Assembly: GCF_009882945.1 (NCBI RefSeq) | Contig: NZ_WTUY01000023.1 | Location: 1 to 64,000, forward strand | Length of the DNA: 64,000 nucleotides | From: Alcanivorax sp. DP30 | Lineage (GTDB): Bacteria > Pseudomonadota > Gammaproteobacteria > Pseudomonadales > Alcanivoracaceae | Direction of reading: 5' to 3' | Notes under the pieces: generated by a model | The model's input: the letters and a program-made list of their open reading frames with translations, nothing else | Told to the model about the DNA's origin: nothing | Databases searched by the model: none | Position numbers and translations under genes: made by a program | Shown: positions 1-64,000 of the stretch, one piece after another | Numbering within the stretch: the stretch's first letter is position 1 | Layout: the number at the start of each line of letters is the position of its first letter

Positions 1-91
1 AGAAGCTAGAAGCTAGAAGCTAGAAGCTAGAAGCTAGAAGCTAGAAGCTAGAAGCTAGAAGCTAGAAGCTAGAAGCTAGAAGCTAGAAGCT
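1..91. repeat. Heptanucleotide tandem array, 13 copies
   Basis: Thirteen perfect head-to-tail copies of AGAAGCT fill bases 1-91, starting at the window edge, so the array may continue to the left. It stops four bases before the stop codon of the Lrp-type gene. Read in another phase the unit is GCTAGAA. This differs by one base from the GCTACAA units that form the arms of the elements at 3430, 62785 and 63784, so I place it in the same family as an expanded array. A perfect array of this length is a likely slippage site. Confidence 0.95.
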
Positions 92-94
92 GTT

Positions 95-589
95 TCACAC
101 CTCAACATAATTCAACGGCAACGCCGCCGTATCCACCACTCGCCGCATGACAAAACTGGAATGCACGCCGCTGACACCTTCGATGCGGGTGATCTGGTTG
201 AGCAGGAAATGCTGGTAGGCGTCGATGTCTGGCACCACCACCTTCAGCAGATAATCCGCATCCTGGCCAGTGACCAGATAGCACTGCTGCACTTCCGGAA
301 AACTGGCCACCTTCTCCTCGAAATTGGCAAAGCGTTCCGGGGTGTGGCGATCCATGCTGATCTGGATCATCACCGTCAGGTCCAGCCCCAGCTTGCGGGC
401 ATCCAGTACGGTTTCCCGTTTGACGATGATGCCGGCGGCTTCCAGTTTCTGGACCCGTCGGGAACAGGGGGAGGGAGACAGGCCCACGGCGTCGGCCAGT
501 TGCTGGTTGGTCAGACCGCCATTGCCCTGCAGCGCTTCCAGAATCCGCAGGTCGGTACGGTCGAGTTTTGCCAGTTCGGAAGGTTTCAT
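95..589 (-). CDS. Lrp/AsnC family transcriptional regulator
   Basis: A 164-residue DNA-binding regulator of the leucine-responsive (Lrp/AsnC) family, which sense amino acids and usually act as octamers. An N-terminal winged helix-turn-helix covers about residues 8-60 (LDRTDLRILEALQ...LSPSPCSRRVQKLEAAGII). A C-terminal RAM ligand-binding domain follows (about 70-150, with the typical VTGQDADYLLKV strand). The length is normal for the family. It is divergent from leuA with about 300 bp between the starts, so control of leuA or of itself is plausible but not shown. Lrp itself, AsnC or another paralogue cannot be told apart from sequence alone, so no symbol is given. Confidence 0.93.
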   Translation of the reverse strand: MKPSELAKLDRTDLRILEALQGNGGLTNQQLADAVGLSPSPCSRRVQKLEAAGIIVKRETVLDARKLGLDLTVMIQISMDRHTPERFANFEEKVASFPEVQQCYLVTGQDADYLLKVVVPDIDAYQHFLLNQITRIEGVSGVHSSFVMRRVVDTAALPLNYVEV

Positions 590-846
590 GTGCTGAAAGT
601 CTCGCGGAAATCAATATTTGAGCAATGTTATTGCTTATAAAGCCGAAAAGGGCTGAAAAAAGCAAGCACATTGCCGGCACGGAGCCGTAAAGTATCTCTC
701 GTAGGGCGATGACGCAGACAGCCACAAGCCGGATGCCTCTCACCGTCGCTAACAGCACCTACCCGTGCCCTGATCGAGACCCGAGATCACATCGCAATTG
801 TTAGCCGCCGAGCAGTATCCCTGGGAGAGCCGGTTAGTAATTCTGG

Positions 847-867
847 GGGGCAGCTTCTGCCCCTTTT
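847..867 (+). terminator. Terminator-like hairpin just upstream of leuA
   Basis: A 7-bp stem GGGGCAG/CTGCCCC with a 3-nt loop is followed by TTTT and lies 18 bases before the leuA ATG, so it could act as an attenuator. The rest of the 590-885 gap shows no gene. A 30-codon frame from 709 has no run of leucine codons, so no classical leucine leader peptide is apparent. The leuA ribosome site AAGGA is at 874-878. Confidence 0.45.
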
Positions 868-885
868 CACGTTAAGGAATTCGAG

Positions 886-2571
886 ATGAGCTTTGATCAC
901 CGCAAATACCAGCCTTTTCCCGTTATCGACAAACCCGACCGTCGCTGGCCAAGCCAGCGTATCGAGAAAGCTCCCCTGTGGGCGGCGGTGGATCTGCGCG
1001 ACGGTAACCAGGCGCTGATCAAGCCCATGTCTGTGGCCCAGAAACGTCGCTTCTTCCAGATGCTGGTGGAGCTGGGCTTCAAGGAAATCGAGGTGGGCTT
1101 TCCTTCTGCCAGCCAGATCGACTTCGATTTCTGCCGCGCCTTGATCGAGGAAGATCTGGTGCCGGACGATGTGCACATCCAGGTGCTGACCCAGGCCCGG
1201 CAGGATTTGATTGCCCGTACCTTCGAGTCGTTGAAAGGCGCCAAAAACGCCATCGTGCATATTTACAACGCCACCTCGCCCACTTTCCGCGAGCAGGTGT
1301 TTTGCGTGGACAAGGCCGGCTGCAAGGCCATTGCCGAGCGTGCTGCCGGCTGGGTGAAGGAAGAGGCCGCGAAGCAGCCGGAGACACACTGGAGCTTCCA
1401 GTATTCGCCGGAGACCTTCAGCGCCACCGAGACCGATTTCGCCATCGAAGTGATCGATGCGGTGAACAACGTCTGGCGTCCGGATCAGGGCCAGCGGGTG
1501 ATCATCAACCTGCCCGCCACCGTGGAAGTCAGCACTCCCAATGTGTTTGCGGACCAGGTGGAGCTGGTCCACGAGAATATTCAGTACCGCGATGACGTGA
1601 TCATCAGCGTGCACACCCACGATGACCGTGGCTGTGGCGTGGCGGCTGCCGAAATGGCGGTGATGGCCGGGGCGGATCGTGTGGAAGGCACCTTGCTGGG
1701 CAACGGCGAGCGCACCGGGAACATGGACCTGGTGACCGCCGGCATGAACCTGTACAGCCAGGGCATCGATCCGGAAATTGATTTCTCCCGCATGAAGGAC
1801 ATTGTCGCCCTGGTGGAAGAAATTACTGACATCCAGACCCATCCGCGTCACCCCTATGCCGGTGATCTGGTGTTCAGTGCGTTTTCCGGCAGTCACCAGG
1901 ATGCCATTCGCAAATGCCTGGCCCGCTACCAGGAAGGCGATATCTGGAATGTGGCCTACCTGCCCATCGATCCGGCCGATGTGGGCCGTCGTTATGAGGA
2001 AGTGGTGCGCATCAATTCCCAGTCCGGCAAGGGCGGTGTGGCGCACGTGCTGGAGCGGGACTTTGGCATTGATCTGCCGCGCTGGTTGCAGCAGGAGCTG
2101 GCCGGTGTGGTCCAGAAGGATGCCGAGGAAGACGGGGGCGAGATCACCAGTGAGCGGGTACATCGTCGCTTCAACAGTGATTATTTGAATGTACCCATGG
2201 GCTGGGCATTGCGCTCCTATGATCTGAATCGCAACAACGACCAGGTGCAGGCGCAGATCAGTATTGGTGACGACAGCCAGGCCGTGACCCTGTTGTCAGG
2301 CCGCGGCGATGGAGCCATGTCTGCGTTGGTGGAAGCGCTCAATCGCCAGATCGGCAGCGAGGTAAAAGTGGTGTCCTTCGATGAGTATTCATTGGGCGAC
2401 AACACCGAAGCCAATGCCATGGCCTGTGTGCGGGTGCAGATTGGTGACTCGGTGCAAAGCGCTGTTGCCACCGCCGCCGACACCACCGCCGCTGCCCTGC
2501 AGGCGATTTTGTCTGCGGTCGGCAGGCTGGAGGAAGGCAGTGAGAGGCAATTGATAATTGAAAATGGATAA
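886..2571 (+). CDS. leuA: 2-isopropylmalate synthase
   Basis: Catalyses the first committed step of leucine biosynthesis: acetyl-CoA plus 2-ketoisovalerate give 2-isopropylmalate. The 561-residue product is the long LeuA type found in pseudomonads. The HMGL-like TIM barrel carries the catalytic LRDGNQ motif (about residues 37-42) and the metal-binding HTHDDRG motif. The C-terminal third is the LeuA allosteric domain for leucine feedback. The ATG at 886 follows AAGGA with good spacing. The last residues (QLIIENG) and the stop codon lie inside an inverted-repeat element, so the C-terminus has been shaped by that element. A strong terminator follows at 2614. It stands alone, with no leuB, C or D nearby. 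Confidence 0.97.
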   Translation: MSFDHRKYQPFPVIDKPDRRWPSQRIEKAPLWAAVDLRDGNQALIKPMSVAQKRRFFQMLVELGFKEIEVGFPSASQIDFDFCRALIEEDLVPDDVHIQVLTQARQDLIARTFESLKGAKNAIVHIYNATSPTFREQVFCVDKAGCKAIAERAAGWVKEEAAKQPETHWSFQYSPETFSATETDFAIEVIDAVNNVWRPDQGQRVIINLPATVEVSTPNVFADQVELVHENIQYRDDVIISVHTHDDRGCGVAAAEMAVMAGADRVEGTLLGNGERTGNMDLVTAGMNLYSQGIDPEIDFSRMKDIVALVEEITDIQTHPRHPYAGDLVFSAFSGSHQDAIRKCLARYQEGDIWNVAYLPIDPADVGRRYEEVVRINSQSGKGGVAHVLERDFGIDLPRWLQQELAGVVQKDAEEDGGEITSERVHRRFNSDYLNVPMGWALRSYDLNRNNDQVQAQISIGDDSQAVTLLSGRGDGAMSALVEALNRQIGSEVKVVSFDEYSLGDNTEANAMACVRVQIGDSVQSAVATAADTTAAALQAILSAVGRLEEGSERQLIIENG

Positions 2572-2711
2572 TTGATAACTGTCGCGGGGCAGCAATCCAC
2601 ACCCCGAGACGCAAGAGGCCGCGCCCATCGTATGGGCGCGGCCTCTTTGCTTTGAGAATCCCCAACGGCTAATTCGCGTCGCTATCAATTATCCATTTTC
2701 AATTATCAATT
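2549..2711. repeat. Inverted-repeat element with TTGATAA-type heptad arms
   Basis: Perfect 29-bp inverted arms at 2549-2577 and 2683-2711 enclose about 105 bp. The left arm reads as four 7-bp units (TTGATAA, TTGAAAA, TGGATAA, TTGATAA). The right arm is its reverse complement. The core contains the leuA terminator. The leuA stop codon (2569-2571) lies in the left arm and the stop codon of the convergent amidotransferase (2706-2708) lies in the right arm. A single arm of related sequence occurs at 30237. Confidence 0.9.
2614..2653. terminator. Rho-independent terminator between leuA and the amidotransferase
   Basis: A perfect 15-bp stem (AGAGGCCGCGCCCAT and its complement) with a 3-nt loop is followed by TTGCTTT. 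It sits between convergent genes and could end transcription from both sides, though the T-tract is better for leuA. Confidence 0.75.
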
Positions 2712-3407
2712 AATGCCCTGGCCCAGGAAGGCCCCCAACACCCTTCCCAGCAGTTGTTTTGCATCGTCAAACCGTTGCTCATCGCCCAGTAGTCGGGCCT
2801 TGTCTTCCACCCATTCCCCTTCGGTCAGATCCTCCGGGCAGGCCTCACACAGGTCGGCGGCATTGTTGTGTTCCAGTTCCAGGTGGAACTGCAGCGCCAG
2901 GACATGATCGCCGTAGCGGAAAGCCTGATTTCGGCAGCCTTTGCTTTCCAGCAAGTGCACCGCGCCTTTGGGAAGGGCAAAGGTGTCACCATGCCAGTGC
3001 AGCACTGTGGCGTGGGGGGCAAACAGTTTTCCGATGCTGTCATCCTTGCCGGCCGTGGTGGGGTAGACCGGAAACCAACCCACTTCTTTCTCGTCATTCG
3101 TGCTGACCTCAGCGCCCAATACCCGGGCAATCAATTGCGCGCCAAGGCAGATGCCAAGCACTTTCTTTCCCTGCGCAATGCAGGCCTTGATCAGGGCTTT
3201 CTCTGCCGCCATCCACGGAAAAAGAGCATCGTCATCGGCACCCATGGGGCCGCCCATGACCACCAGCACATCAAGGTCCTCCGGGGCAGGCAGGGAGTCG
3301 CCCCTGAACAACAGTGAATGGTTGATCTCCATGTCCCGCTGGCGGAACCAGGCTTCCATGGCGCCAAGTTGCTCAAAGGGAACATGGGAAAGGTAATGAA
3401 TACGCAT
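2706..3407 (-). CDS. Class I glutamine amidotransferase (GATase1-like)
   Basis: A 233-residue stand-alone glutaminase-type protein related to the GMP synthase amidotransferase subunit. The nucleophile elbow is GICLGAQ with Cys87, and the catalytic His175/Glu177 pair is in QFHLELE. The early GGPMG motif also fits. No synthetase domain is fused or adjacent, so the ammonia acceptor is unknown. Stand-alone members include proteins that act on glutathione-like or gamma-glutamyl substrates, but nothing here decides this. The final residues and stop lie in the right arm of the repeat element shared with leuA. Confidence 0.88.
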   Translation of the reverse strand: MRIHYLSHVPFEQLGAMEAWFRQRDMEINHSLLFRGDSLPAPEDLDVLVVMGGPMGADDDALFPWMAAEKALIKACIAQGKKVLGICLGAQLIARVLGAEVSTNDEKEVGWFPVYPTTAGKDDSIGKLFAPHATVLHWHGDTFALPKGAVHLLESKGCRNQAFRYGDHVLALQFHLELEHNNAADLCEACPEDLTEGEWVEDKARLLGDEQRFDDAKQLLGRVLGAFLGQGIN

Positions 3408-3429
3408 GGGAATCCCTTCCTCAAAATGC

Positions 3430-3576
3430 AGCTACAAGTTTCAAGCTACAACACGGATTGGTGACGGGGCTGATTCATCGCCGTGCCCGCGCACCAACGG
3501 TTATTGTTCGCGGGCACGGCGAGTCGGATCGCAAAGGCCTTCCCCGCGTTGCAGCTTGAGGCTTGTAGCTTGCATC
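3430..3576. repeat. Inverted-repeat element with GCTACAA/TTGTAGC heptad arms
   Basis: The left arm (3430-3450) has three 7-bp units, GCTACAA, GTTTCAA, GCTACAA. The right arm (3549-3576) has four, TTGCAGC, TTGAGGC, TTGTAGC, TTGCATC. The 98-bp core contains a perfect 14-bp GC-rich hairpin, with stems at 3478-3491 and 3509-3522. The element fills the gap between the lipoprotein gene and the amidotransferase gene, which share orientation. Confidence 0.88.
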
Positions 3577-3580
3577 TGCT

Positions 3581-4939
3581 TTATAGATACAGTGCCTGAA
3601 AGCTGGCGACGGGCTCGCCTTTGTCGTCAAACAACGTCAGCAGCTCACCCTCAATACGGTAATGATCGGTCTGATTCAGCGCCTCGTGGAAAGCCTGTTC
3701 TGTTTCCAGCGCCGGGCAGGCCATTTCAGTGCTGGTCAGGGACTGGAAGCGTAGCACGGCTTCCTCCTGTTGATAGCCGCCCTGAAAACCGTTGCAGCCA
3801 CCGTTGCCGCGGGCCTGGCCATCCGTGAACGTCAGATGTGGGGCGGCGCTGTCTGCGTCAGCATCCACGGCCTGCTCGCCAAGATGGGTCAGCACCCAAC
3901 GGGTGTTGGTCAGTTGGGCGCCGGGAATCTGGCAATCGGTGAAGGCGTTAACTTCGTCAAGGGTGTAGCTTTCCACCGCGACGGCGGCCTGGGTTGTGCC
4001 GTCCTGTTCGCCGGGGATCTTGCGGCGTATGCCGCTGATGGTGGCGATGCGCGGTTGCTGCGGATAGGCCATGACCTTGCGAATGTCGTCCACCAGTGCG
4101 GAGCCTTGAGGGCCGGATACCTGCAAGCGCTGATCGCTGTTACACAGGATGAATACCGGGTTGGCCCGTTGCCAGACCAGAGCACCACGCAGGGTCTCGC
4201 TGTCCGTCATGACCGGGTCCAGTGGCAGGGTGAGGGTGTCAAAGCCATCGCGATTGCGGGTCAGGTCGGTGTTTTGAGACTGAAAGAAAACGCCGCCGCC
4301 AGCAAGGATCTGGCTGCTGACCTGGTAATGCTTGTCCGTTTTCACCGCAGCCGCCGGATAATAGAGACGGAAGGAGGAGCGGTTGCCGTCCACATCCAGA
4401 CGAATTACACGGCGCAACACGATGTCATCATCCGCCAGCAGGGTAACAGTCAGCACCGCCTGATCGGGCAAGGTGGCATTCTCCGGCAGTTGCACCTGAC
4501 CGCTCAGATAACCGACGACAGCGTTGTCCCGTTCGAACGTCCCTGTGAACAGTGGTGTGCCGGGTTCATCCTGTGAGGTGTCGCTGTTGTCGGTGTCGGT
4601 GGGTTGCGTGGCGTCCTGGGCCGTCAGTGTCAGAGTGTCGCCCTGCTGCATGCCTTCAACGGTGCGTTGCTCAATACGGAGGGCATTGCTGTCCAGGTAG
4701 CGGAAGGTGAACTGATTGCCTTGTTGCTCCCAGCTGAGCCCCTGTCTCAGAGGGTCATTGGGCAGATAGAAATCGCCGTTGCTCTCCAGCACCAGCACCT
4801 GCTCAGCCTCAACCCAGACGCCGCTCAGCGGGTTTTCGCTGCTGGCCTCAGTGGCGGGGGCGGAAGTCGCTGGCTCACTGTCACCACAGCCAGACAGGGC
4901 CAGGGCGGCAGTGAGAAGGATAAGTGCATACTGCTTCAT
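3581..4939 (-). CDS. Lipoprotein with YbaY/YscW-like and META domains
   Basis: A 452-residue predicted lipoprotein. The signal peptide ends in the lipobox LSGC (Cys18). Residues about 38-115 form a small beta-rich domain. Residues about 130-240 resemble the YbaY/YscW (type III pilotin-like) fold with FTGTF...LTVTLLAD. Residues about 343-452 are a META/HslJ domain with the signature GNGGCNGFQGGY and the TSTEMACP motif. META proteins are envelope proteins tied to stress and heat-shock phenotypes, but the biochemical role is unknown. Its ATG overlaps the mtgA stop (ATGA, 4936-4939), so it is translated with mtgA and probably works in the periplasm or cell wall. Confidence 0.85.
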   Translation of the reverse strand: MKQYALILLTAALALSGCGDSEPATSAPATEASSENPLSGVWVEAEQVLVLESNGDFYLPNDPLRQGLSWEQQGNQFTFRYLDSNALRIEQRTVEGMQQGDTLTLTAQDATQPTDTDNSDTSQDEPGTPLFTGTFERDNAVVGYLSGQVQLPENATLPDQAVLTVTLLADDDIVLRRVIRLDVDGNRSSFRLYYPAAAVKTDKHYQVSSQILAGGGVFFQSQNTDLTRNRDGFDTLTLPLDPVMTDSETLRGALVWQRANPVFILCNSDQRLQVSGPQGSALVDDIRKVMAYPQQPRIATISGIRRKIPGEQDGTTQAAVAVESYTLDEVNAFTDCQIPGAQLTNTRWVLTHLGEQAVDADADSAAPHLTFTDGQARGNGGCNGFQGGYQQEEAVLRFQSLTSTEMACPALETEQAFHEALNQTDHYRIEGELLTLFDDKGEPVASFQALYL

Positions 4940-5859
4940 TGCGGGGTTCCTTGTTCGGGAAGAGCGGGTTCGCTGTCGTCGGTGTTGTCGGTTGCTGCAG
5001 CTGCAGTCCGGGAATCGTTACTGTCTGCAGCAGGGGCTGCGTCTGGTGGGTTATCGGAATGTTCGGTGGGGGCAGCCGCCACGGGGGCTTCAGTGCTGTC
5101 GGTGACCGGGGGCGCCAGTGGGGGCAGCGGTACCTCGGTGGGGTCGGGAATGGCCACCAGTCGCATCTGCCCCATGATCCAGTTGGCGCGTTCGTTCACG
5201 TAGTCGGATGGGCCGCGGAAATCGTATTGATTGGGTCTTGGCAGCATGGCAGCAAGCTGGGCTGCCTGCAGCGGCGTCAGGTCGGCAGCGCTGACACTGA
5301 AATAGTGTTGTGCGGCAGCTTCCGCGCCGTAGATCTGGTGTCCCCACTGGGCCATGTTCAGGTAAAGCTCGAAGATGCGTCGCTTGCTCAGGCCGGTTTC
5401 CAGCATCAGGGCAATCACTGCCTCCTTGCCCTTGCGCAGGTAGGAACGATCGCCGGAAAGGTACAGGTTCTTGGCCAGTTGCTGGGTAATGGTGGAGCCG
5501 CCAGCCACTGGCTTGCCGGCCTCCAGATTGCGTTTCAGGGCGTAGCGAATCCCTGGCCAGTCGAAACCGCCATGACGGGTGAACTGGGCGTCCTCGGAGA
5601 TCAGTACTGCCCGTTTCAGGTAGTCACTGATCTGGTCGTAATCACGCCAGTCATGGTTCACCTTGCCCTGCTCCTGGGCGCGGGACATATAGGCACTGTG
5701 GGTCGGATTATGGGTCTGCAGCCGCAGTGCCTGCCCCAGATACCAGAGCGGGTAAAGCGCTGCGACCATGGTCAGCAGTGCCATCAGCTTTAGCAGTCGT
5801 CGTTTAAACGTCATCACGGGTTCGGAATCAGGCCGAATTTCTCCATGCTTCAGAGGCAT
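4936..5859 (-). CDS. mtgA: Monofunctional biosynthetic peptidoglycan transglycosylase
   Basis: Polymerises glycan strands from lipid II at the inner membrane. A GT51 domain covers about residues 65-235, with catalytic Glu89 in ISEDAQF, the GGSTITQQLAKN motif (120-131) and the KRRIFELYLN motif. One transmembrane helix lies at about 20-42. Residues 237-307 are a Pro/Ala/Asp/Thr-rich disordered tail absent from typical MtgA of about 240 residues. A second start at 5814 (MTFKRR, just before the membrane helix) is equally possible, as neither has a clear ribosome site. It overlaps the downstream lipoprotein gene by four bases. Confidence 0.93.
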   Translation of the reverse strand: MPLKHGEIRPDSEPVMTFKRRLLKLMALLTMVAALYPLWYLGQALRLQTHNPTHSAYMSRAQEQGKVNHDWRDYDQISDYLKRAVLISEDAQFTRHGGFDWPGIRYALKRNLEAGKPVAGGSTITQQLAKNLYLSGDRSYLRKGKEAVIALMLETGLSKRRIFELYLNMAQWGHQIYGAEAAAQHYFSVSAADLTPLQAAQLAAMLPRPNQYDFRGPSDYVNERANWIMGQMRLVAIPDPTEVPLPPLAPPVTDSTEAPVAAAPTEHSDNPPDAAPAADSNDSRTAAAATDNTDDSEPALPEQGTPQ

Positions 5860-6022
5860 CCATCTGGCCCCAATTGTCGGTGAAAGTTCCTTTCTTGTCA
5901 GGTTTTGCTGGTAGCGATTGCGGTAGCGGCATCGGTGCCTTCCCTTTCACAAACATTTCAAGCCGTAAGCCAGAATGCCCGGATGGCCCGTATCTCCCAC
6001 CGTCTTGCCGCTGATGCGACCG

Positions 6023-6059
6023 TTAGGTATTTCCTATTGCCATCATAAAGACTTTCAAA
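6023..6059 (+). promoter_or_regulatory. Possible OxyR binding site upstream of ahpC
   Basis: TTAG-N7-CTAT (6023-6037), then seven bases, then ATAA-N7-CAAA (6045-6059). This follows the spacing of the OxyR consensus ATAG-N7-CTAT repeated with a 7-bp gap, matching 12 of 16 conserved bases by eye. The position, 74-110 bp before the ahpC start, fits activation of ahpCF by peroxide as known in other proteobacteria. The rest of 5860-6022 shows nothing clear. Confidence 0.42.
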
Positions 6060-6132
6060 TTTACCAATTGCCGGGTTTCTCGCATTCTTGGTCCCGAAAC
6101 CCAAACAAGCCAACCTAGGGAGTTCTAACCAC

Positions 6133-6696
6133 ATGGCACAAGTTAATAGCGAGATCAAACCCTTCAACGCTACCGCATTCAAGCAGGGTGAGTTCGTCGA
6201 GATCTCCGAAGCTGACGTGAAAGGCAAGTGGGCCATCTTCTTCTTCTACCCGGCCGACTTCACTTTCGTATGTCCCACTGAACTGAGCGACGTGGCCGAC
6301 AAGTACGAAGAGCTGCAGCAAATGGGCGTGGAAGTGTTCTCCGTGTCTACCGACACCCACTTCACCCACAAGGCATGGCACGACACCTCCGACACCATCG
6401 GCAAGATCAACTACTACATGGTGGGCGACCAGACCGGCACCATCACCAACAACTTTGGTGTGATGCGTGAAGGTCAGGGTCTGGCGGACCGAGCTACCTT
6501 CCTGATCGATCCGGATGGTGTGATCCAGGCCATGGAAATCACTGCCGAAGGTATTGGCCGTGACGCAGACGACCTGATGCGCAAAGTAAAAGCGGCCCAG
6601 TACGTGCGCAACAATCCCGGCGAAGTGTGCCCGGCCAAGTGGAAAGAAGGTGAAGCCACCCTGGCACCGTCCCTGGATCTGGTCGGCAAGATCTAA
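6133..6696 (+). CDS. ahpC: Alkyl hydroperoxide reductase peroxiredoxin subunit C
   Basis: A typical 2-Cys peroxiredoxin that reduces hydrogen peroxide, organic peroxides and peroxynitrite in the cytoplasm, recycled by AhpF. The start at 6133 ([11 protein letters not shown]) gives 187 residues, the same length as the E. coli protein, and is preceded by GGGAG at 6118. The peroxidatic Cys47 is in the motif [10 protein letters not shown]. The resolving Cys is in GEVCPAKW near the C-terminus. The in-frame ATG at 6088 would add 15 residues not seen in the family. ahpF follows after a heptad-repeat hairpin. Confidence 0.96.
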
Positions 6697-6703
6697 ATAG
6701 TCG

Positions 6704-6781
6704 GTCGGACGTCTGACGTCGGAAGTCTGACGCTAAAACCAGCTTGGTTTTGCGTCCGACGTCAGACCCCCGACGTCCGAC
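6704..6781. repeat. Inverted-repeat element with GTCNGAC heptad arms
   Basis: The left arm, 6704-6731, reads GTCGGAC, GTCTGAC, GTCGGAA, GTCTGAC. The right arm, 6754-6781, reads GTCCGAC, GTCAGAC, CCCCGAC, GTCCGAC, the imperfect complement. The 22-bp core contains the small palindrome AAAACCAgctTGGTTTT. It lies between ahpC and ahpF, where a folded RNA could set the ratio of the two transcripts. Confidence 0.88.
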
Positions 6782-6854
6782 TGCTCAATGCTTTAGCTCC
6801 ACAACCCGAATTTTCTCCGTCACTGACGACTGAATCTGGAACAAGGGAATACTC

Positions 6855-8471
6855 ATGCTCACGAATGAAATTTTGCAGGCTCTCAAGGGCTACGCCGCCA
6901 ACATGCAGAAGAAAGTCACTTTCGTGCTGCAAACCGGCTCTCACAGCAAGCGCGACGAACTGGTAACGTTCCTGTCTGACATCGCCGGTGTCAGTGACAA
7001 CCTGGCGTTCGAAGAACGCGATACACAAGGCACGCTGCGCAGTGCGATCAGCTTCCTGCTGGAGGCCGATGGCGAAGATACCGGCATTCGTTTTTCCGGC
7101 ATCCCCGCAGGCCACGAATTCAACTCTCTGGTACTGGCTTTTCTGCATGCATCCGGTACCGAGATCAAACTGGACGACAGCCTCCAGCGCATGGTGGCGG
7201 GCGCCCAGGGTGAGCTCAACTTCGAGGTGTTCATCAGCCTGAGTTGTCACAATTGTCCGGACGTGGTCCAGGCGTTGAACCAGTTCGCCCTGCTGAACCC
7301 CAATATCACTGTGGAAATGATCGATGGTGGCCTGTTCCAGGAGGTGGTCAACGAGCGCGACATTCAGGGTGTGCCCAGCGTGTACCTGAACGGCGAGCTG
7401 TTCGCCAACGGCAAGGTCACCGCCGCCGAGCTCATCGACAAGTTGCTGGAACACGACCCGAGCATCGCCCAGGCCGGTGCCGGTGAGAAGTTGCCGTTGC
7501 AGGACGTGACCATCATCGGTGGTGGCCCGGCAGGTGTGTCTGCGGCTATCTACAGCGCACGTAAAGGTCTCAAGGTTACCCTGATTGCCGATCGTATCGG
7601 CGGCCAGGTGAAAGACACCATGGACATTGAAAACCTGATCTCCGTGAAGAAAACCACCGGCCCGGAACTGTCCGGTGCCCTGCAGGCACACATGAACGAG
7701 TACGACGTGACGGTGAAAGAACACCTGAAAGTCGCGCGCGTGGAAAACGGTGAAATCAAGACGGTGGTGCTGTCCTCCGGTGAAGAGATCGACACCAAGA
7801 CGGTGATCGTGGCCACCGGTGCCAAGTGGCGCGAGCTGGGTGTGCCCGGTGAGAAAGAAAACATCGGTAACGGTGTGGCCTACTGCCCGCACTGCGATGG
7901 TCCCTTCTTCAAGGGCAAGGATGTGGCGGTAATCGGCGGAGGCAACTCTGGCATCGAGGCCGCGCTGGATCTGGCCGGTATCGTGAAGTCGGTGACTGTA
8001 TTCGAATTCATGCCGGAGCTGAAAGCCGACAAGGTGCTGGTGGACAAGGCGGAAGAGAAAGCCAACGTGACCATTCTGCGTAACGTGGCCACCCGCGAAA
8101 TCAAGGCGGAAAACGGCAAGGTCACCGCCATCGAGTATGCGGACCGCGATACGGAGGAAGTGAAGGAAATTCCGCTCGCCGGTGTCTTCGTGCAAATCGG
8201 TCTGGTGCCCAACAGCGAATTCCTGGGCGACGTGGTGGCGCGCACCCGCTTCGGCGAAATCGAGATCAACGAGAAGTGTCAGACGTCCCAAGAAGGTATC
8301 TACGCTGCCGGCGACGTGACCACCGTGCCCTACAAGCAGATCGTCATCAGCATGGGCGAAGGCTCAAAGGCATCACTGGCCGCCTTCGAATACCTGATGA
8401 CCCAGGGCGATCGTCTCGAAGCCCTGTATGAAAATGGCAATGACGCGCAGCAGGAAGCTGCCGTCGCCTGA
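6855..8471 (+). CDS. ahpF: Alkyl hydroperoxide reductase subunit F
   Basis: An NADH-dependent flavoprotein that passes electrons to AhpC. The 538-residue protein has an N-terminal double-thioredoxin-like module with the CHNC redox pair (in SLSCHNCPDV), an FAD-binding GGGPAG motif, the thioredoxin-reductase active site CPHC (in VAYCPHCDGP), an NAD-binding GGGNSG motif, and the C-terminal AAGDVT motif. It is slightly longer than the E. coli enzyme (about 521). The ATG follows AAGGGA. It forms a unit with ahpC and ends in a strong terminator. Confidence 0.96.
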   Translation: MLTNEILQALKGYAANMQKKVTFVLQTGSHSKRDELVTFLSDIAGVSDNLAFEERDTQGTLRSAISFLLEADGEDTGIRFSGIPAGHEFNSLVLAFLHASGTEIKLDDSLQRMVAGAQGELNFEVFISLSCHNCPDVVQALNQFALLNPNITVEMIDGGLFQEVVNERDIQGVPSVYLNGELFANGKVTAAELIDKLLEHDPSIAQAGAGEKLPLQDVTIIGGGPAGVSAAIYSARKGLKVTLIADRIGGQVKDTMDIENLISVKKTTGPELSGALQAHMNEYDVTVKEHLKVARVENGEIKTVVLSSGEEIDTKTVIVATGAKWRELGVPGEKENIGNGVAYCPHCDGPFFKGKDVAVIGGGNSGIEAALDLAGIVKSVTVFEFMPELKADKVLVDKAEEKANVTILRNVATREIKAENGKVTAIEYADRDTEEVKEIPLAGVFVQIGLVPNSEFLGDVVARTRFGEIEINEKCQTSQEGIYAAGDVTTVPYKQIVISMGEGSKASLAAFEYLMTQGDRLEALYENGNDAQQEAAVA

Positions 8472-8498
8472 CCCGCTGGCGCTCACCAGCTGTAACCC

Positions 8499-8528
8499 AA
8501 AAAGCCACCGCATCTGAGGTGGCTTTTT
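8499..8528 (+). terminator. Rho-independent terminator after ahpF
   Basis: Stem AAAAAGCCACC with its complement GGTGGCTTTTT, 8-nt loop, T-rich end. It lies 27 bases after the ahpF stop. Confidence 0.9.
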
Positions 8529-8818
8529 GGTTCAAGAGATGCAACAGGTGCCAAGACTTTCGGTAGGCCCTTGCCTGTAACCGAACTGGTGAATCCAAAG
8601 ATATCGCTGAACCAGCAATTCGTCAGATCTTGCCAATCGGATGTCACCGTTTTTCTTCCCCGGGTCAGCTATGCCCCTATGGCATCAGGCCCCAATGCAG
8701 AAAGAAAAGTGCCCGCCCTTCCTGAGCTTGGCAGGGGATTCATTCTTCACCTTTCTTGTACGGATGCTAGTGCAGACTTCAATTTCAATGGGGAACCCCG
8801 TAATCGGAAGGGTGCGTC
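8529..8818. other. Non-coding gap before the photolyase operon
   Basis: About 290 bp with no convincing gene. The short open frames here lack ribosome sites and family features. It must hold the promoter of the photolyase operon, but I see no consensus promoter I would defend and no repeat element. Confidence 0.4.
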
Positions 8819-10339
8819 GTGAAAGTCGGTCTTATCCTTGGCGATCAGTTGAGTCTGTCGCTGCCAACGCTTTCTGCACTGAATCAAAAGTGTGACCGGC
8901 TGGTGATGGCGGAGGTGGCCGATGAGGCGATCTACGTCAAACATCACAAGCAAAAAATCGCTTTCATTTTCAGTGCCATGCGCCACTTTGCCGGTGATCT
9001 GGAAAAAGCGGGCTGGCAGGTGGATTATTACCGTTATGGCGAGCATGACTTTGGTGATTTTACGTCACTGATTACCGAGCAGTATGCGGATGCCGAAGAA
9101 GTGGTGGTGACCCACTGTGGGGAATACCGCCTGCAACAGTGCATCGATCATGACTGGCCCCAAAAAAGTGGCGTGCCGGTGCGCTGTCTTGACGATACCC
9201 GTTTTCTTTGCACTCCCGATTTTTTTCAGCAGTGGGCCTCTGGCAAGAAGCAGTTGCGCATGGAGTTCTTCTACCGGGAAATGCGCCGTCACACCGGCTT
9301 GCTCATGGAGGGGGACGAACCCGCCGGCGGGCAGTGGAATTACGACAGCAACAACCGCCAGCCCTACAAGGGCAAGACGCCGTTACCACCGGTGCTGGCC
9401 TTCGAGCGCGATGCCATCGACCAGCAGGTACTGTCGCTGGTGGCCGATCAGTTCCCCGATCATATCGGCTCGCTGGATGACTTCCAGTGGGGCACCACCC
9501 GTGAGCAGGCACAACAGGCGCTGGATCATTTTATCGAACACCGGCTGCCGCATTTTGGTGACTACCAGGATGCCATGGTCACCGGCGAAGATACCCTGTT
9601 TCACAGCCTGCTTTCCCCCTATATCAACATCGGTCTGCTGGATCCCATGGCAGTCTGTCAGGCGGCGGAGCAGGCCTATTACGCAGGGGATGCCCCCCTC
9701 AATGCGGTGGAAGGATTTATTCGCCAGATCATCGGCTGGCGGGAATATGTGCGTGGCATTTACTGGTTGCTGATGCCGGATTACGCACAGGAAAACCGCC
9801 TCGGCAATACCCGCAAACTGCCGGCGTATTACTGGACCGGTGAGACAAAAATGCACTGCATGGCCGAGTGCTTTCGCAACACCCTCGACCATGCCTATGC
9901 CCATCACATACAGCGCCTCATGGTCACCGGCAACTTCGCGCTGTTGCTGGGTGTGCTCCCCGAAGCGATCTGCCAGTGGTATCTGAAAGTGTATGCCGAT
10001 GCCTTCGACTGGGTGGAGCTGCCCAACACGCTGGGCATGGTGATGCATGCGGATGGCGGCTATCTGGGTAGCAAGCCCTATGCGGCTTCCGGAAGTTATA
10101 TCAATCGCATGTCGGACTACTGCAAGCATTGCCAGTACAACGTCAAAACTTCCACCGAGGAAGACAGCTGTCCGTTCAACAGTCTCTACTGGCATTTCGT
10201 TCATCGTCACCGCCAGCAGTTTGCCGGCAATCACCGCATGCGAATGATCTACCGGAACATGGAGCGCATGGATTCCACCAAGGTCGATGCCATGCTGGCC
10301 CGGGCGGAGTTGTTACTGGCGGACCCGGATGCGTTATGA
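8819..10339 (+). CDS. Fe-S bacterial cryptochrome / (6-4) photolyase family protein
   Basis: A 506-residue member of the FeS-BCP family (PhrB/CryB type, COG3046), flavoproteins that repair pyrimidine (6-4) photoproducts or act in light signalling. The N-terminus MKVGLILGDQLS and the region SDYCKHCQYNVK...CPFNSLYWHF are characteristic. The Cys in CKHC and CPF, with one further upstream Cys, are the expected [4Fe-4S] ligands. The start is GTG. The stop overlaps the next ATG (ATGA, 10336-10339). It heads a four-gene operon of photolyase-type genes. Repair enzyme or photoreceptor cannot be decided here. Confidence 0.92.
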   Translation: MKVGLILGDQLSLSLPTLSALNQKCDRLVMAEVADEAIYVKHHKQKIAFIFSAMRHFAGDLEKAGWQVDYYRYGEHDFGDFTSLITEQYADAEEVVVTHCGEYRLQQCIDHDWPQKSGVPVRCLDDTRFLCTPDFFQQWASGKKQLRMEFFYREMRRHTGLLMEGDEPAGGQWNYDSNNRQPYKGKTPLPPVLAFERDAIDQQVLSLVADQFPDHIGSLDDFQWGTTREQAQQALDHFIEHRLPHFGDYQDAMVTGEDTLFHSLLSPYINIGLLDPMAVCQAAEQAYYAGDAPLNAVEGFIRQIIGWREYVRGIYWLLMPDYAQENRLGNTRKLPAYYWTGETKMHCMAECFRNTLDHAYAHHIQRLMVTGNFALLLGVLPEAICQWYLKVYADAFDWVELPNTLGMVMHADGGYLGSKPYAASGSYINRMSDYCKHCQYNVKTSTEEDSCPFNSLYWHFVHRHRQQFAGNHRMRMIYRNMERMDSTKVDAMLARAELLLADPDAL

Positions 10340-10491
10340 AGCAGACCTGGAAAGGCAACAAGGCGTCATTGCCGCAGAAGACCTGCCCCGTGTGCGGGCG
10401 TACATTTAGCTGGCGAAAGAAGTGGGCCCGTGATTGGGATGCGGTGATCTTTTGCAGCGAACGGTGTCGACGGGAGAAGCGAAGCTCATGA
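10336..10491 (+). CDS. DUF2256 small Cys-rich protein
   Basis: A 51-residue protein with two CxxC-type pairs (CPVCGRTFSW...FCSERCRR), a probable small zinc ribbon matching the DUF2256 family, which often sits beside cryptochrome genes. The function is unknown. It overlaps both neighbours by four bases (ATGA at each end), so it is translationally coupled inside the photolyase operon. A role in metal or cofactor handling for the Fe-S cryptochrome is only inference. Confidence 0.9.
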   Translation: MKQTWKGNKASLPQKTCPVCGRTFSWRKKWARDWDAVIFCSERCRREKRSS

Positions 10492-11918
10492 TCACCGTGG
10501 TGTGGTTTCGTCATGATCTGCGGGTGCAGGATCAACCGCTGCTGCAGCGGGCTGCCGCCCTGGGGGCGCCGATATTGCCGTTGTACGTCTTGAACGAACG
10601 CTGGACGCGTCCCGGGCCTGAGGGGTTCGACCGGTTGGGGCCAGCCAAGGCTGCCTTTCTGCAGGAATGCCTGGAGGATCTGGCTGCGTCACTGGATACA
10701 CTGGGGCTGACACTGAGCACGGCTCTCGCTTCTCCGGCGGCGTTGCTCAGCCACTGGCATCAGAGCACGCCTTTGCAGGTGGTTACGGCCCAGGCCGATG
10801 CCCCGGAAGAGCAACAGGATATTGACACTCTGCGGGCAGAGGGCATCACGGTGCACGAGATGGATACGCGCACCTTGTTGTCGTCCTGCGCGTTGCCTTG
10901 GGATGATGCCTTTCCCGCCACCTTTAGCCGTTTCCGTAAGCCTGTAGAGCGTCGCGGTGGCCCACCGGTGCCTGCCACTGAAGGGGCTTCGCCACGATTA
11001 AACGCGGCGGATTCGCTCCCATTGCCGGAGTGGGCAGGCTCGGTAGTAGGGGCGCTGGGTGTGCGGCGGGGTGACTGGCAGCGCGACCCGCAACATTATT
11101 TTTCGCTGCATGGTGGCGAGCAGGCTGCTTGTCATTGGCTGCAACAGTATCTGTTTGAAGATCACCATATTGGTCATTACAAGACAACGCGTAATCAGCT
11201 TATTGGTACCGGCTACTCCAGCCGCTTGAGTGCCGCACTTGCCTGGGGTTGTTTGTCAGTGCGATATGTCTGGCACAGCATTCTTGAATACGAGCAAAAA
11301 TTTGGCGGCGACCAGAACAGTTACTGGCTGCGGTTTGAATTGTTATGGCGTGAGTTTTTTTACTGGTCACAGCGCGAGCATGGTGCTCACGTCTTTCGCC
11401 GTGACGGCTTGAAAATATTTCACAAGACAACCTCGATGAAACCGGGCGAGGAGGATAACGCATCGTGCTACTGGCAAGCCTGGTGTGCAGCGGAAACCGG
11501 GTTGCCATTCATTGATGCCAACCTGAAAGAACTGCTGGCCACCGGTTACCTTTCCAACCGGGGGCGACAAAATCTGGCCAGTTTTCTGGTTCATGATCTT
11601 GGTCTGGATTGGCGGCAGGGGGCACGCTGGTTTGAGCGCCATCTGGTGGATCATGATGTGGCCTCCAACTGGGGTAACTGGGCTTACATCGCCGGGGTGG
11701 GGCACGATGCCCAGGGTGGCCGTCGCTTCAGTCCGACACGGCAATGGTGGCGCCATGATCCGGATGCTGACTTTGTTCGTTACTGGTTACCGGTGATGAA
11801 CGGGTTGTCCCGGCAGCAGATCCTGCAGCTGCATTTTGCGTTCGGCGACGAGCCTGGCTGGCAGGGCTACCCCGCCCCGGTCATTTCCCTGCCGGAGAGC
11901 GATAGGGAGGTCACGTGA
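10488..11918 (+). CDS. Cryptochrome DASH family protein
   Basis: A 476-residue photolyase-family flavoprotein. It has an N-terminal alpha/beta antenna domain (ITVVWFRHDLRVQD) and a C-terminal FAD domain with the DASH signature (HYKTTRNQLIGTGYSSRLSAALAWGCLSVR...SYWLRFELLWREFFYW). CRY-DASH proteins repair cyclobutane dimers mainly in single-stranded DNA and may signal light. The start is set at 10488 because it aligns with the family and overlaps the preceding stop (ATGA). The frame upstream is open but has no homology-like content. The stop overlaps the next gene's GTG. Confidence 0.92.
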   Translation: MITVVWFRHDLRVQDQPLLQRAAALGAPILPLYVLNERWTRPGPEGFDRLGPAKAAFLQECLEDLAASLDTLGLTLSTALASPAALLSHWHQSTPLQVVTAQADAPEEQQDIDTLRAEGITVHEMDTRTLLSSCALPWDDAFPATFSRFRKPVERRGGPPVPATEGASPRLNAADSLPLPEWAGSVVGALGVRRGDWQRDPQHYFSLHGGEQAACHWLQQYLFEDHHIGHYKTTRNQLIGTGYSSRLSAALAWGCLSVRYVWHSILEYEQKFGGDQNSYWLRFELLWREFFYWSQREHGAHVFRRDGLKIFHKTTSMKPGEEDNASCYWQAWCAAETGLPFIDANLKELLATGYLSNRGRQNLASFLVHDLGLDWRQGARWFERHLVDHDVASNWGNWAYIAGVGHDAQGGRRFSPTRQWWRHDPDADFVRYWLPVMNGLSRQQILQLHFAFGDEPGWQGYPAPVISLPESDREVT

Positions 11919-13420
11919 CCGTTCAGGTCGTCTGGTTCAAGCGCGACTTGCGCGTCAGTGATCATTGGCCCCTGGCCGAAGCCTGCCGGGCAGGGCCGGT
12001 ATTGCCGCTCTATATCATTGAGCCTGCTTACTGGCAGCAGCCAGACAGCAGCGTCAGACAGTGGGCCTTCATTGCGGAAAGCCTGCGTGACTTGCGCCGA
12101 CAGCTTGCCCGGCTGGGATTGCCGCTGTGGGTCATGGAAGGCGACACCCTCAATATCCTCTCGCAACTGCATGACCAGTTGGGCCCCTTCACCTTGCGTA
12201 GTCATCAGGAATACGGTGGTAACTGGACCTACCAGCGGGACCGTGCGGTAAAACGCTGGTGTGATGCCCATGATGTGACCTGGCAGGAAACCGCGCCGTT
12301 TGGCGTGCTGCGCCCCTGTCTGGACCGGGATCACTGGGCAGAACACTGGCAGGACTTCATGGCGTCGTCTCAGGCGACATTACCGGGCCACTGTGAGGGC
12401 GCATTACCCGCGCCGCCGTGGCCAGACCTGAAGACGCCTAGAGGCATGGGCCGGGAGCTCTGTCCGGGACGTCAGCGTGGTGGCTCGGAAACCGGTGAGG
12501 CCGTATGGAAGAGCTTTCTCGAACAACGGGCCCGCGGGTATCGCGGTGGCATCAGCGCACCGCAAAAGGCCGAACATAGCGGCTCCCGCATCAGTCCTTA
12601 TCTGGCCTGGGGGTGTCTGTCATTGCGGCAGGTGGTCCAGCAATTGTGGGTGGCGCAGCAACAGGCCCCGGCGGGGCCATTGGCGAATGGGCTCGCGGCT
12701 TTTGAATCGCGGCTGTGGTGGCACTGCCATTTTATCCAGAAGCTGGAAGACCAGGTGGACATGGAGCACCAGAGCCTCCATCCGGCATTGCGTAATTTGC
12801 GCGATGATCCCGGCAACCCCGAGTGGCTCCGTGCCTGGCAGCAGGGGCAGACGGGCTGGCCGCTGGTGGATGCCGCCATGCGGTATCTGCATCACCATGG
12901 CTGGATCAATTTCCGCATGCGCGCCATGTTGGTGTCCATGGCGTGCTACCCGTTGTGGCTACACTGGCAACAGCCGGCCCTGCATCTTGCGCGACTGTTC
13001 GTGGACTACGAGCCGGGCATTCACTACCCGCAAATTCAGATGCAGGCCGGTGTCACCGGCATCAATGCCCTGCGCATGTATAACCCCACACTGCAGGCGC
13101 AGAAACTGGATCCGGAAGGGCATTTCATTCGTCGCTGGGTACCGGAATTGCGAGGGGTATCTTCCACCTGGACTCATCAGCCCTGGAACATGGGGTCGCG
13201 TCAGCAGAAGGAAAGCGGGGTGCAGATCGGTGAGGACTATCCGTCACCACTGGTGGATTTTGACGTGGCGGTGCGCCAGGCCAGGGCCCGTCTGGCGGAG
13301 GCCCGGCATCAGGCCGGGTTCCGGGAGCAAAGCCGTGCCGTGAACCAGAAACATGGCAGTCGCCGACGACGCCCTCGAGCCCGAAACACGGACAACGACG
13401 ATCAACTGAGTTTGTTCTGA
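11915..13420 (+). CDS. Deoxyribodipyrimidine photolyase / cryptochrome family protein
   Basis: A 501-residue paralogue of the preceding gene. It has the antenna domain (VQVVWFKRDLRVSDHWPL) and the FAD-binding domain (SRISPYLAWGCLSLRQV...VDAAMRYLHHHGWINFRMRAMLVS...DYEPGIHYPQIQMQAG). The NFRMR and DxxPGIHY-type segments are photolyase/cryptochrome family hallmarks. It probably repairs cyclobutane pyrimidine dimers with blue light, but the exact subclass is unsure. The Arg/Lys-rich C-terminal tail (SRRRRPRARN) may bind DNA. The GTG start overlaps the previous stop by four bases. It is the last gene of the operon. Confidence 0.9.
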   Translation: MTVQVVWFKRDLRVSDHWPLAEACRAGPVLPLYIIEPAYWQQPDSSVRQWAFIAESLRDLRRQLARLGLPLWVMEGDTLNILSQLHDQLGPFTLRSHQEYGGNWTYQRDRAVKRWCDAHDVTWQETAPFGVLRPCLDRDHWAEHWQDFMASSQATLPGHCEGALPAPPWPDLKTPRGMGRELCPGRQRGGSETGEAVWKSFLEQRARGYRGGISAPQKAEHSGSRISPYLAWGCLSLRQVVQQLWVAQQQAPAGPLANGLAAFESRLWWHCHFIQKLEDQVDMEHQSLHPALRNLRDDPGNPEWLRAWQQGQTGWPLVDAAMRYLHHHGWINFRMRAMLVSMACYPLWLHWQQPALHLARLFVDYEPGIHYPQIQMQAGVTGINALRMYNPTLQAQKLDPEGHFIRRWVPELRGVSSTWTHQPWNMGSRQQKESGVQIGEDYPSPLVDFDVAVRQARARLAEARHQAGFREQSRAVNQKHGSRRRRPRARNTDNDDQLSLF

Positions 13421-13490
13421 CAACTGACGCCAAACGCATCACGCCCCGGCCAGCCAGCCCGTCAAAGGCCCTGTCGCAAGGTGACGCCCA

Positions 13491-13524
13491 TAAAAAAACC
13501 GGCGCACCAGGAGGATGACGCCGG
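13491..13524 (-). terminator. Rho-independent terminator of the subtilase gene
   Basis: On the minus strand, stem CCGGCG/CGCCGG with a 14-nt partly paired loop is followed by a run of seven T. It lies 41 bases after the subtilase stop. Confidence 0.7.
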
Positions 13525-13565
13525 TAATGCTTAGGCAGAAACGATCAAGCGTTATTCAAGAGCCT

Positions 13566-15368
13566 TTACGGGTTGGTCAGCAGGGTGTAAGCACCGGAGC
13601 CGCTCTGGCTGCTCACCTGCCAACGGTAAAACCCGCTGCCGACACTGGAATGAATCTCGGCCACGCCGCCTTGCGGGCTGGCGGTAAGCACATTGTTCCA
13701 GCCACAGAAAAACAGGAAGCAGCTCTGGCTTTGCAGGGTGACGGTGAAGCTGGCCCCTGCGGGGCTGTACAGCCAGGCGTCGATCTGACCGCCAGAGAAA
13801 ATGAACCCGTTGGCCGGCAGAATGGCAGAGCCGCCGTTGTTCAGTTGACCTTCATAGCGGGTGCAGTCCGGGCAGGGCGAGGCGTCGGTGGTAATCGTCA
13901 GCGTCTGATCGGTGGTGCCCGTCTGGTTGGCGGTATCGGTCACGGTCAGTGTCACAGTGAACTCACCATCCACACCATAGTCATGGGTGATCTGTTCGCC
14001 ACTGGCCACGTTGCCATCGCCAAGATCCCAGTCCCATGCTGCCACCGCCACATCATCACTGGAACCGCTGGCATCCAGCGCACATACGGTACCCTCACAA
14101 TCAGCGGTAAAGGCCGCGGTAGGCAGACGGTCAATGCCGGAGCCGTCCTGCTGGGTAACCTGCAACAGGCGATTGGGGGACTGATTGCCCGCATTGCTGA
14201 TCGCACCGGTAACTGCATCGTTCACCAGCGCCAGGTTCACCGCCGCCGGGGTGGCGCTGGGGTTGGCCGCCAGATACAGCGCAGCAGCACCAGCCGCATG
14301 CGGTGCCGCCATGGACGTGCCGTTCAGGCTGGCGGTCTGGGTATCGGACTGATACCAGGCCGACGTGATGTCACTGCCGGGGGCAAACACATCCACACAG
14401 GCGCCGAAATTGGAGAAGGAAGAGCGTTGGTCCTGACGGGTGGTCGCCCCCACCGTCAGGGCTTCCGGTACCCGGTTGGGCGAACCATTACAGGCGTTGC
14501 TGTTGTTGTTGCCTGCTGCCACGACCATGGTTACCCCCGCTCTGACGGCATTGGCCACAGCGGTATCCAGTGCGTCGGAGCTGACCCCCCCAAGGGACAT
14601 ATTGGCCACGGCAGGTTTCTGATGATTACCGGCCACCCAGTCGATCCCGGCGATCACACCCGAGGTGGCGCCATTGCCGCCACACCCAAGCACGCGCACG
14701 GGCACAATGTTGGCTTGCTTGGCGACACCATAGGTGCTGCCAACAGCGGTACCTGCCACATGGGTGCCATGGCCGTTACAGTCTTCCACCGCATTGGGAT
14801 CCACACTGCCGCCAAACAGGAAGCCTCCAGAGCTGACAAAGTTGCGCCCTGGCTGTACCCGGCCGGTGAACTCCTGGTGGGTGGTGCGCAGCCCGGTATC
14901 CAGTACATAGACATTCACATCACGGCCACCGTTGTCCGGATACTGGTATCGGCCATCCAGCGGCAGGCCTTCCTGATCGACACGATCCAGCCCCCAGGTC
15001 GCATTGTTCTGCAGCGCCACCGTGGTGACCATACGATCCGGCTCCACCGAGATGACCCCCGGCAGAATGCCGAGCAGAGCGGCCTGCAGCTCGGTCAGAC
15101 GTACTGTCATGCCGAGCAGGGCGTTATCGTAGGTGTAGATCACCTCGCCGCCACCAATGCCAGCCAGCAGCGTCTGCAGCGCGGTGGTCAGGCTGTTCAG
15201 CCCCAGCTGCTCGAGCAGATTGGGCGCAACCTGAACAATGTATTGATTCTGGATAATGGTGCCGGCAGCCGGGGTGTCGGTCTGCGCATCATCAGCCCAG
15301 GCGGGGGCCAGGATGCTGCCCCCAAGAATGGCGGCCAGCACCGTGGCCTTGAATGTGGATCGTGGCAT
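13566..15368 (-). CDS. Secreted S8 subtilisin-like serine protease with PKD domain
   Basis: A 600-residue exported protease. The signal peptide is about residues 1-25 (cleavage after APAWA). An inhibitor-I9-like propeptide (about 35-115) chaperones folding. The catalytic domain has Asp157 (VLDTGL), His200 ([10 protein letters not shown]) and Ser352 (GTSMAAPH). A PKD beta-sandwich (about 415-500, WDWDLGDG) and a C-terminal pre-peptidase-like domain (about 510-600) follow, typical of marine proteases that degrade extracellular protein. Several paired Cys suggest disulfides. It is monocistronic, with its own terminator. No secretion partner is adjacent. Confidence 0.94.
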
Positions 15369-15610
15369 TGCGTTCCCTCCAATACAGTTGAATCAGAACG
15401 CTAGGGAAACGCCGTGTATCTCTCCATTGGCAGGGTGTAGTGTTTTTGTTGTCCAAAAAAGCGCTTAACGCCGGCAACCCCTTATAGAAAGCGGGCTCGG
15501 CAAAAATGTGAACTGGTCGTGAAGAAAGCGTCAAGCCTCCATGGCGGCCCGCAAATGCAGGCAATGCGGCGAGACCGCGCTGAGTCGGCAGGGTGTTATT
15601 CAGAGGTTTT

Positions 15611-15967
15611 CTAGAACAGTTTCTCCAGCTGGGCGCGGGTTTTCCACACCAGCATCTGCATGCGCTGGGAATTGATCGCCGGCTTCGCCAGGCAGGCAAA
15701 CACCATGTCGTTCACCGGCCAGATACTGATGCAGCCCTCCCGGCAACGGATAAATACCTCTTCACTCAAGCCCAGCTTCAAGCCGATCAACACCCGGTCA
15801 CAGGCCTTCTTCATCTCGAAGAACAGGGCATTCTGCTCGTCATAATCCAACCCCTCACCAAAATGCACCACCGGCAGTCCATCGTTGCTGATCAGGGCAA
15901 CCAGCAGAATGTCCTCCGAAGAGGCATGCAGGTCTTCCAATGGCGGGGTGAGGGTGGCGAGCTTCAT
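15611..15967 (-). CDS. Roadblock/LC7-like small protein
   Basis: A 118-residue protein resembling the roadblock/LC7 (MglB-like) fold: strand ILLVALISNDGLPVV, helix, strand VFIRCREGCISIWPVNDMVFACLA, helix. Bacterial members regulate small Ras-like GTPases or motility and polarity, but no GTPase gene is near. The assignment rests on strand-helix pattern and length, so it is moderate. The 240 bp between it and the subtilase start shows no gene. Confidence 0.5.
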   Translation of the reverse strand: MKLATLTPPLEDLHASSEDILLVALISNDGLPVVHFGEGLDYDEQNALFFEMKKACDRVLIGLKLGLSEEVFIRCREGCISIWPVNDMVFACLAKPAINSQRMQMLVWKTRAQLEKLF

Positions 15968-16163
15968 TATTGTTATCCGTCCGTGGGCTTCCTGTCAGCT
16001 TAGGGATGTACCTGCAAGGGAGCAACGGCAAGCAGACAAACGTTGCCTATAGCCAGTCGCGCAGCGAGTGTGATCAGGCCACTTGTGGTGAGGTGCGGAC
16101 CGATAAAAGGGCTTTACATGAGCTGTCCATAAAGACAGTATTTGGATAGACAAGCAGGTTGTC

Positions 16164-16439
16164 ATGTTCAAGGAAAAAGATATTCCCGATTGGGCGGATG
16201 AGAGCTTAAGCGGTATGTATGTGTGGTGGCGTGATATGGCCGAAAAAGGCCTGGCGTTTCACCCGGATGATGCTCCATCCAGCATCGTGTTTATCGAAAG
16301 TGGAAAGCCTGTACTTTCCGCCGGAGCCTGCAGGAAACTGGAGGGTACATTCGGCCGAATGGATGCGATGCATGGCGACAGGGTCTACGATGCCGGGTTT
16401 GAGGCACTGAAGGAGCGTTTGGGGCTGGGTTGCCTCTAA
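16164..16439 (+). CDS. Hypothetical protein, 91 residues
   Basis: A small acidic protein without recognised family (MFKEKDIPDWADESLSG...). It has a plausible composition and a stop at 16437-16439, but only a weak ribosome site before the ATG. It lies just before the restriction-modification genes and points the same way, but no functional link can be claimed. It could mark the left end of the accessory island. Confidence 0.5.
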   Translation: MFKEKDIPDWADESLSGMYVWWRDMAEKGLAFHPDDAPSSIVFIESGKPVLSAGACRKLEGTFGRMDAMHGDRVYDAGFEALKERLGLGCL

Positions 16440-16624
16440 AGCATATATGCGTCAGCTGTTCTTTTTTGCTTCCATCCGCAAGGGATGGGAGGTGCTTGCC
16501 AATTTTCGTCCATTTAAATCCCTCTGCCATGCTTATTTGACAGGATACTGCTCATAAGGACAGGTTCTGTTATTATCTGGGCCTATGCTGTAGCGTTTGC
16601 AACATAATTGACCCAGAGGATGCC

Positions 16625-17926
16625 ATGGATATCACCCTGTATGACAATCTTGACGATCGCCAACTGATTGAAAAAACAGTAGAAATATGGGGTCAGCAGG
16701 TGGTGGCTGATGTTCTGGAGGTTGACCGTGTAACGGTTAACCGATGGCTGAAGAAGGGGATGGAGCACAACCTTAGAAGCTTGGAAAGAAATGCCCTTAT
16801 CTCTGAATTGCTTCCGACCGGTCGTCTTGAAACACAGTTTGCGGGTAATGAGCAGTTCCGTTTCATCGACTTGTTTGCCGGTATTGGGGGCATTCGGCAG
16901 GCCTTTGAAGATGTAGGTGGGCGTTGCGTCTTCACCAGCGAATGGAACGACATGGCAAGGCGCACTTACCAGGCAAACCACTTTGACGACCATGACCATG
17001 TTCTGAACACTGACATTCGGCTGATCACCGAGGCTGAAGGTGTCAGCGAAAAAGACCTTATCCCACATATAGACCAGTCTATTCCCGATCATGAAGTGCT
17101 CTTGGCTGGCTTTCCGTGCCAACCTTTTTCCATTGCGGGAGTATCCAAGAAAAATGCGCTGGGTCGGTCGCATGGCTTCGACTGTAAAATTCAGGGCACT
17201 CTTTTCTTTGATATCTGCAAGATCCTGCAAGCCAAGAGACCTGCTGCTTTTCTGCTTGAGAATGTCAAGAACCTGAAGAGTCATAATAAAGGCGACACCT
17301 ACAAGACGATCCTGAAGGCGTTGGATGATGCCGGGTATGATGTGCCTGACCCCAGGGTAATTGATGCCGCTGACTTTCTCCCTCAGCATCGCGAGAGGAT
17401 TGTGATCGTAGGGTTCAGAAAAGATCTCGATATTTCAGAAGGCTTTAGTCTGGCTAATCTTGATGTTCCCGAGGATGCCCCTCTCTTGGCAGATATCGTG
17501 GACAAGAAAGTCCCGGATAAATATATCCTGACAGACAAGCTCTGGGCTTATCTGCAGAATTATGCGAAGAAGCATCAGGCGGCAGGCAACGGGTTTGGCT
17601 TCGGGCTGGTGGAAAGCAAACAAAAGCGGCCGACCAGAACGCTTTCAGCCAGATACTACAAAGACGGTTCAGAAATCCTGTTGTCACGGGGAAAGAACAA
17701 GAACCCTCGCAGACTTACTCCCAGGGAGTGTGCGCGCCTGATGGGCTTTGACAAACCGGGTGAGTCAGAATTTCGCATTCCCGTTTCTGATACCCAGGCT
17801 TACAAGCAGTTTGGTAACTCAGTAGCTGTGCCGGTCTTTGAGGCAGTAGCCAGAGAGATGCACTCAAGAATCCTCGATGCGAATGGCAACGGGAAAAAAA
17901 AAATACAAGATAAAGCAGCCAGATAA
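16625..17926 (+). CDS. DNA (cytosine-5) methyltransferase, EcoRII/Dcm type
   Basis: Methylates cytosine in DNA to protect it from the adjacent nuclease. By similarity of the whole cassette the target is CCWGG. The 433 residues hold the classical motifs in order: I FIDLFAGIGG (80-89), IV GFPCQPFS with catalytic Cys165, VI ENVKN (212-216), VIII PQHRERI, a variable target-recognition stretch, and X FGNSVAVPV near the end. Residues 1-60 look like a helix-turn-helix (VADVLEVDRVTVNRWLKKG), matching the N-terminal extension of M.EcoRII and Dcm that can repress its own promoter. It is lower in GC than the flanking core genes. Confidence 0.95.
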   Translation: MDITLYDNLDDRQLIEKTVEIWGQQVVADVLEVDRVTVNRWLKKGMEHNLRSLERNALISELLPTGRLETQFAGNEQFRFIDLFAGIGGIRQAFEDVGGRCVFTSEWNDMARRTYQANHFDDHDHVLNTDIRLITEAEGVSEKDLIPHIDQSIPDHEVLLAGFPCQPFSIAGVSKKNALGRSHGFDCKIQGTLFFDICKILQAKRPAAFLLENVKNLKSHNKGDTYKTILKALDDAGYDVPDPRVIDAADFLPQHRERIVIVGFRKDLDISEGFSLANLDVPEDAPLLADIVDKKVPDKYILTDKLWAYLQNYAKKHQAAGNGFGFGLVESKQKRPTRTLSARYYKDGSEILLSRGKNKNPRRLTPRECARLMGFDKPGESEFRIPVSDTQAYKQFGNSVAVPVFEAVAREMHSRILDANGNGKKKIQDKAAR

Positions 17927-17968
17927 AGGGCAAATGCGCTTGCTCGAAGAAAAGGGGAAGATGGCGGG

Positions 17969-19192
17969 ATGGAAAAGCTAGGCCAGTATTTTGAGGGTGT
18001 TGCCTGGAAATATCTCACAGCAGTGGATGCGGATCCGGGTAAGTCCAATCAGCATGAGTTCGGTGGGCTGGTAAAAGCCGGATTCAAGCAGTTCCTGGGC
18101 GATCCGGGGGAGGCCACTTACAGATTCCCCTGTCGGTTCATGTTTCTTTCTGAAGACAAGGATAAAAGTGCCAGTGTCGATGGCGTTGTCAGCTGGTATG
18201 ACTCCCGTAGGGGAAAGAGCGGGCGCGGCCCAGAACTACGGCTTTATTACGTATCCAATGAGGTAACCGATCTTATTGCAGAAGGGATGTTCTTTCTGAT
18301 TGCAAAGACCACCTCGGGAGAGCTTATTCTTGCTTTCTGTGAAAAGGGTAGTAGTGAAGAAGCACAGTTAAGGTGGCTTTTTGGACTTGATCGCACATCC
18401 GATGCGTTTTCAGGGAAAATCATTGATGACAAACAGATCAAGGCCAGCTGGTCTGCAAGATGGATTCTGGATGAACTTGGAATTGAGCTGTTTGGGGATG
18501 ATTTAAGCTACTTGGACTTGATGCTGTCCCGCTTTGGTGGCGCTTTCCCTAAAACCCGGGAATTCTCGGCTCTTGCACTTGAGCTGAGCCCTGAAATTCA
18601 GCCAGTCAACCTTCCTGACACTGCTCTTGTCTCGCTGATGGATAGAGAGGAGTCCTTGTTCCGGCAGTTGGAACGGCATTTTGTTGAGGAAAAGCTGAAA
18701 ACCGGATTTTCGGATGTGGAACAGTTTATTTCCTATTCCCTGAGTATCCAGAACAGGCGGAAAAGCCGTGTGGGTTATGCCCTCGAGAATCACCTTGAAT
18801 TCCTCTTCAAGGAAAATGGTGTGGCGCATATCCGTGGGGCCGAAACAGAGAACAGATCAAAGCCTGATTTTCTCTTCCCGGGGCTTCCGCAGTATGAAAA
18901 TCATGACTTTTCTGATGATGGGCTGACTATCCTGGGTGCCAAATCTACCTGCAAGGATCGTTGGCGGCAGGTGCTTTCAGAGGCTGGCCGCATAAAGAGG
19001 AAGCACCTGGTGACGCTCGAGCCGGGTATATCCGCCAATCAGCTTGATGAAATGGAAGCTAATGACCTGCAGCTTGTTGTTCCCTCATCAATACATGAAA
19101 CGTATAAGTCGGAAAATCGAGAGTGGCTGTGGAGCCTTTCTGATTTCATCGAACATGTACGAGACAAGCAGGCAAAATATCTGGGTGAGTAG
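17969..19192 (+). CDS. Type II restriction endonuclease, EcoRII family
   Basis: A 407-residue nuclease, almost the length of EcoRII (about 404). EcoRII cuts before CCWGG and needs a second site as allosteric effector bound by the N-terminal domain (here about 1-180). The C-terminal catalytic domain has the PD-(D/E)xK-type residues Glu273 (ALENHLEF), Asp300 (SKPDFLFP), Lys325 and Lys329 in GAKSTCKDRWRQV, a signature of this family. The ATG lies 42 bp after the methylase stop. The gene is followed two bases later by vsr. Recognition of CCWGG is an inference. Confidence 0.93.
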   Translation: MEKLGQYFEGVAWKYLTAVDADPGKSNQHEFGGLVKAGFKQFLGDPGEATYRFPCRFMFLSEDKDKSASVDGVVSWYDSRRGKSGRGPELRLYYVSNEVTDLIAEGMFFLIAKTTSGELILAFCEKGSSEEAQLRWLFGLDRTSDAFSGKIIDDKQIKASWSARWILDELGIELFGDDLSYLDLMLSRFGGAFPKTREFSALALELSPEIQPVNLPDTALVSLMDREESLFRQLERHFVEEKLKTGFSDVEQFISYSLSIQNRRKSRVGYALENHLEFLFKENGVAHIRGAETENRSKPDFLFPGLPQYENHDFSDDGLTILGAKSTCKDRWRQVLSEAGRIKRKHLVTLEPGISANQLDEMEANDLQLVVPSSIHETYKSENREWLWSLSDFIEHVRDKQAKYLGE

Positions 19193-19194
19193 CT

Positions 19195-19620
19195 ATGGCT
19201 GATGTGGTCGACAAGGCAACACGCTCAAGGATGATGGCGGGTATCAAGGGGAAGGATACCAAGCCGGAAATGCTGATCCGGTCGGAACTTCATCGCAGGG
19301 GGTTTAGATTCAGGAAGAACGTGAAAGAGCTGCCGGGAAAGCCGGATATCGTGCTGCCAAAGTATAAAGCTGTAATCATGGTTAATGGCTGCTTTTGGCA
19401 TGGGCATGAATGTCGGTTTTTTAAGTGGCCATCAACTCGGAAAGAATTTTGGCGGGAAAAGATAAGCAGGAACAAGCAAAGAGATAAGGAGAAAATTGAT
19501 GATCTCGTTAAAGAGGGGTGGCGTGTCTTAACCATCTGGGAGTGCTCGCTTAAAAAGAGTGAGAATGGAGAGGCTGGTGAAGTCTTTGATAACATGGTTT
19601 CTTGGATCCTCCAAAAATAA
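19195..19620 (+). CDS. vsr: Very short patch repair endonuclease
   Basis: Nicks DNA 5' of the T in T:G mismatches that arise when 5-methylcytosine in CCWGG deaminates, starting very-short-patch repair. The 141-residue protein has catalytic Asp51 (LPGKPDIVLP) and His69 (CFWHGHEC), at the same numbers as in E. coli Vsr, plus the zinc-site Cys/His residues and the WECSLK motif. It starts two bases after the nuclease stop, so the order methylase-nuclease-vsr forms one cassette. Confidence 0.95.
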   Translation: MADVVDKATRSRMMAGIKGKDTKPEMLIRSELHRRGFRFRKNVKELPGKPDIVLPKYKAVIMVNGCFWHGHECRFFKWPSTRKEFWREKISRNKQRDKEKIDDLVKEGWRVLTIWECSLKKSENGEAGEVFDNMVSWILQK

Positions 19621-19670
19621 AATATAGTATTTAGAACGCTTTCTATAATGTAATTGAAGTGGTCAAGTAA

Positions 19671-20498
19671 ATGATTATCCCCTCGTCAGTGGCGATTAAT
19701 AATAACTTTGTATTTAGTTCATCGGGAAAGGAGATTGACCCTGCTTCTCACAGAGAAGGATCTATGGATCTTACGGTGGGTTGTGTTTTGGTGGTTAAAG
19801 GCGACCAAGTTGAAACTGGCGAAGAACTGACGGTGATCAAGCCTCAGCAAACAGCGATTATTGTATCTGATGAGTGCTTTAATCTTCCTGACGGTGTTAT
19901 CGCGCAGGCGCTCATGAAGAATCGCCAATCGCAGAAAGGTCTCATAGCTTTCAATACTGGAATTGTAGATGATAATTACAGGAAGCCTATTTCTACCATG
20001 GTGACCAACCTTTCCAGATCGGATATCGCGATTGTAAATTCAGAGCCTTTCCTGAGGGTGGTTTTTCACAAGATCGGAGGTCAGGACTTTTCCTCGTTAT
20101 CGCCTGGTGATATTGACGAGCGAAAGTGGAAAAATAATATTCAGTTCTATATAAATGAAAGGAAAAAAGAGATAGTTAGACTTCCAAAAGATTTTTTTAG
20201 TGTTTCGGAAACAAAAGAAGAAATCAAGAAAGAACTTAAGGATTTCTCAATTGAAAAGTTCTTTTTGTGGCTAGGTGGGACTATTGGGGTTACGGTTATT
20301 TTGTTGAGCTTGTTGAATGCTTTTGTTTTTTCTCCGTTTGTAGGAAATAGAAACATTCAAGCAAATAAGCAGGCTGAAATGAAGGCTGAAGAGGTTGGGG
20401 AAGCGTTACAATCTCTCAATGAAGAGCTGGAAGAAATCAGGGCGGAGTTGTTGGCGATTAAATCTCAAAAAAGCTCAGAATTTTCTGGAAGTCAATAG
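19671..20498 (+). CDS. Membrane-anchored dUTPase/dCTP-deaminase-fold protein
   Basis: A 275-residue protein I do not recognise as a described family. Residues about 1-135 resemble the Dut/Dcd fold. SMDLTVG (31-37) corresponds to motif 1, NRQSQKGL (84-91) to motif 2, and GIVDDNYR (97-104) to dUTPase motif 3 GxIDxxYRG, with the nucleophile-activating Asp kept. The C-terminal glycine-rich motif 5 of dUTPase is missing. A charged linker leads to a transmembrane helix (about 197-221) and a coiled coil (about 229-266). GC is far lower than in neighbouring core genes. The 3' end overlaps a convergent HAD gene by 41 bp. Nucleotide-pool or phage-sensing defence is an inference from fold and place. Confidence 0.6.
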   Translation: MIIPSSVAINNNFVFSSSGKEIDPASHREGSMDLTVGCVLVVKGDQVETGEELTVIKPQQTAIIVSDECFNLPDGVIAQALMKNRQSQKGLIAFNTGIVDDNYRKPISTMVTNLSRSDIAIVNSEPFLRVVFHKIGGQDFSSLSPGDIDERKWKNNIQFYINERKKEIVRLPKDFFSVSETKEEIKKELKDFSIEKFFLWLGGTIGVTVILLSLLNAFVFSPFVGNRNIQANKQAEMKAEEVGEALQSLNEELEEIRAELLAIKSQKSSEFSGSQ

Positions 20499-21162
20499 AG
20501 TTGCTGTCTTGGGTGATGGAAACTGTTGAGGCTTTCACTAGCTCCTCCTGTGCGTTGAATGCTATGGAGAAGCCTACTTCTTTAGCTAGATGTATATCAT
20601 TCTTCCCGTCCCCTACAAAAGCACAGTCATTTATTGATATGCAGTGCTCTTCAGCTATGAGCTTCATGAAGGTCACTTTGCCTTTTTCGTCAGTAGGTAA
20701 AAGATTGCAGGAGTCTAGGCGACCGTTTTCGTCGAAAAAATACTCACAGGCGCAAAAAAAATGATCTGGTTTGATTTTGGGTTGTATTTTGTCGCATAAG
20801 GCTTTGAATCCTCCTGATATGATGCAAACTATCGCTCCTTTTTCTTTGATCTTGATGATGGTTTCTTCTACGCCATTTTGAAGCTCAGATGAGGCAATAA
20901 CTGCATCAAAAATTTCTTTTGTAAGGCCATGTCTTTGGTGGATTCTGACTGTTTCGGCCATCCAGTCTAAATAGCCTTTGTACTCACCCGATAACCATTT
21001 GTCTTTGGTTTCTTCTTCTTCTCTGTAGCACTGTTCGCCAAGAGCCTTTGCTAAAACGGTCCAAGCACTAGGTGCAACTTTTCCATTGTCTAGTGAGAAG
21101 TCTTTTTTTAAAAGCGTGCCTTCAAGGTCAAAGAAAAAAATCTTCGGGAATTTGGATTTCAT
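20458..21162 (-). CDS. HAD-superfamily phosphatase (SerB/ThrH-like)
   Basis: A 234-residue HAD hydrolase. Motif I DLEGT (Asp12 nucleophile, with Glu instead of the second Asp as in ThrH-type proteins), motif II SGG, a conserved Lys in EKGK, motif IV GDGKNDIHLA. The alpha-helical C1 cap between motifs I and II fits phosphoserine-phosphatase-like enzymes. The substrate is unknown. The ATG at 21162 aligns with the fold. A TTG 57 bases upstream would add a Cys-rich stretch of no obvious role. It is AT-rich and converges on the dUTPase-fold gene with a 41-bp overlap of coding ends, so the two were probably acquired together. Confidence 0.8.
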   Translation of the reverse strand: MKSKFPKIFFFDLEGTLLKKDFSLDNGKVAPSAWTVLAKALGEQCYREEEETKDKWLSGEYKGYLDWMAETVRIHQRHGLTKEIFDAVIASSELQNGVEETIIKIKEKGAIVCIISGGFKALCDKIQPKIKPDHFFCACEYFFDENGRLDSCNLLPTDEKGKVTFMKLIAEEHCISINDCAFVGDGKNDIHLAKEVGFSIAFNAQEELVKASTVSITQDSNSIDFQKILSFFEI

Positions 21163-21454
21163 ATCAGGAAGGAATTGACAGGTGGAATTCAGTAGGCATG
21201 AACATAGTCTGCAGATCAAAACTTATGAGGTAATTTAACCGTAAGATGAGGGGTTGCGTTTATTAAGTGTGCTCGCTTGTTCTGGGCCGTTAAGTGTGGC
21301 TCTGCATAAGCATCGAATTATGCTTCCAAGATTGCATTAATGCTATTGTTCAGTCAATCAAAGGGCGGCTGAGAAAGCTACACTGGCCCTGAAGAAAAGG
21401 TTCTGGGCAGCTTGAATCTTGACATCAAGCATCCGACATCGACACAGCACCACA
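21163..21454. other. AT-rich gap between the island and ssrA
   Basis: Nearly 300 bp with no gene, no integrase remnant and no visible copy of the tmRNA 3' end. It would contain the HAD gene promoter on the minus strand. Nothing else is recognisable. Confidence 0.4.
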
Positions 21455-21489
21455 AAAAAGGGCCACCCCATCAGGGTGGCCCTTCTTCT
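21455..21489 (-). terminator. Terminator of ssrA
   Basis: On the minus strand, stem GGGCCACCCTGATGGGGTGGCCC closes tightly and is followed by six T. It lies 11 bases after the tmRNA CCA end. Confidence 0.9.
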
Positions 21490-21499
21490 TGGTGCTGTT

Positions 21500-21856
21500 T
21501 GGTGGAGCCGGCGGGAATCGAACCCGCGTCCGTCAGCAATCCATCTGCAGGTCTACATGCTTAGCCAAGTCTATTGCTTTAAGCCTTTACAACCCGACCG
21601 GCAGGACGTGAAGACCGAGCCCCTAAGAGTTTTAACAGCGCGATCCGGGGCGGACGTTGCTGCGAGCCTGTGTTGCGATGCTCGCCGCTCTTCCCCACAG
21701 GCAGGGTCGATTGGCGATAAGCAGGGATTAAGCTGCTAGTGCGTAAGAATCGTCGTTTGCGATTACTTTAATGTGCCACAAATGATTTACGAGACTCGTG
21801 ACCTTCTCGACATGCACCACAGAGTTCAATACCGGCGTCGAATCCAGGTCGGCCCC
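21500..21856 (-). ncRNA. ssrA: Transfer-messenger RNA (tmRNA)
   Basis: Rescues stalled ribosomes with SmpB. The minus strand begins GGGGCCGACCTGGATTCGAC and ends GGTTCGATTCCCGCCGGCTCCACCA. These are the tRNA-like ends, with the acceptor stem and CCA encoded. The internal reading frame starts at a GCA resume codon and gives the degradation tag ANDDSYALAA followed by TAA (stop at 21729-21731). The Pseudomonas tag is ANDDNYALAA and the E. coli tag is ANDENYALAA, so a Ser replaces Asn here. The length of 357 nt is normal. smpB is 700 bp away. Confidence 0.97.
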
Positions 21857-21868
21857 TGTCGAACTCGT

Positions 21869-21897
21869 ATTGTAGGAGATGGGGTGGGGGAAGTCAC
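21869..21897 (-). promoter_or_regulatory. Sigma-70 promoter of ssrA
   Basis: On the minus strand, -35 GTGACT (21892-21897), a 17-bp spacer, -10 TACAAT (21869-21874). Transcription would start a few bases before the mature 5' end at 21856, leaving a short leader for RNase P to remove. Confidence 0.65.
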
Positions 21898-22234
21898 TTA
21901 ACAAGTGTGTCGGACGAGGAAATTTGATTTCGATCAAAAAATCACCGGATAACGTTACCGGTTTGTAAAAAGTGTTACCTGAATACACATTGGTTGTCTG
22001 ACAATCTTACTGAAAGAGCTTCATTTGTCATAATCAAGGTGCATGATGAAGCTGTCATTGAGCGATGTCGACATCGTCGGTGATGGTGCAGGTCCGGCAG
22101 CGGGTAGCCAAAAGCCACTGAGCGTGTGGGGTCTGCAAATTGTGTATCTCGCAATGACTTTACTGCGTTTCTGCCAGGCAAGGGCCTGCAGGACGCCAAA
22201 CAAGGCATTGTCGTTCATTCAAAGGAGAAGGACG
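21898..22234. other. Non-coding gap upstream of a small membrane protein gene
   Basis: About 340 bp beyond the ssrA promoter with no supported gene. An open frame runs through part of it on the plus strand, but the real start is at 22235, where a good ribosome site lies. A small hairpin-rich stretch (GGTGATGGTGCAGG and nearby) is not assigned. Confidence 0.4.
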
Positions 22235-22513
22235 ATGAACGCGATCATTCGATCTGTAGCACAGGTATCTGACAAGGCGCTGGCGCCGTTGAAGGCTCAG
22301 CCGGTTCTGTTCCGCGCGGTGCAGCTGGTATTTGCTCTGGCCGCTTATGCCGCAGGTATTTACCTGGTGGATCTGGCGACGCCGCAGGCGCGAATCCCGG
22401 TGATTCTGTTCGCGGTGTATTTCATGCCGGCGGTACTGCGTGCCTGGTTGCAGCTGTACTGGCAGCTGCGCGGTGATGTGCGGGCCATCAAGCCCAAGCG
22501 TCATTTGGCATGA
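22235..22513 (+). CDS. Small two-helix membrane protein
   Basis: A 92-residue hypothetical protein with two probable transmembrane segments (about residues 27-50 FRAVQLVFALAAYAAGIYLVDL and 57-78 IPVILFAVYFMPAVLRAWLQLYW) and basic ends. The ATG follows AAAGGAG at the right distance, which decides the start. The function is unknown. It is convergent with smpB, which ends 50 bp downstream. Confidence 0.7.
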   Translation: MNAIIRSVAQVSDKALAPLKAQPVLFRAVQLVFALAAYAAGIYLVDLATPQARIPVILFAVYFMPAVLRAWLQLYWQLRGDVRAIKPKRHLA

Positions 22514-22563
22514 ATCGGATGAAACTTCGCGGGTTGCGTGCAGGGTAAGCCCGTTTCGGGGCC

Positions 22564-23043
22564 TTAACCCTGCCGCATCAGGCGCTGTTTCTGACGGTTC
22601 CAGTCGCGCTCTTTCTCGGTGGCGCGCTTGTCAAACTTCTGTTTCCCCTTGGCCAGGGCGATATCGCACTTGGCGAATCCTTTCTTCCAGTACAGGCTCA
22701 CTGGCACACAGGTGAAGCCGTCTTTCTGTACCCCTGAATAGATCACACTCAGTTCCCGACGGTTGAGCAGCAGCTTGCGCGTGCGTATCGGGTCCGGGGT
22801 GATGTGGGTGCTGGCCGTATTCAACGGTTCCATGCGGGCACCAAACAGGAAGGCCTCGCCATCCTTGAGCAGGACATAGGCTTCACTGAGGTTGGCTTTG
22901 CCGGCACGCATGGACTTCACTTCCCAGCCTTCCAGAACCAGGCCGGCTTCAAAGTGCTCTTCCAGATGATATTCGTGACGCGCCTTGCGATTTTGCGCAA
23001 TGGTGGCGGACGGTGCTTTGGCTTTTTTGTTGGCTTTTCCCAT
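22564..23043 (-). CDS. smpB: SsrA-binding protein
   Basis: Binds the tRNA-like domain of tmRNA and delivers it to stalled ribosomes. The 159 residues show the SmpB OB-fold ([32 protein letters not shown]) and the basic C-terminal tail ([21 protein letters not shown]) that occupies the mRNA channel. The start MGKANKK at 23043 fits the family. The frame is open upstream but without family content. Its partner ssrA is close by. Confidence 0.97.
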
Positions 23044-23423
23044 AGGGCGGCGATTATAGAGCAAGGTCAGTGCACCGGATAGCGCTTTGCGTTTGGCAAA
23101 ACCCGGTAAGTAAGTGTTTGCTTCGGCTGTGCCCCCGGGAACACCGTTTGCGCGGTTGAGCCGACCGGTTTCCCGTGTGGGGCTTACCGGTTTGGCTCCC
23201 GGGGGAGGAGGGGCGCGTCCTGGAGCGCCCATCTGCTGCGCCTTGCCTCTCGGAAAGGGAACCACCCTGACCATCGCGACAAGACATAACCGCTGCACGC
23301 TCCAGGTCATGCTGAGCACGCAAGGGGTTATTCAGAGGCTACCCAGGCGTTATTCAGCGGTTCCCTTGAGCCGGGACGGTAATTAATAAGACAATACCGC
23401 CACGCTAATGAAGGTATGGGTGT
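23044..23423. other. Non-coding gap where ratA is expected
   Basis: About 380 bp between divergent smpB and the transporter gene. In pseudomonads and enterics ratA starts here. No START-domain protein sequence is visible in any frame. A GC-rich palindrome (CCCCCGGGA at about 23151 and TCCCGGGGG at about 23199) and two copies of GTTATTCAG (near 23328 and 23350) are the only structures I see. Confidence 0.5.
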
Positions 23424-24983
23424 ATGAAGCAAGAAAACAAGCCGGTGCATGGCATGTGGGCCAACCGTTGGGTGTTTATTCTGGCGGCAACCGGGTCGGC
23501 CGTGGGGCTGGGTAATATCTGGCGTTTTCCCTATATCACCGGCGAGAACGGGGGTGGGGCCTTCGTTTTGCTGTACCTGCTGTGCATCGCGGTGGTGGGG
23601 ATTCCGATCATGGCCGCAGAGGTGATGATGGGGCGCAGAGGGGGCATGAGTCCGATCAATTCCATGCGCAAGCTGGCGGCAGACAGCAAGGTGACGCAGC
23701 GCTGGTCGGGGATTGGGCATATGGGGGTGCTGTCGGCATTCCTGATTCTCTCCTTCTACTCCGTGGTCGCCAGTTGGGCGCTGTATTACGCCTGGGAGGC
23801 CATGGCCGGCGGTTTTCAGGGGATTACGGCGGCGCAATCCGGGGCACGGTTTGATGCGTTGCTGGCTGACCCCTGGTTGATGATGGGCTGCCATACCCTG
23901 TTCATGGTGTTGACCATGGTGGTGGTGGGCCGTGGTGTGAAGGGCGGGCTGGAGAAGGCCGTCGAGATCCTCATGCCGCTCCTGTTCGTGCTGTTGCTGG
24001 TGCTGGTGGGCTATGCCGCCACTACGCCGGGCTTCAAGGATGGCCTCAGCTTCCTGTTCGCGTTCGATTTTTCCAAGCTCAATGGCAAGGCGGTGATTAC
24101 TGCCGTGGGTCAGGCGTTCTTCACCCTGAGTCTGGGCATGGGGGCGATCATGGCCTACGGGGCCTATATGCCCCGCGAGACTGCTGGCAAGAAGGGTGGC
24201 AAGCCCAAGCCGGTATCGATCATGTCCACGGTGATCATTATCGCCCTGCTGGATACGCTGGTGGCACTGGGCTCCGGTGTGGCCATGTTCCCGCTGATTT
24301 TCTCCAGTGGCCTGGAAGTGGGCCAGGGCCCGGGCATGATGTTTGTGACCCTGCCGCTGGCGTTCGGCCAGATGCCGGGCGGGGTGGTGTTCGGTTCGCT
24401 GTTCTTCATCCTGGTGGTGTCTGCGGCCTGGAGCTCGTCCATCAGCCTGGGTGAACCGGTGGTGGCGTGGCTGGTGGAGCGCGGCCTGTCCCGGGCGCTG
24501 GGCGCTACCCTGGTGGGGCTGGGTGCCTGGGTGCTGGGTATTGGTTCGGTGCTGTCTTTCAACCTGTGGCAGGACAAGACGTTCCTGGCCGGTACCTTTT
24601 TCGACAACATGGAGTTTCTCTCCACCACGGTGATGTTGCCGCTGGGTGGTGTGCTGATCGCCATTTTCGCTGGCTGGGTAATGAAGGAAACCCATGCCCG
24701 CAAGGAACTGGCGATGAAGAGCTTCCCGATGTACATGGTGTGGCGTGCGCTGGTACGGATTTTCTCTCCGGCAGCGGTGATTGCCCTGTTCACCTATACC
24801 CTGTGGGGCATGTTTGCCGATGAGCCTGCGCCGGCGCCAGAGCCGGCTGCGCAGGAGCAGGCGGCAGCATCTTCCGAAGCGCTGGATCCTGTGGCGGCAG
24901 AGGCTACGGGTGCCGAGACGGCTGAAGGGGCTGCCGAGTCGATGCAGGACAGTGAGGTGCCTGCGGTACCGGAGGAGCAATAA
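23424..24983 (+). CDS. Sodium-dependent NSS/SLC6-family transporter
   Basis: A 519-residue inner-membrane symporter of the neurotransmitter:sodium family, which imports amino acids or similar amines with Na+. The N-terminus carries the family signature ANRWVFILAATGSAVGLGNIWRFPYITGENGGGAF with the unwound TM1 binding site. About 12 membrane helices follow. The last 50 residues are an acidic Ala/Glu/Pro-rich tail. The substrate cannot be read from sequence. Its stop overlaps the rnfH start by one base, so the pair is co-transcribed, although transporter and RnfH have no known functional link. Confidence 0.92.
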   Translation: MKQENKPVHGMWANRWVFILAATGSAVGLGNIWRFPYITGENGGGAFVLLYLLCIAVVGIPIMAAEVMMGRRGGMSPINSMRKLAADSKVTQRWSGIGHMGVLSAFLILSFYSVVASWALYYAWEAMAGGFQGITAAQSGARFDALLADPWLMMGCHTLFMVLTMVVVGRGVKGGLEKAVEILMPLLFVLLLVLVGYAATTPGFKDGLSFLFAFDFSKLNGKAVITAVGQAFFTLSLGMGAIMAYGAYMPRETAGKKGGKPKPVSIMSTVIIIALLDTLVALGSGVAMFPLIFSSGLEVGQGPGMMFVTLPLAFGQMPGGVVFGSLFFILVVSAAWSSSISLGEPVVAWLVERGLSRALGATLVGLGAWVLGIGSVLSFNLWQDKTFLAGTFFDNMEFLSTTVMLPLGGVLIAIFAGWVMKETHARKELAMKSFPMYMVWRALVRIFSPAAVIALFTYTLWGMFADEPAPAPEPAAQEQAAASSEALDPVAAEATGAETAEGAAESMQDSEVPAVPEEQ

Positions 24984-25282
24984 TGGCCGAGCCGATGATT
25001 CACGTGGAAGTAGCCTACGCGTTGCCGGAAAAGCAGCGGTTGATCGGCCTGGATGTGCCGGAAGGTACCACCATGCTGGAAGCTGCGCGGTTGTCCGGTA
25101 TTGCGGAGCAGTTTGAAGATCTGGTGTTGGACAAGGCGCCCATGGGGCTGTTTGGCAAGGTGGTGGCCAATCCGTCCGGGCAGGTGCTGAAAGCCGGTGA
25201 GCGAGTGGAGATTTATCGTCCGCTCAAGGCTGATCCCAAGTTGAATCGCAAGAAGCGGGCGCAGGAAAAGGCCAAGGCGTAA
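24983..25282 (+). CDS. rnfH: RnfH family ubiquitin-like protein
   Basis: A 99-residue beta-grasp protein of the RnfH/UPF0125 family (HVEVAYALPEKQRLIGLDVPEGTTMLEAARLSGI...GERVEIYRPLKADPK). In most gammaproteobacteria it follows ratA, and the cellular role is poorly defined. Here it follows the transporter with a one-base overlap. The Lys-rich C-terminus is typical. It is convergent with bamE. Confidence 0.9.
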   Translation: MAEPMIHVEVAYALPEKQRLIGLDVPEGTTMLEAARLSGIAEQFEDLVLDKAPMGLFGKVVANPSGQVLKAGERVEIYRPLKADPKLNRKKRAQEKAKA

Positions 25283-25324
25283 TGGTCAGGGCGACGTCGC
25301 GTCGCCCTGACTGGCGGTGTGCGG

Positions 25325-25732
25325 TTAGTCTGTCTCTTCCTTGCGGGCGGCGGCTTTCTGGTGCAGCTCGCGGTCATTCCGGCCAGAGGTCTTGGCCTTG
25401 AAGTCATCGATCACCTGGCCTTCAAAGCGGCTGTAGGTGCCGCCCTCAAAGTAGACGGCAATCTTCTGGCTGACCTTGTCGCCTTTGCCCGGGCGGTAGG
25501 TCATCGGGTAGTACCAGACGTTGGCCGTGAAGGGGTCGATCAGGGTGGGCGCGCCCAGTGCAAAGCGGACCTGTTCCGGGGTCATGCCGGGCTGAAGCTG
25601 GGACAGCATGTCCTCGGTGACAAAGTTGCCCTGTGGGATATCGATGCGATAAACCCCGGGAAAGCGCAGGCTGCTACAGCCGCCCAGCACCATCAGGGCG
25701 GAAAGCAGCAGTAGAGTGGTAATTCTTGGCAT
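25325..25732 (-). CDS. bamE: Outer membrane protein assembly lipoprotein BamE
   Basis: Component of the BAM machine that inserts beta-barrel proteins in the outer membrane. The start at 25732 (MPRITTLLLLSALMVLGGC) gives 135 residues with a lipobox LGGC. The SmpA/OmlA domain has YRIDIPQGNFVTEDMLSQLQPGMTPEQVRFALGAP and the WYYP segment. Starting further upstream would put 19 extra residues before the signal peptide. It is divergent from fur, as in Pseudomonas. Confidence 0.95.
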   Translation of the reverse strand: MPRITTLLLLSALMVLGGCSSLRFPGVYRIDIPQGNFVTEDMLSQLQPGMTPEQVRFALGAPTLIDPFTANVWYYPMTYRPGKGDKVSQKIAVYFEGGTYSRFEGQVIDDFKAKTSGRNDRELHQKAAARKEETD

Positions 25733-25919
25733 GATTTTCGACTTCGCTGAGTGTTCGGGCGATAATACAGGCTTGGGAACTGATGACAAATTCCCGGCCG
25801 ACGGATTTATCCTACAATGGACAGCCAGTTGAGGATTGAGTTCGTGTTTTCTTGCCGGGTGGCTTGGCTTTCCCGGACTTTTTCATTTCGCCATTGATCA
25901 GGCATACGGAGCATACGCA

Positions 25920-26321
25920 TTGGATAATCAGGATCTCAGAAAGGCGGGCCTGAAAGTGACCCTGCCGCGGGTGAAAATCCTGCAACAGCTGGAAAAGTCT
26001 GAAGAGCGCCATCTGAGTGCTGAGGACATCTACAAATCACTGATGGAGTCAGGTGAAGACGTGGGCCTGGCCACGGTGTACCGCGTACTGACCCAGTTTG
26101 AGCAGGCTGGCATGGTGCTGCGTCATAACTTCGAGGGTGGCTCTGCGGTGTTTGAGCTGGCTGACGAAGACCACCACGATCACATGGTGTGCATGGAAAC
26201 CGGTCAGGTCATCGAGTTCATGGATGATGTGATCGAAAAGCGCCAGCATGCCATCGCGGAAGAGCACGGTTACGAGATCGTGGATCATTCTCTGGTGCTG
26301 TACGTCAAACCGAAGAAGTAA
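25920..26321 (+). CDS. fur: Ferric uptake regulator
   Basis: An iron-sensing repressor of siderophore and iron-uptake genes. The start is taken as TTG at 25920 (DNQDLRKAGLKVTLPRVKIL), preceded by ACGGAG, giving 133 residues, like Pseudomonas Fur (134). The winged helix covers about 1-80 and the dimer/metal domain has HHDHMVCMETGQVIEF. Only one Cys is present, so the structural CxxC zinc site of E. coli Fur is missing, as in pseudomonads. Upstream in-frame ATG codons would add 28 residues of non-family sequence. Confidence 0.94.
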   Translation: MDNQDLRKAGLKVTLPRVKILQQLEKSEERHLSAEDIYKSLMESGEDVGLATVYRVLTQFEQAGMVLRHNFEGGSAVFELADEDHHDHMVCMETGQVIEFMDDVIEKRQHAIAEEHGYEIVDHSLVLYVKPKK

Positions 26322-26335
26322 TCAGGCTTTACGCA

Positions 26336-26389
26336 ATACGCCCCATGCCGCACGCGGGTAACCCTCGTGGCGCGGTATGGGGTGTTTTG
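26336..26389 (+). terminator. Terminator after fur
   Basis: A long imperfect stem ACGCCCCATGCCGC pairs with GCGGTATGGGGTGT and ends in TTTTG. It lies shortly after the fur stop. The following 26390-26565 shows no gene. Confidence 0.6.
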
Positions 26390-26565
26390 TTATGTGAGGG
26401 GTAGATTGTTTCCCGGTCTGGCCTGGTCGGGCAACCCTGTCGCGGCGGAACCGCCGCTCCCCAAAGGGGGGAGGGTCGCTTCGAGCGATCCGTGCGTGGG
26501 CATGGCATGTCTGCTCGCGCCAACCCCGCCCGCGAAGCTATTTAGTGTTAACGATTAACTGCTCT

Positions 26566-28233
26566 TCAAGCTGCCTGCGCCTTGCTGAGCATTTCTTTGG
26601 CGTGATTGCGGGTGGATTCGGTGATTTCCACGCCGCCCAGCATGCGTGCCAGTTCCTCGATCCGGGCGGGTTCGTCCAGGCCGTGGATGCGGGTGTGGGT
26701 GGTGTCGTCCCCCTGAATCTTGTGCACCTGCCAGTGCTGGTGTCCCTGGCTGGCCACCTGGGGTTGGTGGGTAATGCAGAGCACCTGGGCATGGCTGCCC
26801 AGCTCGCGGAGTAGTCGGCCGACAATTTCGGCAACGCCGCCGCCAACACCCACATCCACTTCATCAAACACCAGGCTGGGCACGGTGAGATTGCGGGCAC
26901 AGATAACCTGAATGGCCAGGCTGACCCGTGACAGTTCCCCGCCGGAAGCTACCTTGCCAAGGGCTTTGAGGGGCTGGCCCGGGTTGGCGGTGAACAGGAA
27001 TTCCACCTCTTCCAGGCCGTCGGCACCCGGGTTGCATTCACTCAGCTGGGCTTCCATGACGGCGGCCTTCATGCCCAGGGCAGTGAGTTGCTTCTGCACC
27101 TGCTGGGTGAGGGTCTTGCCCGCCTTGCGGCGTGCCTTGCCCAGCTTGAGGGCGCTGTCCATGTACTGTTTTTCGGCAGCGGTTTCTGCTTCCGAAAGCG
27201 CATGCAGGTGGGCGTCCACATTGCCCAGCGCTTCGGATTCAGACAACAGTGACTGGTGGTGTTCCACCAGTTCTTCCGGGCGAATGCGGTATTTTCGGGC
27301 CAGGGTATAGCACTGGCTGAGGCGTTCTTCGACCTGGTTGAGTCGTTCCGGATCCAGATCCAGCCGTTCCAGATAATGGCGCAGGTCCTCCGCTGCGGCT
27401 TCCACCTGCAGGCGGGCGGATTCCACCGCATCGGCCACATCGCCCAGGCCATCATCCTGACGACGGGCATCGTCCAGCCAGTGGCTGACCTGGCTGAGGT
27501 GGTCGTTGCAGGTGCCGTCGTCACCTTCATACAGGGCATTGAGGGATTGCTGGCAAACGCGGATCAGGCTGTCGGCATTGGCCAGACGCTGCTGCTCCTG
27601 TTCCAGCTCGGCCAGTTCGCCTGCCTGCAGAGCCAGGGCGTCCAGTTCTTCCAGCTGAAAGCGCAGCAGCTCTTCGCGTTCGTTCTGTTCGCGGGCCTGG
27701 TTGAGGGCGTCGTCATGGGCGCGACGGGCTTTTTGCCAGGCGCGCCATTGATCTCGAACCCGGGCGGCCAACTCGCGAGCGTCGGCGTAGTTGTCCAGCA
27801 GCTGGCGATGGGCTTCTTTCTTGAGCAGCGCCTGGTGTTCGTGCTGACTGTGGATGCTGATCAGTCGCTCACCCAGATCTCGCACTTCTGCCAGCGGGGT
27901 AGGGGTGCCATTGATGTAGGCGCGGGAGCGGCCATCGGCGCGCACGGTGCGGCGCAGCAGGCACTGGTTTTCGTCGTCCAGTTCCCGGTCGGCCAGCCAC
28001 TGCTGGGCACCGGGGTTGTCGCTCACATCGAAGGTGGCGAGTACTTCTGCGCGATCATGGCCGTGGCGGACTACGCTGGAGTCGGCGCGATCGCCCAGGG
28101 TCAGGCCCAGGGCGTCGATGATCACGGACTTGCCCGCCCCGGTTTCCCCGCTGATGCAGGTGAGTCCGTTCTCCGGTTCCAGCTCAAGCTGGTCGACAGT
28201 GGCAAAATGGCGAACGCTCAGATGTGTCAGCAT
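26566..28233 (-). CDS. recN: DNA repair protein RecN
   Basis: An SMC-like ATPase for recombinational repair of double-strand breaks. The 555 residues from MLTHLSVRHFATVDQLELEP have Walker A GETGAGKS (29-36), a long central coiled coil rich in Glu/Ala/Leu (about 150-370), the ABC signature SGGELSR, and Walker B LVFDEVDVGVGG. The start at 28233 matches the family, since the 25 upstream codons do not. It follows the RDD-protein gene on the same strand, 28 bp after that gene's stop. It is usually LexA-controlled, but I do not see a clear SOS box. Confidence 0.96.
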   Translation of the reverse strand: MLTHLSVRHFATVDQLELEPENGLTCISGETGAGKSVIIDALGLTLGDRADSSVVRHGHDRAEVLATFDVSDNPGAQQWLADRELDDENQCLLRRTVRADGRSRAYINGTPTPLAEVRDLGERLISIHSQHEHQALLKKEAHRQLLDNYADARELAARVRDQWRAWQKARRAHDDALNQAREQNEREELLRFQLEELDALALQAGELAELEQEQQRLANADSLIRVCQQSLNALYEGDDGTCNDHLSQVSHWLDDARRQDDGLGDVADAVESARLQVEAAAEDLRHYLERLDLDPERLNQVEERLSQCYTLARKYRIRPEELVEHHQSLLSESEALGNVDAHLHALSEAETAAEKQYMDSALKLGKARRKAGKTLTQQVQKQLTALGMKAAVMEAQLSECNPGADGLEEVEFLFTANPGQPLKALGKVASGGELSRVSLAIQVICARNLTVPSLVFDEVDVGVGGGVAEIVGRLLRELGSHAQVLCITHQPQVASQGHQHWQVHKIQGDDTTHTRIHGLDEPARIEELARMLGGVEITESTRNHAKEMLSKAQAA

Positions 28234-28261
28234 GGTGTGTCTCCGAAACGGGCGAACAGAC

Positions 28262-28774
28262 TTAACCTTTGGGGGCCTCGATAACCTGGGTGCCTGCCAG
28301 CAGGTCATGCAGGCAGCGTTTGTCCTTGCGGAAGATCAGCAGAGGATCAATGAGCATGGCCAGGTTGAGTACCGGTATTTGTGAAAGCACGTGCATCAGC
28401 AGATAGCGCATGCCATAGAGTTTGCCGGCGGGTACGGATTCCTGCTCCATGCCGACAATCTTCATGCCCAGTAGCCACTTGCCGATAGTCTGTTGACGGT
28501 TAAACAGCAAATAGCCCTGTACGGCGAGGAAGACGACCTCACCGAGAATAAACCAGGTAAGAGTGCTCACCAGATCCAGGGTGCCGGTCTCCATCATGGT
28601 CGTCCAGGCGCCGCTGAAATAGAGCATGGGGCCGATGATGACCAGTGAGGCAAGTGTGTCGATGATGGCACCGGCCAGGCGCTCGCCGCGGCCTGCCAAT
28701 GGTGTGGCACTTTCCCGGGTCGCAGGGGCAGGTTGGGCGGTGGGTGTCTGGTAGGGGTTGTTGTCGTCTTGCAT
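28262..28774 (-). CDS. RDD family membrane protein
   Basis: A 170-residue inner-membrane protein with the RDD domain (GERLAGAIIDTLASLVI at about 31-47, then QTIGKWLLGMKIV). Three to four helices are predicted. The N-terminal 30 residues are polar and Pro/Thr-rich. RDD proteins are proposed to transport small solutes or ions, but the substrate is unknown. It lies directly upstream of recN on the same strand. Confidence 0.85.
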   Translation of the reverse strand: MQDDNNPYQTPTAQPAPATRESATPLAGRGERLAGAIIDTLASLVIIGPMLYFSGAWTTMMETGTLDLVSTLTWFILGEVVFLAVQGYLLFNRQQTIGKWLLGMKIVGMEQESVPAGKLYGMRYLLMHVLSQIPVLNLAMLIDPLLIFRKDKRCLHDLLAGTQVIEAPKG

Positions 28775-28896
28775 GTAAACGTCCTTGTTACTGTTCGTAT
28801 GGCCAGTTATGGCAATGTTAGGGGATTTGGCGCATCAGTGTAAGCCCCCGGGAATTTTATATAATGCCGGGGCGGTTTTCTGGTACATATATAGCC

Positions 28897-29946
28897 ATGA
28901 CGAAGCTGGATCTCAACGAACGCAAACAGCGCCTGCTGATGACGCTGGTGGAACGGCATATCCGTGACGGCCAGCCGGTGGGCTCAAAAACCCTTGCCTC
29001 CGGCAGTGGCCTGCAAGTGAGCCCTGCCACCATCCGCAACATCATGGCGGAGCTGGAGGAACTGGGGATACTCGCCAGTCCACATACCTCTGCCGGACGC
29101 ATTCCCACGGAACTGGGTTACCGCCTGTATGTGGATTCCCTGCTGGCTTCCAGTGTCATGGAACGCCCGGATAACAAGAGTCTCAAACGGGAGCTCAGTC
29201 AGTTGCTGGCGCCGGAGCAGTCCCCCCAGGAGTTGATTGCCCAGGCTTCCCGAACCCTGGCCGAGCTGACCCGCATGGCCGGTTTGGTGGCGGTGCCGCG
29301 CCGCGAAGTGACCACTCTCAGGCAAGTGGAGTTTTTGCCGCTGTCCGGCAAGCGGGTGCTGGTGGTGCTGGTGGTGAACCGCTCCGAGGTGCAGAACCGC
29401 ATCATTCATACGGATCGGGATTATGACGAGACCGAGTTGCGCCAGGCTGCCAACTACATCAATCACACCTATGCGGGGTGTGACTTGAACAGCATCTGCG
29501 ATGGTTTGCTCAACACCATGAATGCGGACCGGCAGCACATGGATGCGCTGATGCAGACCGCCGTGGCGGTGGCGGACAAGGCTCTGCGTACTGAAGAATC
29601 CGACTCCGATTATGTGGTGTCCGGGGAATCCAACCTGATCCAGACCGCTGAGGCGGAGAATCTGGGCCAGCTGCGCGACCTGTTTGATGCCTTCAATCAC
29701 AAGCGCGACATCCTGCATTTGCTGGAGCGCTCCATGAAGGCGGACGGGGTGCAGATCTTCATTGGCCGTGAATCCGGCTTTCGCCCGTTTGAGGATTACT
29801 CCCTGATTTCGGCGCCGTACCGCGCCGATAACGGTCCGGTGGGCGTCCTCGCGGTGGTTGGCCCGACCCGAATGGATTACGAAAAGGTGATCCCCACCGT
29901 GGATATCACCGCAAAAATTCTCTCGGCAGCCCTGACGCAGCTGTAA
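28897..29946 (+). CDS. hrcA: Heat-inducible transcription repressor HrcA
   Basis: Represses heat-shock genes through the CIRCE operator. The 349-residue protein has an N-terminal winged helix (LNERKQRLLMTLVERHIRDGQPVGSKTLASGSGLQVSPATIRNIMAELEELG) and the SPHTSAGRIPTELGYRLYVD segment, then the GAF-like dimer domain. I chose the ATG at 28897. One at 28864 is possible. No CIRCE inverted repeat is visible before grpE, dnaK or hrcA itself, so its target (usually groESL) is probably elsewhere. It lies upstream of grpE as in many bacteria. Confidence 0.94.
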   Translation: MTKLDLNERKQRLLMTLVERHIRDGQPVGSKTLASGSGLQVSPATIRNIMAELEELGILASPHTSAGRIPTELGYRLYVDSLLASSVMERPDNKSLKRELSQLLAPEQSPQELIAQASRTLAELTRMAGLVAVPRREVTTLRQVEFLPLSGKRVLVVLVVNRSEVQNRIIHTDRDYDETELRQAANYINHTYAGCDLNSICDGLLNTMNADRQHMDALMQTAVAVADKALRTEESDSDYVVSGESNLIQTAEAENLGQLRDLFDAFNHKRDILHLLERSMKADGVQIFIGRESGFRPFEDYSLISAPYRADNGPVGVLAVVGPTRMDYEKVIPTVDITAKILSAALTQL

Positions 29947-29955
29947 GGACTACAG

Positions 29956-30112
29956 TAGGAGCGCCTCTTGAGGCGCGAACAACCCCTGGGAGCGAGTGAC
30001 TGGTTCGAGTAACGAAAAACCTTCAGACAGTGCCTGCAGAGGGTTTTTCCTTTCGAAACTCGCTCTTCGCAACTCGAAACGGGGTTGTTTGCGCCTCAAG
30101 AGGCGCTCCTAC
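29956..30112. repeat. REP-like palindrome pair in inverted orientation (REPIN-like)
   Basis: A 32-bp sequence beginning GTAGGAGCGCCTCTTGAGGC (29955-29986), itself containing the palindrome GCGCCTCTTGAGGCGC, is repeated in inverted orientation at 30081-30112. Between them a nested inverted repeat (GAAAAACC and GGTTTTTC) lies. The GTAGGAGCG core resembles Pseudomonas REP sequences, and two such units facing each other match the REPIN layout. A partial relative (GGAGAAGCAAGCTCC) is at about 30141. The whole 29947-30346 gap has no gene. Confidence 0.82.
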
Positions 30113-30236
30113 AGCGCGTCCCGGGCGCAATCGGGCTTCAGGAGAAGCAAGCTCCCACAGGGAGCATGCGATGCAAATCCGCGCTCGGAGCGCGACCAGT
30201 CCCCTTTCAGCTCTCACCCAACTCGCCCGCGAGCTA

Positions 30237-30259
30237 TCCATTATCAATTGTCCATTGCC
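30237..30259. repeat. Single heptad arm related to the leuA element
   Basis: TATCCAT, TATCAAT, TGTCCAT and a further TG. This is the TTGATAA heptad family on the other strand, without a visible partner arm. It sits just before the grpE heat-shock promoter. Confidence 0.6.
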
Positions 30260-30268
30260 CCTCTCCCC

Positions 30269-30296
30269 CTTGAATCCTGACCATCAGTTCCCATAT
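30269..30296 (+). promoter_or_regulatory. Sigma-32 heat-shock promoter of grpE
   Basis: -35 CTTGAA (30269-30274), 14-bp spacer, -10 TCCCATAT (30289-30296), close to the consensus CTTGAA-N13-15-CCCCATNT. The predicted start near 30303 leaves a 45-base leader to the grpE ATG. Confidence 0.75.
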
Positions 30297-30346
30297 CTTT
30301 GCCCGCTTTCCTGATAAAAGCCCGGACCGGGATGTGGAGTGAAAGA

Positions 30347-30925
30347 ATGAGTGAGCAGGAAAAAGACCAGAATAACGCTGAGCCGCAGGTAGAGACTGTG
30401 GAAGAACAGCAGGCTGCGGCTGAGGCGGAAGCCGAGCAGGTGGAGCCCACCGCCGAAGAGAAGCTGGCCGAGCTGGAAGCCGAATTGGCGATTGTGAAGA
30501 AGGCCTTGGGCGAAGCGGATATCCGTGCCCAGGCCGAGATTCAGAATGTGCGCAAGCGTGCCGAACGTGATGTGCAGCACGCCCGCAAGTTTGCCCTGGA
30601 GAAGTTCGCCGGGGACTTGTTGAGTGTGGCGGACAACCTGGAACGCGGTCTGGCGGCGCTGGATGCTGAGGATGAGGCGCTGAAAGGGGCCCGCGAAGGT
30701 ATCGAGCTGACCCTCAAGTCCCTGCTGGATGTGTTTGCCAGGTACAACCTGGAGCAGATCAGCCCGGCGGATGAACCCTTTAATCCGGAGCTCCACGAAG
30801 CCATGACCATGGTGCCGGTGCCCAATGTGGATCCCAATACCGTGATCGACGTGCTTGAGAAGGGCTACCAGCTGAATGGTCGTCTGATTCGCCCGGCGCG
30901 GGTGGTGGTCAGCAAGGCGCCGTAA
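30347..30925 (+). CDS. grpE: DnaK nucleotide exchange factor GrpE
   Basis: Releases ADP from DnaK. The 192-residue protein has a disordered acidic Glu/Ala-rich N-terminus (1-45), a long coiled-coil helix (LAELEAELAIVKKALGEADIRAQAEIQNVRKRAERD), and the beta-wing domain ending GYQLNGRLIRPARVVVSK. The ATG at 30347 follows GGAG. It has its own sigma-32-type promoter and is followed by a heptad-repeat element before dnaK. Confidence 0.97.
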   Translation: MSEQEKDQNNAEPQVETVEEQQAAAEAEAEQVEPTAEEKLAELEAELAIVKKALGEADIRAQAEIQNVRKRAERDVQHARKFALEKFAGDLLSVADNLERGLAALDAEDEALKGAREGIELTLKSLLDVFARYNLEQISPADEPFNPELHEAMTMVPVPNVDPNTVIDVLEKGYQLNGRLIRPARVVVSKAP

Positions 30926-30933
30926 GGATCCTG

Positions 30934-31020
30934 GTCGGGCGTCTGAGGTCGGAGGTCAGACGCCCATAGGGCCGGTTTTCGGGTTTTGACGTCCGACCTC
31001 CGACTCCCGACGTCTGACCC
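30934..31020. repeat. Inverted-repeat element with GTCNGAC heptad arms
   Basis: Left arm 30934-30961: GTCGGGC, GTCTGAG, GTCGGAG, GTCAGAC. Right arm 30988-31015: GACGTCC, GACCTCC, GACTCCC, GACGTCT, the inverted form. The core of 26 bp includes GCCCataGGGC. It lies between the grpE stop and the dnaK promoter, where it may act as terminator or transcript end. Confidence 0.88.
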
Positions 31021-31055
31021 GCTGAAAATGGCAACAAACAAAATCTTCACGCTCC

Positions 31056-31084
31056 CTTGAATTGGCAAAAACCACCGCCATATA
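31056..31084 (+). promoter_or_regulatory. Sigma-32 heat-shock promoter of dnaK
   Basis: -35 CTTGAA (31056-31061), 13-bp spacer, -10 CCGCCATATA (31075-31084), near-consensus. The start would be about 31092, giving a 70-base leader before the dnaK ATG at 31162, which is preceded by GAAGGAG. Confidence 0.82.
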
Positions 31085-31161
31085 GGAGCCAGACGAGTTA
31101 ACAAGTTCAACTGTCCGGTATGCCGATAGGGTGCCGGCTGGTGTGAAGGAGAAAGAGAGAC

Positions 31162-33087
31162 ATGGGTAAGATTATCGGTATCGACCTGGGTACAACCAAC
31201 AGCTGTGTGGCGGTGCTCGAAGGTGACAAAGCCAAGGTTATTGAAAACAGCGAAGGTACCCGTACTACGCCTTCCATCATCGCGTACACCGACGACAAGG
31301 AAACCCTGGTCGGTCAGGCTGCCAAGCGTCAGGCCGTGACCAACCCGGAAAACACCCTGTACGCGGTGAAGCGTCTGATCGGTCGTCGTTTTGAAGACGA
31401 CGTGGTTCAGAAAGACATCAAGATGGTGCCCTACAAGATCACCAAGGCCGACAATGGTGACGCCTGGGTGGAAGTGAAGGGCGAGAAAATGGCGCCGCCG
31501 CAGATTTCTGCGCAGGTGCTGAAGAAGATGAAGAAGACCGCGGAAGATTACCTGGGTGAGACCGTCACCGAGGCCGTTATCACCGTGCCGGCTTACTTCA
31601 ACGATTCCCAGCGTCAGGCCACCAAGGATGCCGGTCGCATCGCCGGTCTGGACGTGAAGCGTATTATCAACGAGCCCACTGCCGCAGCTCTGGCTTACGG
31701 CATGGACAAGAAGGGCGGCGACCGCACCATCGCGGTGTACGACCTGGGTGGGGGTACCTTCGATATCTCCATCATCGAGATTGCCGAAGTGGACGGTGAG
31801 CACCAGTTTGAAGTGCTGGCCACCAACGGTGACACCTTCCTGGGTGGTGAAGATTTCGACCTGGCGCTGATCAACTTCCTGGCGGATCAGTTCAAGGCGG
31901 ATTCCGGTATCGACCTGGGCGGCGACCCGCTGGCCATGCAGCGTCTGAAAGAAGCCGCTGAAAAAGCCAAGATCGAGCTGTCCTCCAGTGAGCAGACCGA
32001 AGTGAATCTGCCTTACATCACTGCTGACGCCACCGGTCCCAAGCACCTGGTCGTGAAAGTGACCCGTGCCAAGCTGGAATCCCTGGTGGGTGATCTGGTA
32101 ACTCGCTCCCTGGAGCCGTGCAAGACCGCATTGAAAGATGCGGGTGTGAGCAACGCGGACATCACCGACGTAATCCTGGTTGGTGGTCAGACCCGTATGC
32201 CCATGGTGCAGGCCAAGGTAACCGAATTCTTCGGCAAAGAGCCGCGCAAGGACGTGAACCCGGATGAGGCGGTAGCCATGGGTGCGGCCATTCAGGGTGC
32301 GGTACTGAGCGGTGACGTGAAAGACGTGTTGCTGCTGGACGTGACCCCGCTGACCCTGGGTATCGAAACCATGGGCGGCGTGATGACTCCGCTGATCGAG
32401 AAGAACACCACCATCCCGACCAATGCGTCCCAGGTGTTCTCCACCGCGGATGACAACCAGACTGCGGTGACCGTGCACGTACTGCAGGGTGAGCGTAAGC
32501 AGGCTGGCCAGAACAAGTCTCTGGGGCAGTTCAACCTGGAAGACATTCCGCCGGCGCCCCGCGGCATGCCGCAGATCGAAGTGACCTTCGACATCGACGC
32601 CAACGGTATTCTTCACGTGAGCGCGAAAGACAAGGCCACCGGCAAAGAGCAGTCCATCCAGATCAAGGCCTCTTCCGGTCTGTCCGATGAAGAGATCGAT
32701 CAAATGGTGGCGGATGCCGAAGCCCACGCGGACGAGGACAAGAAGTTCGAAGAGCTGGTGCAGACCCGCAACCAGGCCGATCACCTGGTGCACGCGACTC
32801 GCAAGACCCTCGACGAAGCTGGCGACAAGGCCACCGACGAAGAGAAAGAGTCCATCACCAAGGCTGTGGGTGAACTGGAAGAAGCCGCCAAAGGCAGCGA
32901 CAAGGACGACATTGAAGCCAAGATCAAGGCCCTGTCCGAAGTCTCCGCACCGCTGGCGCAGAAGCTCTACGCCGAGCAGGCCCAGCAGGCTGAAGGCGCC
33001 GCCGGTGCTGAAGGTGGTGAGCAGGCTGCAGGTGACGATGTTGTTGACGCCGAGTTCGAAGAAGTCGACGACGACAAGAAGAAGTAA
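31162..33087 (+). CDS. dnaK: Chaperone protein DnaK (Hsp70)
   Basis: ATP-driven chaperone. The 641 residues start [21 protein letters not shown], the phosphate-1 motif, with [12 protein letters not shown] (phosphate 2), the adenosine motif VGGQTRMP, and the [14 protein letters not shown] linker to the substrate-binding domain. The C-terminus ends in the acidic [14 protein letters not shown], the usual partner-binding end. It works with the adjacent GrpE and DnaJ. It has a sigma-32 promoter of its own. Confidence 0.98.
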
Positions 33088-33096
33088 GGGAAAGGC

Positions 33097-33124
33097 GTCG
33101 GACGTCAGACGTCGGACGTCAGAT
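33097..33124. repeat. Single GTCNGAC heptad arm between dnaK and dnaJ
   Basis: Four units, GTCGGAC, GTCAGAC, GTCGGAC, GTCAGAT, alternate perfectly. No second arm is present. Instead a GC hairpin (CGCCGGGC with GCCCGGCG, about 33130-33153) follows. Confidence 0.85.
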
Positions 33125-33189
33125 GAGCGACGCCGGGCCTTGTGCCCGGCGTTGTGGTTTGAGCCCGGATTAAACAAACGGACCAACCT

Positions 33190-34320
33190 ATGTCCAAACG
33201 CGATTATTATGAAGTGCTGGGGGCGGCGAAAGACGCCAGTCAGCAAGACCTGAAAAAGGCCTATCGCCGTCTGGCGATGAAGTACCATCCGGACCGCAAT
33301 CCGGATGACGAAGAGGCGCTGGCCAAGTTCAAGGAAGCCAAGGAAGCCTACGAGGTCCTTTCCGACGAGCAGAAGCGTGCTGCCTATGACCAGTTCGGCC
33401 ATGCGGGTGTGAATGGTCAGGGTGCTGGCGGCTTCGGCGGCGGTGGCGCCGGTGCGGGCGGTTTTGGTGACATCTTCGGGGATATCTTTGGCGATATCTT
33501 CGGTGGGGGTGGTGGCGGACGTCGCGGTCCTTCCCGGGGCGCCGACCTGCGTTACACCTTGGAGTTGTCCCTGGAACAGGCGGTGCGCGGTTGCGAAGAA
33601 AAAATCCGCGTGCCCACCTGGGAAAGCTGTGGCACCTGTCATGGTAGCGGAGCCAAAGAGGGCTCCCAGCCTGTAACGTGTTCCACCTGCGGTGGCGCCG
33701 GTCAGGTGCGTATGCAACAGGGTTTTTTCACTGTGCAGCAGGCGTGTCCTACCTGTAAGGGGGAAGGGCAGATCATTGAAGATCCCTGTGGCAGCTGCGG
33801 TGGCCAGGGTCGGGTGCAGAACACCAAGACCCTGTCGGTGAAGATTCCGGCGGGTGTGGATACCGGTGACCGTATCCGTCTGGCTGGTGAAGGCGAAGCA
33901 GGCATGCACGGGGCGCCGGCCGGCGATCTGTACGTGCAGGTGGCGGTACGAGAGCACGACATCTTCCAGCGCGACGGTACCAACCTGTATTGTGAAGTGC
34001 CGATCAGCTTTGTGGATGCCACCCTCGGTGGTGAGCTGGACGTGCCGACACTCAGTGGCAAGGTGAAGCTGAAGGTGCCGGCGGAAACCCAGACCGGCAG
34101 GATGTTCCGCCTGCGCGGCAAGGGTGTGAAGTCCGTGCGCGGTGGTGCCACCGGCGACCTGCTCTGCAAGGTCGTGGTGGAAACCCCGGTGAAGCTGTCC
34201 AGCGAGCAGAAAGACCTGCTGCGCAAATTCCAGGAATCCCTGGAAGGTGGCGGTGATCGCCACAACCCGAGAAAGACCAGCTGGTTCGAAGGCGTGAAGC
34301 GCTTCTTTGACGCCAAGTAG
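33190..34320 (+). CDS. dnaJ: Chaperone protein DnaJ
   Basis: Hsp40 co-chaperone that delivers substrates to DnaK and triggers its ATPase. The 376-residue type I protein has a J domain with HPD (YHPDRNPD), a Gly/Phe-rich linker (about 75-115), and four CxxCxGxG-type zinc repeats ([32 protein letters not shown]). C-terminal substrate-binding domains follow. It starts 103 bp after dnaK, past a heptad arm. Confidence 0.98.
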
Positions 34321-34344
34321 ACATCGTCATCAGCCGGCACCATG

Positions 34345-34378
34345 AAAGGCGGAGCAGAATTTTCTGCTCCGCCTTTTT
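34345..34378 (+). terminator. Rho-independent terminator after dnaJ
   Basis: Stem AAAGGCGGAGCAGA pairs with TCTGCTCCGCCTTT and ends in TTTTT. It closes the grpE-dnaK-dnaJ region. Confidence 0.92.
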
Positions 34379-34527
34379 GATATTCGGGGAGAGGCGTTGG
34401 GGCTAAGCATAGAGGCTAGTCCCCTGATGCCGAATTACGACAATAAGCTTAAATTTGCACTCTGCCATTTTCGGCTTTTGGGCCCCCTGCTAGACTTGCC
34501 TAAAAAAACAACAACAAGAGTTCCCCC

Positions 34528-35691
34528 ATGATTATTCGCAATCTGGCAAGGATGCTGGTGTTGGCGGTGTTGCCTGTTTTGTCTTCCCCGGTCTTCGCGG
34601 CCCCGGTGGATCAGGCCTACGATCGGGCGAAAGCTACCTTTGCCCAACGATCTCCGCTTGCGCTGGATAAGGCGGTGATTGATGCGCCCTGGGTGAGCGT
34701 GCCGTTTGATCAGGCTTCCTTTACCTATACCTACGAAGAGATTGAGGCCAACTGGCCGCGTTTCATGCGTGGATTAAAGCTGCCGTTCCCCTCTCCCGAC
34801 TACCTGAAATCCCGTTATCAGCGCTTCCCGGCCCTGTTCCGTGATCTGCGCTATCAGGATGATGACTGGGAGCAGCATAGCCGCAATGTGCTGGAAGTGT
34901 GGGCGGCATTTTTCCGGGGCGACTTGCGTCATGCGCGGGATCTGGGGCGCAAGTACGGCGGCTATGCGCGGGTGCCGGCCATGGTGTCGCAGATCATCTA
35001 TGCCACTTACCTGGCGCCCACCCAGACCCAAAAACAGCAACTGTTGCAGCAGAGCATCAATGAGATGGCCTGGTTTGGTGAGAATGCGCCGGTTTTGCCT
35101 GGTGATGAGGCGCTGCAAGAGGATTACTGCATGGTCCGGCTGGGGTTTGGTTATGCGGTAGCGCGGTTGGCGGAAGATGAATCGGTGCCGGCCATGCTGC
35201 AGCGTAACTATGCCCCCATGGTGATCAATGCGGCCACTGAAATGCTCGGGGTGGAGCCGCAGCATCCGCTGGCGCTGTCTCTGTATGCGGCTTTCGAGGC
35301 GAATGTGCTGCGCCGGGTGGGCAAGGCTGCCGGGCGTCTGACGCTGGATGCGGACAGTCGCGATGCCACGGAGTTGTTCGAGGCCTCGGTGAAGAAAGTG
35401 CCGGATCTGGCCATTGTCCGTTATGAGTACGCCAACAGCTTGCTTTATACCTTTCGGGACGAGCAGGCCCAGCAGGCCATTGCCCAGCTGATGCTGGCTG
35501 CGCAACTGCCCGCGGAATATTCCATGGAGTGGCTGGACCGGGCCTACGCCCGCAAGCGCCTCAAGGAGGTGCAGGCCTGGGTAAAGAGCGGTATGAGCTT
35601 TGGTCGTTTTGATCGCAAGCGTCGCAAGTACATGACCAAAGGGGATTACAACCTCTACGCAGTGAATCAGCCGCCCTTTCTGGTAGACTAA
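34528..35691 (+). CDS. Hypothetical exported helical protein
   Basis: A 387-residue protein with a signal peptide (about 1-24, LAVLPVLSSPVFA). The mature part is almost all alpha-helical, with several Ala/Leu-rich helix pairs, perhaps a tetratricopeptide-like scaffold (for example LFEASVKKVPDLAIVRYEYANSLLYTFRDEQAQQAIAQL). I know no named family. It probably acts in the periplasm. It stands between dnaJ and dapB, separated from dapB by a heptad element, so an operon with dapB is possible but not needed. Confidence 0.75.
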   Translation: MIIRNLARMLVLAVLPVLSSPVFAAPVDQAYDRAKATFAQRSPLALDKAVIDAPWVSVPFDQASFTYTYEEIEANWPRFMRGLKLPFPSPDYLKSRYQRFPALFRDLRYQDDDWEQHSRNVLEVWAAFFRGDLRHARDLGRKYGGYARVPAMVSQIIYATYLAPTQTQKQQLLQQSINEMAWFGENAPVLPGDEALQEDYCMVRLGFGYAVARLAEDESVPAMLQRNYAPMVINAATEMLGVEPQHPLALSLYAAFEANVLRRVGKAAGRLTLDADSRDATELFEASVKKVPDLAIVRYEYANSLLYTFRDEQAQQAIAQLMLAAQLPAEYSMEWLDRAYARKRLKEVQAWVKSGMSFGRFDRKRRKYMTKGDYNLYAVNQPPFLVD

Positions 35692-35700
35692 TGCGCTTGA

Positions 35701-36621
<921 letters not shown>

Positions 36622-36641
36622 GGTCTGAGTCAATAATTGGC

Positions 36642-36694
36642 CGCAGGAGCCTGTCTGCAGGCGATTATCGCTTGCAGGCAAGCTCCTGCGGCGG
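36642..36694. repeat. Long REP-like palindrome between dapB and carA
   Basis: Arms GCCGCAGGAGC (start 36642) and GCTCCTGCGGC (end 36694), with an inner near-palindrome around TGCAGGCGATTATCGCTTGCA, make one tall hairpin. It resembles the GGAGC-type REP at 29956. It could end dapB transcription or protect the mRNA end. Confidence 0.75.
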
Positions 36695-36742
36695 GTTTGC
36701 CCTGCGTATTGCGTGGCGTGCCGCGCGTCAGCGGCTTTAAGC

Positions 36743-36771
36743 GTGACATTTGTTTCCCGAAGCCCTAGAAT
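36743..36771 (+). promoter_or_regulatory. Sigma-70 promoter of carAB
   Basis: -35 GTGACA (36743-36748), exactly 17 bp, -10 TAGAAT (36766-36771). Transcription would start near 36778 and produce a leader of about 160 bases with an attenuator. Confidence 0.65.
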
Positions 36772-36807
36772 AGCGCGCAGCCCGTGATGGGCGTGTGGGG
36801 CACACGA

Positions 36808-36942
36808 ATGAAGAATTCTACGAAAAAGCGAGGTGGAGCAATCCATCTCGCTTTTTTGCGAGCAGCTGGCAGCTTTGTGACTGCCAATGCGTGCCCCACC
36901 GCATATCTCCCTAATTTCTTGCCAGCCTGGAGGTTGCGTTGA
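36808..36942 (+). CDS. carA leader open frame (44 codons)
   Basis: An ATG after GGGG starts a 44-residue frame ([21 protein letters not shown]...) that runs through the leader terminator stem and stops at TGA 36940-36942, overlapping the carA start codon TTG (36939-36941). The terminator stem covers codons 8-15, after a Lys/Arg-rich start. The overlap suggests coupling of leader and carA translation. Translated leader regions in carAB of Pseudomonas are known, so I regard this as a probable regulatory peptide, not a functional protein. Confidence 0.55.
36828..36857 (+). terminator. Attenuator hairpin in the carAB leader
   Basis: Ten-bp stem GCGAGGTGGA / TCCATCTCGC with a GCAA tetraloop, then six T (36852-36857), 81 bases before carA. 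An outer pairing GTGGGGCAC (about 36795-36803) with GTGCCCCAC (about 36891-36899) encloses it. This layout suits conditional termination. Confidence 0.8.
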
Positions 36943-38063
36943 CGGTTCCCGCCATTCTCGCTCTCGAAGACGGAAGCATCTTTCGAGGTGTTGCTATCGG
37001 TGCCACGGGTCAAACCGTGGGTGAAGTGGTGTTCAACACCGCAATGACCGGCTACCAGGAGATCCTGACGGATCCCTCCTACGCCAAACAGATTGTGACT
37101 CTGACCTATCCGCACATCGGCAATACCGGTGTGACCCCGGAGGACGAAGAGTCCACGCAGATCTGGGCCGCCGGCCTGGTGATCCGCGATCTGGCCATGA
37201 CGGTCAGTAACTGGCGCAGCCAGCAGTCTCTGCCGGATTACCTGCGTGAGAACAATATCGTCGCCATCGCCGATATCGATACCCGCCGCCTGACCCGCAT
37301 CCTGCGCGACAAGGGTGCCCAGAACGGCTGCATCATCGCTGGCGACAATCTGGATGAAGCGGCAGCGCTGGAAGCGGCCAAGGGCTTCCCGGGTCTGAAA
37401 GGCATGGATCTGGCCAAGGAAGTCACCGTGGCGGAATCCTACAGCTGGACCGAGTCCACCTGGGATCTGGAAGAAGGTCACACCGAGCAGAAAGAGGCCC
37501 GTTTCCATGTGGTGGCCTACGATTACGGTGTGAAGCGCAATATCCTGCGCATGCTGGCCGAGCGGGGCTGCAAGCTCACCGTGGTGCCGGCTCAGACCCC
37601 GGCGGCAGACGTGCTGGCCCTCAACCCGGATGGCATCTTCCTGTCCAATGGCCCGGGTGACCCGGAGCCCTGTGACTACGCCATCGAGGCCATCAAGGAG
37701 ATCGTTGCCACCGGCAAGCCGGTGTTCGGTATCTGCCTGGGGCATCAGCTGCTGGCGCTGGCCAGCGGGGCCAAGACCATGAAAATGGCCACCGGTCACC
37801 ATGGTGCCAACCACCCGGTGAAAACCCTGGCCGACGGTACGGTGATGATCACCAGTCAGAACCACGGTTTCGCAGTGGATATGGACAACCTGCCGGACAA
37901 CCTGAAGGTGACCCACGTGTCCCTGTTCGATGGCACCCTGCAGGGTATCCATCGCACCGATGTGCCGGCCTTCAGTTTCCAGGGGCACCCGGAAGCCAGT
38001 CCGGGGCCGCGTGACTGTGCGCCGCTGTTCGATCATTTCATCGAACTGATGGAAGCTAAGTAA
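36939..38063 (+). CDS. carA: Carbamoyl-phosphate synthase small subunit
   Basis: The glutaminase subunit that supplies ammonia to CarB for arginine and pyrimidine synthesis. 374 residues. The N-terminal CPSase domain starts [16 protein letters not shown], and the class I amidotransferase domain has the nucleophile Cys in [13 protein letters not shown] and the His/Glu pair in [10 protein letters not shown]. The start is TTG at 36939, set by GGAGG at the right distance and by homology. The preceding attenuator probably regulates it. Confidence 0.97.
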
Positions 38064-38067
38064 AAGC

Positions 38068-38124
38068 GTCTGACGTCCGACGTCTGACGTCCGACGCAAA
38101 GACAACCGCAACATACGTCTGACG
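38068..38124. repeat. GTCNGAC heptad array between carA and carB
   Basis: Four perfect alternating units, GTCTGAC, GTCCGAC, GTCTGAC, GTCCGAC (38068-38095), with one more GTCTGAC at 38118. No full inverted second arm exists. Because GTCNGAC units are partly self-complementary (GACGTC), an array alone can fold. Confidence 0.85.
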
Positions 38125-38135
38125 GTTAGCGAACT

Positions 38136-41354
<3,219 letters not shown>

Positions 41355-41419
41355 ATCGTCGTCAGGAGCGCTCGGAGCCGAGTGCTCCGGGCGATTTCCT
41401 TTAAGACACGAGGATAGCT

Positions 41420-41896
41420 ATGCAACGTGTACCGATGACCGCCAAGGGCGCCAAGGCCCTGCGCGAGGAACTGGAAAAGCTGAAGAAAGAAGATCGTCCG
41501 CGGATTTCTGCCGCCATTGCCGAAGCGCGTGAGCACGGTGATTTGAAAGAAAACGCGGAGTACCACGCTGCCCGTGAGCAGCAGGGCTTCTGCGAAGGTC
41601 GTATCAATGATATCGAAGGCAAGCTTTCCAACGCCCAGATCATTGATATCACCGAGATTGAAAACACCGGCAAGGTGATCTTCGGTACTACCGTGACGAT
41701 CCTCGATGTGGATACCGACGAAGAGAAGGTGTACCAGATCGTGGGTGATGACGAAGCCAACATCAAGCTTGGCAAGCTGAGCGTCAACTCCCCCATCGCC
41801 CGTGGCCTGATTGGTCGTGAAGAGGGGGATGTGGTGCAGATCGATACTCCCGGTGGCACCCGTGAGTATGAGGTCGACAAGGTCGAGCACATCTGA
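41420..41896 (+). CDS. greA: Transcription elongation factor GreA
   Basis: Stimulates transcript cleavage by backtracked RNA polymerase. The 158-residue protein has an N-terminal antiparallel coiled coil with the acidic tip ([15 protein letters not shown]...[22 protein letters not shown]) and a C-terminal FKBP-like domain ([22 protein letters not shown]...[11 protein letters not shown]). It follows carB by 65 bp, as in Pseudomonas. Confidence 0.97.
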
Positions 41897-41925
41897 GTTG
41901 CAAGTTGAAAGTTTCAGGGAAAAAG

Positions 41926-41954
41926 AAAAGGCGACGTTTAACGTCGCCTTTTTT
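41926..41954. terminator. Bidirectional terminator between greA and yhbY
   Basis: A near-perfect palindrome AAGGCGACGTTTAACGTCGCC with A-rich left and T6 right flank separates convergent genes. Just before it (41899-41919), TTGCAAG, TTGAAAG, TTTCAGG look like worn heptads of the AGCTTGN family. Confidence 0.85.
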
Positions 41955-41991
41955 ATGCTGCTAGCGTGCGGGGGTGTTCAGGCTTCCTGCC

Positions 41992-42306
41992 TCATGCTTC
42001 TTGATAACGCAGCAGGTTGGACAGCTTGGGGTTGGGCTTTTGGGCGGCGCGGTAGAGAAGGGCAATGTTGCCGATGCGCTGGATCAGCTCGGCGCCACTT
42101 TTTTCGCACAGGGCGCTGACGATCTCGGCGCGGTCGTCGCGGGTTTCGGCGTTGACCTTCACCTTGATCAGCTCATGGTCTTCCAGTCGGGCATTCAGTT
42201 CGTCGACGAAGGTATCGGTGAGCCCCTTGTCGCCGAATATCAGAATGGCCTTCAGATGATGGCCGATGCGGCGAAGGCGTTTGATGTCCTGAGAGGATAG
42301 CGGCAC
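41992..42306 (-). CDS. yhbY: YhbY/CRS1-type RNA-binding protein
   Basis: A 104-residue CRM-domain protein that associates with the pre-50S ribosomal subunit. It has LRRIGHHLKAILIFGDKGLTD, the GxxG-like loop, and IQRIGNIALLYRA near the end. It is divergent from rlmE, which also acts on the large subunit. Confidence 0.92.
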   Translation of the reverse strand: MPLSSQDIKRLRRIGHHLKAILIFGDKGLTDTFVDELNARLEDHELIKVKVNAETRDDRAEIVSALCEKSGAELIQRIGNIALLYRAAQKPNPKLSNLLRYQEA

Positions 42307-42433
42307 GGTGTGGCTCCAGAATGAATGGTTCAGAGTATTGATGCGCGTATTCTACGGATATGCCCGCTGAAAAGCAGCCGCCAGGGCTGAATTGTCAGGT
42401 CAGCCCGGACGATACAAGTGAGGAGAATTCGCA

Positions 42434-43060
42434 ATGGCGAAATCCAGCCGTTCCAAGACCAGCAAGGCCTGGTTGAAGGAGCACTTCAATGACCCCTGGG
42501 TGGCCAAGGCCCAGGAGCAGGGTTACCGCTCGCGGGCCAGCTTCAAGCTGCTGGAAATGCACGAGAAGGACAAATTGTTCCGTCCGGGCATGACAGTGCT
42601 GGATCTTGGGGCGGCGCCGGGGGGCTGGAGTCAGGTGGCGGGTCAGCTGATTGGCGGCAAGGGCACGGTGATTGCCAGTGACATTCTGGCCATGGATGCC
42701 CTGCCGGATGTGACCTTTATTCAGGGGGATTTCCGGGAAGACGAGATTTATGAGCAAATTCTTGCCGCGGTGGGAGATCGTCGCATGGACCTTGTAATGT
42801 CGGATATGGCCCCCAATATGAGTGGTAACAGCGGTGTGGATCAGCCGCGGGCCATGTATCTGGCAGAGTTGGCGCTGGAGATGGCAGAGCGGGTGCTGGA
42901 ACCCAACGGCCAGTTTCTGGTCAAGGTATTCCAGGGCGAGGGTTTCGAGGAGTACCGCAAGGCTCTTCAGTCCCGGTTCCGCAAGGTGGTGACACGCAAG
43001 CCGGCGGCAAGCCGGGCTCGCTCCACCGAGGTCTACCAGCTGGCCAGCGGCCTCAAATAG
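42434..43060 (+). CDS. rlmE: 23S rRNA 2'-O-methyltransferase RlmE (FtsJ)
   Basis: Methylates the ribose of U2552 in 23S rRNA. The 208 residues show the SAM motif [15 protein letters not shown] and the K-D-K-E type catalytic tetrad, with Asp in [10 protein letters not shown] and Lys in [10 protein letters not shown]. The heat-shock partner ftsH follows, as in E. coli. Confidence 0.97.
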
Positions 43061-43186
43061 CCGTTAAAAGCCCGTAAAACCCGCGTTTTGCTGTCCGAAC
43101 CGGCATTACGCAGCCATGAGTAAATGGTGTAAGGTGTAGGTTCGCGAATGTGGCGCTATGGCGCCCGGAACAGATCGAGGTCTCCC

Positions 43187-45103
43187 TTGAACGACATGAC
43201 CAAGAATATCGTGCTGTGGCTGGTGATTGCCGGCGTTCTCTATGTAGTAGCGTCCAGCATCAGTAGTCAGCCCAGTAACCCGGACATCCCCTATTCCACT
43301 TTTATTTCCAAGGTGGAATCTGGTGGTGTTGAGACTGTTAAAATCGGTGAAAGCAGTATTACCGGTACTTATCGGGATGGTAGTCAGTTCAAGACGGTAA
43401 AGCCGCCGACCCTGGATACCAACCTGATGCCCACCTTGATTCAGAACAAGGTGCAGGTTGAAGGTGTCGCGCCTGAGCGTCAGAGCTTCCTCAGGCAGCT
43501 GTTCCTGTCGATCCTGCCGATTCTGTTGATCCTGGCCATCTTTATCTTCTTCATGCGCCAGATGCAGGGCGGTGGCAAGGGCGGCGGTGGCCCAATGACC
43601 TTCGGCAAGTCCAAGGCCAAGCTGCTCGGCGAAGACCAGATCAAGACCACCTTTGCCGATGTGGCCGGGGTGGAAGAAGCCAAGGAAGAAGTGCAGGAGC
43701 TGGTGGAGTTCCTGCGTGATCCTGCCAAGTTCCAGCGTCTGGGCGGCAAGATCCCCCGCGGTGTGCTGATGGTAGGTTCCCCGGGTACCGGTAAGACCCT
43801 GCTCGCCAAGGCCATCGCCGGCGAGGCCAAGGTGCCGTTCTTCAGCATCTCCGGTTCCGACTTTGTGGAAATGTTTGTGGGTGTGGGTGCCAGCCGGGTT
43901 CGTGACATGTTCGAGCAGGCCAAAAAACATTCCCCCTGCATTATCTTTATCGATGAAATTGACGCCGTGGGCCGCTCCCGTGGCGCTGGCCTGGGCGGTG
44001 GTCACGATGAGCGTGAGCAGACCCTGAACCAGCTGCTGGTGGAAATGGACGGTTTCGACGGTAATGAAGGCATCATCGTGATTGCCGCGACCAACCGCCC
44101 TGACGTGCTGGATCCCGCGCTGCTGCGCCCCGGCCGTTTTGACCGTCAGGTGACGGTGCCGCTGCCTGACATTCGTGGCCGTGAGCAGGTTCTCAAGGTG
44201 CATATGCGTCAGGTGCCCATTGCCGATGATGTGGAGCCCGGCGTGATTGCCCGTGGCACCCCGGGTTTCTCCGGTGCCGATCTGGCCAACCTGGTCAATG
44301 AGGCTGCCCTGTTTGCTGCCCGTGCCAACAAGCGCATGGTATCCATGGAAGAGTTCGAGAAAGCCAAGGACAAGATCCTGATGGGCGCGGAACGTCGCTC
44401 CATGGTGATGAGCGAAAAGGAAAAGCTGAATACGGCGTATCACGAAGCGGGCCATGCCATTGTTGGCCGGCTGGTGCCGGAACATGATCCGGTCTACAAG
44501 GTCAGCATCATTCCCCGTGGCCGAGCCCTGGGTGTGACGATGTACCTGCCGGAAGAGGACAAGTACTCCCAGTCCAAGCGTGGCCTGGAGTCGTCCATCT
44601 GTTCCCTGTACGGCGGTCGTCTTGCCGAGGAGATGACGCTGGGTTTTGACGGCGTGACCACCGGTGCTTCCAACGACATCGAGCGTGCCACCAAACTGGC
44701 TCGCGCCATGGTGACCAAGTGGGGCCTGAGTGAAAAACTCGGTCCGCTGGCCTATGAAGAAGATGAAGGCGAGGTGTTCCTGGGCAAGCAGATGTCCCAG
44801 CGCAAACATGTGTCGGAACAGACGGCTGAAGAGATTGACCGTGAAGTGCGGGCCATCATTGATGACTGCTACAGTCGCGCCAAGGCGATCCTGGAAGAAA
44901 ACCGCGACAAGCTGGATCTAATGGCCGATGCCTTGATGCAGTATGAAACCATTGATGCCGCCCAGATCGACGACATCATGGAAGGTCACAAGCCGCGTCC
45001 GCCCAAGGACTGGCGTGATCAGGGTCCGGGCAACGGTACGGCGGCCTCCGGCGACAAGAAGCCGGGCGACGATGCCATCGGCGGGCCTGCCAACACCCAT
45101 TGA
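43187..45103 (+). CDS. ftsH: ATP-dependent zinc metalloprotease FtsH
   Basis: A membrane protease that degrades sigma-32, LpxC and damaged membrane proteins. The start is taken as TTG 43187 ([13 protein letters not shown]), which has GAGG at proper distance. The ATG at 43196 is the alternative. TM helices lie at about 7-25 and 108-130, with the periplasmic domain between. AAA domain: Walker A GSPGTGKT, Walker [15 protein letters not shown] with RPGRFDR. Peptidase domain: zinc motif HEAGH and a downstream Asp ligand. The C-terminal tail is Gly/Pro-rich. Confidence 0.97.
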
Positions 45104-45116
45104 TAGCTCAAGCATG

Positions 45117-45150
45117 ACGCCTGACCCGGGAGACCGGGTCGGGCGTTTTT
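45117..45150 (+). terminator. Rho-independent terminator after ftsH
   Basis: Stem ACGCCTGACCCGG with CCGGGTCGGGCGT (one mismatch), loop GAGA-like, T5. Confidence 0.88.
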
Positions 45151-45256
45151 GCAGCTGGCTGCCGCCGGTGGCCAAAGAAGAATCATGCCGGACCCTGTCA
45201 CCCCAGAGCAGGGCAGCCGGAATACAGCAGAGAAACCAGCCCAGGATATTTCCCCA

Positions 45257-46102
45257 ATGACCCGGTTACGTTGCGGCACGCGGATGCTGGATCTGTCTTC
45301 GCCTGTTGTCATGGGCATCCTGAATGTCACCCCGGATTCCTTCTCGGATGGCGGTCGTTTCAACGAGCGCGATGCGGCCCTGCGTCAGGCTGAGCAGATG
45401 CTGGCGGATGGTGCAGCCATCATCGATGTGGGCGGGGAGTCCACCCGCCCCGGTGCGGCACCGGTCAGCGAGCAGGAAGAGCTGGACCGGGTGGTGCCCG
45501 TTGTTGAGGCTCTTTGCGGTGAACTGGATGCGCTGGTCTCGGTGGATACCAGTACCGCGTCGGTGATTCGTGACGGCGCGGCAGCAGGGGCAGGCCTGAT
45601 CAATGATGTACGCGCGCTGCGCCGGCCGGGGGCGCTGGAGGCATCCGTCGCCAGCGGGCTACCGGTTTGCCTGATGCATATGCAGGGCGAACCGGGCAAT
45701 ATGCAGGACAATCCGCAATACGAAGATGTTACCGGGGAAGTGATCGCTTTTTTGCAGGCGCGAATCGATGCCTGTGTCGCGGCGGGCATATCCCGTGACA
45801 GCCTGCTGGTGGATCCGGGCTTCGGGTTTGCCAAGTCGGTGAATCACAATCTGGTACTGATGCGGGAAATGGCCGCGTTGCAGAGTCTGGATTTGCCTGT
45901 TTTGATCGGTGTTTCGCGCAAATCCTTGTTTGGCAAGGTGCTGGGCCGAGAAGTGAATGAGCGGCTGCCCGCCAGTCTGGCAGCGGCAGTAATGTGTGTG
46001 GAGCGCGGTGCAAAGATTGTCCGTGCTCACGATGTACAGGAAACCGTGGACGCAGTGCGCTTTGCTCATGCGGTTCGCGAGTCGCACAAGGAGTCATCAT
46101 GA
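45257..46102 (+). CDS. folP: Dihydropteroate synthase
   Basis: Joins p-aminobenzoate to dihydropterin pyrophosphate in folate synthesis, the sulfonamide target. From [33 protein letters not shown], 281 residues. The pterin-binding motifs [11 protein letters not shown] and [14 protein letters not shown] are present. Upstream in-frame starts (45185, 45149) would add a non-family leader. The stop overlaps the glmM start (ATGA), so the pair is coupled. Confidence 0.96.
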
Positions 46103-47433
46103 CGCGTAAATATTTTGGTACCGATGGTGTGCGTGGCACGGTGGGACAGTTTCCGATTACCCCGGATTTTGTCCTCAAGCTGGGCTGGGCGGCAGGCAAG
46201 GTGCTGGCTTCCCATGGTGGCAGCAAAATTCTCATCGGCAAGGACACCCGCATTTCCGGGTATATGTTTGAATCTGCCCTGGAGGCAGGGATCTCTGCCG
46301 CGGGGGTGGATGTGCGCTTGCTGGGTCCGCTGCCGACGCCGGGGATTGCCTATCTGACCCGGACGTTGTCGGCCCAGGCGGGTATTGTGATCTCGGCTTC
46401 TCACAATGCCTACACCGATAATGGCATCAAGTTTTTTGGTGCCGATGGCCGCAAGCTGAACGACGAAATCGAGCAGGAAATTGAAAGGCTGCTGGACGAA
46501 GAAATGTCCGTGGTGGCCACCGACCAGATTGGCAAGGTGCGTCGTATTGATGATGCCCGTGGCCGTTATATTGAATTCTGCAAGAGCACGGCGCCGGGAC
46601 TGGATCTGCATGGCATGAAGATTGTGGTAGATACGGCCAATGGCGCGGCCTACCACATTGCCCCGGATGTGTTCGAAGAGCTGGGGGCCGAGGTGGTGGC
46701 CATGGCCAACCAGCCGGATGGTTTCAACATTAATCGCGATTGCGGCTCGACTCACCCGGCGCTCCTGCAGCAGCGTGTTATTGATGAGAAGGCCGATCTG
46801 GGGATTGCCCTGGATGGCGATGCGGACCGTCTGATCATGGTGGATCACACGGGCAAGCTGATTGATGGTGATCAGCTGCTCTATGTGGTTGCCCGTGATC
46901 GCAAGGAAACCGGGGCGCAGGTCTCCGGTGTGGTGGGTACGCTGATGTCCAATTTCGGCCTGGAGCTGGCGCTGCAGGAGCTGGGTGTGGAGTTCGTGCG
47001 CGCCAAAGTCGGTGACCGTTATGTCATGGAGCAGCTGGATCAGCGCGGGTGGCTGATTGGCGGCGAATCTTCCGGCCATCTGGTTTGTCTGGATCGCACT
47101 TCAACCGGTGATGGCACGGTGTCTGCCTTGCAGGTGCTGGCGGCCCTGGCGCGTCGCAAGGTGTCCCTGGCAGAAGCCGTGGCTGACGTGGCGCTGTTGC
47201 CGCAAACCATGATCAACGTGCGCGGTGCCAATCGCGATGGCTTTGAAGGTCTCCCTGAAGTGAAGGCGGCCATGGCCGAAGTGGAAAAAGAGCTGGCCGG
47301 CAGCGGTCGTATTCTGTTGCGTCCCTCCGGCACCGAGCCACTTGTTCGTGTCATGGTTGAAGGCAAGGATCCGCAGCAGGTGGAAACGCTCTGCCGACAG
47401 CTGGCAGACGTGGTGGAAAAGGCCATCGCATAA
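46099..47433 (+). CDS. glmM: Phosphoglucosamine mutase
   Basis: Converts glucosamine-6-phosphate to glucosamine-1-phosphate for peptidoglycan and LPS. The 444-residue protein starts [13 protein letters not shown]. The active Ser is in [20 protein letters not shown], the Mg site is DGDADR, the sugar loop is GGESSGH, and the phosphate loop is [15 protein letters not shown]. The ATG overlaps the folP stop. Confidence 0.98.
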
Positions 47434-47508
47434 TGCACCTGATGTCCGGCGCTGCAAGAGATGGCGGCTCACGAAGGGCGTGGCAGTTTCAGATTTAAGG
47501 AAAGGAAA

Positions 47509-48255
47509 ATGAGTCAAAGAAAGCCGCTTGTGGCCGGTAACTGGAAAATGAATGGCAACCAGGCGCTGCTTGGTGAGATTGCCGGGTCGCTGGTGAGTTA
47601 TCAGGGCGGGGCTGATGTGGTGGTTTGTCCGCCGTTTCCCTATCTGGCGGCTGCCAGGGCAGCATTGCCGGGCAACGTGCAGGTGGGTGCGCAGAATCTC
47701 AGCGACCAGCAGGACGGCGCGTTTACCGGAGAGGTGGGCGCAGCCATGCTGTCTGAGGTGGGCTGTGGCTATGTGATCATTGGGCATTCCGAGCGCCGGG
47801 CGCTTTACGGCGAGGACGATGCGCTGGTGGCGGCGAAATTTGCCCGTGCCCAGGCCGCCGGGTTGGTGCCGATTCTCTGTGTGGGGGAAACCCTGGAGGA
47901 GCGTGAAGCCGGCAATACCGAGGCGGTGGTCTGTGGTCAGTTGTTAGCGGTGGTGGATGCGGTGGGTATTGATGCATTTGCCTCTGCGGTAATCGCCTAC
48001 GAGCCGGTTTGGGCCATTGGTACCGGTAAGACCGCCAGTCCCGAACAGGCCCAGGATGTGCACGCAACCCTGCGAGCCACGCTGGCGGAAAAGAGCCCGA
48101 ATATTGCCAGTTCGACACGCTTGCTTTACGGCGGCAGTGTAAAGGCGGATAATGCCGCCCTTCTGTTTTCCCAGTCAGACATCGATGGTGGTCTGATTGG
48201 CGGTGCGTCACTGACCGCCGACAGTTTTCTCGCTATTTGCCAGGCGGCGAAATAG
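47509..48255 (+). CDS. tpiA: Triosephosphate isomerase
   Basis: Interconverts dihydroxyacetone phosphate and glyceraldehyde-3-phosphate. The 248 residues have the N-terminal VAGNWKMNG (substrate Asn/Lys), His in IIGHSERR, catalytic Glu in AYEPVWAIGTG (followed by loop 6), and YGGSV. The ATG follows AAGGAAA. The frame upstream is open but not family-like. Confidence 0.98.
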   Translation: MSQRKPLVAGNWKMNGNQALLGEIAGSLVSYQGGADVVVCPPFPYLAAARAALPGNVQVGAQNLSDQQDGAFTGEVGAAMLSEVGCGYVIIGHSERRALYGEDDALVAAKFARAQAAGLVPILCVGETLEEREAGNTEAVVCGQLLAVVDAVGIDAFASAVIAYEPVWAIGTGKTASPEQAQDVHATLRATLAEKSPNIASSTRLLYGGSVKADNAALLFSQSDIDGGLIGGASLTADSFLAICQAAK

Positions 48256-48296
48256 CGGACCAGTGACCCAGTTAATGAAGAAATAATAGAGTAACT

Positions 48297-48743
48297 ATGG
48301 ATATTGTCGTTCACGTAGTGCACATCCTGGCGGCCCTTGGCCTGATTGGTCTGGTGCTGATTCAGCACGGTAAGGGCGCTGATGCGGGTGCATCCTTCGG
48401 TGGTGGCGCCTCCCAGAGCGTATTTGGCAGCGCCGGTTCCGCCAACTTCCTGACTCGCGCCACGGCAGTGCTTGCTGCTCTGTTCTTCGTGACCAGCCTG
48501 GTGCTGGCATGGATGGCCCGCCAGGAGGCCAATGGCGCCAACGTCTACCTGCCTGAGCTGGAAACCATCGAAGAGCAGGCCGAAGTGCCGGTATCGGCGG
48601 ACCAGGCTGAGGTTCCTGCGGTGCAGACCGAGGTGCCGGAAGCACCTGCGGAAACAAATTCTGAAAAAGAAGTTTCAGAAGTGCCGCAAGCTGATGTAGA
48701 ATCCGCGTCCCCGGTTGAGGTGCCTCAGCCGGAGCAGCAGTAA
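48297..48743 (+). CDS. secG: Protein translocase subunit SecG
   Basis: Small inner-membrane subunit of SecYEG. Two helices (about 3-22 and 53-74) with the conserved [39 protein letters not shown] between them. The 148-residue length is more than the usual 110. The extra part is an acidic Pro/Glu/Val tail (about 85-148) of low complexity. tRNA-Leu follows nine bases after the stop, as in E. coli. Confidence 0.96.
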
Positions 48744-48752
48744 GCGTTCTTT

Positions 48753-48838
48753 GCCGAAGTGGTGGAATTGGTAGACACGCTATCTTGAGGGGGTAGTGAG
48801 CTTCGCTCGTGCCGGTTCAAGTCCGGCCTTCGGCACCA
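48753..48838 (+). tRNA. leuU: tRNA-Leu (anticodon GAG)
   Basis: An 86-base class II tRNA. Acceptor GCCGAAG/CTTCGGC with encoded CCA, anticodon stem CTATC/GGTAG around loop TTGAGGG (anticodon GAG), long variable arm, T-arm GCCGGTTCAAGTCCGGC. It lies directly downstream of secG. Confidence 0.97.
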
Positions 48839-48959
48839 ATTTGGACAAGGTGACCGACAGCTAGAGAGCTGTGGGGTTATCTGGTTGAAAATGCATCAGG
48901 TTCAGTGGCTTTTCCTGATGCTAAGGTTTCGAAAAATAAAACATTTTTCCGAAACCGCC

Positions 48960-48988
48960 TTGACAGCGCAGTGCTCCATAAGTAGTAT
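48960..48988 (+). promoter_or_regulatory. Sigma-70 promoter of the tRNA-fMet/rimP-nusA region
   Basis: Consensus -35 TTGACA (48960-48965), 17-bp spacer, -10 TAGTAT (48983-48988), and a GC-rich discriminator, as expected for stable-RNA promoters under stringent control. The 48839-49100 gap also holds hairpins at about 48926-48957 (GGTTTCG...CGAAACC) and 49039-49061 (CGATTCAGG...CCTGAATCG). Confidence 0.75.
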
Positions 48989-49100
48989 TTGCGCTCTCGG
49001 ATTTGAGGTGATTGCAGAGATCAGACGCTGCATTCACCGATTCAGGTTTTGCCTGAATCGACAGCCCGGTGCGAAGGGCTTTAAAGGGCACAAGGTTTAT

Positions 49101-49177
<77 letters not shown>

Positions 49178-49213
49178 CTTAGAGGAGTCGGCTCCGGTCG
49201 GCTCAAAGCGGAC

Positions 49214-49241
49214 AAAAAGCCCCTCTAGCAGGGGCTTTTTG
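49214..49241 (+). terminator. Terminator after tRNA-fMet
   Basis: Stem AAAAAGCCCCT pairs with AGGGGCTTTTT around a short loop CTAGC. Read-through into rimP is likely to be partial. Confidence 0.85.
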
Positions 49242-49373
49242 TTATCCGCTTTAGTGGAATGGGCGGTGGATATGCGGTCGATTGCATGTTTTCCTTGCGG
49301 TCGCCTGTGATGTCTCCAGGCCCATTTTTTGTTTGTACCTGAAGCAGATCTTCAGGAGTAATGTCAGGACAGT

Positions 49374-49829
49374 ATGTCGAAACGCGCAGAACAGTTAACG
49401 GAGCTGCTGGCTCCGGTAGTGGAAGATCTAGGCTTCGTGCTTTGGGGATTGGAATATATCCAGGGGCGCGGGGCTGTTTTGCGTGTGTATATCGACCATG
49501 CGGAAGGCATTACGGTAGATAACTGTGCGGCGGTGAGTCACGAGATCAGCGGCGTGCTGGATGTGGAAGATCCGATTCCGGGTGAATACAACCTGGAAGT
49601 GTCCTCTCCGGGGATGGATCGACCCATGTTCGAAGTTACGCAATATGTCGATTACATCGGGGAGGACGTCCAGCTGAAGTTGCTGGCGCCGGTGGCCGGC
49701 AAGCGTAAAATGACGGCGGCCATTGTGGCCGTAGACGGCGAAACGCTGGTGGTGGAGCTGGATGGCGACACCCTGCGTATTCCTTACAGTCAGGTAGATC
49801 GTGCCCGGTTGCAGCCCCGCTTCGACTGA
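49374..49829 (+). CDS. rimP: Ribosome maturation factor RimP
   Basis: Helps 30S subunit assembly. 151 residues with an N-terminal alpha/beta domain ([80 protein letters not shown]) and a C-terminal SH3-like barrel. First protein gene of the nusA-infB cluster. Confidence 0.97.
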
Positions 49830-49867
49830 GCACGCCCTGGAAACTTTGTCTTTGTAAAGGCCTGGCC

Positions 49868-51370
49868 ATGAACAAAGAGATCCTGCTGGTAGCGGAAACG
49901 GTATCAAACGAAAAAGGCGTCAGCCGCGATGTGATTTTTGAGGCCATCGAGCTGGCCCTGGCTGCTGCTACGAAAAAACGTTTTAAGGAAGAGGACGTGG
50001 AAATCCGCGTGGATATCGATCGTGTATCCGGCGAATCCCGTACTTTCCGTGTCTGGCATGTGGTGCCTGATGAAGACCTCTATGAGTTCGGCAAGCAGCT
50101 GACTCTGGATGAGGCTCATGAGCAGGATACCTCGCTGCAGATCGGCGATACCTGGGAAGAGGAAATTGAATCCGAAGCCTTTGGTCGTATCGCTGCGCAA
50201 ACTGCCAAGCAGGTTATCGTGCAGAAGGTGCGCGAAGCCGAGCGTCGTCAGATTATCGAAGAATACCGTGATCGCATCGGCGACCTGGTCAGCGGTACGG
50301 TCAAGAAGGCCAGCCGTGATTCCATCGTGCTGGATCTGGGCGGTAACGCTGAGGCCCTGATTACTCGCGAGCACATGATTCCGCGTGAGGCGGTACGTCA
50401 GAATGATCGCATTCGTGCCTACCTGTTAGGTGTGAATGAAGAAAACCGTGGCCCGCAGCTGTTCGCCAGCCGCGCTTGCCCGGACATGCTGATCGAACTG
50501 TTCAAGATCGAAGTGCCGGAAATTGGCGAAGAGCTGATTGAGATCAAGGGCGCTGCCCGGGATCCGGGTTCCCGTGCCAAGATCGCGGTTAAGACCAACG
50601 ATCAGCGAATCGATCCGGTGGGGGCTTGTGTGGGTATGCGCGGTGCGCGTGTCCAGGCGGTCTCCAATGAGCTGGCCGGTGAGCGTATCGACATTGTGCT
50701 GTGGGACGACAATCCTGCCCAGCTGGTGATCAATGCCATGCAGCCGGCAGAAGTGGCCTCCATCGTAATGGATGAAGAAAGTCACTCCATGGATATCGCC
50801 GTGGAAGATGAGTCTGCCCTGGCTCAAGCCATTGGCCGCAGCGGTCAGAACATTCGCCTTGCTTCCGAGCTGACTGGCTGGGAACTGAATGTTATGACTC
50901 TCGACGATGCCGAGAGCAAGCAGCAGGAAGAAGCCGCCCAGGCCCTGGAAACGTTCATGAATGACCTGGACGTTGACGAAGATGTGGCGGGCATTCTGGT
51001 CGATGAAGGCTTCTCCACACTGGAAGAAGTCGCTTACGTACCGGAAGAGGAAATGCTGGCCATCGACGGTTTTGACGAAGATATCGTCGAAGCCCTGCGT
51101 CAGCGCGCCAAGGATGTGTTGTTGACCAAGGCGCTGGTTTCCGAAGAAAAGTTTGAAAACGCAGAGCCTGCGGAAGACCTTCTGAATATGGAAGGCATGG
51201 ACCGTGACCTGGCTGTAGAGCTGGCTTCCCGTGGCATCGCCACCATGGAAGACCTTGCCGAGCAGGCAGTGGACGATCTGCTTGAAATTGAAGGCTTGAA
51301 CGAAGAGCGTGCTGCCCAGTTGATCATGACTGCGCGAGCCCCCTGGTTCGAGAACGAAGACGGGGAGTAA
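49868..51370 (+). CDS. nusA: Transcription termination/antitermination protein NusA
   Basis: An RNA polymerase-binding factor for pausing, termination and rRNA antitermination. The 500 residues comprise an N-terminal polymerase-binding domain (1-130), S1 (135-200), two KH domains (with [22 protein letters not shown] and [16 protein letters not shown]), and two C-terminal acidic repeats (AR1/AR2) with helix-hairpin-helix character as in E. coli. Confidence 0.98.
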
Positions 51371-51466
51371 CGGCCCCTTTTCAGGCTGGCCCGCCTTCGC
51401 AGGCACCCACTGAAGTACTGCAGTTTCTCTGCAGGGTATGGGAAGGGCGCTAGTTGCCCTTTTCCG

Positions 51467-51525
51467 GCATTTTGGCATTGGCCAAAATGCATACAGACAG
51501 CTTGGCCGGCGTGCAGCCGGCCAAA
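51467..51525. repeat. Two adjacent hairpins between nusA and infB
   Basis: GCATTTTGGC / GCCAAAATGC (51467-51476 and 51481-51490) and TTGGCCGGC / GCCGGCCAA (51502-51510 and 51516-51524) are perfect stems without a T tract. They lie in the 230-bp gap between nusA and infB and may be mRNA processing or stability sites. Confidence 0.7.
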
Positions 51526-51601
51526 GTGGCCAACCGCATTGGCGGTGGCCCAGGCTATAACCATAGCCTGCAAGAGACGCGGACAGGAGAGTGTTGCTGA
51601 C

Positions 51602-54292
51602 ATGGCAGAAACGACCGTAAAGAAACTGGCCGAAACAGTAGGAATGCCCGTTGAGAAGCTGCTTTCTCAAATGAAAGAAGCGGGTTTGCCTCATGGCGAC
51701 GCCAGCGAAGAGGTCTCCGGTGAGCAGAAACAACAGCTGCTGGCTCACCTGCGCAAGTCACATGGTGCCAAGACTGACGACGCCAAAAAAATCACCCTCA
51801 AGCGCAAGTCCACCAGCACCATCAAGACCACCGGTGCAGCGGGCAAGGCCAAGACAGTAAACGTGGAAGTGCGCAAGAAGCGCACCTATGTGAAGCGTGA
51901 AGTTCTGGAAGCCGAAGAGCGCGAAGAGGCAGAACGCAAGGCGGCCGAAGAGGCAGCTCTGCAGGCAGAGCAGGCCAAGCGTGAAGCTGAAGAAGCGGTG
52001 AAGCGTCAGGCGGAAGAAGAAGCTGCTCGCAAGAAAGAGGAAGAGGCCAAGGCTGCTGCCGAGGTAGGCCGCAAGGTTGCCGAAGAGAAGGCGGCTGAAG
52101 AAAAGGCCAAGCGTGTTGCTGTGCCCAAGGCTGCAACCGCGAAGAAGCCGGCCAAAGAAGAGACGCCGGAAGAAAAAGCCAAGCGTGAAGAAGAAGAGCG
52201 CAAGCAGCGAGAGGCTGAAGAAGCCCGTCGCAAGCAGGAATCTGAAGCTCGCAAGAAAGCGGAAGAAGAAGCCGCTCGTCGTACCGCCGAAGAAGCCGCA
52301 CGTATTGCTGCCGAACTCGAGAAGCGTGGCGACCAGCCCGAGAAAAAGGCTGAAGAAGAAGTCGATGACGGTTCGTCCATCGTGGTGGCGGCCCAGGAAG
52401 CCAGCTATCAGCGAGAAGAACGTCAGTCTCGCCGTCGCCGTCGCAAGCCGAAGTCATCAGGTGTTGCTCATGGTCAGATGAAGAGCTCCATGAACAAGGC
52501 CCATGGTTTCAAGGCGCCGACGGAAAAGAAAATTATGGAAGTGGAAGTACCGGAAACCATCACTGTGGGTGATCTGGCTCAGCGCTTGAACATCAAGTCC
52601 AAGGAGCTGATCAAGTCCCTGATGAAGATGGGCGAGATGGCCACTGTGAATCAACTGATCGACCAGGAAACCGCCATCCTGCTGGTAGAGGAAATGGGCC
52701 ACAAGGCCGTTGCCGGCAAGGGTGAGGAAGAGGTGCTGGAAGATCACCTGGCCGACATGGTTAACCGTGATGGTGCCGAGCTTGCTGACCGCGCGCCGGT
52801 AGTGACCATCATGGGGCATGTTGACCACGGTAAAACCTCCCTGCTGGATTACATCCGTAAGGCCAAGGTGGCCTCCGGGGAAGCCGGTGGTATTACCCAG
52901 CACATCGGTGCCTACCACGTAGAACACGAGAAAGGCATGATCACCTTCCTCGACACCCCTGGCCACGCCGCCTTTACCGCCATGCGAGCCCGTGGTGCCA
53001 AGGCCACTGATATTGTGGTGATCGTGGTCGCTGCAGATGACGGCATGATGCCGCAGACCGAAGAGGCAATTAACCACGCCAAGGCCTCCGGTGTGCCGAT
53101 CATCATCGCGGTGAACAAGATCGATAAAGAGCAGGCTGATCCGGACCGTGTGCGTACCGAACTGGCTGCCAAAGAAGTTATCCCGGAAGAGTGGGGCGGC
53201 GAGCACCAGTTCATTAATGTGTCTGCGCATTCTGGCGAGGGCGTTGATGATCTGCTGGATTCCATTCTGGTTCAGTCTGAACTGATGGAGCTGAAAGCTC
53301 CGGCTCATGGCCCGGCAACCGGTGTGGTCATCGAATCCCGCATCGAGAAAGGTCGCGGTACCGTGGCGTCCATTCTGATCCAGGGCGGTGAACTGAATAT
53401 TGGTGACATGCTGCTGGCGGGTGCCCACTTCGGTCGCGTTCGCGCCATGATCGATGAAAACGGCAAGCCGATTAAGAAAGCCGGCCCGTCCATCCCGCTG
53501 GAAGTGTTGGGTCTGGATGGCGCACCGGAAGCCGGTGAGCAGGTTCAGGTGGTATCTGATGAGCGTAAGGCCCGTGAAGTTGCCGAGTTCCGTCAGGATC
53601 GCGATCGCGATGTGAAGCTCAAGCGTCAGCAGGCTTCCAAGCTGGAAAACCTGTTTGCCAACATGGGCAGCGCTGAAGCCAGCACAGTGAACATCGTGCT
53701 GAAAACCGACGTGCGTGGTTCCCTGGAAGCTCTCACCGGTGCCCTGACCGATCTGGGTACTGACGAAGTGAAGGTGAACCTGGTATCCGTGGGTGTTGGC
53801 GCGATCAACGAATCCGATGTGAACCTGGCCATGACCAGTGAAGCGGTACTGCTGGGCTTCAATGTCCGTGCCGATACCAAGGCCAAGAAATTGTGTGAGC
53901 AGGAAGGTATCGACCTGCGCTACTACAGCGTGATCTACGAGCTGATCGACGATGTGAAGCAGGCCATGAGTGGTTTGCTGGCACCGGAGAAGCGCGAAGA
54001 GATCCTGGGTACTGCCCAGGTGCGCGACGTGTTCCGTTCCTCCAAGTTCGGTGCTGTGGCCGGCTGTATGGTTATCGAAGGTACCCTGTACCGCAACCGT
54101 CCGATCCGCGTTCTGCGCGACGATGTGGTGGTCTTCGAAGGTGAGCTGGAATCCCTGCGTCGTTTCAAGGACGACGTGGCCGAAGTTCGCAACGGCATGG
54201 AATGTGGTATCGCCGTGAAGAGCTACAACGACGTGAAAGAAGGCGACAAGATCGAAGTCTTCGAAGTGAAGGAGGTGGCGCGCTCCCTGTAA
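51602..54292 (+). CDS. infB: Translation initiation factor IF-2
   Basis: A GTPase that brings fMet-tRNA to the 30S subunit. 896 residues from [16 protein letters not shown]. An IF2N domain, a long Lys/Glu/Ala-rich helical region (about 90-270), a second IF2N-like domain, then the G domain with GHVDHGKT (G1), DTPGH (G3) and NKID (G4), and C-terminal domains for fMet recognition. The ATG at 51602 suits the family, and an internal start for a shorter form is possible as in E. coli. Confidence 0.98.
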
Positions 54293-54316
54293 GGGGCGTG
54301 CCCAGCCAGATTAGCC

Positions 54317-54727
54317 ATGAGTCGTCATCGTCGCCCCCAGGGGTTTAACCGCACAGACCGGATTGCCGATCAGATCCAGCGCGAGCTGTCCCGTCTGCTG
54401 CAGTTTGAGATGAAAGACCCACGGGTCAATCTGGCCACCATTCAGGATGTAACGGTCTCCCGCGATCTTTCCTACGCGGAGGTCTATTTCACCTTGCTGG
54501 GTAAAGGCGAGGAAGAGGGTGCCGAGGCAGAGAAGGTGCTGGAAAAAGCCAGTGGTTTCCTGCGTAGCAGCCTGGCCCAGAGCCTCAATACCCGAACCAC
54601 CCCCAAATTGCGTTTCCACTACGACATGACTCCGGAGCATGCCGCGCAGATTTCCCGTCTTATTGACGACGCGCGTGCGGAAGACCGCGAGCTGGGTCTG
54701 GACAACGACGAACCCGAGCAGGAATAA
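54317..54727 (+). CDS. rbfA: Ribosome-binding factor A
   Basis: A cold-shock 30S maturation factor acting on the 16S rRNA 5' helix. 136 residues with a KH-like fold (RTDRIADQIQRELSRLLQFEMKDPRV...VSRDLSYAEVYFT), ending in an acidic tail. It follows infB by 24 bp. Confidence 0.97.
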   Translation: MSRHRRPQGFNRTDRIADQIQRELSRLLQFEMKDPRVNLATIQDVTVSRDLSYAEVYFTLLGKGEEEGAEAEKVLEKASGFLRSSLAQSLNTRTTPKLRFHYDMTPEHAAQISRLIDDARAEDRELGLDNDEPEQE

Positions 54728-54739
54728 CGGAGCACTCAG

Positions 54740-55672
54740 GTGGCAAAACGTCGTCCCCGTGGCCGCGATCTCAGCGGCATTCTGTTGTTGGATAAAGTCG
54801 GCGGCGTGAGCAGCAATGGCGCCTTGCAGATGGCCAAGAAAATGTTTGCGGCCGCCAAGGCGGGGCACACCGGCAGCCTGGATCCCCTGGCCACCGGCAT
54901 GTTGCCGATCTGTTTCGGTGAAGCGACCAAGTTCAGTCAGTTTCTGCTGGAATCGGACAAGAGTTACCGTGTGACCGCCAAGTTGGGTGTTACCACGGAA
55001 ACCGGCGATGCAGACGGTGACGTGGTCAAAACCACCGAAGTGACGGCGTCTGCCGCCGACATCGAGGCCGCGCTGATGTCCTTTATGGGGGATATTCAGC
55101 AGATCCCCAGCATGTATTCGGCCATCAAGCATGAGGGTGTGCCCCTCTACAAGCTGGCCCGCGAGGGCAAGACCGTGGAGCGCAAGCCGCGGGCGGTGAC
55201 TATTTATGATATCCGGATCCTGCGCATAGAAGGTGATGAGCTGGAATTCGAGGTGGATTGCTCCAAGGGCACCTATGTGCGCTCCCTGGTGGAAGACACC
55301 GGCGAAAAGCTGGGTTGTGGCGGTCATGTGACGGTGCTGCGCCGCCTGTCGGCAGGCCCTTACCCGGCGGAACGCATGCTGACCCTAGAGCAGCTGGGTG
55401 AGATCAAGGAGAAAGGTGGCTTCGAGGCAATCGACGAACTGCTCTTGCCTTTATCCACCAGCGTGGCAGACTGGCCGCGCGTTGAACTGGGTGACAATGC
55501 TGCCTACTACATTCAGCAGGGTCAGCCAGTGATGGCCTCGGATCGTCCTGCGGACGGCTGGGTCAGTGTTTATCAGGCCTCCACGGATACCTTTCTGGGT
55601 GTCGGTGAGGTGTTGGAAGACGGGCGAATCGCGCCGCGTCGACTGGTTTCAAGCCAGGCTATCTGCGGGTAG
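54740..55672 (+). CDS. truB: tRNA pseudouridine synthase B
   Basis: Makes pseudouridine 55 in the T-loop of tRNAs. 310 residues. The catalytic Asp is in GHTGSLDPLATGMLPICFGEATKF. YRVTAKLGVTTETGDADGD and the C-terminal PUA-like domain follow. The start is GTG at 54740, 12 bases after the rbfA stop. Confidence 0.97.
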   Translation: MAKRRPRGRDLSGILLLDKVGGVSSNGALQMAKKMFAAAKAGHTGSLDPLATGMLPICFGEATKFSQFLLESDKSYRVTAKLGVTTETGDADGDVVKTTEVTASAADIEAALMSFMGDIQQIPSMYSAIKHEGVPLYKLAREGKTVERKPRAVTIYDIRILRIEGDELEFEVDCSKGTYVRSLVEDTGEKLGCGGHVTVLRRLSAGPYPAERMLTLEQLGEIKEKGGFEAIDELLLPLSTSVADWPRVELGDNAAYYIQQGQPVMASDRPADGWVSVYQASTDTFLGVGEVLEDGRIAPRRLVSSQAICG

Positions 55673-55751
55673 CACGGCCTGGAAGTAACGACGGCAGCTA
55701 TAAATATGCATGGCTGGCCGTGACATTCATTGTGCATATTGGAGAAACATC

Positions 55752-56021
55752 ATGGCGTTGAGCGCTGAACAGAAAGCTGAGATCCTGAAAGAGCACGGCC
55801 AGAAAGAAGGCGATACCGGTTCTCCGGAAGTGCAGGTTGCCCTGCTGACCGCCAACATCAATGGTCTGCAAGGTCACTTCAAGGACCACAAGAAGGATCA
55901 CCACAGCCGTCGCGGCCTGATCCGCATGGTAAACCAGCGTCGTAAGCTGCTGGACTACCTGGCCAAGAAAGACCGCACCCGTTACCTGCAGCTGATCGAG
56001 AAGCTGGGTCTGCGTCGTTAA
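55752..56021 (+). CDS. rpsO: 30S ribosomal protein S15
   Basis: An 89-residue primary 16S rRNA-binding protein of the subunit platform. The family core is [49 protein letters not shown]. The ATG at 55752 gives the standard length. An mRNA pseudoknot for autoregulation is expected but was not traced. Confidence 0.98.
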
Positions 56022-56050
56022 GATGCGGGTCTAAAGGTGACAGCAGCAGA

Positions 56051-56074
56051 AGCTCGGCTCAGCCGGGCTTTTGT
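56051..56074 (+). terminator. Terminator between rpsO and pnp
   Basis: Stem AGCTCGGC / GCCGGGCT with a TCA loop and TTTTG. The rest of the 56075-56297 gap has another GC-rich stem (around 56173-56215) that may be the RNase III site of a pnp leader. No gene is seen. Confidence 0.7.
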
Positions 56075-56297
56075 TGTTTCTGGCGACCGGAAATTCCGGT
56101 TGTGCCAGGAGCTTGCCCGCTAGCGAATCAGGGTTTGGCCAGGCAAATCATCTGCGGCCTGACTTTTGCGGGATCTGGCGCCGGAATTACCGGTTGGGCT
56201 GGTGCTTCAGCCGGGCTATTATGCCCAAGCGAAAGAAGAGTGTAATCAGAGGCATGGGCCTCGAAGACTGTCGTGAAGAAGAGAGAAGAGACGAGAT

Positions 56298-58391
56298 ATG
56301 TTCAATAAAATCACCAAAGAAATTCAGTTCGGCCGTGACACGGTTATCCTGGAAACCGGGCAGATTGCCCGCCAGGCGACTGCTGCTGTCATGGTTCGCA
56401 TCGGTGCCACCGAAGTGCTGGTTACCGTCGTTGGCAAGAAAGAAGCAGATCCCAGCAAGAACTTTTTCCCCCTGACTGTGAACTATCAGGAAAAGACTTA
56501 CGCCGCGGGCCGTATCCCGGGTGGCTTCCTCAAGCGTGAAGGTCGTCCCAGCGAGAAAGAAACCCTGACCTGTCGTCTGATCGACCGTCCGATCCGTCCG
56601 CTGTTCCCCAATGGCTTCATGAATGAAGTACAGGTTGTGGCCACGGTCATGTCTGTGGACAAGGAAAATGATCCGGATATCGCCGCCATGATCGGCACCT
56701 CCGCAGCCCTGTCCATCTCCGGCATTCCGTTCAGCGGTCCTATTGGTGCCGCCCGTGTGGGTTTCAAGGATGGCATGTACATCCTAAACCCGAGCTACGC
56801 CGAGCTGGCCGAGTCTGCACTGGATCTGGTGGTAGCCGGTACCGAGCCTGCAGTACTGATGGTGGAATCCGAAGCCAAAGAACTGTCTGAAGACCAGATG
56901 CTGGGCGCTGTCCTGTTCGGCCACATGGAAATGCAGCCGGTGATCCAGGGTATCAAGGAATTTGCCGCTGAAGTGGGCACTCCGACCTGGGACTGGACCG
57001 CACCTGCGGTGAACACCGAACTGAAAGACGCCATCAAGGCCAAATACGAAGGCGCTCTGGCCGATGCCTACACCATCACCGAGAAGATGGCCCGTTACGC
57101 CAAGGTCGGCGAGCTGCGTGATGCCTGCGTTGCCGAGTTCGCCACTGGCGAAGAAGGCGCACCGGACGCCGGTGAAGTGAAGGGCCTGTTTGCCAAGGTC
57201 GAGAAGAACGTGGTCCGTGAAGCCGTAGTCTCCGGCAAGCCGCGTATCGATGGTCGTGCCCTGGACGCGGTTCGTGCAATCGACTGTCAGGTGGGCGCGC
57301 TGGCCAAGACCCACGGTTCTGCCCTGTTCACCCGTGGTGAAACCCAGGCCATCGTGGCTGCCACTCTTGGCGGCATGCGCGATGCCCAGTTCATCGACGC
57401 GCTGGAAGGATCCCGCCAGGATCACTTCATGCTGCACTACAACTTCCCTCCTTACTGCGTGGGCGAGACCGGCATGATCGGCTCTCCGAAGCGTCGTGAG
57501 ATTGGTCACGGCCGTCTGGCCCGCCGTGGTGTTCAGGCGGTGCTGCCCACGGTGCAGGATTTCCCCTACACCATCCGTGTGGTGTCCGAGATCACCGAGT
57601 CCAACGGTTCCTCCTCCATGGCCTCCGTGTGTGGTACCTCCATGGCGCTGATGGATGCGGGTGTTCCCCTGACCGCACCGGTTGCCGGTATTGCCATGGG
57701 TCTGGTGAAGGAAGAGGACGGTCGTTTCGCGGTACTGTCCGACATTCTGGGTGACGAAGATCACCTGGGCGATATGGACTTTAAAGTGGCCGGTACCGAG
57801 CGTGGTGTGACTGCCTTGCAGATGGACATCAAGATCGAGGGCATCACCGAAGAGATCATGGAGAAAGCGCTGGAGCAAGCCAATGCCGGTCGTCTTCATA
57901 TCCTCGGCGAAATGGCCAAGGCCATTGGTGCCTCCCGTACCGAGGTGTCCGAGAATGCCCCGACCCTGCTGACCCTGAAGATCAACCCGGACAAGATCCG
58001 TGACGTGATCGGCAAGGGTGGCGCTACCATCCGTGCCCTGACCGAAGAAACCGGCTGTACCATCGACATCGAAGACGATGGCAGCGTGAAGATCTACGGT
58101 GAGACTCGCGAGAAGGCGGATGAAGCGGTACGCCGTGTGGAAGAAATCACTGCGGAAGCGGAAGTCGGCGTGATCTACGAAGGCAAGGTAACCCGCGTGG
58201 TTGATTTCGGCGCCTTTGTCGCCATCATGCCGGGCACTGAAGGTCTGCTGCACATCTCCCAGATCGCTGAAGAGCGTGTGGAGAAAGTGAGTGACTACGT
58301 CAACGAGGGCGACATCATCAAGGTGAAGGTTCTCGACGTAGACCAGCGTGGCCGCATCAAGCTGTCCATGAAGGAAGCCAAGGAAGACTGA
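56298..58391 (+). CDS. pnp: Polyribonucleotide nucleotidyltransferase (PNPase)
   Basis: A 3'-5' phosphorolytic RNA exonuclease of the degradosome. 697 residues. Two RNase PH-like domains (first about 10-140, second about 310-540, with the active-site segment [12 protein letters not shown]), a helical linker, a KH domain ([25 protein letters not shown]) and an S1 domain ([34 protein letters not shown]). The length is standard. Confidence 0.98.
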
Positions 58392-58415
58392 TTTCGATCG
58401 GTTTTACCGAAGCAT

Positions 58416-58446
58416 AAAAAAGGCCGGCATTTGCCGGCCTTTTTTA
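58416..58446 (+). terminator. Rho-independent terminator after pnp
   Basis: Stem AAAAGGCCGGCA / TGCCGGCCTTTT with two-base loop and T6. Confidence 0.93.
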
Positions 58447-58563
58447 TGAGATAAAAGTTATGAATGGAGGGCCGGAATCCATTTTGCAAATGAAATAAAT
58501 TGCTTCCTGTACTAGAATTTCAGCCCGTTTTTATTGTGGCTGTCTATCTAAAAAGAGGGAATT

Positions 58564-59121
58564 ATGAGAAGGATAATTGGGGGAGTTGTGGTTCTGGTCG
58601 GCCTGCTGTCGTCAGGTTGTGCATCGATCGTTTCTGATTCAAGTTACCCGGTTACGATTAGTTCTTCTCCAGAGGGGGTCAACTATACGGTCAAGCATGC
58701 CAAAAGAGGGTATGCCATGATGAAGGGTGTTACTCCTGCGACGATTTCACTTTCTGCGGATGATGGCTTTTTCTCAAAAGCCAGTTACCTGGTTTCCTTT
58801 GAAAAAAGGGGCTATGACGCCGTAACCATCCAGCTCAGAGCAGGGATGGACGGATGGTATGTTGGCAATATTCTGTTTGGGGGATTGATCGGCTTCTTGA
58901 TTATTGATCCCGCCACTGGCGCGATGTGGAAGCTCGACGAGCAAGTGCAAGTCGCTCTGACAGAAAGCCGGAAGGAAGATGCGGGTGAGACAGTTGAGTT
59001 CAGAGAGAAAGAGCCGGAGCAGCCCGAAACTGCCGCGGGCAAGGACTCCGATGAGTTAACCCTGCTTATGATTAATGATGTGCCGGAGGCGTACAGGAAT
59101 AGCCTGGTGCGCGTTAATTAA
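58564..59121 (+). CDS. Putative PEGA-like lipoprotein
   Basis: A 185-residue predicted lipoprotein (signal peptide, lipobox LSSGC at Cys19). The mature part has a beta-rich stretch (YPVTISSSPEGVNYTVKH...GVTPATISLSADDG) like PEGA surface domains, then a hydrophobic glycine-rich segment (GWYVGNILFGGLIGFLIIDPATGAMWKL). The C-terminus is acidic and polar. Such envelope proteins exist in many gammaproteobacteria without known function. The base composition is lower in GC than pnp and acs around it. It has its own terminator. Confidence 0.72.
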   Translation: MRRIIGGVVVLVGLLSSGCASIVSDSSYPVTISSSPEGVNYTVKHAKRGYAMMKGVTPATISLSADDGFFSKASYLVSFEKRGYDAVTIQLRAGMDGWYVGNILFGGLIGFLIIDPATGAMWKLDEQVQVALTESRKEDAGETVEFREKEPEQPETAAGKDSDELTLLMINDVPEAYRNSLVRVN

Positions 59122-59150
59122 AAAAAGGGCCAGCAGTGCTGGCCCTTTTA
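59122..59150. terminator. Bidirectional terminator between the lipoprotein and acs
   Basis: Palindrome AAAGGGCCAGCA / TGCTGGCCCTTT with a one-base centre and A-rich and T-rich flanks. It serves both convergent genes. Confidence 0.9.
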
Positions 59151-59160
59151 ATATCTGACT

Positions 59161-61098
59161 TCACCTGTTCAGTCGCGTCTCAATCAGCTGATCGACTACG
59201 CTTGGGTCGGCGAGGGTTGAGGTGTCTCCCAGGCTGTCCAGTTCGTTGGCGGCAATCTTGCGAAGAATGCGGCGCATGATCTTGCCGGAACGGGTCTTGG
59301 GCAGGCCCGGGGCGAAGTGAATCAGGTCGGGTTTGGCGATGGGGCCAATTTCCTGGGTGACCATGTCACGCAGCTCCTTCACCAGTTCATCGCTACCTTC
59401 CTTGCCCGCCATGAGAGACACATAGGCGTAGATGCCCTGGCCCTTCACGTCGTGCTGGTAACCCACAACTGCCGCCTCGGAAATGCTCGGGTGCAGTACC
59501 AGGGCTGATTCAATTTCGGCGGTACCAAGACGATGGCCTGATACATTCAGCACGTCATCCACACGGCCAGTGATCCAGTAGTAGCCATCTTCATCACGTC
59601 GGGCGCCATCACCGGTGAAGTAGTAGCCCTTGTAGGCACTGAAGTAGGTATCGATCATGCGCTGGTGATCACCGTAGACGGTGCGGATCTGGCTGGGCCA
59701 GCTGGACTTGATCGCCAGGTTGCCTGAATTGGCGCCTTCCAGTTCATTGCCATCCGGGTCCATCAGTACTGGTTCGATGCCGAACATGGGCAGGGTGGCG
59801 GAGCCGGCTTTCAGGTCCACGGCGCCGGGCAGCGGAGCAATCATGATGGCGCCGGTTTCGGTCTGCCACCAGGTATCCACGATGGGGCAGCGAGAGTCGC
59901 CCACGATCTTGTAGTACCACTCCCAGGCTTCCGGGTTGATGGGTTCACCGACGGTGCCCAGCAGTTTGAGGGAGGCACGTGAGGTCTTTGTCACCGGATC
60001 GTTGCCCACGCCCATCAGGGCGCGGATGGCAGTGGGCGCAGTATAGAAGATGTTGACCTTGTGCTTGTCCACCACCTGCCAGCAGCGGGAGGCATCCGGA
60101 TAGGTGGGCACCCCTTCGAACATCAGGGTGGTTGCGCCGTTGGCCAGCGGGCCGTAGACAATATAGCTGTGTCCGGTGATCCAGCCCACGTCCGCCGTAC
60201 ACCAGTAGATGTCGCCTTCGTGATAATCGAACACATACTTGTGGGTGAGAGCGGCGCTGAGCAAGTAGCCGGCGCTGGTGTGGACCACGCCCTTGGGTTT
60301 GCCGGTGGAGCCGGAGGTGTAGAGGGTAAAGAGCGCATCTTCCGCGTCCACCCATTCCGGTTCGCAATCGCTGGCAGCGTTGGCCATGGCTTCGTGATAC
60401 CAGACATCGCGGTCGCTCTGCCAGGCTACATTGCCACCGGTGCGCTTCACGGTAATACAGGTATGAACGCCGTTGATGCCATCCATGGCCTTGTCGGCGT
60501 TGACCTTGAGGGGCACGGTCTTGCCGCCGCGGACACCTTCGTCGGCGGTGATCACGGCACAGGCGCCGGCATCATTGATGCGATCCTTGAGGGCTTCTGG
60601 CGAGAAGCCACCGAACACCACAGAATGAATGGCGCCAATGCGGGCGCAGGCCAGCATGGCGTAGGCGGCTTCCGGGATCATCGGCATATAGATGACAACA
60701 CGGTCGCCTTTTTCGACGCCACGATCCTTGAGTACATTACCGAACTTGCTGACTTCCTCGAACAACTGCTGGTAGCTGATGTGTTTGTCCTGATCCGGCT
60801 CGTCGCCTTCCCAGATGATGGCAGTCTGGTTGGCGCGCTCGGGCAGGTGGCGATCCACACAGTTGTAGCAGACGTTCAGCGTCGCACCCTTGAACCAGGC
60901 GGCACGGCCTTCGTTAAAGTCCCAGTCGCTGACGGTGTCCCACGGTGTTTTCCAGTCCAGAAACTCGTTGGCGCGATCCGCCCAGAAGGTATCCGGGTCG
61001 TTGATGGACTGCGCGTACAGGCGATCGTAGCGCTCGCGGTCCATCAGGGTTTGCGCCTTAAAAGCTTCGGGAACAGGGTGGACTATGGGCTTGGACAT
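59161..61098 (-). CDS. acs: Acetyl-coenzyme A synthetase
   Basis: Activates acetate to acetyl-CoA via acetyl-AMP, important for growth on acetate and alkane-derived acids. 645 residues from [13 protein letters not shown], with GGAGG before the ATG. The P-loop-like motif is [14 protein letters not shown], the A8 hinge is [20 protein letters not shown], and the acetylated Lys is in [15 protein letters not shown]. The open frame upstream is not family-like. Confidence 0.97.
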
Positions 61099-61385
61099 CA
61101 AGGGCCTCCTTGGAATACTGCCTCTGGGTGCCAGGTTGGCGCCCGTTTTTCCTTCATTATTGTGAGTATCTCGTTCCTCGACTATTCCACCATGGTCGTA
61201 GGGCGCAGAGAGAACGAAACCGGTTGTCACAAGAGTAAACAAAGCGTTGAGTAATGGCCAAGGTCCATTGCGGAAAGCTGCACAAAACGGTGATTTTTTG
61301 GGCTTGTCGGGGAGAAAAAAAGCGGAGCCAAACGAATGCTGCCCAGCCGAGAGCGGCAAGGTGACCGTGAAACCAGACATAAAAA
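61099..61385. other. acs upstream region
   Basis: About 290 bp without a gene. It contains the acs promoter on the minus strand, which I could not place with confidence. No repeat element is seen. Confidence 0.4.
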
Positions 61386-61412
61386 AAACGCCGGCAAAAG
61401 CCGGCGTTTTAA
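61386..61412. terminator. Terminator downstream of panD
   Basis: Stem ACGCCGGC / GCCGGCGT with an AAAA loop, flanked by A8 on the left (T8 on the minus strand), so it ends panD transcription 27 bases after its stop. Confidence 0.88.
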
Positions 61413-61438
61413 GAAAATCCTTTCGAACGGATCTGGTA

Positions 61439-61819
61439 TCAGGCGACCTGAACCGGAATCGCGTTGCTGGTGCCTTTTACGGCATTGCCTTCATCCATGT
61501 AGATCAGGCTGGGCTTGAAGTTGACCAGTTCGGCGCTGGAGTAGCTGGCGTAGGCGCAAATGATCACACGGTGACCAGGTTGTGCCTTATGTGCAGCTGC
61601 ACCATTCACAGAAATGATCTTGGATCCGGCTTCGCCACGGATTGCGTAGGTTTCGAAACGCTCACCGTTGTCGATGTTGTATATCTGGATCTGTTCGTAC
61701 TCCAGGATACCCGCCATGTCCATCAGATCACCATCGATGGCGCAGGAGCCTTCATACTCGAGCTCCGCGTGGGTGACACGAGCCTGATGGAGTTTTGCTT
61801 TCAGCATGGTGCACTGCAT
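61439..61819 (-). CDS. panD: Aspartate 1-decarboxylase
   Basis: Decarboxylates aspartate to beta-alanine for pantothenate. A 126-residue proenzyme. Self-cleavage is between Gly24 and Ser25 in YEGSCAID, making the pyruvoyl group. It starts [21 protein letters not shown], and the four residues before MLKAK match the Pseudomonas start. It stands close to panC on the same strand. Confidence 0.97.
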
Positions 61820-61907
61820 CTTGGTTACCTCTCACACTACCCGAAGCCTGCAATTACAGGACGTTAGAACCAAGCAGGCGCTTCAAGGGGCCCGAAGTAT
61901 GCACGAA

Positions 61908-62765
61908 TCACGGGTTGTCTACAACGGCCAGTGAGACATTGTCTATCAATCGTGTTTTGCCCAGTTTGGCGGCTACAGCAACCACCAGATCGGTGTCGTT
62001 TTTGGCCGCTGGCGCCAGGCTGCTGGCGTTGGCAATGGTCAGGTAATCCACCTGGAAGCCTGCGGTATTGAGCCGCTCTGTATAGCGTTGTTCCAGATTG
62101 CGGAAGTCCCGCGCTCCTTGCTCAATGTCGCTGCGCAGCTTTTGCAGGTTTGCGTAGATGAGCGGGGCAAGTTTGCGCTCACTCTCGTCAAGAAAGCCAT
62201 TTCGCGAGCTTTTTGCCAGCCCGTCGTCTTCACGGCTGGTGGGGGCGCCGACAATCTTTACCGGGAACAGTAACTCTTCACTCATTCGCCGCAGAATTGC
62301 CAGTTGTTGGAAGTCCTTCTCCCCAAATACGGCCACATCCGGCTGGACAATATTGAACAGCTTGGAGACCACCGTGGTCACGCCACGGAAATGCCCCTCT
62401 CGGTTGGCTCCACACAGGTAATCACCCAGACCCTCCACGTCTACCCAGGTCTGGTTCTGGCCAAGCGGGTAGATTTCCTCCACAGAGGGGGCAAACAACA
62501 GGGCTGCGCCCGCATCCACCAGCTGGGCGGCATCCGCGTCCAGGGTGCGGGGGTAGCGGTCGAAATCCTCATTGGGGCCGAACTGGGTTGGATTGACAAA
62601 GATGGACACGACCACCTTGTCGCAACGGGCCATGGCCTCGCGAACCAGACTGATATGGCCGCTGTGGAGATTGCCCATGGTGGGCACAAACCCCACGCTC
62701 AGGCCTTCGCGGTGCCAGCCGCGAACCACTTCGCGGACCTGGGAAACGGTATGGGCAGTTTGCAT
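61908..62765 (-). CDS. panC: Pantothenate synthetase
   Basis: Joins pantoate and beta-alanine with ATP. 285 residues from MQTAHTVSQVREVVRGW. HIGH-like motif GNLHSGHISLV, FVNPTQFGPNEDF, GLxDYLCGANREGHFRGVTTVV, and the KMSKS-like region SREDDGLAKSSRN. An upstream in-frame ATG at 62798 falls within the heptad element and is unlikely. Confidence 0.97.
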   Translation of the reverse strand: MQTAHTVSQVREVVRGWHREGLSVGFVPTMGNLHSGHISLVREAMARCDKVVVSIFVNPTQFGPNEDFDRYPRTLDADAAQLVDAGAALLFAPSVEEIYPLGQNQTWVDVEGLGDYLCGANREGHFRGVTTVVSKLFNIVQPDVAVFGEKDFQQLAILRRMSEELLFPVKIVGAPTSREDDGLAKSSRNGFLDESERKLAPLIYANLQKLRSDIEQGARDFRNLEQRYTERLNTAGFQVDYLTIANASSLAPAAKNDTDLVVAVAAKLGKTRLIDNVSLAVVDNP

Positions 62766-62784
62766 TGAAAACCTCGGTGAATAA

Positions 62785-62959
62785 GCGACAAGCTGCAAGC
62801 TTCAAGCTACAAGGCGCGGGTGAGGGCGGCGCCAACTGACAGGCGACATTGCCCGCGTTTCTTTGCCAGGAATAATTTACTGGCATTTGTGCGCGGCTCC
62901 AGACAATGAAGATTCCGTGTTCGGATCCGCGTTGTAGCTTGAGGCTTTTAGCTTGTTGC
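62785..62959. repeat. Inverted-repeat element with GCTNCAA heptad arms (panC-panB)
   Basis: Left arm 62785-62812: GCGACAA, GCTGCAA, GCTTCAA, GCTACAA. Right arm 62932-62959: TTGTAGC, TTGAGGC, TTTTAGC, TTGTTGC. The core of 119 bp contains TGCCAG/CTGGCA around an AT loop (near 62862-62885). It fills the panB-panC gap completely. Confidence 0.9.
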
Positions 62960-62964
62960 TGATT

Positions 62965-63753
62965 TTAGAAACAGTGCTCGTCCGCCGGGAAACTGACGTT
63001 CAGTACGGCTTCATGATACGCCTTGAAGGCGCTCTGGATATCGCTGGCGTCGGCCATGAAGTTTTTCACAAAGCGGGCAGGTTTGCCGGGGCTGATGCCG
63101 AGCATATCGTGCATGACCAGCACCTGGCCGTCGCATTCCGGGGCGGCGCCAATGCCGATGACCGGGATGCCTACCGCCTGGGTGATGCGGGTGCTCAGCT
63201 CGCGGGGCACGCATTCCAGCAACAGCACGGCGGCACCGGCCTGCTCAAGGGTTTGCGCGGCTTTCAGCATTTCACTGGCGCTGTCATCGTCTTTGCCCTG
63301 TACCCGGTAGCCGCCCAATGCGTTTACCGCCTGGGGGGTGAGGCCCATGTGGGCGCATACCGGGATACCGTTACGGTTGAGTAGTTCGATGCTTTCCGCC
63401 AGCCAGGCACTGCCTTCCAGTTTGACCATGTTGGCGCCGGCCTGCATCAGGGCGGTGGAGCTTTCCAGGGCGCGCTCCACGGTGGCCGCGCCCATGAACG
63501 GCACGTCGGCGATGACCAGGCTGCCTTTATTGCCGCGGGCCACGCATTCAGTGTGATAAGCCATCTGTTCGAGGGTCACCGGCACAGTGCTGGACTGACC
63601 CTGGATCACATTGCCCAGGGAGTCACCCACCAGTATGGCGTCCACGCCGGCTTCGGAAATCAGCTGGGCGAAACAGGCATCGTAGGCGGTGAGAACGGAG
63701 AATTTTTCACCGTCTTGCTTGCGCTTCTGCAGGGTGCGAATGGTCACGGACAT
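62965..63753 (-). CDS. panB: 3-methyl-2-oxobutanoate hydroxymethyltransferase
   Basis: Makes ketopantoate from 2-ketoisovalerate and methylene-tetrahydrofolate. 262 residues from [18 protein letters not shown]. Mg-binding Asp in [12 protein letters not shown], the ADVPFMG motif, and [17 protein letters not shown]. The in-frame upstream codons lie in the repeat element, so the start at 63753 is preferred. The pan genes run panB-panC-panD on the minus strand, interrupted by a heptad element. Confidence 0.97.
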
Positions 63754-63783
63754 GGGAAACCTCCCAGGGAAATTCAGGGGCGA

Positions 63784-63934
63784 GCTACAAGCTGCAAGCT
63801 TCAAGCTACAACACGATCAAGGTTGTCAGGGTTTACTGCTTTTGTGGCCGCGCACAGGGTCTGGTCGCGGCGCCATGCCTGGCAGGGCAGTAAACGACTT
63901 CTTGCGTTGTAGCTTGAAGCTTGTAGCTTGCAGC
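63784..63934. repeat. Inverted-repeat element with GCTNCAA heptad arms (upstream of panB)
   Basis: Left arm 63784-63811: GCTACAA, GCTGCAA, GCTTCAA, GCTACAA. Right arm 63907-63934: TTGTAGC, TTGAAGC, TTGTAGC, TTGCAGC. The 95-bp core contains inner arms GTTTACTGC (about 63832) and GCAGTAAAC (about 63888). It shares its arms with the panC-panB element but not its core sequence. Confidence 0.92.
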
Positions 63935-63940
63935 TGGTTT

Positions 63941-64000
63941 TTAGCCGACTAGCGGCCGGGGGTTAAAATAGTGTCGCCCGGAGCGGATGTCCAGCAGCTC
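63941..64000 (-). CDS. C-terminal end of an unidentified gene
   Basis: The last 19 codons and stop of a minus-strand frame (ELLDIRSGRHYFNPRPLVG) run off the window edge. In related genomes folK or a nearby gene precedes panB, but the fragment is too short to name. The stop lies six bases beyond the repeat element. Confidence 0.45.
   Translation of the reverse strand, partial: ELLDIRSGRHYFNPRPLVG

Follow-up and report, generated by a model that had tools for sequence, protein, structure and literature searches.

Inverted arrays of seven-base units beside stop codons in one bacterial genus: a possible class of small mobile elements

Within a single genus we identified 107 inverted pairs of seven-base (heptad) arrays, which fall into 11 unit families and so keep a common period without a common sequence, as an earlier note on this DNA had proposed. 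A typical element comprises two inverted arms of about four heptads each around a core, and the layout of a unit is read as three bases, a free base and three further bases. One family, AATTGATA, is dispersed and, as judged from its sequence, MITE-like: its element measures 163 bp, ends sharply and contains a terminator-like hairpin. For the heptad elements as a whole we tentatively favour, with less than even confidence, the interpretation that they are mobile elements, small, non-autonomous (MITE-like) and specialised for the 3' ends of genes, and that their ends are arrays of heptad recognition units.

The window, that is the whole stretch of 64,000 nucleotides analysed here, contains the following features, none of which is assigned a strand:

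1–91: homogeneous long array, AGAAGCT x 13, at the contig end
2549–2711: full element of the AATNGAT (AATTGATA) family; arms identical at 29/29, core 105
3430–3570: GCTNCAA element, core 97 bp; in relatives the gap is filled or short
6704–6781: GTCNGAC element, core 18 bp
about 29985–30095: element with GTTNCGA arms, overlooked earlier; coordinates read by eye
30235–30262: solo right arm of the AATNGAT family; CGCG lies inward of it
30934–31018: GTCNGAC element in the grpE–dnaK gap (Pfam: GrpE and HSP70); recovered by arm pairing as 30934–31011, core 28
33096–33123: four GTCNGAC units in one unpaired array in the dnaK–dnaJ gap (Pfam), with a hairpin following
35704–35771: GCCNGAC element, core 18 bp
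38067–38096: four alternating GTCNGAC units in one unpaired array in the carA–carB gap (CPSase domains), called by TRF
62780–62964: GCTNCAA element, core 111 bp
63783–63935: GCTNCAA element, core 93 bp

All seven inverted elements named in the earlier note were recovered by an arm-pairing script; TRF also called the single arm at 33096–33123, and the arm placed at 30237 corresponds to the period-7 segment 30235–30262. Each of the seven folds better than dinucleotide shuffles of itself (z −4.4 to −11.0; 60 shuffles each). The element at 2549–2711 takes up the intergenic space as far as the stop codon of a convergent gene with a GATase domain, and its order is arm, CGCG-type border, spacer, terminator-like hairpin, spacer, CGCG border, arm. 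The element at 29985–30095 sits inside a REP-type inverted repeat (about 29953–30113).

Period 7 is in strong excess over periods 6 and 8, a comparison on which the earlier note had staked its proposal. The window and 20 systematic 20-kb stretches (464 kb in all, N-containing segments dropped) hold 25 intergenic period-7 segments, against 0–2 segments at each of periods 4–6 and 8–13 and nine at the harmonic period of 14, while two more genomes of the genus (400 kb each) hold 49 and 28 intergenic period-7 arrays, again with 0–2 at each of periods 4–6 and 8–13. These counts leave out the segments inside crude ORF calls (13, 42 and 8 in the three genomes), some of which are plainly spacers, window elements among them. 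That arrays usually have four units is a fair description, given that 137 of 165 span 4–5 units, although the detector is blind below four; another 20 span 7–25 units, many of them homogeneous and some at contig ends. The trait is patchy, since E. coli K-12 has no intergenic period-7 array in 200 kb and, among 20 genomes sampled from the class, a single one has any; the pattern GTCNGAC x3 occurs in two of 274 genomes of the class, our own included, and universality of the elements was rejected on these class-wide counts. Inverted heptad pairs built from other units occur in records named Planctomycetota, Armatimonadetes, Gemmatimonadetes and Peptococcaceae.

Unit polarity relative to the core is constant in all 95 elements with a non-palindromic unit, a count that leaves out the palindromic GTCNGAC (12 elements). 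Within a family most unit positions are kept and position 4 is nearly free: it differs between adjacent units in 61–84% of comparisons, depending on the family, whereas 51 of the 66 other family positions differ in no more than 30%, and this freedom is partly built in because position 4 was left free when the families were delimited by eye. It is the most variable position in nine of 11 families, position 7 of GTCNGAC and position 2 of AATNAAT being more variable, and this want of generality counts against the mobile-element reading. Between the two arms of an element, the matching of position 4 lies within shuffles in six of 10 families and is raised in the other four; where it is unmatched, recognition of the unit is favoured over plain pairing or copying, and the four matched families speak against the mobile-element reading. 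The eight longer-core families have CGCG or GCGC at both borders in 39 of their 85 elements and the remaining three families in 0 of 22, so such borders are not a general feature. The heptads were also considered as stop signals in all frames, and this was rejected because it suits only the A/T-rich families, 40 of 44 GCTNCAA arms having no sense stop.

Mobile, non-autonomous behaviour, which the earlier note had raised as one possibility, is supported by dispersed full-length copies of the AATTGATA family. The note had also seen nothing shared among cores, and this did not hold, for the whole 2549 element recurs in the genus, core included, at 73–90% identity among the matches listed. Sharp ends are apparent in an alignment of 26 copies, and flanks are unrelated except between our own copy and that of L226, which occupy the same site, and between L353 and L354. 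Mean identity across 24 copies is 79%, with arms, CGCG columns and hairpin conserved and the two spacers variable; no GTAG/GGAG or CGTC tag is found at the ends of this 24-copy alignment, nor by eye in other families. In G003 there are 37 arms per strand at no more than two mismatches (six and four with a reversed-pattern control), and a reverse partner lies no more than 200 bp from 31 of the 37 forward arms, in 22 cases at 121–134 bp, on which ground large autonomous copies were rejected. The family has several of the features by which MITEs are recognised, namely terminal inverted repeats, a length of 70–300 bp, non-coding sequence, dispersion and unrelated flanks.

The target duplication envisaged earlier was not seen, either in 21 copies (mean 1.14 against 1.53 permuted) or in the 107 pairs (2.78 against 2.79); some DNA transposons make none. 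A search of our own genome for Y1_Tnp (PF01797) gave three hits, none flanked by heptad arms, though one lies about 0.8 kb from a heptad element; RAYT/TIRYT elements were rejected because the three hits are not linked to heptad arms there.

At orthologous gaps with intact flanks, elements are variously present or absent. The 6704–6781 element is present in four and absent from 11 of the 15 genomes extracted, the grpE–dnaK element is present in three of 17, and the carA–carB array has an identical four units in five of 14 extracted. Both arms at 62780–62964 belong to other unit families in relatives, and at 63783–63935 the arms of relatives are GCTNCAA, GTTNCAA or GTTNAAA. Two orthologous sites show a joint change of unit family in both arms, to an extent reached by 1 and 0 of 2000 permutations; own-arm match is 0.89 and 0.93 against cross-genome values of 0.74 and 0.79, and this co-switching rests on the permutation test, counts of two-sided changes being dependent on register. 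The elements are thus not one mutated family of ordinary descent, the other outcome that the earlier note had named as fatal to its proposal, since unit families switch in place. Cores can invert, one site holding the same element inverted at 95% identity, and the halves of an element can differ in origin. Arms of two families within single elements (L361, G014 at 2549 and G013 at site X) weigh against the mobile-element reading.

The location at mRNA ends is supported, the median distance being 4 bp to stop codons (n=112) against 45 bp to starts (n=80), and divergent gaps hold seven of 96 elements against 165 of 782 of all gaps. Whether every element lies between genes was judged by crude gene calls only, inside which two of 107 fall. 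Rfam gave four hits in the window, none of them on an element; no element matches a known family above gathering score.

Much of this might be produced with no transposase, by concerted evolution in which long-lived hairpins at gene ends are overwritten again and again through ectopic gene conversion, hairpin-templated correction, interspecies allele exchange and slippage in steps of seven, the heptad itself going unrecognised; we regard this as possible but doubtful. Sites X and Y are filled nearly throughout the genus, so that the overwriting of earlier occupants may account for more than insertion does, and chimeric elements and inversions exist. A whole element has been replaced between G003 and G016 (about 96% identical) and a grpE–dnaK allele exchanged between G006 and G009 (about 97% identical), which differ by 7 bp and, at site Y, by 21 bp (174 against 153 bp). 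In G006 the right halves of X and Y have 57 identical bases in common, but that case is single: X and Y share no more than 33 bases in other genomes, unlike genomes share up to 40 with G006/G009 set apart, and homogenisation of cores within genomes at these sites is weak, identity being 0.77 (n=11) within against 0.74 (n=181) between genomes. Copying should, moreover, homogenise position 4, which is at odds with the six families in which the arms do not match, and the family-specificity of the other positions is left unexplained. If instead selection for post-stop stem-loops or bidirectional terminators keeps the arms paired, the elements would be functional mRNA 3'-end modules and mobility secondary. 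This is unlikely, in spite of the short distance to stops, the very stable folds of the seven window elements, the terminator-like hairpin of the AATTGATA family and the other hairpins that the same gaps hold in relatives. A stem specific to RNA is not supported by the strand test: mismatches read in the mRNA sense comprise 43 of G.U type and 36 of A.C type in 54 co-directional elements, with gene calls cruder than those of the stop-distance analysis, and for want of a clear strand bias selection on RNA only was set aside. The covariation term of the AATTGATA fold is near zero (−0.07; two-sided changes in eight of 44 pairs), and pairing needs no resemblance among the units of one arm.

We consider it very improbable that the elements are short heptanucleotide SSRs, the commonest long bacterial SSR, made by ordinary slippage. 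The 20 long arrays would suit this, heptamers are credited as the commonest long SSR in most genomes (Mrazek 2007 in PMC4679880, as far as the part drawn on goes), and the length differences between G006 and G009 indicate that homogeneous arms slip in nature. Yet adjacent units share position 4 in 154 of 594 comparisons against 238 ± 11 shuffled, the opposite of fresh duplication, in a comparison that leaves out arrays above 70 bp and is not decisive because unstable identical units may be lost. Slippage gives no inverted arms of constant polarity, and arms are not the homogeneous units lacking an inverted partner that define an SSR, as the long arrays may be. Distinctly unlikely, too, is a re-writable end code, in which DNA ends or ssDNA would be read seven bases at a time, the fourth being skipped, by a recombination or strand-exchange machine that has no fixed sequence preference itself. 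Any self-consistent heptad could then found a family, and this, if true, would explain the many unit families in one genome, the in-place switching of both ends and the inverted pairs with other units in the records named above.

Under the mobile-element reading that we tentatively prefer, each heptad would be a recognition unit, about four to an end, bound by a putative trans-acting recombinase or strand-exchange factor, for which reason both ends would have to carry the same unit. Copies would insert beside stop codons without target duplication and might later be overwritten or rearranged by recombination (half-swaps and inversions), drifting between unit families, and slippage in steps of seven could add or remove units. 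The elements may act as bidirectional terminators and mRNA ends at their sites, which would make insertion at gene ends tolerable. Against this, one protein would hardly read 11 unit families, target duplication is missing, and the PF01797 search of our own genome brought up no transposase for the elements. The earlier interpretation is accordingly supported in part, in its period without sequence, mRNA ends and mobility; its unshared cores and target duplication are not.

Conserved end sequences are what normally defines a small mobile element, whereas here period and layout are kept and the sequence is replaced, in both arms together. An enzyme reading such ends, if real, must follow a rule rather than a fixed motif; without one, the elements are a natural record of the remodelling of gene ends by slippage, inversion and recombination. 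Either way, many gene 3' ends in the genus carry such elements, which bear on termination, mRNA ends and breaks in draft assemblies.

Inverted heptad elements were not found described in a literature search whose coverage excludes most subscription journals. The comparisons below concern the portions of each source drawn on here. A 2025 survey (PMC12699852) reports no average STR enrichment in bacteria, and its main text yielded no heptamer term. REPINs and REPs, with their RAYT tyrosine transposases (Bertels and Rainey 2011, PMC3116915; Di Nocera 2013, PMC3733652), are likewise dispersed, intergenic, inverted hairpin doublets, mostly 3' of genes and of several families per genome, but AATTGATA ends lack their GTAG or CGTC tag, the arms here are tandem heptads and the Y1 hits are unlinked. 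TIRtrons and TIR families (PMC3733652) also have terminal inverted repeats that recur as dispersed families; TIRtron repeats, however, flank a transposase gene, and their description there contains no heptad structure. MITEs such as RUP, NEMIS, ERIC and Nezha (PMC3733652) share a length of 70–300 bp, inverted ends of 15–30 bp, non-coding sequence and proximity to genes, while the present elements show no target duplication, vary in end sequence with the seven-base period kept, and yielded no parent element in the PF01797 search of our own genome.

Long heptanucleotide SSRs, among them the cyanobacterial STRR, offer a further comparison. The TAACTGA repeats of Beggiatoaceae, cyanobacteria and Bacteroidetes (MacGregor 2015, PMC4679880) are, like the elements here, intergenic heptamers of distant phyla, but they are direct, have one unit sequence and in one genome lie mostly just upstream of start codons. 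The long SSRs, including the Xanthomonas and Nostoc heptamers (PMC4692102), have a period of seven and resemble our long homogeneous arrays, whereas most arrays described here are short, diversified at one position and paired in inverted orientation.

Inverted heptad elements, in which two arms of about four 7-bp units face each other across a core, occupy gene ends in this genus. All seven that an earlier note had named are present in the window sequence, its single arrays at 33096 and 38067 were called by TRF, and Pfam backs grpE, dnaK, dnaJ and carA/carB as genes flanking some features. The DP30 assembly comprises 3.62 Mb in 24 contigs, with the window on contig 17, and heptad arrays are also present in several Alcanivorax records. 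To count as a periodic segment, 21 columns needed 16 or more matches at shift p; segments containing N were removed. Intergenic segments of period 7 numbered 25 in DP30 (464 kb), 49 in genome G012 (400 kb) and 28 in genome G004 (400 kb), against 0–2 at each of periods 4–6 and 8–13, which upholds the earlier expectation of an excess over periods 6 and 8. Period 14, the harmonic of 7, gave 9, 19 and 20 intergenic segments respectively, and 13, 42 and 8 period-7 segments fell within called ORFs. E. coli K-12 (200 kb) had no period-7 segment, and a class-wide control of 20 genomes (340 kb) had one intergenic (stretch L427) and two within ORFs. Across the DP30, G012 and G004 samples, arrays spanned 4–5 units in 137/165 cases and 7–25 units in 20/165, as seen by a detector with a floor of four units, to which shorter arrays are invisible. 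Element length changes in unit steps.

We drew 107 inverted pairs from nine sets of stretches, one of which (‘ownhits’) was picked for holding known units; arrays above 70 bp were excluded as seeds and unit-family templates were defined by eye.

Inverted pairs by unit family (of 107)
GCTNCAA: 22
AATNGAT: 13
GTCNGAC: 12
AGTNAAC: 12
GTTNAAA: 11
GCNNCAC: 8
GCTNCGA: 8
GCCNGAC: 7
GTTNCAA: 6
AATNAAT: 5
GTTNCGA: 3

Many families are separated by a single substitution, and chimeric arms mixing families were found (e.g. L155:19630). Unit polarity toward the core is identical in 95/95 elements, GTCNGAC excluded. The core measures 85–115 bp in 53/85 elements of eight families and less than 70 bp in 17/22 elements of GTCNGAC, GCCNGAC and GTTNCGA, while CGCG or GCGC stands at both inner borders in 39/85 of the former versus 0/22 of the latter.

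A called gene lies on each side of 96 of the 107 elements (nine lack one and two fall within a call). Among these 96, the median distance from arm start to a stop codon is 4 bp (n = 112; quartiles 0 and 12); to a start codon it is 45 bp (n = 80). In-arm stops contribute to stop proximity in A/T-rich families, not in GCTNCAA. Contexts were co-directional for 66 elements, convergent for 23 and divergent for 7, against a background of 472, 145 and 165 among 782 gaps of 60–600 bp.

One unit family, the AATTGATA (AATNGAT) family, has spread as a discrete element. Its 24 aligned copies share the layout arm, CGCG, variable spacer, GAGGCCGCG..CGCGGCCTC hairpin, variable spacer, CGCG, arm, with sharp boundaries to flanking DNA. 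In the RNAalifold structure both the arms and the hairpin are paired; of its 44 pairs, 8 show two-sided changes, and the covariation term is -0.07. The target duplication that the earlier note proposed to look for was not seen in 21 copies of the family. An ORF of more than 200 nt ends within 25 nt of one end in 23/23 non-window copies and of both ends in 20/23, a count that is partly automatic because stops lie within the A/T-rich arms.

At orthologous sites, the same position carries different unit families in both arms, cores are inverted and halves are mixed. By eye, the arms of the window element at 62785 are GCTNCAA, GTTNCAA, GTTNAAA, GCNNCAC, GTTNCGA or GCTNCTA-like according to species, and genome G002 has a 16-bp gap and no element; those at 63784 are GCTNCAA in some species, GTTNCAA in G005 and GTTNAAA in others, with a 51-bp remnant in two species. 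Two sites, X and Y, were tested for joint change of both arms. Site X (16/17 genomes extracted) holds a whole or partial element in 15 and a longer unrelated gap in G002; site Y (17/17) holds one in 16, one degenerate and one part-masked, and a REP-type repeat in G003. Own-arm match exceeded cross-genome match at X and Y, a value reached by 1 and 0 of 2000 permutations and inflated because arms were preselected for best pairing. The test covered 11 genomes at X (excluding four above 260 bp and one below 22 matches) and 13 at Y (excluding one masked, two below 22 matches and one without a heptad element). The core has opposite orientations in G000 and G011 at 2549 and, at site X, in G003 and G011 (95% identity); among 16 elements at Y, three lie one way, nine the other, three are mixed and one is unscored. 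The carA-carB gap (14 genomes extracted) holds the same four alternating GTCNGAC units in five, a different hairpin in eight and an inverted element in G002. In G006, 57 identical bases are common to X and Y; the other genomes each have at most 33.

Position 4 was the most variable unit position in 9/11 families (templates set by eye) and differs between neighbouring units in 61–84% of comparisons. Neighbouring letters were equal in 154/594 cases, against 238.3 ± 11.2 in 2000 shuffles (minimum 203). Identical neighbours may be lost through slippage, as suggested by a site Y arm of identical GTTAACA units whose length in G006 exceeds that in G009 by 21 bp. Between arms, position-4 equality was above register-optimised shuffles in 4/10 families (at most 13 of 1000 shuffles) and showed no excess over them in 6/10.

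The GTCNGAC x3 pattern reaches beyond the genus: it occurs at 118 or more loci, with titles among the matches listed including Planctomycetota, Armatimonadetes, Gemmatimonadetes, Peptococcaceae, Streptomyces and others. Prevalence is low: 2/274 genomes of the class, DP30 counted, with no match to the reversed pattern in the same 274. At a threshold of 17 of 21, coding sequence included, the 118 listed loci gave 200 period-7 segments, 4–6 at periods 4, 5, 8, 10, 11 and 13, 14–21 at 6, 9 and 12, and 106 at 14. The GTC motif is absent from 64 of the 200 (two being N runs), many with very different units; selected for a heptad array, these loci show family co-occurrence, not prevalence. Inverted pairs numbered 46, in 37/118 loci, part of them by chance, since a null region 2 kb off gave partners for seven arrays (loci of at least 5 kb only).

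Other repeats and features accompany the elements. At window ~29953–30113 a REP-type inverted repeat (GTAGGAGCGCCTCTTGAGGCGCG) surrounds a GTTNCGA element (by eye), so the two kinds are able to nest. A REP-type hairpin at 36640–36692, in the gap after 36621, has matches elsewhere in the genus, and between the close relatives G003 and G016 (~96% identical) other palindromic repeats also swap in the same gaps (L319–L320 versus L325–L326). Long single GCTACRA arrays (L164:15712-15819, L300:2077-2257, L185:1910-1971) terminate in a GCTACGCT-GATTGGA-like border, after which some copies carry a GGCCGAAA..GTTCCC stretch, and look like a separate one-sided class. Draft contigs start within long homogeneous arrays (AGAAGCT x13 at window 1–91; GCTACAA on G000 contigs C15 and C18), which may thus cause assembly breaks. 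Among 17 genomes the length of the grpE-dnaK gap (31020–31161) differs in the part upstream of a CTTGAA...CCGCCATATAG-like motif, which is conserved, reads GCGCCATATAG in some and is probably a sigma-32 type promoter. Rfam places two further features:

21500–21856, minus strand, tmRNA gene
55690–55808, plus strand, ribosomal S15 leader

A putative trans-acting factor would recognise heptads at both ends, with insertion perhaps occurring near stop codons, where the elements might serve as terminators. Explanations through recombination, mRNA 3' ends and slippage are mutually compatible; whatever spread the elements first, recombination very likely contributes.
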